Below, in pieces: positions 1-26,645 of a stretch of DNA of 26,645 nt. Below the pieces are notes generated by a model. It saw nothing but the letters and a program-made list of their open reading frames with translations, ran no database searches and had not been told where the DNA came from. A program made the position numbers and the translations under genes. The stretch covers positions 1 to 26,645 of the IMG/VR virus record IMGVR_UViG_3300031857_001163; one strand, given 5' to 3'. Position 1 is the stretch's first letter. Every line of letters starts with the position of its first letter. The DNA is from a virus.

Positions 1-951
1 AAATGTGAACATTGTGGGATTGATTTGATGAATGCTAGTATTACACAACAAAAGATATCCGAACTTGATGGTTATATCAGTCAAAAAGATAATGTTTGGA
101 CTACGATGCAGGTTTTATCAGGCATAGAACAAACTTTTGTTAGGTTGAAAAAAGAGTTTGATGAATATGAAAAAAACAAACTTATCAAAGAAAAGTATGA
201 TGCAACTATTGAAAATTATCAGTTAAAAATTGACGGACTTCAATCAAAGTTGACAGAGTATGATAAGATGTTGGATAAAATTAAAGAAAATGAACATATT
301 GATAGTATGTTGATTAAAGCGGATATAAGGTTATCCGATTTAGAAACAAGTAAAACCAATACTGTTCAAACAATTAATAATAGTAATTACACCATCAAAA
401 CGTTAGAGGAAAACATCAAAAATAATTTGAACACCATTATCAAAATTGCAGAAGAGCAAGAAAAAGAAAAAATCCATAAGATTTTCTTGGATGCATATGG
501 TAAGAACGGAATATCCAAAATCATAATGAAAACAATGATGCCACTTATCAATTCAGAACTTCAAAGATTGATGGAAGATAGTTGTTATTTCAAATTGGAA
601 GTTAGAATCAGTGACAAAAATGAAGTAGAATTCATTATGATAGATAATGGTACTGGTGTTGAAAAATTAATGGCGTCAGGTTCAGGTTATGAAAGAACGA
701 TAGCATCATTGGCATTGAGATCGGTTTTAAGTAAAATTTGTTCTTTACCTAAACCAAATGTTATAGTTTTCGATGAGGTATTTGGAAAAATATCAAATGA
801 CAATTTGGAATTAGTGTCTGAATTTTTTGTCAAAATAAAAGATTACTTCGAAAAGATATTTTTGATTACACATAATCCGATGGTAAATCAATGGGCTGAT
901 AGTATAGTTAAAATTAAAAAAGAAGATAATATTTCAAAAGTTTATCAATAG
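1..951 (+). CDS. SbcC/Rad50/T4 gp46-like recombination ATPase, C-terminal half (5' cut by window)
   Basis: The reading frame is open at base 1, so the true start lies outside the window. The first codons read K-C-E-H-C-G, a CxxC of the kind that forms the zinc hook at the tip of Rad50/SbcC/gp46 coiled coils. A long charged coiled coil follows (about residues 20-155). The C-terminal ATPase lobe then shows an ABC signature-like ASGSGYE (about residue 224), a Walker B ending in VFDE (about residue 258) and a switch histidine in THNP (about residue 290). With a gp47/SbcD nuclease partner, not in this window, such proteins process DNA ends for recombination-dependent replication. An internal ATG at 28 could be mistaken for the start, but it would delete the zinc hook. 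Family assignment is strong; the exact subfamily (gp46 versus SbcC) is inferred from the phage context. Confidence 0.85.
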   Translation, partial: KCEHCGIDLMNASITQQKISELDGYISQKDNVWTTMQVLSGIEQTFVRLKKEFDEYEKNKLIKEKYDATIENYQLKIDGLQSKLTEYDKMLDKIKENEHIDSMLIKADIRLSDLETSKTNTVQTINNSNYTIKTLEENIKNNLNTIIKIAEEQEKEKIHKIFLDAYGKNGISKIIMKTMMPLINSELQRLMEDSCYFKLEVRISDKNEVEFIMIDNGTGVEKLMASGSGYERTIASLALRSVLSKICSLPKPNVIVFDEVFGKISNDNLELVSEFFVKIKDYFEKIFLITHNPMVNQWADSIVKIKKEDNISKVYQ

Positions 952-966
952 TATTGTTTTTTATTG

Positions 967-974
967 TATATTTG
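967..974 (+). promoter_or_regulatory. Possible -7 element upstream of the nuclease gene
   Basis: TATATTTG matches the Bacteroidetes -7 consensus TAnnTTTG and lies 13 bases before the nuclease start codon. No TTTG or TTG is present 20 bases upstream, so this is at best half a promoter. Confidence 0.25.
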
Positions 975-987
975 AAAAAAAAGTAAA

Positions 988-1683
988 ATGACAGATAAAA
1001 AAATTTTGGTTAAGGATTTAGTTGTTCATTTAAAAAGAATGGATTTTGTAAAACACATGGTTGATTATATCAACAACGAAATTCCTTTAACTATCTTTCC
1101 TATTGCAAAAAGAGAAGGGTTAACGATAAATGAATGGGTTAAGGATGTTGAGGATGATACAAAACAACATACTGTATTGACGACTACTAGAATATCATAC
1201 GATGGTGTTAAATCATTTTTAGTGTATAGATTTAATAAAATCTTATCATCATATAAAGATGCGAATATTAAAGTACTCAAAATTGCTGAAGTTGAAAGTA
1301 CCGATAATGAAGAAATTAAACATAAATCTTTTGACGCTATATTTGATTTTAATGGTGATATTATCATAATTGAGATAAAAGTAACACAAAGTGATTCAGG
1401 ATTTACAGGTGCAACACACACAACATCAAAGGCTAATACTTATCTTTTAATTTCTTTAAAAGTTAACAGAAATAAAAAAGTAATAATAGATGAAAAATAT
1501 ATTGATGGGGCATTTGCAATGTTGATTAATTTAGAAAAAACAGAATGGAAGGGGGAACCTAAAAAATCGAGTAGTTTTAGCTCATTTAAGTTATTATCAA
1601 AGGATAATCATGATGAAAATATTATTTGTGGTAAACTCAAAAAAAATAAAGTTAATAAAAAGATAATTTTTGAAAAAATATGA
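988..1683 (+). CDS. PD-(D/E)XK nuclease, probable type II restriction endonuclease
   Basis: This 231-residue protein carries a PD-(D/E)XK-like core: SFDAIFD with Asp116, a short loop, then four consecutive isoleucines and E129-I-K131 at the end of a beta strand, the usual geometry for the metal-binding Asp and the ExK pair. A basic C-terminal tail follows. Its stop overlaps the start of a DNA methyltransferase by four bases (ATGA), the tight coupling typical of type II restriction-modification operons. I see no similarity to a named restriction enzyme, so the recognition site is unknown. It could instead be a host-DNA-degrading nuclease from which phage DNA is protected by the neighbouring methyltransferase. 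Nuclease fold is fairly likely; restriction role is inferred from the neighbour. Confidence 0.65.
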   Translation: MTDKKILVKDLVVHLKRMDFVKHMVDYINNEIPLTIFPIAKREGLTINEWVKDVEDDTKQHTVLTTTRISYDGVKSFLVYRFNKILSSYKDANIKVLKIAEVESTDNEEIKHKSFDAIFDFNGDIIIIEIKVTQSDSGFTGATHTTSKANTYLLISLKVNRNKKVIIDEKYIDGAFAMLINLEKTEWKGEPKKSSSFSSFKLLSKDNHDENIICGKLKKNKVNKKIIFEKI

Positions 1684-2576
1684 ATGAAGTTATATTAGGT
1701 AACGCTATTGAAGTATTACAAAGATATGAAGATAACACGTTTGATTTGACGGTAACGTCACCACCTTACGATAACTTAAGAACGTATAACGGGAAAATTA
1801 AGGATGAAGTCGTTTTTGAAGATGGATTTAGTTTTCCCTTTGTTGAAATGGCTCGTGAACTATATAGAGTTACCAAAAAAGGAGGTGTTGTGGTTTGGGT
1901 TGTAAACGATCAAGTAAAAAACGGAGGTGAAACTGGTAGTTCATTCAAACAGGCTCTTAAATTTATGGAAATTGGATTTACATTGTATGATACGATGATT
2001 TATCATAAAAATGGTGCACCATTTCCTGAAACGGGTAGATATTCACAAGTTTTTGAATATATGTTCATATTAACAAAGGGTAAACCAAAAACCGTTAATC
2101 TTTTAAAAGATAAACCAAACAGATGGGCAGGGCATTCAAACTTTGGTGATCCGTCAAAAAGGGAAAAAGATGGAAACTTGAAAAAAGTTGATAAGTTTAC
2201 TGTTGCTGAATTTGGAACAAGGTATAATGTTTGGTATATAAATAATGGAAAAGGGTTTTCATCCAAAGACGATATCGCATTTCAACATCCTGCAATATTT
2301 CCTGAATCACTTGCCGAAGATCACATTTTATCTTGGAGTAATGAAGGTGATTTGGTATTGGATCCGATGTGTGGCAGTGGAACAACATTGAAAATGGCAA
2401 AATTAAATAACAGAAATTATGTTGGAATCGACATCAATGTTGAGTATGTTGAGTTGTCAGAAAAAAGAGTAGAATCGGTAGTACCATACACTGAAGAAAA
2501 TATAAATCCAAAGGTTAAATTTATATTATCTAAACAGGATGCATTGTTGAAAAGAAAAAGTAAAAAAGAAATTTAA
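1680..2576 (+). CDS. Beta-class DNA methyltransferase (N4-cytosine or N6-adenine)
   Basis: This 298-residue protein has the beta-class motif order. Catalytic motif IV TSPPY sits near the N-terminus (residues 26-30, followed by DNLRTYNG) and the SAM-binding motif DPMCGSGTT near the C-terminus (228-236), then YVGIDI. HPAIFPE (203-209) is also typical of the N6_N4_Mtase family. TSPPY is most common in N4-cytosine enzymes but occurs in N6-adenine enzymes too, so the methylated base is uncertain. It is translationally coupled to the upstream PD-(D/E)XK gene and probably protects phage DNA against that nuclease. The target-recognition stretch between the two motifs (about 100-200) resembles nothing I can name. 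Confidence 0.88.
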   Translation: MNEVILGNAIEVLQRYEDNTFDLTVTSPPYDNLRTYNGKIKDEVVFEDGFSFPFVEMARELYRVTKKGGVVVWVVNDQVKNGGETGSSFKQALKFMEIGFTLYDTMIYHKNGAPFPETGRYSQVFEYMFILTKGKPKTVNLLKDKPNRWAGHSNFGDPSKREKDGNLKKVDKFTVAEFGTRYNVWYINNGKGFSSKDDIAFQHPAIFPESLAEDHILSWSNEGDLVLDPMCGSGTTLKMAKLNNRNYVGIDINVEYVELSEKRVESVVPYTEENINPKVKFILSKQDALLKRKSKKEI

Positions 2577-2585
2577 ATATTTATA
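2577..2585 (+). promoter_or_regulatory. ATATTTATA box (candidate phage late promoter)
   Basis: An exact ATATTTATA lies immediately after the methyltransferase stop and 8 bases before the first possible start (2594) of the next gene. It belongs to a recurring set of such boxes placed just upstream of genes in this window. If transcription began a few bases downstream, the internal start at 2651 would be the better start codon. Confidence 0.35.
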
Positions 2586-2593
2586 TATAGAAT

Positions 2594-3241
2594 ATGTTTG
2601 TGGTTAATAGAATTATACGTAAATTTGTTTTGTGGTTAACAACAAAGAAAATGAGTAGAAAAAAAACTAATACAAAACAAAAAAAAGACCCCCAATATAT
2701 GTTATTTGTTTTTGGGGATTTAGCCGAATCAAGTGAGGTTACACAATACATTTCTAGTCAATTACTTACAATTGTTAGTTCACAGTTTTTGAAATATACT
2801 TATGGTGAATATGGAATTGTTTTCAACTTTAGAAGTGATGAAACATTCGATGACTTGAAAGAATATGTTGATATGGCTCTTTCAGATTTAACCGACCAGT
2901 ACTTCTTATTAGAAACAACAAAAAACTTTGAAATAAAAATGCCAAGAAAGATGAAAAAAGATTTCTTGAACATAGACAACCAATTAAGTAACGATATACC
3001 AATTGCGGGTTCTATTTCGAAAGAAGAAAAACCTAAATTTAATTGGGATGAGAAAAAAATTATTACTTTTGATTTTTTATTACCGGTAATCAATCAAAAT
3101 TTTGAAAACATAACAGAAGAAATAGTAGAAGAAGAACCGTCAATAGACGACATTTTAGATAAAATATCAGAGAGAGGAATAGATTCATTAACAAAAAGAG
3201 AAACAGAAATTTTAGAGAATTATGGAAAGAGAAAGAATTGA
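2594..3241 (+). CDS. Hypothetical protein with Bacteroidetes DUF6576-like tail
   Basis: The protein is 215 residues from ATG 2594, or 196 from ATG 2651. The second start, which yields MSRKK, looks better because it removes an odd hydrophobic stretch and leaves a normal leader after the ATATTTATA box. The middle part alternates beta and alpha pattern with no motif I recognise. The last 32 residues (IDDILDKISERGIDSLTKRE and on) closely resemble the short helical tail (DUF6576-like) that I associate with several Bacteroidetes proteins, which supports the host assignment. Its end overlaps the sigma-factor start by 20 bases, so the two are probably co-translated. Function unknown; a regulator working with the sigma factor is only a guess from position. 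Confidence 0.7.
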   Translation: MFVVNRIIRKFVLWLTTKKMSRKKTNTKQKKDPQYMLFVFGDLAESSEVTQYISSQLLTIVSSQFLKYTYGEYGIVFNFRSDETFDDLKEYVDMALSDLTDQYFLLETTKNFEIKMPRKMKKDFLNIDNQLSNDIPIAGSISKEEKPKFNWDEKKIITFDFLLPVINQNFENITEEIVEEEPSIDDILDKISERGIDSLTKRETEILENYGKRKN

Positions 3242-4037
3242 AGAAGTAAAAAACAGTAATCCTTTAAATCAGGATGAAATCCAAATTTATTTGAAAGACA
3301 TTCGAAAGTTAAAAGTAATGACACCTGAAAGGGAAAAGATTCTTTCAGAAAGAATCACGTCAAATAATTGTACAGCAAGAGAAAGGGAACTTATCTATAA
3401 AGAACTGTTAGAGGGTAATTTGAGATTCGTGATTACTGTTGCTAAACAATATCAAAATCAAGGAATTGATTTATCTGATTTAATTGCTGAAGGTAATTTT
3501 GGTTTAATGAAGGCTATCAAAAACTTTGATTGGAGTAAAAAGAATCGTTTTATTTCATACGCAGTTTGGTGGATTAAACAATCTATCTTACAATCACTTA
3601 ATGAAAATTCAAGAACAATCAGACTACCAGTGAACGTTGTTCAAGATATGCAAAAAGAAAAAAGACAAATCGAAAATACAAATAAAGAATTGTCTAGTAA
3701 GTTTGCAAATCTACCTAAAATTATAGATTTGGATATGCACATCAATGAAGATGGTGATACATTGATTGATGTTATAAAAAATGAAAATGTTGAATCCCCT
3801 GATGAAATTTTTTCTACACAAGATACTTTAAAAGAAAAAATGATGTCAATTATGTCTGTTTTGGATGAAAGAGAAAGAACAATAGTTGAAGATTACTATG
3901 GTTTGTCAGGAACACCAAGAACATTAGAAGACATTGGTATGGACTTTGGTTTAACAAAAGAAAGGGTAAGGCAAATTAAAGAAAAGGCACTTCGCAAGTT
4001 AAGAAACGAATGTTCTGAATTATTTGATTATTTATAA
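3222..4037 (+). CDS. Phage-encoded RNA polymerase sigma70 factor (Bacteroidetes RpoD-like)
   Basis: This 271-residue sigma factor has region 1.2 (IQIYLKDIRKL, about 22-32), a full region 2 (NLRFVITVAKQYQNQG through RFISYAVWWIKQSI, then SRTIRLP), a 3.2-type linker (DGDTLIDVI) and region 4 with the helix-turn-helix ending in LTKERVRQIKEKALRKLR. It lacks region 1.1, as Bacteroidetes RpoD does. The segment between region 3.0 and the linker is about 20 residues shorter than in the host RpoD as I recall it, so sigma domain 3 appears trimmed. T4 also encodes a late sigma (gp55) near its gene 46, but this protein is far closer to a housekeeping sigma than gp55 is. It probably redirects host polymerase to phage promoters; which ones is unknown. 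Confidence 0.93.
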   Translation: MERERIEEVKNSNPLNQDEIQIYLKDIRKLKVMTPEREKILSERITSNNCTARERELIYKELLEGNLRFVITVAKQYQNQGIDLSDLIAEGNFGLMKAIKNFDWSKKNRFISYAVWWIKQSILQSLNENSRTIRLPVNVVQDMQKEKRQIENTNKELSSKFANLPKIIDLDMHINEDGDTLIDVIKNENVESPDEIFSTQDTLKEKMMSIMSVLDERERTIVEDYYGLSGTPRTLEDIGMDFGLTKERVRQIKEKALRKLRNECSELFDYL

Positions 4038-4042
4038 AAAAA

Positions 4043-4074
4043 TTTGGCAGAATCAAACCTTTATCATATCTTTG
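4043..4074 (+). promoter_or_regulatory. Bacteroidetes-type promoter for gene 4099
   Basis: TTTG (4043-4046), a 20-base spacer and TATCTTTG (4067-4074) match the Bacteroidetes -33/-7 consensus. The 42 bases from 4043 to 4084 are repeated with only four mismatches at 4479-4520. The element lies just after the sigma-factor stop and drives the gene at 4099. Confidence 0.8.
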
Positions 4075-4098
4075 TATCACAAACAAAAAAGGTAAGAT

Positions 4099-4491
4099 AT
4101 GACGATGACTGAAAAAATTACAAAACTTCAAGAGTTGAACAAAGAAATTGGTTCAATCAAAAACAACTTCAAAACTGATATGTTCAATTTTATTATTGGG
4201 GAGTTCGAAAAAAGAGGTTTTGTAACTGATCCACGAGGTAAAGGGTTTGAAAGAGGATTATATAATCCTGAATTGAAAGTGTCAATTCATGTTGGTAATA
4301 TTTCAAATATGTCCGTAGGAATTTCTGTTATTGATATGGTAAATAATGGAATGAATTGGGGAACCGCATACAACTCGTTAACTAACGGAACTGAAATCAG
4401 GTTTAATTATCTTAAAAATGATTTTGAAAAGTTTTACAACACAACTTTCAAAAATCGTGTAAAAAAATTGGAAGAAATTTTGGCAGATTAA
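4099..4491 (+). CDS. Hypothetical protein, 130 aa
   Basis: Short soluble protein with a charged N-terminal helix (TEKITKLQELNKEI), a beta-rich middle (LKVSIHVGNI, MSVGISVIDM) and a C-terminal helix rich in Lys and Glu. It has its own Bacteroidetes-type promoter and is closely followed by a copy of that promoter, the -33 box of which lies within its last codons. The start could be M1 or M3 (ATG ACG ATG); AAAGG lies about nine bases upstream. A strong stand-alone promoter suggests early expression. No family recognised. Confidence 0.75.
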   Translation: MTMTEKITKLQELNKEIGSIKNNFKTDMFNFIIGEFEKRGFVTDPRGKGFERGLYNPELKVSIHVGNISNMSVGISVIDMVNNGMNWGTAYNSLTNGTEIRFNYLKNDFEKFYNTTFKNRVKKLEEILAD

Positions 4492-4510
4492 AATCTCTAT
4501 CATATCTTTG
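4479..4510 (+). promoter_or_regulatory. Bacteroidetes-type promoter for the 4.5 kb RNA
   Basis: TTTG (4479-4482), 20 bases, then TATCTTTG (4503-4510). It is a near-copy of the promoter at 4043-4074 and overlaps the last codons of the upstream gene. No sizeable coding frame follows before the terminator, so it appears to drive a non-coding RNA. Confidence 0.8.
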
Positions 4511-4516
4511 TATCAC

Positions 4517-4668
4517 AAACGATGAGAGATTAGTCAATCATAATTTGTAACGGGAAGCTTACTCCTGGAGTCGTAAGTCGTCGTGACACCGCGGTTAGTG
4601 TGTCGGGTTTAAATTCCTCGAATCGGACCGAAAAAAATTAAAAGGGTGGGTTTTCCCACCCTTTTATA
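4517..4668 (+). ncRNA. Candidate structured small RNA, family unknown
   Basis: About 150 bases between a host-type promoter and an intrinsic terminator with no open frame. Bases 4551-4610 are about 57% GC by hand count (34 of 60), against roughly 30% around them, as expected for a structured RNA. Possible helices are GATT/AATC (4528-4539), CTTAC/GTAAG (4558-4562 with 4573-4577) and GACAC/GTGTC (4585-4589 with 4600-4604), the last enclosing CGCGGTTAGT, which looks like a tRNA D-loop. A complete tRNA cloverleaf could not be built: no matching acceptor stem or T-arm. Start and end are inferred from promoter and terminator positions. It could be a phage regulatory RNA, a decayed tRNA or an unknown class. 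Confidence 0.6.
4640..4668 (+). terminator. Intrinsic terminator of the small RNA
   Basis: An 11-bp perfect stem, AAAAGGGTGGG (4640-4650) with CCCACCCTTTT (4655-4665), has a TTTT loop and runs into a T-rich tail. It closes the RNA that starts near 4517. Confidence 0.88.
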
Positions 4669-4674
4669 TTTATA
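4666..4674 (+). promoter_or_regulatory. ATATTTATA box between two terminators
   Basis: Exact copy of the recurrent box, immediately downstream of the first terminator. The next feature on this strand is a second terminator only 29 bases further, so if the box is a promoter its product would be a transcript of roughly 55-60 bases. Confidence 0.3.
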
Positions 4675-4702
4675 TAATAATATTTTGGTGTCAGAATACA
4701 TC

Positions 4703-4738
4703 AAAACAACCATAGTCAGAATACTATGGTTGTTTTTT
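4703..4738 (+). terminator. Strong intrinsic terminator
   Basis: A 14-bp perfect stem (4703-4716 with 4723-4736) encloses the six-base loop CAGAAT and ends in six T residues. The loop and its flank repeat the nine bases TCAGAATAC found just upstream at 4691-4699. It insulates the 4814 operon from upstream transcription. Confidence 0.85.
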
Positions 4739-4787
4739 GTTAAGATGATGTTTTATTTTAAAAAATCCCTATTTGTTTTATTTTTTG

Positions 4788-4796
4788 ATATTTATT
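4788..4796 (+). promoter_or_regulatory. ATATTTATT box upstream of the 4814 operon
   Basis: One-base variant of the recurrent ATATTTATA box, 17 bases before ATG 4814 and downstream of a strong terminator, so some promoter is needed here for the long operon that follows. No TTTG-N20-TAnnTTTG promoter is visible in this gap. Confidence 0.45.
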
Positions 4797-4813
4797 GATT
4801 ATATTTTACTATT

Positions 4814-5968
4814 ATGAATGAAAAATTCTTACCGTGGTTTCTTTTATTTTGTGCTCTTGGACTTTCGGGGACTGCCGCTTACTATAGTGTTGTAGGTTTA
4901 AGTATTGTATTTGTTGGTGTGGCAATACCAGTAATAATAATGGGAAGTTTTTTGGAAATTTCTAAAATTGCAATTGCCACATATCTACACGAAAATTGGA
5001 AAAATACTTATGGTGCCTTGAAAATTTATATGACAATTGCGCTTGTAACACTTTCTATTATTACTTCATTAGGGATTTATGGGCTTTTAAGTACAGGATT
5101 TCAAGGAAACATTGCAAAACTTGAAATAAATGAAAAACAAGTAAAAAATGTCGAAGTAAAGAAAAAAAGATTTGATGAAATTAAAATCGAATTAACAAAA
5201 GAAAAAACAATCTTGGATGGTGACATAACTAAGTTGAGGGATGGTTTATCGAATAACACAACAACACAGACTGTAGATAGAAAAACTGGACAGGTTATCA
5301 CTAAGGCAAATAATGCAAATAGAAAATCATTTGAAGGACAATTAAAAGAAGCACAAGTAAGACGTGACACAATTGCAAAAAGAATTGATGCAATGAATGA
5401 TAGTATCACAAATCTTGAAGTCCAAATACTAAACATGGAGTCAGAAGAAATTTCAGGTAGTGAACTTGGTGCTATTAAGTATGTTAGTGAAATATTGGAT
5501 TGGGACATCAAAAGAACTGCAAACTTATTTATATTGATTCTTATATTTGTATTCGATCCACTTGCCATTACTTTAGTTATTGCTACAAATCAAGCATTTA
5601 AATCAAGAAGAAAAGTAAAAGAAGAACCAGAACCAACATCAACCCAAGAGGAAGAGATTTATCCCGTAAATACACCTGATTACCCCGTAAGTACCCCACT
5701 AGTTACCCCACAAGTTGAGGTGGACATTGATGTCCCCCACGAAAAAGAAACCAAACAAGCACCGACTAACTACCAAACAAGTACCGAGCAAGTAATTGAA
5801 GATACAATTGTTAAAAGTGTTGAAGTTACAGAAATACAAGAAGACGAAATAAAAACTGAAGACACAAAACAGGTAATAATAGAAGAATCAATCGATAATC
5901 AACCTAAAAAATTATCATACCTTAACAGAGATGGTTATGGAAAATCTTTACGAATTGACAGATTTTAA
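4814..5968 (+). CDS. Multi-span membrane protein with coiled coil and acidic proline-rich tail
   Basis: 384 residues. Three N-terminal membrane segments (about 8-27, 29-49 and 70-92) are followed by a long charged coiled coil (about 95-215) containing a Thr/Asn-rich break, a fourth membrane segment (about 236-258, with FDPLAITLVIATNQ) and a polar tail (262-384) rich in Glu, Thr and Pro. I associate the FDPLA-type membrane segment with hypothetical proteins of large marine phages, but no function is known to me. It begins an operon that includes an amidase-fold protein and two small envelope proteins, suggesting work at the host envelope (lysis, superinfection control or adsorption). ATG 4814 fits the position of the upstream box. 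Confidence 0.8.
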   Translation: MNEKFLPWFLLFCALGLSGTAAYYSVVGLSIVFVGVAIPVIIMGSFLEISKIAIATYLHENWKNTYGALKIYMTIALVTLSIITSLGIYGLLSTGFQGNIAKLEINEKQVKNVEVKKKRFDEIKIELTKEKTILDGDITKLRDGLSNNTTTQTVDRKTGQVITKANNANRKSFEGQLKEAQVRRDTIAKRIDAMNDSITNLEVQILNMESEEISGSELGAIKYVSEILDWDIKRTANLFILILIFVFDPLAITLVIATNQAFKSRRKVKEEPEPTSTQEEEIYPVNTPDYPVSTPLVTPQVEVDIDVPHEKETKQAPTNYQTSTEQVIEDTIVKSVEVTEIQEDEIKTEDTKQVIIEESIDNQPKKLSYLNRDGYGKSLRIDRF

Positions 5969-6542
5969 ATCAATCGGTTTAAACGATAAGAAAACACAAA
6001 TTATTCTTGGGGACACAAGAAGAGATTACAAAAATTATATCAATTCATTAAAGTATAGGTATAACAAGAAAAATCCTTATTTACCAAACTACGTCATTAC
6101 CAAAAATGGTAAAATTTTTCAAGTAATTCCACCAAATGCTTATTCCAATTACATGGAAAAAGAATCTATTGACAAAAAGTCTATAATTATTGTTTTGGAA
6201 AATATGGGTTGGCTCAAAAAAAATCCATTGGACAATACGTATACAAATTGGTTAGGTGATATTTATAAAAAGGAAGTTTTCGAAAAAAGATGGAGAGATG
6301 AAATTTTTTGGGAACCTTATAATAAAAAACAAATAAAAACACTATCTGAACTTATTTTAACATTGTGTGAAAAGTTCAGTTTACCAAAGAATATGGTAGA
6401 AACAAATGTGATTTGTGATGGTGTTGAAAACATAAAAGGAATTACAAGTAAAAGTAATTTTGATATAACATATAAAGATGTTAACCCATCTTTTGATTTT
6501 AAACTTTTAAAAAAATTAATACAAAATGATGAATCAATATGA
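5931..6542 (+). CDS. Amidase_2-like (peptidoglycan amidase fold) protein lacking obvious zinc ligands
   Basis: 203 residues, or 201 from the second Met at 5937; the frame overlaps the upstream gene by 38 bases. The pattern is that of N-acetylmuramoyl-L-alanine amidase type 2 domains: NYVITKNGKIFQVIPP (53-68, where active enzymes usually have a zinc-binding His near the start), SIIIVLENMGW (84-94), WEPYNKKQIKTL (127-138) and a C-terminal DVNPSFDF (183-190). The expected His ligands are not visible: ILGDTRR, N53 and the segment before DVNP carry none. It is therefore either a catalytically dead peptidoglycan-binding protein, an inhibitor, or a strongly diverged enzyme. Neighbouring small membrane proteins would fit a lysis cassette. 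Confidence 0.6.
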   Translation: MVMENLYELTDFKSIGLNDKKTQIILGDTRRDYKNYINSLKYRYNKKNPYLPNYVITKNGKIFQVIPPNAYSNYMEKESIDKKSIIIVLENMGWLKKNPLDNTYTNWLGDIYKKEVFEKRWRDEIFWEPYNKKQIKTLSELILTLCEKFSLPKNMVETNVICDGVENIKGITSKSNFDITYKDVNPSFDFKLLKKLIQNDESI

Positions 6543-7071
6543 CGAAATAAAATCTTTACTTAAAAGGTCTAGAATGTTAATGGAGCAAACAGGTCCAATT
6601 AACATGGCTAAAAGTATTGAAGATGAAATCGAATCAGACACACAAGACACAAAAGAAGTCGATCCAGAAGAAGTAAAAAAAGAAAAAAGTAAAACGTATA
6701 GAATATCAGGTGGGTTACTAAGTCTTTATAGTAAAGACAAAAAAGATTTGGAACTTACATCAGAAGAAAAAAGTGCGTTTCAGGAAACTATGGATGATTT
6801 TGTTGAAGATGTATCCAATCTAACGGAATTTGGAAAACTTAATGTTTATGAAAATTCAGTTGAATGGAGTGGTAAAATAATGGACGCTGACATCGAATTT
6901 TTCTATACTATTGGTGAAGAAACAGGTGTTTATATCAATGGAGATATGATAAAACTTGATGATAAATTAGTAGAATTAATAAACAAACTAACCACTTTTT
7001 ATGAAAAGTTCAAAACAAAGTGGGCTAAAGTTATAGGATTAAGAAAGAAAACAAAAGAACAAGAAAAATGA
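6526..7071 (+). CDS. Hypothetical phage protein with candidate capsid-targeting N-terminus
   Basis: 181 residues, overlapping the upstream gene by 17 bases. The N-terminus is a basic amphipathic helix (EIKSLLKRSRMLMEQ) containing L18-M-E20, a match to the (I/L)xE cleavage signal of T4-type prohead proteases. An acidic linker (about 31-55) leads to a folded domain (about 56-165) beginning YRISGGLLSLYSKDKKD and containing NVYENSVEWSGKI. I associate this domain with uncharacterised large-phage proteins. Location in a probable late operon and the N-terminal signal suggest a virion component; function unknown. Confidence 0.75.
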   Translation: MMNQYDEIKSLLKRSRMLMEQTGPINMAKSIEDEIESDTQDTKEVDPEEVKKEKSKTYRISGGLLSLYSKDKKDLELTSEEKSAFQETMDDFVEDVSNLTEFGKLNVYENSVEWSGKIMDADIEFFYTIGEETGVYINGDMIKLDDKLVELINKLTTFYEKFKTKWAKVIGLRKKTKEQEK

Positions 7072-7421
7072 AAAAATTTTTAACAGAAAACTTCAGATAC
7101 GTAATTTACGGGTTGATAGCCATTTTGGGTTTTTATCTTATTTCAGTGTGGATGAATCCAAAAGTTGATATGAGTGAACTTGACAAATACAAATTAGATC
7201 AGTTGAATCAAAACATAAAAGATATTACAGATAATCAAAAGAAACTTGACAGTACTATTCAAAATTATAACAACGAATTAACAAAAATTGATTCAACCAT
7301 ATCACAAGTTAGAAATCAAAAAACAATAATTAAGGAATATTACAAAGGAAAAGGTGAAGAAATTGATACAATGACATCTTCACAGTTAGATAGTCTGTTC
7401 CATAAAAGATATAGTTATTAA
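7068..7421 (+). CDS. Small membrane-anchored coiled-coil protein (spanin-like topology)
   Basis: 117 residues, overlapping the previous gene by four bases (ATGA). One membrane segment near the N-terminus (YVIYGLIAILGFYLISVW, about 11-28) is followed by an extended, heptad-rich coiled coil (about 38-95) and a short basic/aromatic end. The topology is that of an inner-membrane spanin (Rz-like), and it sits two genes after an amidase-fold protein and just before a gene with a signal peptide. I see no sequence motif that proves a spanin role, and other phage membrane proteins share this plan. Confidence 0.7.
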   Translation: MKKFLTENFRYVIYGLIAILGFYLISVWMNPKVDMSELDKYKLDQLNQNIKDITDNQKKLDSTIQNYNNELTKIDSTISQVRNQKTIIKEYYKGKGEEIDTMTSSQLDSLFHKRYSY

Positions 7422-7422
7422 T

Positions 7423-7830
7423 ATGAAAAAATTAATTTACATTCTAATAATGATTTTACCTTTTCCACTTTTGAGTCAGGTAAAAAAAGACACATCTATG
7501 GTTTGTTTACCATATAGTGTGGCAAAACAAGTTGCTTTGGATTTGAATAAGTTGGATTCCATTATTGAAATCAACAATTTGACAAATGAAGAATTAAAGC
7601 AGACAGAAAGAAAAGTAATATATAAGGATAGTATTATTACGGTAATGAAAGAAAAAGAAGTCAATTATGAAACAATTATCACAAAAGAAAGAGAAAAGTT
7701 CAAAATTGTTGACGATCAAAACACTAACTTAAGAGATGAGTTAACAAAGGTAAGAAGAAGAAGAACCTTTTTGGAAATATTTGGAGGAGCGGTAATTGGT
7801 ACATTAGGAGGAATATTAATATTAAAATAA
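7423..7830 (+). CDS. Exported coiled-coil protein with C-terminal hydrophobic anchor
   Basis: 135 residues. A signal peptide (MKKLIYILIMILPFPLLSQ, likely cut near residue 19-20) is followed by VCLPYSVAKQVALDLNKLD, a coiled coil with repeated KDSIIT- and EKEVNYETII-type segments, a basic patch (RRRR near 112) and a glycine-rich hydrophobic end (about 119-134). There is no lipobox cysteine at the signal-peptide junction, so it is not an obvious outer-membrane spanin. It starts one base after the preceding stop, and the next gene starts right after its own stop. Probably acts in the host envelope, perhaps in lysis with its neighbour. Confidence 0.72.
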   Translation: MKKLIYILIMILPFPLLSQVKKDTSMVCLPYSVAKQVALDLNKLDSIIEINNLTNEELKQTERKVIYKDSIITVMKEKEVNYETIITKEREKFKIVDDQNTNLRDELTKVRRRRTFLEIFGGAVIGTLGGILILK

Positions 7831-8079
7831 ATGGCACTTTCAAGTTCAGACAAAAAAGAAATAGAGTCGATTATTAGAAAAGAAATCAAAAGTTTCCTTA
7901 ATGCTCCTACTGTAAAAAAATTTGAAGATAGTATTATAGAAAAAATTAAAAAAGATATGGAAAAAGGTAATTTAAGAGGAGACATTAACGAGTATATCAG
8001 AAAGGCGTTTGTTGAATTTTATTATTTCCTTTGGAGTAAACGTTCCACTTGGGAAAATTCAATTAAAAATATAAAATGA
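7831..8079 (+). CDS. Hypothetical phage protein, 82 aa
   Basis: Small helical, highly charged protein beginning MALSSSDKKEIESIIRKEI, with an aromatic C-terminal section (FVEFYYFLWSKRSTWEN). No gap separates it from the preceding stop, and it overlaps the next gene by four bases, so it is firmly part of the operon. I associate this type of small protein with large myovirus genomes but know no function. The tight helical sequence suggests a virion or assembly component. Confidence 0.75.
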   Translation: MALSSSDKKEIESIIRKEIKSFLNAPTVKKFEDSIIEKIKKDMEKGNLRGDINEYIRKAFVEFYYFLWSKRSTWENSIKNIK

Positions 8080-8549
8080 TGTACACCAAAAAGTTTATAC
8101 AAAATTTAATTTCAGAAGCATTCAAAGAAACAATTGAAGCAACATCAACAGGTTCTTCAGGTTCATTTGAACCATTATTTGGTGATGTTGAAGAAGAAAA
8201 TAATGAAGAAGAGTTCACCGAAGCCACATCATCAAGTAGTTCAGGTTCTTATGAAACTGCATCGTTTTTAGCAAAAGATTTAAAGAATTGGGGACCTTCA
8301 AAAAGAACACAAATACCTGGTGGACAGTTTGTTTCAGTAAAAGAAAAATGTAAAACTTTCCCTTATTGTAACCAAGGAATAGGTGCCCTTGAATTTTCTA
8401 ATAGTAAAACTAAAGCAATAAAAAATTTAACGAAAAGAAAACCCAAAAAAAAGAGACCTTTAGATGAAGCAATTCACAATGTTTCTTTGAAAACGGGATT
8501 ATCTGAACAGGAAATAAAAAACATAATATTATCGGTGATAAACCGGTAA
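8076..8549 (+). CDS. Candidate virion protein with internal Ser/Gly repeats and capsid-targeting N-terminus
   Basis: 157 residues. The N-terminal helix YTKKFIQNLISE contains I12-S-E14, a T4-type prohead-protease site. A twelve-residue motif, EATSTGSSGSFE (21-32), recurs as EATSSSSSGSYE (49-60) with an acidic linker between. Then comes KNWGPSKRTQIPGGQF and a Cys pair in CKTFPYC (92-98), a basic stretch (KRKPKKKRP) and a C-terminal helix ending in INR. It overlaps the preceding gene by four bases and ends the operon. The composition resembles internal head or scaffold-type proteins; function unknown. Confidence 0.72.
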   Translation: MMYTKKFIQNLISEAFKETIEATSTGSSGSFEPLFGDVEEENNEEEFTEATSSSSSGSYETASFLAKDLKNWGPSKRTQIPGGQFVSVKEKCKTFPYCNQGIGALEFSNSKTKAIKNLTKRKPKKKRPLDEAIHNVSLKTGLSEQEIKNIILSVINR

Positions 8550-8564
8550 TTTATAAAATTGTTG

Positions 8565-8573
8565 ATATTTATA
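8565..8573 (+). promoter_or_regulatory. ATATTTATA box, 4 bases before the start codon
   Basis: Exact copy of the recurrent box, separated by only four bases (GGTT) from ATG 8578. The same four-base spacing occurs before genes 19305 and 23950. If it is a T4-late-like promoter, the transcript would have almost no leader. Confidence 0.45.
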
Positions 8574-8577
8574 GGTT

Positions 8578-9675
8578 ATGGACAGAGAAATATTAAATAT
8601 AGTAAATAAAGTTTTGTCAGAAGAATTGTCTGGTAAAATTTCTAATGTAAAAAGAAAAATTTACGAAGGTAAAAAAATGTGTGAACAATGTGGTTCAGCA
8701 ATGAATGAAGGTGCGTGTAATGAATGTGGTTATATGGAAGGTGAAATGCAAGAAAAATTACATGGCAAACAAAAGAAAATTGATTTAAACAAAAATAATA
8801 AAATAGATGCTGAAGATTTCAAACTATTGAGAAGAAAAAAGAAAAGACACACTAATGAAGGTGACGTTGAAGAAGGAAACGCATTTACAGGTGCACTAGA
8901 AAGGGCAAGAGAAGAAAATAAAAAAACATTTACAGTTGGGGGTAAAAAATTTCCAGTAAAAGAATCGGTATATAGAATAGACATTGACGGGGAAAAATAC
9001 TTTTTCAATGAAAACGAAATGGTTGATGTTATTGAAAATATTGTTTTAGAAGAAAAGAAGAAGAAGAAGAAAACAACAACAAAAAAGAAAACGGTAGATC
9101 CAATCAAATTAACAAAAGATAATATTTCTAAGTCTGGTAAAGAAAATGAAGATTACATTGATAGTGTCATCAAAAAAATGAAAGATTATCTTAAAGATGG
9201 TTCTAAAGGAAAATATGAAATGAATCCAAAAGATTTCCCAAGAGGTAATGGTGAAATTGAAAAGATGGAAAAAATGGCTTACATACCATCAAATGCGGTA
9301 CAAGATTACGTTGATAATTTTACAGCGGCTAGTTTGGAAAATTTAGATTACGATGGTATTTCACCAAACGAAGATTGGGTAGATGATTTAATGGTAGGTG
9401 CATCAAGAACAGGAAATAATCCTGAATGGGCAAATGCTGTTGAAACCCCAGCAAACAAAAAACGTAATAAAATCAGACAAGATAACTTACTTGCAAAGAT
9501 TAAAAGAAAGGCGTACAACAAGTCAGCACAACCAGTGGTTGGTGACAAGAGTGGTAGTGAAACAGATGCTGGATCTAAAATTTTGATGAAATTAGAATCT
9601 AAAGAAGAAACAAAAGTAATTAGCGACATCGAAAAAATGAAAAATTTGATGGAGTATCACAAAAAAACACAATAA
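8578..9675 (+). CDS. Candidate virion protein: capsid-targeting N-terminus, zinc ribbon, EF-hand-like loop
   Basis: 365 residues. The N-terminal amphipathic helix ends in L13-S-E15, a prohead-protease-type site. A four-cysteine zinc ribbon follows (C35, C38, C47, C50), then a calcium-binding-type loop DLNKNNKIDAED (69-80) with the acidic/Asn spacing of an EF-hand or dockerin. GNAFTGALERAREE and GGKKFPV (100-127) resemble a segment I associate with large phages. A Lys-rich tract near 158-170 precedes a long helical, basic C-terminal region that ends EKMKNLMEYHKK, containing another LxE. The architecture suits a scaffold or packaged internal head protein. No enzymatic motif seen. Confidence 0.75.
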   Translation: MDREILNIVNKVLSEELSGKISNVKRKIYEGKKMCEQCGSAMNEGACNECGYMEGEMQEKLHGKQKKIDLNKNNKIDAEDFKLLRRKKKRHTNEGDVEEGNAFTGALERAREENKKTFTVGGKKFPVKESVYRIDIDGEKYFFNENEMVDVIENIVLEEKKKKKKTTTKKKTVDPIKLTKDNISKSGKENEDYIDSVIKKMKDYLKDGSKGKYEMNPKDFPRGNGEIEKMEKMAYIPSNAVQDYVDNFTAASLENLDYDGISPNEDWVDDLMVGASRTGNNPEWANAVETPANKKRNKIRQDNLLAKIKRKAYNKSAQPVVGDKSGSETDAGSKILMKLESKEETKVISDIEKMKNLMEYHKKTQ

Positions 9676-9692
9676 AATAGTTTAGATTTATT

Positions 9693-9746
9693 ACGACCCG
9701 TATTATTATTTAGTATGACATTAGATAGTAATATGGGTCGTTTTTT
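9693..9746 (+). terminator. Terminator-like hairpin spanning the start codon of the next gene
   Basis: Arms 9693-9708 and 9726-9741 form 16 consecutive pairs with two G-U wobbles. The 17-base loop contains ATG 9715, and six T residues follow (9741-9746). It lies 18 bases after the stop of gene 8578, so it probably terminates that transcript, but it also buries the region around both possible starts (9715 and 9733) of the downstream gene. Confidence 0.65.
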
Positions 9747-10206
9747 CGATTGGTTAGTCAAACCAATGAATGATGACGATGTTATAGCTTGGAATTTAGC
9801 AAATAACATTACACCCGAATTAACCGAACTTTTCAGAGATTTTTGTTTTTCGTTTATCACGTTACTTAAAGACACATACTTAGGTGATGACTTTGATACT
9901 AACACACAAACAAAAGTTGGAATGACTTTGGAACAAAAAAAAGGACATTTTTTGTGGTGTTGGAATAAAAACATAGAAAACTTCAAAAAAGAAAGTATCA
10001 ACTTTAATTTTACAAATGGTGATGTGGAATTTTTTGAAGGGTTTTTCTTTGAAGTTTTTTATAATCAAACCGATAACAAAATAAAAGAAACGATGGATGA
10101 ATTTTTCAGACAAATATTTGAACGTCATGGTAAAAAGACAAAATCAGACATTGAAATATTCACAGACATTTATAAACTTTTGGAAAGATCTTTGAAAACA
10201 GTATAA
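9715..10206 (+). CDS. Hypothetical phage protein, 163 aa
   Basis: Soluble, aromatic-rich protein with conserved-looking blocks MGRFFDWLVKPMNDDD, HFLWCWNKNIENFKKE and FFEGFFFEVFYNQ. I associate this pattern with uncharacterised proteins of large Bacteroidetes phages; function unknown. Two starts are possible: ATG 9715, in the loop of a strong hairpin, and ATG 9733 (MGRFF), inside its 3' arm. M7 is the better match to the conserved block. Translation is probably controlled by, or requires unfolding of, this hairpin. Confidence 0.7.
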   Translation: MTLDSNMGRFFDWLVKPMNDDDVIAWNLANNITPELTELFRDFCFSFITLLKDTYLGDDFDTNTQTKVGMTLEQKKGHFLWCWNKNIENFKKESINFNFTNGDVEFFEGFFFEVFYNQTDNKIKETMDEFFRQIFERHGKKTKSDIEIFTDIYKLLERSLKTV

Positions 10207-10273
10207 AAGTTTATTTACTATTAAACTTTAATAATTTATGTTTAAAACAAAATAAAAAATAATATTAATAAAA

Positions 10274-10456
10274 ATGGAAACACTTGAACAAATCAAATCT
10301 TTAGTTGAAACTTTAGTAGTTGATGCAACTAAATTTTATAATGGAAATAAGTCTGCTGGTGTTAGAGCAAGAAAACTTTCACAAGAATTGAAATCGGCAG
10401 CACAAAAATTAAGAACTGAAATTTTAAACGAAAGTAAAAAAGAAAAGGATGCATAA
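10274..10456 (+). CDS. Histone H1-like (Hc1-type) DNA-binding protein
   Basis: This 60-residue protein matches the N-terminal pattern of Bacteroidetes/Chlamydia Hc1-like histone H1 proteins: DATKFYNGNKSAGVRARK in the middle, followed by a helix ELKSAAQKLRTEI and a lysine-rich end. In bacteria these small proteins bind and compact DNA. In a phage it may coat incoming or replicating DNA or disturb the host nucleoid. Its stop overlaps the next start by eight bases. The gap before it (10207-10273) holds only AT-rich sequence with no clear promoter. The C-terminal lysine/alanine tail found in longer members is missing. Confidence 0.75.
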   Translation: METLEQIKSLVETLVVDATKFYNGNKSAGVRARKLSQELKSAAQKLRTEILNESKKEKDA

Positions 10457-10640
10457 TTTCTTCCCCGCATTTACTTGTTTCCTTTTCGTTTTTTCAATAA
10501 TAGCCCTTTTAAGATTAGTTTTTAATTTTATTAGGGCTCTTTTTTCGGCACCTCCAAAACCTTTGGAATTGTCATTGTTAGAAACAACGATATACGGGGT
10601 ATTTGTATCATACATAATAACGTATTTAATTTTTATATAA
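10449..10640 (+). CDS. Small membrane protein, 63 aa, two predicted spans
   Basis: Starts within the end of the histone-like gene. The hydrophobic segments FTCFLFVFSIIALLRLVF (about 8-25) and GVFVSYIITYLIFI (about 50-63) flank a linker containing SAPPKPLELS. No signal peptide or lipobox. The frame also contains a weak terminator-like hairpin (10502-10545). Function unknown; a host-membrane-targeting early protein or holin-like protein is possible but unsupported by any motif. Confidence 0.65.
   Translation: MHNFFPAFTCFLFVFSIIALLRLVFNFIRALFSAPPKPLELSLLETTIYGVFVSYIITYLIFI
10502..10545 (+). terminator. Weak terminator-like hairpin inside a small coding frame
   Basis: AGCCCT (10502-10507) pairs with AGGGCT (10533-10538) across a long AT loop, followed by C and six T residues. 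It lies 46 bases after the histone-like stop codon, where a terminator for that gene would be expected, but inside the 10449 coding sequence. Confidence 0.4.
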
Positions 10641-10644
10641 AAAC

Positions 10645-11067
10645 ATGGTTTACAGTAATTTTATAAATAAAACAACTAAATATTTGAAGTCAGTAAGAGT
10701 ATTGAAAAACTATGTAAGTTTTGATATGATTTTCCCTAAGACTTGGGTATTTCCAAAAAATTATCCACAAGGAATCGAAGTTTTAGTTAATGAAAATGAT
10801 GAAGCAACTATTCATTCATTTGTTTCAGAAAACACCAATGATTTGATTGACTCAATTGAAAAATTGATAGACACTCTTGTCAAAACTAATATAGAAAGGG
10901 AAGAAAAAGAAAAACTTTTCAAAAGTAAAGTTCAAGAACTTAAAAGTATTTTTGATAAAGAAAAACTTGAAAACCTTAAAGGTTTAAAATTTGATATCGA
11001 AGAATTTACAAAACTTTTAGAAAATGGAACAGAAAAACTTGACGCCGAAGTTGAAGAAAGAGCTTGA
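10645..11067 (+). CDS. Hypothetical phage protein, 140 aa
   Basis: The N-terminal block KYLKSVRVLKNYVSFDMIFPKTW followed by NYPQGIEVLV looks like a conserved beta-rich domain. The rest is a charged helical region (about 60-140) likely to form a coiled coil. It begins four bases after the preceding small membrane gene and overlaps the next gene by 44 bases. I associate the motif with uncharacterised large-phage proteins and know no function. Confidence 0.72.
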   Translation: MVYSNFINKTTKYLKSVRVLKNYVSFDMIFPKTWVFPKNYPQGIEVLVNENDEATIHSFVSENTNDLIDSIEKLIDTLVKTNIEREEKEKLFKSKVQELKSIFDKEKLENLKGLKFDIEEFTKLLENGTEKLDAEVEERA

Positions 11068-11236
11068 AAGTCTGATGGAAGAAAGAATGATGTCAGAAAA
11101 AATTAACGAAAAAAATAAAATGATTTTTTCAGAACAACTGAAAAAGATGAACCCTAAAGAAATTAAAAATACAATTAAAGAAGAAAAGAAGATTAGTTTA
11201 TGGGGGAGAATCAAGAGAGTTTTAGGAATGAACTGA
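11024..11236 (+). CDS. Hypothetical charged helical protein, 70 aa
   Basis: Highly charged, probably coiled-coil protein ending in a short amphipathic segment SLWGRIKRVLGMN that could touch a membrane. It overlaps the gene before it by 44 bases and the gene after it by 37 bases. The reading frame keeps a plausible phage composition throughout. No family recognised. Confidence 0.6.
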   Translation: MEQKNLTPKLKKELESLMEERMMSEKINEKNKMIFSEQLKKMNPKEIKNTIKEEKKISLWGRIKRVLGMN

Positions 11237-11418
11237 TAAAACTTGCAGAGTCCGTCGAAATATTAGAAAATAGTTTTATCGGTAAACACAATATTGAAAT
11301 AAGTGTATCATTAGACGAAAGTGATTTTTCTAACGTTAAAGATTATGTTAATGAAAAATCAAGTGATAGAATAATAATTTCTATTGGAAAAGTTAATTTT
11401 ACCTTTTCGAAAAAGTAG
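11200..11418 (+). CDS. Hypothetical protein, 72 aa
   Basis: Small acidic protein with an N-terminal helix (FRNELIKLAESVEILENSF) and a beta-rich C-terminal half ([23 protein letters not shown]). It begins inside the preceding gene and runs 20 bases into the 3' end of the convergent minus-strand gene, so both stop codons lie within a shared stretch. No family recognised. Confidence 0.6.
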   Translation: MGENQESFRNELIKLAESVEILENSFIGKHNIEISVSLDESDFSNVKDYVNEKSSDRIIISIGKVNFTFSKK

Positions 11419-12043
11419 TCTTAAGTCTGTATAGTCTTTTTTTGTCAAATCCTTTTTCTTCTAAAACGCTATATATCCATTTTCTTTGTGTTATAGAAAT
11501 ATCACGTACAAACAACCCATCCATTCTATTATTTTCCATAAAATGACTTTGAAGTATATCTAAAAACCTTTCAGATTCATCAGAATCTTTTAATGAAAAA
11601 AGGGATACTGATGTTTCTATCTGTACACACAGTTTGTTATTAAGGGTGTAGACACTTTTAAATTCTTTATCATTCAGATACTTTTTTAAAAATTCATCGA
11701 ACGAAATCTTTTTTTGTTCTTGCCAATCGAACAGAAGTTCTTCTACTTTATATTTTTTTATATCCAAAAAGACAAATTCGGGATTATCTAAGTTCACTGG
11801 TAAGTTCCTACCTAAGTCATCTGTTAAAAATAAAGAAGTCTGTATTTTAGTTTTATTTGTTAAAATTGCTAATTCGTAGTCTACAGGGGTTGCATTTTCA
11901 ATTTTCTTATCAAAACAAATTTTATCATTTTCTTTAATTAATTGATTGAATTTTTCCCTGGCACTTTTTTCTGTTGCATAACGTTTGATAATTTTTCTTT
12001 TTTTCTTATTCTTAAATAAAACTATTAAATAATTGTTTGCCAT
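11399..12043 (-). CDS. Conserved phage hypothetical protein, 214 aa (minus strand)
   Basis: Begins [20 protein letters not shown], then shows a short alpha/beta pattern with [39 protein letters not shown] and a C-terminal block [28 protein letters not shown] associate these blocks with uncharacterised genes of large Bacteroidetes phages. Its start codon shares the palindrome CATG (12041-12044) with the divergent dnaJ start, so the two genes have no intergenic space, and each one's promoter or leader must lie inside the other. Function unknown. Confidence 0.78.
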
Positions 12044-13022
12044 GAAAAATTATTATGAAATATTAGGTGTTAATGAAAGTGCTTCGCAAGACGATATAAA
12101 AAAAGCCTATAGAAAATTAAGTAAAAAATATCATCCAGATGTAAACCCCAACGGGGAAGAAAAGTTCAAAGATATTACTGAAGCTTATGAAGTATTGGGT
12201 GATGAAAATAATAGAAGAAAGTATGACAACCGTGGATCTGGTGGTTTTGACATCAACAGTATGTTTGAACAAATGATGGGTGGAGGTATGAGACAAAAAC
12301 CAAAGGCACCAGATAAAGTTATGGAAATAGTCATTTCGCCACTTGATTCTTATTTCGGGGTTAAAAAAGACATCGATGTAACGTCACTTGATTGTTGTGG
12401 TGGGTGTAATGGTAATGGTGGACAAAGAAACACTTGTAATCACTGTAAAGGTTCGGGTTACATCACACAAAGATTTGGTATGGGACATTTTATGCAACAA
12501 ATCCAAACAGGATGTCCTATGTGTAAAGGACAGGGGTCAGTAATATCCGTTGCCTGTAACACTTGTGGAGGTAGAGGTGTGACACCAAAAAAAGAAAAAT
12601 TGAATGTAACAATACCTTCTAATGTCGATAATGGTGATTTTATGCGAGTAAAAGGAAGGGGTGATTATAATTTGAATGTAAGGGATAAAGGTGATATCAT
12701 ATTAAAGGTGATTATGGCAAATGATAACGACTTTGAAAAAATTGGAAGAGATTTGGTTTTCAAAATGAAGGTGACGCCTATTGATATTCTTATGGATACA
12801 CCAATAGAAATTCCACATCCTGATGGAAAATTAAAAATACATTTACCTGATGTGTTTGATAGTGAAAAACCGTTGAGGGTTTCTAATAAAGGATACAAGT
12901 ATTCTGATAGAAATGGTGACTTATATATAAAAGTTACTGTCACTAATAATAAAATTAGCAACAGTAAAATTGTGGAAGGATTAAAAGGATTGTTAGAACA
13001 AACTGAAAATGTTCCTGATTAA
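12042..13022 (+). CDS. dnaJ: DnaJ/Hsp40 co-chaperone
   Basis: 326 residues from ATG 12042; an upstream TTG at 12033 is less likely because MKNYYEILG is the canonical DnaJ start. A J-domain (1-65) with HPD at 31-33 is followed by a short Gly/Met-rich linker. The zinc-finger domain has four CxxCxGxG repeats (C119/C122, C132/C135, C158/C161, C172/C175), and a complete C-terminal substrate-binding domain follows. It stimulates DnaK ATPase and delivers clients; no dnaK or grpE is present here, so it probably recruits host DnaK for phage assembly or replication. It is shorter than typical bacterial DnaJ (about 370-380), mainly in the linker. Divergent from the 214-residue gene. Confidence 0.95.
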
Positions 13023-13163
13023 TTCAATAGTGCCATAAGCAGATGATATTAACATATATACGGCAATTACTATCATCCATTTTTGTGAAGTACTAACCCC
13101 TTTTTTACAAGTTTTGCAACCTTCTTTTTTTGTTTCTTGTTGTAATGTTTCTATATTTTCCAT
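12993..13163 (-). CDS. Tiny membrane protein with CxxC, 56 aa (minus strand)
   Basis: A minus-strand frame from ATG (13163-13161) to TAA (12995-12993). It has a polar, charged N-terminus ([14 protein letters not shown]), a Cys pair in GCKTCKKG (15-22), a hydrophobic segment [16 protein letters not shown] (29-44) and a short end. The last 30 bases overlap the 3' end of dnaJ on the other strand. It occupies most of the otherwise empty gap after dnaJ, and its CxxC-plus-membrane plan looks like a real protein rather than a chance frame. Function unknown; the start region is AT-rich with no Shine-Dalgarno, like its neighbours. Confidence 0.62.
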
Positions 13164-13211
13164 AATAAATAATTATATCTTAAATTATTATATAAGTGAA
13201 TAAATTTTAAG

Positions 13212-13243
13212 TTTGATTTGAACATAAAAATAAACTATATTTA
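13212..13243 (+). promoter_or_regulatory. Bacteroidetes-like promoter for the Dam-like gene
   Basis: TTTG (13212-13215), a 20-base spacer and TATATTTA (13236-13243), one base off the -7 consensus TAnnTTTG. It lies 13 bases before ATG 13257. Confidence 0.5.
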
Positions 13244-13256
13244 GATAAAAAAACAA

Positions 13257-14096
13257 ATGTTAAGTTATATAGGTGGTAAAAGTAAAATAGGTAAATGGAT
13301 AGTCCCTTATTATCCAAAAGATATGGAAACGTATTTAGAAACATTTGGGGGGATGTATTGGTGTTTCTTTAATATGGACTTGAAAGAATACCCAAATCTT
13401 AAGAAAGTGGTTTACAACGACTTTAACCCGTTGAACTATAACCTTTTTAAATGTGTTCAAAATCCGACAGAATTATTAAAAGTAATTAATTCAATAGAAT
13501 GTCAACAGTTCGGGGTTGAAGTTACACCACCACAGATGAAAGAACAATTTTTAAGCTTTCAGACTGAAATTTTTAATGAAGGTTTCAGCGTAACCCCTGG
13601 TGATTATGAAGTAGCTGCTAAGTATGTTTATATTTTAACTCAAGTGTTTAGTGGTTCAAAACCAGAAACAAGTTCATTTATTGACTTGAAGGGTAAATAC
13701 AAATCAAAATACCTTACGTTTAGGGATAAATTATCTAAACCTGATTGGATTGAACATTTCTTAAAAATCACAGACGTTGAAAACATGGATTTTGCTGACG
13801 TAATCAACAAATACGATTCAGAATCCACATACATTTATTTAGATCCACCATATTGGAAAACGGAAGATTATTACTCGAATCATGATTTTGATAGACAAGA
13901 TCACGAAAGATTGGCAAAAGTATTACACAACGTAAAAGGAAAATTTAGTCTTTCATATTATGACTTTGAACTTTTACATGAATGGTTTCCTGAAGACAAA
14001 TACAAATGGGAAAAGAAACAATTTGCTAAAGCAGCTGCAGCAAAAAAGGGTACAAAACAAAATATGGGTGAAGAATTGTTGATTATGAATTACTGA
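13257..14096 (+). CDS. Dam-like alpha-class DNA adenine N6-methyltransferase (D12 class)
   Basis: 279 residues with the D12-class order: SYIGGKSKIGKW (motif X, 3-14), ETFGGMYWCFFNM (SAM-binding motif I, about 28-40), YNDFNP (motif II-like, about 58-63) and catalytic YLDPPYW (about 198-204). DPPY marks it as an adenine-N6 enzyme that uses S-adenosylmethionine. The sequence departs from T4 Dam in having GGMYWC after the FGG-type motif. Such phage enzymes usually protect DNA from host restriction; the site (possibly GATC, as for Dam) cannot be told from sequence. A probable promoter lies just upstream. Confidence 0.9.
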   Translation: MLSYIGGKSKIGKWIVPYYPKDMETYLETFGGMYWCFFNMDLKEYPNLKKVVYNDFNPLNYNLFKCVQNPTELLKVINSIECQQFGVEVTPPQMKEQFLSFQTEIFNEGFSVTPGDYEVAAKYVYILTQVFSGSKPETSSFIDLKGKYKSKYLTFRDKLSKPDWIEHFLKITDVENMDFADVINKYDSESTYIYLDPPYWKTEDYYSNHDFDRQDHERLAKVLHNVKGKFSLSYYDFELLHEWFPEDKYKWEKKQFAKAAAAKKGTKQNMGEELLIMNY

Positions 14097-14121
14097 ATCA
14101 ATAATTTTTATTACCAATCTA

Positions 14122-14130
14122 ATATTTATT
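14122..14130 (+). promoter_or_regulatory. ATATTTATT box upstream of the LRR protein gene
   Basis: One-base variant of the recurrent box in the 50-base gap after the Dam-like gene, 16 bases before ATG 14147, a spacing similar to that at 4788/4814. Confidence 0.4.
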
Positions 14131-14146
14131 AATAAAACTAAAAGTA

Positions 14147-15517
14147 ATGGCATTAAGATTTACAACCCTTTTGAGGGATTTGATTATCGAAAATTCAAGA
14201 TTCGATGTTTTATATGACAAATTTGTAAAACCAAAAAAAGATAGAAAACCGTCAATGACGTTTCAAATTCTTTTTGATATTATATCAGCGGATCCAACAT
14301 CAAGAATACCTGAAGGTATGACTTCAGATAATGCAAATCCGCAGGACATGGAAAAGGTAAAAATTGGAAAATATACCCAATGGTTACTTAAAAACTATGC
14401 AACACCAAATATGCAAGTAATCGGAATTGAAGATCCCAATGATCCTGCAGTTAAAAGTGCGATTAAACGATATCAAGATATGTTTATGGAAGACTTGTAC
14501 AAAGTTACAGGTGACTTAATGAAATATGAAAAGTTTAAAAATAGATTACCCCAAGAATATAGGGACATTAATAAATTAACACCATCTGAACTTTATGATC
14601 AAGTAAAAGACTTTAGTTTAGAAAAAACAAAGGCGACTGCTGAAGAGAAAAAAGAAGCGTCTACCACTTATAAACATCCAGGTGCTGAAATTGTGTACCG
14701 AGGTGGTAATTGGACTGTTGCAAAAATTTCAGATACCGGACAGTTAGGTAAAGATGCTGCTTGTTTTTATGGTGGTTATTATTTGGAACCATCAAGAGGG
14801 GAAACTAGATGGTGTACGTCTTCACCGGGACTAACATGGTTTGATAGATATATTAAAGACGGACCACTTTACGTTGTTATTCCAAATTCGCCACAAAAAT
14901 ATACAGGTTCTATGGATACTGGTGAAAAATCAGGGTTACCCGCTTACAGATACCAATTCCATTTTCCATCAAACCAATATATGGATCCTGCAGATAGACA
15001 AATTAATCTTATTGAATTTTTGAACAGTCAAGAAGAAGGATTGAAACAATTCTTTAAACCTGAATTCATGAAAGGTTTAACAACTGCGGATGGTAAGAAA
15101 ATAGCAGTAAACTATCCTGATGACTCCGCATCCAAGTTCATTGCACTTTATGGATTCGAAGAATTTTTCGATAGTTTACCATCAGACATTATTAGATTAG
15201 AATTTACTAAAAAAGGAAAAGATAGTTTTGAATTACCAATACCTGAAAGTTTAGGAAGATTTCAGCAACTTACATCACTTCATTTAGTTGGGTGCGTTTC
15301 CAAAATACCTGAAAGCATTTGTAACCTTAAAAAGTTACAGTTCCTTTCATTACCTGACAACCCAAATATGGAAATGTTACCATCTTGTTTGGCGGATTTA
15401 CCTAATTTGAATTTGGTGAATTTGAGTAGATCGAATCCAGAAAAAACATTACCTGATTCGTTGAAACAAAGACAAGAAACGGATGAAGATTTTCACGTAT
15501 TTCCTCCTACGGCTTAA
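14147..15517 (+). CDS. Leucine-rich-repeat protein with candidate capsid-targeting N-terminus
   Basis: 456 residues. The N-terminal helix RFTTLLRDLIIEN carries I13-I-E15, a prohead-protease-type site. A central domain (about 180-310) contains RWCTSS (W222-C223-T224), GPLYVVIPN, YRYQFHFPSNQYMD and DRQINL. I associate this WCT plus YQFHF-type domain with several large-phage proteins. The C-terminus (about 365-445) holds leucine-rich repeats: FQQLTSLHLVGC, KIPESICNLKKLQFLSLPDN and LPNLNLVNLSRSN. LRRs bind proteins, and together with the targeting peptide this suggests a packaged and injected effector or a virion protein. The preceding box hints at late expression. No catalytic residues identified. 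Confidence 0.8.
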   Translation: MALRFTTLLRDLIIENSRFDVLYDKFVKPKKDRKPSMTFQILFDIISADPTSRIPEGMTSDNANPQDMEKVKIGKYTQWLLKNYATPNMQVIGIEDPNDPAVKSAIKRYQDMFMEDLYKVTGDLMKYEKFKNRLPQEYRDINKLTPSELYDQVKDFSLEKTKATAEEKKEASTTYKHPGAEIVYRGGNWTVAKISDTGQLGKDAACFYGGYYLEPSRGETRWCTSSPGLTWFDRYIKDGPLYVVIPNSPQKYTGSMDTGEKSGLPAYRYQFHFPSNQYMDPADRQINLIEFLNSQEEGLKQFFKPEFMKGLTTADGKKIAVNYPDDSASKFIALYGFEEFFDSLPSDIIRLEFTKKGKDSFELPIPESLGRFQQLTSLHLVGCVSKIPESICNLKKLQFLSLPDNPNMEMLPSCLADLPNLNLVNLSRSNPEKTLPDSLKQRQETDEDFHVFPPTA

Positions 15518-15523
15518 ATAATT

Positions 15524-15555
15524 TTTGTATAATTCAAAATATTATTTTATCTTTG
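15524..15555 (+). promoter_or_regulatory. Bacteroidetes-type promoter for gene 15576
   Basis: TTTG (15524-15527), exactly 20 bases, then TATCTTTG (15548-15555), a full match to the consensus, 20 bases before ATG 15576. Confidence 0.8.
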
Positions 15556-15575
15556 TTTAAATTAAAAGTTGTAAA

Positions 15576-15845
15576 ATGAAAAATTTAGACATAGACATAT
15601 ACATGAGCAACTTCAAAGGGTTTTTTGAAAGAAACCCCGATCAGTTAAAAAAATTGATAGGAAACGCTAAACCTGAAAAGTTTTTCGAAGGTATTAGAAA
15701 TATTGTTGAATCAAATTCCAAAGACGAAGAAAAACCACTTGAACCAACAAAGCAACAAATCATAGAGTTGGTGTTAAAGTTGAATGTCCCAAAAAAAATC
15801 CCAACTTATTTTAATCACCACATGGGTGATATTTGTTTGAACTAA
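15576..15845 (+). CDS. Hypothetical phage protein, 89 aa
   Basis: Small charged protein (LDIDIYMSNFKGFFERNPDQL, then a helix PEKFFEGIRNIVE and a C-terminal block QIIELVLKLN). It follows a consensus host-type promoter and leads into the PcfJ-like gene 19 bases later. I associate the N-terminal pattern with small proteins of large Bacteroidetes phages; function unknown. The promoter suggests early or middle expression. Confidence 0.75.
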   Translation: MKNLDIDIYMSNFKGFFERNPDQLKKLIGNAKPEKFFEGIRNIVESNSKDEEKPLEPTKQQIIELVLKLNVPKKIPTYFNHHMGDICLN

Positions 15846-15864
15846 TTTCATTTCATTTATAATC

Positions 15865-17505
15865 ATGGAAACAATATACAGACAGGAAAAAGTTTTATAC
15901 TACACCGAGTTATTCAAAAATTACAATAAATTCCCTATTGAAACTAAACCAAAACCAGATAATGATTTTGACATTGAATACTATATAAATTTCAAAAAAG
16001 GTTTTACTTATGAAAAGGGCAATGATACAGAAGAATGTTTTGTAAAAAACTACTCAAACCCATTTGCTTCTATTAGTATGTTAAGAAAAACATTTGTAGT
16101 AGAAAAAAATGAAGACAAAATTTCTATGAAATTGTTTTCATACAAAAGATCGAGAGGATTAGAAAAAAAGTATTTCACAGTAAGAAGGGAAGTTAATTTT
16201 CTAACATTTTCATTTAAGACAAAAATGTTTTATAGTGGCTTCACAAATTTTAAGAAAAAAATAAAGTTAGGTGGAAGATTTAGAGTCAATAGGACTAATT
16301 TGGTTAGTTTGGAAGTTTTTAATAATTTGACAAAAACATTTATAGATGATGATGTAAAAAAAGATGTGTTTAACAATTTCCTTGATGAAATAATTAAAAG
16401 ATTGAATTTGAAATTACAAGTTGATACTGACAATATTCCATCGAAATACTACCAAATTATTTTATTGAACAATAAAATTAAATTTCCTGATTCTTACTTC
16501 AAATTTGCAGGTTTTTATTTGACAAAAAAAATCTTAAAAAACTTTGATTTCAATTTAGTAACATGGTTTATGAAAACAAATGAAATGAAAGGTACTAAAA
16601 TCAGAAGATTACTTAATCGATATGATTTTTTAGATTTGAGCAATATTAAATTTTATTATGATTTATTAGGTGTGGATTTGTTCAATAAAATCAAAGATGA
16701 TGTTTTTTTGACTTCGACTTTAAGTGATGTGTACAATGGATCGAATTTTAGTACTCCTATTATAATATCAAAAAAAGAAAAAGAAAATATTGTTAGTATT
16801 TTGAATACAACAACCACTAGTGAATTTACATTTTCGTTATTGGATCATTTTCAGTTCAAAAAAGATTTAGAAAAATATGGTGAATTTGTGAAAATAAATG
16901 CAAAAACACATGATGAATTTGTGGTTGAACATTCTGAATGGTCGTCATTGTTACAATCATACAGAACGGGTGTGGTAGATAGGTTTTATGGTGATGATGC
17001 ATATTTGGTAGAAAAACCAATCAAATACAATGATGAAACTTTTTATCCTGTATTACTAAAGAATACTGAACAATATGAAAATGAATCCATGGTTCAGAAA
17101 AATTGTGTTAGAACTTACAGTGAAAAACCACATTGTTTTATAGTTTCACTAAGAAAGGGTGATAAAAATTCAAACATACGGGCAACGATAGAGTTTCAAT
17201 TTAGAAAAAAAGAACTTTTAAGAATACAGACATTAGGTAGATTCAATAAATTATTGTCAGAAGAATGGAATAGTCCGGTTGAAGAATTAACAAATTTTGC
17301 AAATTATTTGTATCAAAAAGAATTTATCAAATTACCACGAATGACTAAAAAATACATGAATGGAAAAGTGAACGTATTACAATCTTCATTTTTTGAAGTA
17401 GAAACAGAAAAGGGGGTAGTTCATAGAATGACACCAAGTTGGAGTGGACAAAACACTTTACAAGAAATAATAGTGGATTATCATTTTTTTGACGAACTGT
17501 ATTAA
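15865..17505 (+). CDS. PcfJ-like domain protein, 546 aa
   Basis: Large basic protein. The N-terminal two-thirds is rich in Lys, Phe and Asn with no motif I recognise. The C-terminal part (about 395-500) matches the PcfJ-like pattern: an acidic lead into MVQKNCVRTY (N413, C414, V415), then CFIVSLRKG, RATIEFQF and LLRIQTLGRFN, which parallels the HCVgxY, sxR, TxE and QxxGxxN landmarks of that family as I recall them. PcfJ proteins occur on plasmids and phages, but their biochemical role is not established. It is downstream of the 15524 promoter, so probably not a late gene. Confidence 0.65.
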   Translation: METIYRQEKVLYYTELFKNYNKFPIETKPKPDNDFDIEYYINFKKGFTYEKGNDTEECFVKNYSNPFASISMLRKTFVVEKNEDKISMKLFSYKRSRGLEKKYFTVRREVNFLTFSFKTKMFYSGFTNFKKKIKLGGRFRVNRTNLVSLEVFNNLTKTFIDDDVKKDVFNNFLDEIIKRLNLKLQVDTDNIPSKYYQIILLNNKIKFPDSYFKFAGFYLTKKILKNFDFNLVTWFMKTNEMKGTKIRRLLNRYDFLDLSNIKFYYDLLGVDLFNKIKDDVFLTSTLSDVYNGSNFSTPIIISKKEKENIVSILNTTTTSEFTFSLLDHFQFKKDLEKYGEFVKINAKTHDEFVVEHSEWSSLLQSYRTGVVDRFYGDDAYLVEKPIKYNDETFYPVLLKNTEQYENESMVQKNCVRTYSEKPHCFIVSLRKGDKNSNIRATIEFQFRKKELLRIQTLGRFNKLLSEEWNSPVEELTNFANYLYQKEFIKLPRMTKKYMNGKVNVLQSSFFEVETEKGVVHRMTPSWSGQNTLQEIIVDYHFFDELY

Positions 17506-17507
17506 TA

Positions 17508-17843
17508 ATGGAAGAAAAAGAAGAAATACCTAGCCACATTTTCGATAGATACCGTTCTATAAACAAATTTGAGTTTCATCCAAACATAGTAAGAACTAAA
17601 AACATAATAAGGGATGGTGTTGACGTATTAATCAAAAAAAACAAGTTACTTTGGACTAACTCAAATTATGATAAAGGGTATATACACAATGAAGGTTTAA
17701 TAGTTTGGGGAGTTGAATTTTTGTATTTCAAAAAATTAGATAATGACACTACTTATAAATTATACATTTTAACACAAGATATTACTAAAGTTGAAATGTT
17801 AATTTTCGGATTGAATAAATATTTCACAATAGATAAAATATGA
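17508..17843 (+). CDS. Hypothetical protein, 111 aa
   Basis: Begins two bases after the PcfJ-like stop and overlaps the glutaredoxin start by four bases, so the three genes form one unit. The sequence is mixed alpha/beta with VDVLIKKNKLLWTNSNYD and a C-terminal LYILTQDITKVEMLIFGLNKY. No family recognised and no membrane segment. Confidence 0.65.
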   Translation: MEEKEEIPSHIFDRYRSINKFEFHPNIVRTKNIIRDGVDVLIKKNKLLWTNSNYDKGYIHNEGLIVWGVEFLYFKKLDNDTTYKLYILTQDITKVEMLIFGLNKYFTIDKI

Positions 17844-18127
17844 AAGTTGTTATTTTGTTCACAATGCAGGGTTGCCCCTTTTGTGGTATGATTAAAGATG
17901 AATTTGAAAAAAATGATATCGACTATATTGAAAGAGATATCCAAGAACACAGAGAAGAATATAATGCGTTTAGTGAGGCAACAGAAAACGATTTTCTTCC
18001 AGCATTTATGTTAATGACTTTTACAGATAAAGATGAGGTGCACAACGTCAAATTATGTGCACCTGATAGAGATTTTGAAGATATATTTGGTGGTGTTGAA
18101 TTGGTAAAAGAATATCTATCAATATAA
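17840..18127 (+). CDS. Glutaredoxin/thioredoxin-fold protein
   Basis: 95 residues starting with a beta strand VVILFTM, followed by the redox site C-P-F-C (about residues 12-15) at the head of a helix, then DYIERDI and the cis-proline motif LPAFM. CPFC is a glutaredoxin-type active site. The usual C-terminal GG is represented by FGGVELV. It probably supplies electrons to ribonucleotide reductase or reduces protein disulfides; no reductase gene is in the window. Compared with standard glutaredoxins it has an insertion before the last helix (FTDKDEVHNVKLCAPDRD). Its stop overlaps the convergent minus-strand gene by nine bases. Confidence 0.85.
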   Translation: MKVVILFTMQGCPFCGMIKDEFEKNDIDYIERDIQEHREEYNAFSEATENDFLPAFMLMTFTDKDEVHNVKLCAPDRDFEDIFGGVELVKEYLSI

Positions 18128-19000
18128 TATAAGTTCAGAAACCAAGTCCAAATTTTGCCAGCAAGCTTGTTCATTTGTTGGGGTTAGTACTTTTAGTAAA
18201 TTACATTCGGAAAGATTCAAGTTATCATAAATTTCATTCATACGAAATGGAAACACATCTAGTATCAAAGATTCTAACCATTCTTGGTTTACTATAATTT
18301 TACTACCATTCAAGTTTAACGATACGTTTAAGTTATCTATTTCATCATAAAAAGAATTAGATTTTATTCCAATAACCAATTTTGACGAAATCCCTTTTTG
18401 AAATAAATGGTTTTTAATGTAAAGAAGAAGGATGTGATAAAGTTTTTCATAGTTCATTGATAATCCATAAAATCTATCAGAAACGTAAATTTCATTAGAT
18501 AAATCTACTTTCAGTGTAGAGTAGTTTGGAAACTTTTCTTTAATTAAATAGTTAACTTTTTCAACATCCTTTGCGTCGCAATCAAACAAAATGGTTGAAT
18601 TTTGTTCATCCAGTTGGCAATTAAAAAATAAGTCATTAGTCGAATGATACTTTACAAATTCATCAAAAGAATCATGTAAAGTATTTTTTTCAAAAACCTC
18701 TGACAAATTTAAAAAATTGAAAGAAAATGGTGAATTATATAGTAAAGTGTCAATTACCCTTAAATTTTCTACAGATTTTTTTGTTGATGTTTTTAGGTAG
18801 TTAGAAAATATATCAGTAATATTTAATACCGTGGTTGACGTAGTCCGCCCTTTTACTACAAAAAAATTCCCGACATTTACCACTGAAATTTCAGTTTTAA
18901 CGTCGGGAGATTCTTTTTGTAATTCGTCAACAATAAGATTTGCAAAAATATTACATAGGTTCTTACCGTCAAGGTAATTATAAAAACATTTTAGATTCAT
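18119..19000 (-). CDS. Hypothetical phage protein, 293 aa (minus strand)
   Basis: Unrecognised soluble protein. The N-terminal segment (helix, then EISVVNVGNFFVVKGRTTSTTVLNI) vaguely resembles the first domain of S-adenosylmethionine synthetase, where a conserved helix is followed by a beta-hairpin, but the catalytic His and Lys motifs of that enzyme are absent, so I do not assign it. The rest has regular alpha/beta composition with no motif. It converges on the glutaredoxin gene with a nine-base overlap. A nested inverted repeat followed by a T-run on the coding strand lies about 90-140 bases into the gene, possibly an intragenic terminator. Confidence 0.7.
   Translation of the reverse strand: MNLKCFYNYLDGKNLCNIFANLIVDELQKESPDVKTEISVVNVGNFFVVKGRTTSTTVLNITDIFSNYLKTSTKKSVENLRVIDTLLYNSPFSFNFLNLSEVFEKNTLHDSFDEFVKYHSTNDLFFNCQLDEQNSTILFDCDAKDVEKVNYLIKEKFPNYSTLKVDLSNEIYVSDRFYGLSMNYEKLYHILLLYIKNHLFQKGISSKLVIGIKSNSFYDEIDNLNVSLNLNGSKIIVNQEWLESLILDVFPFRMNEIYDNLNLSECNLLKVLTPTNEQACWQNLDLVSELILY
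18868..18908 (-). terminator. Nested inverted repeat with T-run inside the minus-strand gene
   Basis: TCCCGAC (18868-18874) pairs with GTCGGGA (18902-18908) and encloses a perfect 14-base palindrome ACTGAAATTTCAGT (18882-18895). Read on the coding (minus) strand, the outer stem is followed by A and seven T residues, as in an intrinsic terminator. It could act as an attenuator early in the gene. The palindrome may instead be a protein-binding site. Confidence 0.35.
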
Positions 19001-19080
19001 ATGTAAGTGTTTAATTTTTATTTTTTACAATCTTAAGTAAAAAAAAAATTACCCTAAACACTTAATTTTATGAACTTAAA

Positions 19081-19218
19081 TTATTTTTTACTATAATATT
19101 TTTCTACAATCTTTGTTACAACATTCTTTACAGATTCATTTGTTTGTTGTTGAGTCTGTACTGGTTGTGGTTGAACCGTTTGGTTACCGTTGTTTTTATT
19201 TTTGCATCCGCAGCCCAT
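19081..19218 (-). CDS. Tiny Cys-rich Gln-rich protein MGCGCK..., 45 aa (minus strand)
   Basis: Minus-strand frame from ATG (19218-19216) to TAA (19083-19081). It starts MGCGCKNKNNGNQ, passes through a Gln/Pro-rich linker (QTVQPQPVQTQQQ) and ends in a basic helix (VKNVVTKIVEKYYSKK). Nothing else occupies this 300-base gap except the start of this gene and its upstream box, and an exact ATATTTATA box lies 30 bases upstream on the same strand. Cysteines at positions 3 and 5 might bind metal or become lipid-modified, but there is no bacterial signal peptide or lipobox. Function unknown. Confidence 0.6.
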   Translation of the reverse strand: MGCGCKNKNNGNQTVQPQPVQTQQQTNESVKNVVTKIVEKYYSKK

Positions 19219-19248
19219 GATATTATTTTTTATTAGTTTATGTTTTTA

Positions 19249-19257
19249 TATAAATAT
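19249..19257 (-). promoter_or_regulatory. ATATTTATA box on the minus strand
   Basis: Exact copy of the recurrent box, read on the minus strand, 30 bases upstream of the 45-residue minus-strand gene. Its orientation follows the gene rather than the genome, which supports a directional signal. Confidence 0.35.
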
Positions 19258-19291
19258 TTAATAATATAAAATAGTCATTTGTCAATAACTT

Positions 19292-19300
19292 ATATTTATA
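19292..19300 (+). promoter_or_regulatory. ATATTTATA box, 4 bases before the start codon
   Basis: Exact copy of the box, four bases (TAAT) before ATG 19305, the same spacing as at 8565 and 23937. Confidence 0.45.
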
Positions 19301-19304
19301 TAAT

Positions 19305-20477
19305 ATGTCAATTAAAAACATCATAAAAAAAGTTTTATTAGAAGAAACTGAACAAAATCAGTGGGTTGAAGTCGATCCTCAAGATTATTTAGAATTACTA
19401 AAATACGTGGACGGAAACGGTGCTATGATTAGTAAATTACCACAATATAAAAACAAAAAAATTGCAATCAACGGGGATTTGAAAATAAATTCAAATGATG
19501 TAAAAAACATTGATAGTATTGACTATGTTCAGGGTAATTTGGATATTAGTTATTCTGGTATTGAACATTTTGATAAAAGTAAAGTAAAAGGTAGTTTTTA
19601 TAACTATAATTCAAAAATGTTTCATGAAGAAGAAAAAAAGAAATTACAAAAAAAATACGACTATTTAGAAAGTTTAAGACAAGAAGATAGTTGGGATGTT
19701 AAAAATGAAGAAGATGTTTCAGAAAGAACAGAAGCGTTATACCAACATTTAAAATCAGAAGGTCACCTTGGTGAAGATGAAGATAAATATTTTATTTATC
19801 CTCTAAATTATGGAAGGACTAAAATGTATGAATGGTTGGGTGAAAACATCTTTCAAAGTGAATGGGAAGTTTATAGAGACGATGAGTTAGACGATGCTGC
19901 TTATGATTATGTTACGAATCTAATTGATGATGTTGGTTTAGATGCGTTCAGGGATTGGATTTATGAACAGAATTTAGATAAAGATGCTGTAAGACAATTT
20001 TATCGTGAATATTATGAAGATGTAGTTTATGATAATCCTGAAGAATATGGTGTTAAAAAACAATTATCATCAGAACAGATTAAATTCAAAGAAGTTTTTC
20101 AAAAAAAATTGAATAATTTGTATAATAAATTACAACAGGCAACAACTGAAGAAGAAAAAGAATCCTTAGAAGACAATATAAATAATACAAAAGAATTAAT
20201 TCAAGATATTGATGATAATCCTGAAGGAGGTTATGATGAAGACGATATTGATGATGCGTTAACTAATTTGGCTGAAGATAGGTTGGATAATTTTTTTGAA
20301 GATATCAAAAACTTTGGTTTCGAAAAAGACTTCATTTTAGATTATATAGATTTAAAAGGAGTAACAGAAGACGTTGTAAGACATGACGGATATGGTGCAC
20401 TATTAAATGGTTATGATGGTTCTGATGAAGAATATGAAATTAATGGAACCACTTATCATGTGATGAGACAAAATTAA
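19305..20477 (+). CDS. Acidic candidate virion protein with capsid-targeting N-terminus
   Basis: 390 residues. The first helix SIKNIIKKVLLEE holds L11-L-E13, a prohead-protease-type site. A short repetitive beta section (NGDLKINSNDVKNID, then GNLDISYSGIEHFD, about 55-88) resembles the GDL(D/K)I repeats of phage LRR-like proteins. The remainder is very acidic and helical, with clusters such as DDELDDAAYD and YDEDDIDD. Acidic mass and the targeting peptide suit a packaged internal protein or DNA-mimic-like protein; no catalytic motif is visible. It is preceded by a candidate late box and followed by gene 20526 after 48 bases. Confidence 0.72.
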   Translation: MSIKNIIKKVLLEETEQNQWVEVDPQDYLELLKYVDGNGAMISKLPQYKNKKIAINGDLKINSNDVKNIDSIDYVQGNLDISYSGIEHFDKSKVKGSFYNYNSKMFHEEEKKKLQKKYDYLESLRQEDSWDVKNEEDVSERTEALYQHLKSEGHLGEDEDKYFIYPLNYGRTKMYEWLGENIFQSEWEVYRDDELDDAAYDYVTNLIDDVGLDAFRDWIYEQNLDKDAVRQFYREYYEDVVYDNPEEYGVKKQLSSEQIKFKEVFQKKLNNLYNKLQQATTEEEKESLEDNINNTKELIQDIDDNPEGGYDEDDIDDALTNLAEDRLDNFFEDIKNFGFEKDFILDYIDLKGVTEDVVRHDGYGALLNGYDGSDEEYEINGTTYHVMRQN

Positions 20478-20490
20478 TTACTTTACTGTG

Positions 20491-20499
20491 TTATTTATA
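20491..20499 (+). promoter_or_regulatory. TTATTTATA box upstream of gene 20526
   Basis: One-base variant of the recurrent box, 26 bases before ATG 20526. Confidence 0.3.
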
Positions 20500-20525
20500 T
20501 TTCTTAATTTTTATCATCATTTAAA

Positions 20526-21275
20526 ATGGAAACAAATTGGATTTTACAAGAACCTATAGATTTAGAACATAAACAGTATGTCCTTTTAGATTATTTACAA
20601 AAACTTGATAAAAATCTTAATAGCTTCAAACTTTATCCACAGTTTCAAGAAATTTCTTTACATTTAGCAAATATTAATCTTTTAGTTGAAAAAGGACAAA
20701 TATTATCACTCAATAGGGTTTTGAAAGATCCTGATGATGAAATACTATTGTCTGATTTGGCTCCTAAAATTTTACCAGAGTTTAATGCGGACGAAATATT
20801 AGAAATATATAAGATTTGTCAGTATACATCACCAAAGTTAACGGACTACTTTAATCATGCAAAGGCGATTTGGGAAATAGTTAATGACACAGTTTCGATT
20901 AATCCAATTCAAAACAGAAAAAAAATTGAACCAAAACAAGGTTTGTTTTATTTAGAGTATAACGACAAAACACTTTTGTATGAATTTATATTAAAACCAA
21001 TCAAACGAGGTGTATCTGAAACAAAGTGTCATATTAAAAAAATATCAGAATGTGAAAAAAAGAATTTTGAAAATGTAATAAAACAAGTTAAGCGTCCTTT
21101 GATTAAAAACTTACAAGAAGAATTAGTACATAAAAATTTGATACTATTCAAAGTAAGTCATAATAACGCATTCCCACTTAAAGAAACACTTTTACCGATA
21201 GTCAAAAGAAAAATTATGAATTATATGATTCAATCTAAAATTATTGAAAATAAAAGTTTGACTAATGGACTTTAA
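20526..21275 (+). CDS. Conserved phage hypothetical protein, 249 aa
   Basis: Begins NWILQEPIDLEHKQYVLLDY, followed by a helical domain (LYPQFQEISLHLANINLLVEKG) and a more beta-rich C-terminal half with LFYLEYNDKTLLYEFILKPI. I associate this N-terminal block with a family in large Bacteroidetes phages that has no known function. No membrane segment or catalytic motif. It is followed within 20 bases by a small gene leading into glutamine synthetase. Confidence 0.75.
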   Translation: METNWILQEPIDLEHKQYVLLDYLQKLDKNLNSFKLYPQFQEISLHLANINLLVEKGQILSLNRVLKDPDDEILLSDLAPKILPEFNADEILEIYKICQYTSPKLTDYFNHAKAIWEIVNDTVSINPIQNRKKIEPKQGLFYLEYNDKTLLYEFILKPIKRGVSETKCHIKKISECEKKNFENVIKQVKRPLIKNLQEELVHKNLILFKVSHNNAFPLKETLLPIVKRKIMNYMIQSKIIENKSLTNGL

Positions 21276-21292
21276 TTTCTTATTTTTCCCAT

Positions 21293-21484
21293 ATGGGTTT
21301 TAATAAAAGATTTTTGAATAAAAAAAGTATAATCAATAATGTTCATGATATTTTAAGTTACCTTAATGTAGATGCTTTTTACATTAACGATGACTTTTCC
21401 TATGATGTTTATCGATTGTACATTGAAGGTAAATCAGAAGAAGAAATACTAAAATACATTAATGAAAATAAAGATGAAGATTAA
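21293..21484 (+). CDS. Small hypothetical protein, 63 aa
   Basis: Basic N-terminus (MGFNKRFLNKKSI), then a helical core and an acidic end (EGKSEEEILKYINENKDED) of the type seen in small helix-turn-helix-like proteins. Its stop overlaps the glutamine synthetase start by 11 bases (or 23 from the earlier Met), so the two are probably co-translated. No family recognised. Confidence 0.6.
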   Translation: MGFNKRFLNKKSIINNVHDILSYLNVDAFYINDDFSYDVYRLYIEGKSEEEILKYINENKDED

Positions 21485-22691
21485 ACTTGAATACGTGTGG
21501 CTTGACGGGTACACACCAGAACCAAACCTTAGAAGTAAAGTTAAAATAGTTAATCATGGCGATGTTAAAGACGCTATGATTACAGGTAAATTTCCTATGT
21601 GGAATTTTGACGGGTCGTCCACCAATCAGGCGCAAACAGATAGTTCAGACTGTTTATTAAAACCAGTTCGACATTATATGATTGATACTTTGTCGACGGT
21701 ATATGTTTTTTGTGAAGTTTTAAATGCAGATGGTACGCCACATCAATCAAATACACGTTCCAAATTAATTGGTGAAGAAAAAAATATTTGGTTTGGTTTT
21801 GAACAAGAATATTTTATTTTCGATAGAAAGAACAAATGTATTTTGGGGCATGACGAAAATAACTTGGAACCGCAAGGTAAATATTACTGTGGTGTTGGTG
21901 AATATGTTGCTGGTAGAAGTTTTGTAAATGAACACCTACATATGTGTTTGAATTATGGAATCGACATCACAGGAATAAATGCAGAAGTTGCACTTGGACA
22001 ATGGGAATATCAAGTGTTTTCAAAAGGAAAATTAAAGGCGGGTGATGACTTATGGATGACTAGATATTTCTTACATAAAATTGCAGAAAAATACGATTAC
22101 AAAATTGAGTTACATCCAAAACCTTTACAAAAAGGTGAATGGAATGGTTCAGGACTTCACACCAATTTTTCGACAGAAAAAATGAGGGAAAAAGGTGGTG
22201 AAGAATATTTCAAATCATTATTTTCAAGTTTAGAAACACGACATTGGAAACATATAGAAGATTATGGTTCTTCGAATGATTTAAGACTTACTGGAAAATT
22301 TGAAACACAATCAATAAACAAATTCAGTTGGGGTATTTCAGATAGGGGTGCATCAATTAGGGTTCCACAAACAACAGCAAATGAATGGAAGGGATATTTG
22401 GAAGACAGACGACCTGCATCAAACGCCGACCCATATAAAATCATATATCAATTATGTGAATCAATCAAAAATGCTGAAGCAATTAATGATATAAAACACA
22501 AAATGAATTTCAAAGGAAACTTTGATGAAATTATCAATAGATACAACGGTGTGCTTCAAACCGAAGAGTTATTGGAAGAATATCAAAATGATGATAATTT
22601 TGAAGTGGAAAAAGAAACTATGGTAGAAAATAGAAATAATATATCAACAACAGAAATAGAATTTAATTTAAATGGAAATGACACTAAATGA
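21474..22691 (+). CDS. Type II (GSII) glutamine synthetase with C-terminal extension
   Basis: 405 residues from ATG 21474 (KIKLEYVWLDG, the canonical GSII start); an upstream Met at 21462 adds four residues. It catalyses ATP-dependent amidation of glutamate. GSII landmarks are all present: NFDGSS, GFEQEYF (metal-binding Glu pair), INAEVALGQWEYQV, NGSGLHTNFS (catalytic His), FSWGISDRGASIRVP (substrate Arg) and YLEDRRPASNADPY. Host Bacteroidetes mostly use GSIII and GSI as I know them, so a phage GSII is notable. A Glu/Asn-rich extension of about 70 residues follows the usual end. Position between phage genes with overlapping reading frames argues against recent insertion as a separate unit. 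It would raise glutamine for nucleotide synthesis during infection. Confidence 0.93.
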   Translation: MKIKLEYVWLDGYTPEPNLRSKVKIVNHGDVKDAMITGKFPMWNFDGSSTNQAQTDSSDCLLKPVRHYMIDTLSTVYVFCEVLNADGTPHQSNTRSKLIGEEKNIWFGFEQEYFIFDRKNKCILGHDENNLEPQGKYYCGVGEYVAGRSFVNEHLHMCLNYGIDITGINAEVALGQWEYQVFSKGKLKAGDDLWMTRYFLHKIAEKYDYKIELHPKPLQKGEWNGSGLHTNFSTEKMREKGGEEYFKSLFSSLETRHWKHIEDYGSSNDLRLTGKFETQSINKFSWGISDRGASIRVPQTTANEWKGYLEDRRPASNADPYKIIYQLCESIKNAEAINDIKHKMNFKGNFDEIINRYNGVLQTEELLEEYQNDDNFEVEKETMVENRNNISTTEIEFNLNGNDTK

Positions 22692-22857
22692 GTTAAGACA
22701 AGAAAAGGAGTATGGTTATAAAAATCCATCAATTAGAAGTAACCAATCAGTAGATGATAAACACATCATTAATTTGGTAAAAAAATATCCTAATGATGCC
22801 GATCTAGGTAGGGAAGTAAGAAAATATTTAATCAACTTAGGGTTATATGGAAAATGA
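22672..22857 (+). CDS. Small hypothetical protein, 61 aa
   Basis: Overlaps the glutamine synthetase end by 20 bases and the DUF3310 gene start by 11 bases. Sequence is MEMTLNELRQEKEYGYKN at the N-terminus and a helical, basic C-terminal section (LGREVRKYLINLGLYG). The start could also be M3. No family recognised; the double overlap suggests a genuine, translationally coupled gene. Confidence 0.6.
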   Translation: MEMTLNELRQEKEYGYKNPSIRSNQSVDDKHIINLVKKYPNDADLGREVRKYLINLGLYGK

Positions 22858-23071
22858 ACAAGTAAACCACCCAAATCATTATGGTGGTGAAACAAACATT
22901 TACGAAGCAATCAAAGTAATTGATGCTTGGGACTTAGGGTTTTCACTTGGTAACACGGTTAAATATATTTCAAGAGCAGGCAAAAAGAATAAAGATAAAG
23001 AATTGGAAGATTTAAAAAAGGCACTTTGGTATTTAAATCACCACATTGAAACATTAGAAAAAAATGATTGA
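22847..23071 (+). CDS. DUF3310 (SaV-like) protein, 74 aa
   Basis: Matches the small phage DUF3310 domain: VNHPNHYGG at the N-terminus, YEAIKVIDAWDLGFSLGNTV, KYISRAGKK and a C-terminal EDLKKALWYLNHHIE. The domain is part of T7 gp1.7, a nucleotide kinase, and occurs as stand-alone proteins in many phages, where its activity is not settled. It overlaps the third methyltransferase by eight bases. Confidence 0.88.
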   Translation: MENEQVNHPNHYGGETNIYEAIKVIDAWDLGFSLGNTVKYISRAGKKNKDKELEDLKKALWYLNHHIETLEKND

Positions 23072-23912
23072 AACAGGAAAAATTATAAATGGTGATTGTA
23101 TTGAAGTAATGAAAACATTACCTGAATGTTCTGTCGATTTGATTGTTACATCACCACCCTATGGTGTTGGAATTGATTACGACGTTCATGAAGATGATGT
23201 ACCATTTGATGAATATTTGGTGTTTGCCAAAAATTGGTTAACTGAAGCGTATAATCTATTAAAAGATGACGGTAGAATTGCTTTGAACATTCCATACGAA
23301 ATCAATAGACAGAAGAAAGGGGGAAGAATTTTCTTTGTTTCAGAAATGTGGCAAATAATGAAAGAAATTGGGTTTGGGTTCTTTGGTATCGTGGATTTAG
23401 AGGAACAATCACCTCATCGAAGTAAGACAACTGCTTGGGGATCTTGGATGAGTCCTAGTTCACCATATATTTATAATCCAAAGGAATGTGTCATTTTGGC
23501 ATACAAAAAACACCACATTAAAAAGGTGAAAGGCGAACCGCAGTGGAAAGGGACACCAACTGAAATTCAACAGGAGGATGGAACCATAAAAACTAAAGTT
23601 GTGTATGAAGAAACAGATAAGAAGGAGTTTATGGAGCTTGTTTTTGGTCAGTGGAATTACTTTGCAGATACTAAATCACTCACCAAGGCAACGTTTTCGA
23701 TGGACATCCCAACGAAAGCAATCAAAATACTATCCTACAAAAACGATGTGATTTTAGATCCATTTGCCGGTAGTGGTACAACATTAGTGGCGGCTGAAGT
23801 GTTAGGTAGACGATGGTTAGGTATTGAATTATCACCAAATTATAGTGAAATTGCAAAAACAAGGGTTGAATATTTCAAAACATTACAAACAATACAAGAA
23901 CTCCCACTTTAA
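23064..23912 (+). CDS. Beta-class DNA methyltransferase (second of this class)
   Basis: 282 residues with motif IV TSPPYGVGIDY (about 29-39), a middle target-recognition region (about 95-190) and motif I DPFAGSGTT (about 230-238) followed by WLGIEL. It belongs to the N6_N4_Mtase family and is distinct from the 1680 enzyme (TSPPYGVG against TSPPYDNL). No nuclease gene accompanies it, so it is an orphan, probably for self-protection or gene control; the site and base are unknown. It is coupled to DUF3310. Its TAA stop lies inside an intrinsic terminator stem. Confidence 0.9.
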   Translation: MIETGKIINGDCIEVMKTLPECSVDLIVTSPPYGVGIDYDVHEDDVPFDEYLVFAKNWLTEAYNLLKDDGRIALNIPYEINRQKKGGRIFFVSEMWQIMKEIGFGFFGIVDLEEQSPHRSKTTAWGSWMSPSSPYIYNPKECVILAYKKHHIKKVKGEPQWKGTPTEIQQEDGTIKTKVVYEETDKKEFMELVFGQWNYFADTKSLTKATFSMDIPTKAIKILSYKNDVILDPFAGSGTTLVAAEVLGRRWLGIELSPNYSEIAKTRVEYFKTLQTIQELPL

Positions 23913-23927
23913 AAGTGGGTTTTTTTA
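23903..23927 (+). terminator. Intrinsic terminator overlapping the methyltransferase stop
   Basis: CCCACTT (23903-23909) pairs with AAGTGGG (23913-23919), and a T-rich run follows directly (23920-23926). The stop codon lies in the stem-loop, so the last ribosome could affect termination. Confidence 0.8.
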
Positions 23928-23936
23928 TTTTTGTAA

Positions 23937-23945
23937 CTATTTATA
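23937..23945 (+). promoter_or_regulatory. CTATTTATA box, 4 bases before the start codon
   Basis: One-base variant of the box, four bases (AGTT) before ATG 23950 and right after a terminator, so a promoter is needed here. Confidence 0.45.
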
Positions 23946-23949
23946 AGTT

Positions 23950-26196
23950 ATGAAAATTATAATCACAGAATCGCAATACAGACAAATAATTAAAGAATCA
24001 GGTATCAGGGATATTAAAAAAATCGCAGAAAGATACCCTAAAGCAAAAATTTACTTCCATCAAGACTTAGATGGTGTAACTACCGCAATTGCAATGAAAA
24101 ACTATCTTGAACAAAACGGCATCAAAGTAGTTGATGCTGAAGTGATTCAATATGGTGATAAAGAGTTTTCAGTTAAAAAACTTGACGCAGAAGGTGATGT
24201 GATGCCAGTGTTAGTTGACTTTGCACACGGCAAACCAATGTTTGTCATTCATACCGATCACCACGATACACAAGCTGGTGTTGAATCAGGAACTGCAACA
24301 AGTTTCAAGGCATCTAGATCGAATGTTGAAACAATATCCCAAACGATATCACCAAAAGATATTTTTCCATCTGATGACTTACTTCTTATATCTACTGTCG
24401 ATTCTGCCAATTTCCTTGCACATGATATAACTTTTGACATGGTAATGAATTATATTTTCAAAATGGATAAGGATCAATCACTTCAAAGAAATAAAATGAT
24501 GATGGGATTGGTGACAAACAAATTGTTACTTGCATTTAAAAACAAACCAAAATTTTTAGAAACATTGGTTATGAAAAGTAACCCATCTTTGTTAAGTATT
24601 TTAAATAATATTAGAGATATAATGAAGGTGGAAGGTTATGCTGAACCTGAAGAACTAGAACAAAACAAACAGAATTATATTGAAAAAATGAAAGAATTCC
24701 CTAAAGTACAGGGTAAAGTTATTGTACAGTATGGTGGGGGTTCTATGACAAAACCAGGTTCATATGATAGATATACGCCGTTTAAGAATAATCCTGATGC
24801 TGACTTCTTGGTAATTGCTTGGCCGACAGGAATTGTTCAAGCTTCTTGTAATGCATATAAAGGTGAACGTTCACTTAAAGGTGTTAATCTTGGTGAAATG
24901 AAAGATGAGGTTCTTAAAAAGTTTGAACCGGAATTAAGTAAATTAAAAATAAGTTTTGGTACATTAAAAAGAGTTTCTGAATCAAAGGCTGGTGAGGGTT
25001 CCGTTGGTTTTACTCTCAAAGATTTTTTAGCGATATATGGAAATGCACCATCATTGAAGATTGAAGGAAATAAAGAAGATACATTAAGTGAAATAAATAA
25101 ACTTTCAGATAAGTTATATTCCACTTTAACTTTCGAAGAAAAAATGAATTTGGAAAAAGCCAGTGTTAATGGTATGGATGTCGTGAAAGCAAATTCAGGT
25201 GGACATAAATGTATTACAAACATTTCTGGTTTAAGTTATCTTTACACAAACATTAGAAGGTATAAAGATGACGAATTAAAGATGATACAAAAATATGGTG
25301 GATCAAACAATTTTGTTTTGGACATCCAAAGAAAGTTGAAGTCGATGAAAAAAAATCAAGAACTTACTGAAAAGCAAAAAACTGCAGCAGTAAACCAAAT
25401 CAAAAAAGAAATAGAATCAGGAAGGTATAACCCAGACATAGACAATAAGGTAACATCATATGTAGATATGATTAAGAAAATTCAACAAGAGTTTGTAAAA
25501 GTACTTGAAAGTTATATAGAAAAAGAATCCATCAACGAAAATGTCGTTGAAAAAAAAAAGTACTATATAGACGATAGTGACATTAAAGGTGCGGGAAAAG
25601 GGGTATTTGCAAAAACAAATATCAAAAAAGGTGAACGTATCGGATTGCTTCACACAATAAAAAAAATGGGTGTCAATTATGATTTTACTGAATTGGGTAA
25701 AATGCATAATCATAGTGGTAAACCCACTTGTCATAATGAAAAAGTTGGAAATAAAAGATACTTAGTCGCATCCAAAGATTTAAAAAAAGGTGAAGAACTG
25801 ACAACCAATTACAGATTACAACCAGATTTGGAACAACCAAAAGAAGGTTGGGGTAATTTGAAAGAAGAAAAAGAATTTAAACCACACATAGATGGTTACC
25901 GTACATATTCACCATTCAAAGATTTGCCATACATAATAGTCAAAGGGAATGGTATTGACTGTGATAATATTGTTCATGACTTGGTTTTAGTAGGTGACAA
26001 TAAAAAGGTTAAATACTGTAAAAAAAACACTGGAGTTTATAAAATTACAGGAGCAAGTAAAATTGTAGAATTACCTGTTGATAAAACTGAAGATGTTGAA
26101 GAAATATTTAAAAGTCCTGAAAATGTGGAACTGTGGGTTAAAGAAAAAATTAAATCAGTGGATAAAAAAGGGGAAATTAGAAGAATGATGAATTAA
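23950..26196 (+). CDS. DHH-family phosphoesterase fused to a SET domain, with candidate capsid-targeting N-terminus
   Basis: 748 residues. The N-terminus (MKIIITESQYRQIIKES) carries two (I/L)xE sites (I5-T-E7 and I14-K-E16). A DHH phosphoesterase part follows: HQDLDG (37-42), D90, TDHHD with D103-H104-H105, and DSANF with D151. A DHHA1-type GGHKC lies at 417-421. DHH/DHHA1 proteins hydrolyse cyclic dinucleotides, nanoRNA or single-stranded DNA ends. A coiled linker (about 455-530) leads to a SET domain (about 537-625) with GKGVFA, NHSGKP (587-592) and GEELTTNY (614-621), the SAM and lysine-channel motifs of protein-lysine methyltransferases. A C-terminal domain (about 645-735) is unassigned. 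I know of no such fusion. A packaged, injected effector is plausible. Confidence 0.82.
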   Translation: MKIIITESQYRQIIKESGIRDIKKIAERYPKAKIYFHQDLDGVTTAIAMKNYLEQNGIKVVDAEVIQYGDKEFSVKKLDAEGDVMPVLVDFAHGKPMFVIHTDHHDTQAGVESGTATSFKASRSNVETISQTISPKDIFPSDDLLLISTVDSANFLAHDITFDMVMNYIFKMDKDQSLQRNKMMMGLVTNKLLLAFKNKPKFLETLVMKSNPSLLSILNNIRDIMKVEGYAEPEELEQNKQNYIEKMKEFPKVQGKVIVQYGGGSMTKPGSYDRYTPFKNNPDADFLVIAWPTGIVQASCNAYKGERSLKGVNLGEMKDEVLKKFEPELSKLKISFGTLKRVSESKAGEGSVGFTLKDFLAIYGNAPSLKIEGNKEDTLSEINKLSDKLYSTLTFEEKMNLEKASVNGMDVVKANSGGHKCITNISGLSYLYTNIRRYKDDELKMIQKYGGSNNFVLDIQRKLKSMKKNQELTEKQKTAAVNQIKKEIESGRYNPDIDNKVTSYVDMIKKIQQEFVKVLESYIEKESINENVVEKKKYYIDDSDIKGAGKGVFAKTNIKKGERIGLLHTIKKMGVNYDFTELGKMHNHSGKPTCHNEKVGNKRYLVASKDLKKGEELTTNYRLQPDLEQPKEGWGNLKEEKEFKPHIDGYRTYSPFKDLPYIIVKGNGIDCDNIVHDLVLVGDNKKVKYCKKNTGVYKITGASKIVELPVDKTEDVEEIFKSPENVELWVKEKIKSVDKKGEIRRMMN

Positions 26197-26256
26197 TCGT
26201 TTGACTAATTATCATTTTTGATTTATAATTACAAAAGAATTTAATCACATTAAAAA

Positions 26257-26265
26257 GTATTTATA
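26257..26265 (+). promoter_or_regulatory. GTATTTATA box at the start of gene 26265
   Basis: One-base variant of the recurrent box. Its final A is the first base of the ATG, so here it can be a promoter only for something downstream, or it acts in translation. Listed with low confidence. Confidence 0.2.
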
Positions 26266-26411
26266 TGACAGAAACAACAAAAGAAGTTGAAAACGTTATT
26301 TACTCTTATGTAAATGACAGAAACGAAAAAGTATACACACCTAACTTGGAATTTGCCCACATTATGGCAAAAAAGTATGGTACTGATGATGTCTTCGTCG
26401 AAAAAAATTAA
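26265..26411 (+). CDS. Small hypothetical protein, 48 aa
   Basis: Frame from ATG 26265 to TAA 26411, sequence beginning MTETTKEVENVIYSYVNDRNE and ending KKYGTDDVFVEKN. It is short but has balanced, phage-like composition and fills the space between the DHH-SET gene and the tandem promoters. No family recognised. Confidence 0.5.
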   Translation: MTETTKEVENVIYSYVNDRNEKVYTPNLEFAHIMAKKYGTDDVFVEKN

Positions 26412-26429
26412 AAAAATTTTACAAGGTAC

Positions 26430-26460
26430 TTGTCAAATCAAAATAAAAGACTTAACTTTG
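26430..26460 (+). promoter_or_regulatory. Bacteroidetes-type promoter, first of a tandem pair
   Basis: TTG (26430-26432), 20 bases, then TAACTTTG (26453-26460). The 43 bases from 26423 recur at 26524-26566 with six mismatches. A 16-codon frame (26484-26534, MKDTRCRIEK...) with AAAGG before it follows, and may be a leader peptide. Confidence 0.72.
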
Positions 26461-26530
26461 TAAAAGATTTGAAACTAAAGGTGATGAAAGATACTCGTTG
26501 TCGAATCGAAAAAAAAAGTTCACAAAGTAC

Positions 26531-26561
26531 TTGACAAATAGAAATAAAAGTCGTAACTTTG
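26531..26561 (+). promoter_or_regulatory. Bacteroidetes-type promoter, second of a tandem pair
   Basis: TTG (26531-26533), 20 bases, then TAACTTTG (26554-26561), the near-copy of the promoter at 26430. The transcript would begin close to a perfect 6-bp hairpin TTCGGAAACGTCCGAA (26571-26586). Confidence 0.75.
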
Positions 26562-26570
26562 TAAAACAAA

Positions 26571-26586
26571 TTCGGAAACGTCCGAA
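26571..26586 (+). other. 6-bp hairpin at the 5' end of the last transcript
   Basis: TTCGGA and TCCGAA form a perfect stem around the tetraloop AACG, roughly 10 bases after the second tandem promoter. It may protect the 5' end of the mRNA or bind a regulator; no T-run follows, so it is not a terminator. Confidence 0.5.
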
Positions 26587-26627
26587 ATCGTTCTTTGAAA
26601 ATTGAATTATCCGTTCAGGAGTAAGTA

Positions 26628-26645
26628 ATGAAACTGATAAAGATA
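26628..26645 (+). CDS. Start of a gene cut by the window end (MKLIKI...)
   Basis: Only six codons are visible. ATG 26628 is preceded at six bases by AGGAG (26617-26621), a strong Shine-Dalgarno, which is unusual in this window and in Bacteroidetes generally. With two promoters and a hairpin upstream, it should be a highly expressed early gene. The product cannot be judged. Confidence 0.6.

Follow-up and report, generated by a model that had tools for sequence, protein, structure and literature searches.

Six otherwise unrelated proteins encoded on a 26,645-nt stretch of viral DNA, referred to here as the window, begin with a short amphipathic segment that ends in (I/L)xE, which raises the question of whether this segment is an address that loads them into the phage head or a coincidence of a common tripeptide. 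The original prediction had named them as a candidate set of packaged and injected proteins, and all six open reading frames carry the motif where proposed: LME at residue 20 of the protein starting at 6526, ISE at 14 (8076), LSE at 15 (8578), IIE at 15 (14147), LLE at 13 (19305), and ITE at 7 or IKE at 16 (23950) (Table 1). The leaders are 13–20 residues long. They had been described as basic, which holds for four of them; net charges through the Glu run +1, +1, −1, 0, +2 and +1 in the order above, and the description fails for 8578 and 14147. Their hydrophobic moments are 0.49–0.80, against a median of 0.48 in the other genes of the window, and five of the six proteins have hydrophobic P7 and P4 together with P3 and P1 as in the capsid-targeting leaders (CTS) of T4, a pattern that fails in 6526 (Arg at P7) and whose K-ending control is enriched too.

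Table 1. Leaders of the six proteins in the window and the body of the DHH-SET protein.
Feature	Coordinates	Strand	Remarks
Leader, 20 codons, MMNQYDEIKSLLKRSRMLME, gene 6526-7071	6526..6585	+	predicted cut LME↓Q
Leader, 14 codons, MMYTKKFIQNLISE, gene 8076-8549	8076..8117	+	weakest of the six
Leader, 15 codons, MDREILNIVNKVLSE, gene 8578-9675	8578..8622	+	type-A HMM 5.8 bits; orthologue conservation
Leader, 15 codons, MALRFTTLLRDLIIE, LRR gene 14147-15517	14147..14191	+	invariant I13/E15; orthologue conservation
Type-C leader, 13 codons, MSIKNIIKKVLLE, gene 19305-20477	19305..19343	+	type-C HMM; orthologue conservation
Leader, 16 codons, MKIIITESQYRQIIKE, DHH-SET gene 23950-26196	23950..23997	+	predicted cut after E16; mature start SGIRDI
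DHH-SET protein body	23998..26196	+	DHH-like N part; SET match at residues 584-621

A T4-like phage record of 229 kb contains the whole window at full identity. The gp21-like prohead protease that had been expected elsewhere in the genome was found on this record by profile search, in the form of a Peptidase_S77 gene (E 9.5e-25) in which both the ELNHP and the SSRG block of T4 gp21 are conserved. The record also encodes a gp23 whose aligned T4 cleavage site reads LINE↓A, the same motif with which the leaders finish; a cut is predicted there. By alignment, the gp23 site reads FLTE↓A in T4, LINE↓A in genomes G001–G003, LINE↓T in G004, IVSE↓A in immuto and LISE↓A in Mel-JY01; the site in T4 gp24 is LLRE↓S. 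The proposed likeness to T4 capsid-targeting leaders served by a gp21-like protease is thus borne out by a protease gene and a gp23 junction, at the level of predicted cleavage.

Across whole genomes, leaders of this kind were found on many other proteins, and the real set is much larger than the six. Three leader types (A, B and C) end in the same (I/L)xE junction; their HMMs matched 58 N-termini in four genomes (28 of the 58 being seeds), and 19 of the 228 genes of G001 are HMM-positive. All 27 matches to the type-A HMM above 8 bits are N-terminal, with none in reversed and shuffled proteins. Type A, RLTESDLxRIVxRVIxE, stands on at least 155 distinct ORFs (136 viral and 19 from genomes), obtained among the matches listed from 174 pattern ORFs by way of 169 with the motif no more than 12 residues from the ATG. 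Among these, 151 of the 155 have [ILVMF]xE at +17 or +21, which is the unbiased figure for the matches listed because presence of the Glu was itself the basis for grouping the 123 short-form rows; in those 123, again among the matches listed, information drops from 4.3 bits to 1.4 and then 0.8 just past the Glu. All 150 viral pattern matches listed lie 2–10 residues past the nearest ATG.

The leaders are modular. Among the matches listed, 146 type-A bodies fall into 110 BLAST clusters, 91 of them single-member, and homologous bodies with different leader types form 59 pairs in six body groups. The bodies of L033 (type A, IISE) and L068 (type C, ILIE), for example, are 94% identical over 102 residues. 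In the pairs of highest identity (up to 97%) one partner is L036; its type-A leader does not end in (I/L)xE, and the only such site lies at residue 28, inside the body. The type-A pattern is absent from T4, immuto and Mel-JY01, and tblastn of 22- and 27-residue leaders against annotated phages gave no match, which is a weak test with queries this short. Flavobacterium phage immuto_2-6A (host Flavobacterium sp. LMO8), a cultured relative in which prohead protease and gp23 are annotated, has putative leaders of its own, with cuts predicted after LLKE in YP_010114606.1, ILKE in YP_010114607.1, LINE in YP_010114415.1 and IITE in YP_010114600.1 and YP_010114453.1. The N-terminal pair score used there, computed with no shuffled control, covered 49 kb of T4, and immuto apart from positions 100000–109999 and the last 510 bases. 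Typical signal peptides, unlike the leaders, were noticed by eye on other G001 genes (e.g. 13 and 65–68).

Different leaders before one junction are also seen in DHH proteins, in which 27 of 28 distinct N-termini, chosen by the body motif [STGAN]G[ILV]R[DNG][IM], read [ILVM]xE↓[STG]G[IL]R behind leaders of 7–25 residues that are unrelated in sequence; the sole exception is L064. When 21 DHH-SET orthologues, chosen out of 46 kept matches (alignment A2), are aligned, the first invariant column is E16. DHH homologues of two huge phages, in which S77 scores lie under the cut-off (22.7 and 20.1 bits), start MISKYNQFINE↓E and MLRKYGQFINE↓E, and T4 IPIII starts MKTYQEFIAE↓A, so that Y-x-x-F-I-x-E is common to all three.

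The best explanation is a greatly expanded T4-style system of capsid targeting and prohead proteolysis, to which, reasoning from sequence and from analogy with T4, we give a probability of about 0.8. From T4 (PMC9026906; PMC3012670) we infer core binding, cleavage, packaging and ejection. The leader would be a short helix, hydrophobic at P7, P4 and P3, that binds the prohead core during head assembly; the S77 (gp21-type) protease would cut every leader after (I/L)xE and trim gp23 at LINE↓A too; the freed bodies would stay inside the head with the DNA, and at least some of them would enter the host at infection, like the internal proteins and Alt of T4. Cleavage of the leaders by the S77 protease appears very probable, packaging of the leader-bearing proteins in the head is probable on the T4 analogy, and for injection of most bodies into the host that analogy tips the balance mildly in favour.

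The alternative that survives best, although we consider it unlikely, accepts cleavage by S77 and has the bodies working inside the head, as factors of the prohead core or of assembly, with no delivery to the host. T4 core proteins such as gp22 and gp67 are also gp21 substrates (PMC9026906), and in G001 a leader-A gene is embedded among the head genes: the protease lies on one side of it and, on the other, the gene preceding gp23 (62033-63580), a candidate scaffold gene by position. An equation of the leader-A gene with the T4 gp67/68 position was dropped, since gp67/68 precede gp21 in T4 and the G001 gene follows the protease. Against a general role in assembly, the bodies are many and diverse, as the cluster count among the matches listed indicates, and their domains, which include PAP2, WYL, PG_binding_1 and SET, suggest no obvious head role.

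The distribution of the protease bears on a second alternative. S77 and gp23 always occurred together in the records and contigs searched: both are present in G001–G004, which are four of the 13 first records, the other nine having neither, and both are present in the same 19 of 25 leader contigs, hand-picked from 120 stretches. Because the two genes always travel together, the co-occurrence of S77 with leaders points to T4-like ancestry more than to a specific tie. Profile searches of the remaining six contigs found S77, gp23 and gp20 all absent; since gp23 and gp20 are missing as well, and since the four pattern matches of one of the six (G018) keep the order seen in G021 and G024, which both have S77, these contigs look like fragments and were not taken as a refutation. 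Unexplained evidence against a strict link between leader and protease comes from bacteria, where 15 of 17 genomes with one or two leader copies (mostly of the Prevotella group) have no S77 above the cut-off, so that the protease is not a precondition for the leader, though such copies may be orphans. The 17 genomes stand for 17 of 24 genome stretches, L274 being the same genome as L273 and L275, L284, L285, L286, L289 and L291 having been left out as probable chance matches.

These bacterial copies favour the idea that the leaders are docking or localisation signals for a target other than the prohead (tail, replication site or host partner), with the Glu as a binding site or as the cut of another Glu-specific protease, and so does the extra first block LTES(D) of type A, which was fixed by the search pattern and is also seen outside it. 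We regard this idea as improbable, because the junction is the phage's own gp23 site, conservation ends at P1, leaders of unrelated sequence share the same junction, and P3, P4 and P7 agree with the T4 CTS positions defined by mutation.

Chance remains to be weighed: with (I/L)xE frequent near N-termini, all six could be coincidental. In the window, [IL]xE ends at residues 8–30 in 15 of 38 called genes and in 42 of 136 internal windows (p=0.21; the match in gene 7068, at 7 residues, is too short to count), so that the window alone cannot carry the claim. A stricter motif derived from T4 CTS genetics (hydrophobic P7 and P4, [IL] at P3, E at P1) is found at 5/38 N-termini against 3/136 internal windows (p=0.013), and its control ending in K is enriched too (7/38 against 7/136, p=0.015). 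Over whole genomes, enrichment of N-terminal [IL]xE is seen in G001 (85/228 against 243/941, p=5e-4), G002 (137/323 against 320/1227, p=2e-8) and G004 (74/155 against 123/476, p=5e-7), and falls short of significance in G003 (53/168 against 173/684, p=0.06). As [IL]xK, the control, shows enrichment in G001 (p=1e-4), G002 (p=5e-4) and G003 (p=0.004) as well, the raw counts are not specific for Glu, and counting motifs, with an enrichment that is modest, absent in the window and G003 and shared by [IL]xK, was rejected as the basis of the case.

Conservation gives a different answer. The (I/L)xE site is kept in 8/9 orthologues of 6526, 2/6 of 8076, 7/8 of 8578, 9/9 of 14147, 18/18 of 19305 and 30/31 of 23950, compared with a mean of 42% for 21 internal [IL]xE sites of the same six proteins, two of which reach 90%; the count leaves aside short matches, rows that duplicate the first 40 residues of another and, except for 8578, rows unaligned near the N-terminus. 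Because orthologues conserve the site, the motifs rise above chance, and these comparative data, to which the clean HMM controls, the 151 of 155 type-A ORFs among the matches listed and the DHH junction can be added, already contradict coincidence for five of the six and leave it highly improbable. At the level of sequence, the six motifs are confirmed as real features. ITE7 of 23950, kept in 9/31 orthologues, was rejected as a cut site, so that IKE16 is the likely one. That the shared starts are a DNA- or translation-level element and not a peptide, as their position at gene starts and the whole leader blocks by which homologous bodies differ might suggest, is scarcely credible, because in 117 type-A leaders among the matches listed synonymous codons vary while residues are fixed (codon entropy 1.0–2.0 bits at Leu, Ser, Thr and two of the three Arg; 0.2 bits at the first Arg), and because the long form of type A differs from the short form by four whole codons.

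The best-supported leaders appear to be those of 23950, 19305 and 14147; support is good for 8578 and for 6526, and weakest for 8076. In the DHH-SET protein, Pfam matches SET over the cut-off (7.9e-09) and DHH under it (3.1e-4); Foldseek gave weak matches to RecJ, pGpG phosphodiesterase and DhhP, and none of the sequences in the PDB matched the DHH alignment at E 0.001. The 19305 leader, which is not among the seeds, scores 20.3 bits against the type-C HMM, and distant homologues of the protein carry a type-A leader instead. In the LRR protein 14147, I13 and E15 are invariant across 11 aligned sequences, and residues 1–16 of the predicted structure have pLDDT <50; the AlphaFold models are mediocre (pTM 0.51 and 0.57), which makes the placement of leaders in low-confidence segments consistent but weak evidence. 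One 8578 orthologue (L076) has VLGG in place of the site. Judged by eye, LxE↓Q is present in 10/10 distinct N-termini of 6526, in L086 only at residue 39, and 8/9 distinct N-termini of 8076 contain [IL]xE within their first 16 residues, though not at a fixed position. The 6526 leader has no leader-HMM match at ≥8 bits, and PADLOC gave no match for the six proteins at E 0.01. Taken as a whole, the original prediction is partly supported.

We lean towards the broader view that, in a large group of T4-like jumbo phages that probably infects Bacteroidota, the capsid is loaded with about a hundred or more protein families by means of a few exchangeable, cleavable N-terminal addresses. Head cargo delivered with the DNA is usually known only through proteomics of cultured phages. 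If the leaders are an address, sequence alone would suffice to list what many uncultured jumbo phages carry and to read their injected repertoire; small unknown proteins would be candidates for effectors of early take-over or counter-defence, and any orphan host gene bearing the address could supply cargo to an infecting phage. The T4 capsid-targeting principle would then operate at a larger scale than in T-even phages. No description of these leaders was found in the accessible portions of the open-licence PMC literature, where LTESDL occurs in no paper.

Among known systems, the bS21-encoding Bacteroidetes lake phages are possible relatives: they are jumbo phages of fresh water and have genes for terminase, capsid and prohead protease. 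No leader is mentioned in the abstract and outline of their description (PMC9723584). In the giant phages SPN3US (gp245) and phiKZ, head proteins are cut after Glu by a gp21-related protease and proteins are ejected (PMC9026906; PMC5694885; PMC7411985; PMC10052503); no mention of exchangeable leaders was found in the passages covered. With the T4 CTS (the IPI, IPII, IPIII and Alt propeptide) and gp21, the leaders share a short N-terminal propeptide (in T4 7–65 residues, and 10–19 for the internal proteins; PMC9026906), the L/I-x-E junction, hydrophobic P7, P4 and P3, one leader on diverse bodies, and an S77 protease and gp23 in the phage. By eye, leader types A–C are unlike the T4 leader beyond spacing. 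T4 has only a handful of leader-bearing genes, whereas at least three leader types and the 19 HMM-positive genes of G001 are seen here, on bodies that extend up to long multidomain proteins.

The short N-terminal tags (leaders) found on proteins of this virus are a genome-wide, modular feature, and comparison of sequences supports well that they target proteins to the capsid and are processed by the prohead protease. By analogy, the leader-bearing proteins are likely packaged in the head, and their injection into the host is plausible.

The window, a virus record of 26,645 bases, corresponds, with zero mismatches, to positions 192500-219144 of the 229,188-base IMG/VR contig G001, which, judging from its terminase, portal, protease and head protein genes (see table), is a T4-like phage; the analysis also covered three relatives, G002 (281 kb), G003 (166 kb) and G004 (105 kb). 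The Microcystis phage Mel-JY01 and the Flavobacterium phage immuto are among the closest annotated isolates when gp23, the major head protein, is compared, and from the annotated gp23 relatives together with leader copies in the Prevotella group we infer a Bacteroidota host. The annotation of Mel-JY01 places a gene for ribosomal protein S21 between those for protease and capsid, which recalls the bS21 lake phages described in PMC9723584.

The original prediction, that six window proteins are packaged, injected and cut by a gp21-like protease, would have been weakened by the lack of such an enzyme, and a Peptidase_S77 (S77) gene is indeed present in G001 (E 9.5e-25), as it is in G002, G003 and G004; all four retain two blocks of T4 gp21, ELNHP and SSRG. 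T4 gp21 cleaves after L/I-x-E, and the N-terminal propeptides that it removes are 7 to 65 residues long (PMC9026906, section 9). In an alignment of gp23, the cleavage site (slash) reads LINE/A in the G001 phage vs FLTE/A in T4, and the equivalent site is IVSE/A in immuto and LISE/A in Mel-JY01. In two further records, S77 was matched as two pieces within one long ORF, as if these genes carried an insert.

Location of features (window, positions in the window; other prefixes, records or fetched loci)
Feature	Location	Strand	Basis or remark
Terminase large subunit	G001 55192-56967		
gp20-type portal	G001 57008-58807		
Head maturation protease (Peptidase_S77)	G001 60557-61264		
Major head protein (gp23)	G001 63614-65425		
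Ends rich in leader genes	G001:C1:1-25135 and 220442-229188		
S77 in two pieces	G020:C1:222089-222991		386 codons
S77 in two pieces	G023:C1:265878-267536		609 codons
S21 gene of Mel-JY01	L146 22183-22410		annotation
Glutamine synthetase-like gene	window 21462-22691		Gln-synt_C 4.9e-21, Gln-synt_N 6.1e-10
Five genes, no visible leaders	window 3222-4037, 12033-13022, 1680-2576, 23064-23912, 15865-17505		
Bacterial leader copies	L273, L274, L276-L283, L287, L288, L290, L292-L296; e.g. L287 1104-1367	-	pattern scan

The observation on the six N-termini, named here by gene start, is real: all six and their motifs stand where described, and only the helix's "basic" character is partial, applying to four proteins and failing for two. 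That (I/L)xE is not rare near an N-terminus had been conceded, and it occurs in 15/38 window genes (residues 8-30) vs 42/136 internal windows (p=0.21). N-terminal [IL]xE is enriched in three of the four genomes G001-G004, and the control motif [IL]xK is likewise enriched in three of the four. Orthologues retain the N-terminal site in 8/9 (6526), 2/6 (8076), 7/8 (8578), 9/9 (14147), 18/18 (19305) and 30/31 (23950) cases; in the interior of these proteins, the 21 [IL]xE sites have a mean conservation of 42%, and two reach 90%.

The genome-wide scan that had been proposed brought out recurring leaders once the N-termini of G001 were listed, and three types were modelled. An HMM for type A, built from eight leaders (RLTESDLxRIVxRVIxE), gave 27 matches above 8 bits among the 874 proteins of G001-G004, all N-terminal, and zero in reversed or shuffled proteins. 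Type B, which often ends in ISEQ or LNEQ, and type C, a short leader reading NIIKKVLxE, have their own HMMs. Together, the three mark 58 proteins, 28 seeds included, at 8 bits or more at the N-terminus (G001 19/228, G002 25/323, G003 5/168, G004 9/155), with 2 (reversed), 0 and 0 in controls. The 19305 protein, not a seed, scores 20.3 bits as type C; the other five window proteins stay below 8 bits, 8578 and 23950 reaching 5.8 and 3.2 bits with the type-A HMM. Twelve of the 19 HMM-positive G001 genes lie near the contig ends, which would adjoin if the genome were circular.

In wider viral data, the pattern RLTESDLxRIV, which contains no start codon and nothing past its Val, matches at least 150 ORFs in at least 120 stretches, and the nearest ATG lies 2-10 residues ahead in 150/150 viral matches listed. 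The viral and genome matches listed comprise at least 155 distinct type-A ORFs; [ILVMF]xE is present in 151 of the 155 listed, at +17 in 123 and at +21, through a four-residue insertion, in 28. Codons of the leader vary while the encoded residues are constant. In the short form, P2 (counted back from the cut) is variable, and the Glu column carries 4.3 bits of information, compared with 1.4 and 0.8 bits in the two columns that follow. The bodies behind the leader of at least 40 residues (n=146 among matches listed) form 110 BLAST clusters, 91 of them single-member, remoter kinship being possible. Such a pattern of conservation is what would be expected of a conserved leader with a cleavage site at its end.

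Homologous bodies can also bear leaders of different types, with 59 such pairs in six groups among the ORFs of the loci compared. Over 102 residues, the bodies of L033 (MKIQLTESDLVILIKKIISE) and L068 (MNIESIIKKILIE) share 94% identity. For pairs with L036, identity reaches 97%, but its leader end lacks a site, and because IYE or LYE also occurs at the body start in this family, the cut position there is only putative. The DHH orthologues of 23950 are a natural experiment: their leaders range from MKRLIKE to MKNLIKSVLREESRRLISE, [ILVM]xE is followed directly by [STG]G[IL]R in 27 of 28 distinct N-termini, and the junction Glu is the first invariant column in an alignment of 21 orthologues.

Linkage to the protease is partial. 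Among 25 leader-A contigs of 30-349 kb chosen by the author, 19 carry S77, and the same 19 carry gp23; no S77, gp23 or gp20 was found in the remaining six. The first 13 records have both S77 and gp23 in four and neither in nine. In 13/15 virus records, a less strict type-A pattern has 1-11 matches per record; the reversed-pattern control has none, and neither do immuto, Mel-JY01 and T4. The 17 bacterial genomes searched bear 19 leader copies, one or two each, and S77 scores above cut-off in only two of these genomes, which argues against a strict link. The carriers are mostly Prevotella-group MAGs, plus two isolates; their copies, of a form that includes RLTESDLHRIV, are orphans, and in a Segatella baroniae isolate the gene has neighbouring ORFs that, by eye, appear chromosomal. 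They may be captured phage genes.

As to cargo, the 23950 body is a DHH-like and SET protein and that of 14147 an LRR protein, while the four other window bodies have no Pfam match above cut-off. Of twenty further G001 proteins, the majority selected because the HMMs or inspection by eye pointed to a leader, 14 had no Pfam match at E 0.01; the rest matched PAP2, WYL, PG_binding_1 and DUF6576 above cut-off, with CarboxypepD_reg and MLD below it. In both AlphaFold models, confidence is low for the leader. The glutamine synthetase-like window gene has no visible leader and is kept in relatives; the five other genes in the table that show no leader include a sigma-70-like factor, a PcfJ-like protein just under cut-off and, by eye, DnaJ-like and DNA methylase-like genes.

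In the T4 internal protein IPIII, residues 4 and 7 chiefly govern targeting, and 8 and 10 processing (PMC9026906, section 10); these are P7, P4, P3 and P1 of MKTYQEFIAE/A. Five of the six window leaders resemble it in that P7 and P4 are hydrophobic and P3 is I or L, whereas 6526 differs in having Arg at P7. DHH homologues in two huge phages, of 634 and 642 kb, whose S77 matches fall below cut-off, start MISKYNQFINE/EVGLRN and MLRKYGQFINE/EVGFKN, both repeating the Y-x-x-F-I-x-E of IPIII. ORFs beside them (L348, L349) start MKYLKYFE and MRYLKYFE, perhaps another leader type. By a score without shuffled control, cultured immuto has N-termini that end in ILKE, LINE, LLKE and IITE, while three paralogous proteins of Mel-JY01 have N-termini like MIKLKSLLKE. 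Such scale, with several leader types, was not found in the open-licence literature searched; from its likeness to T4, the system is therefore of a kind already known.
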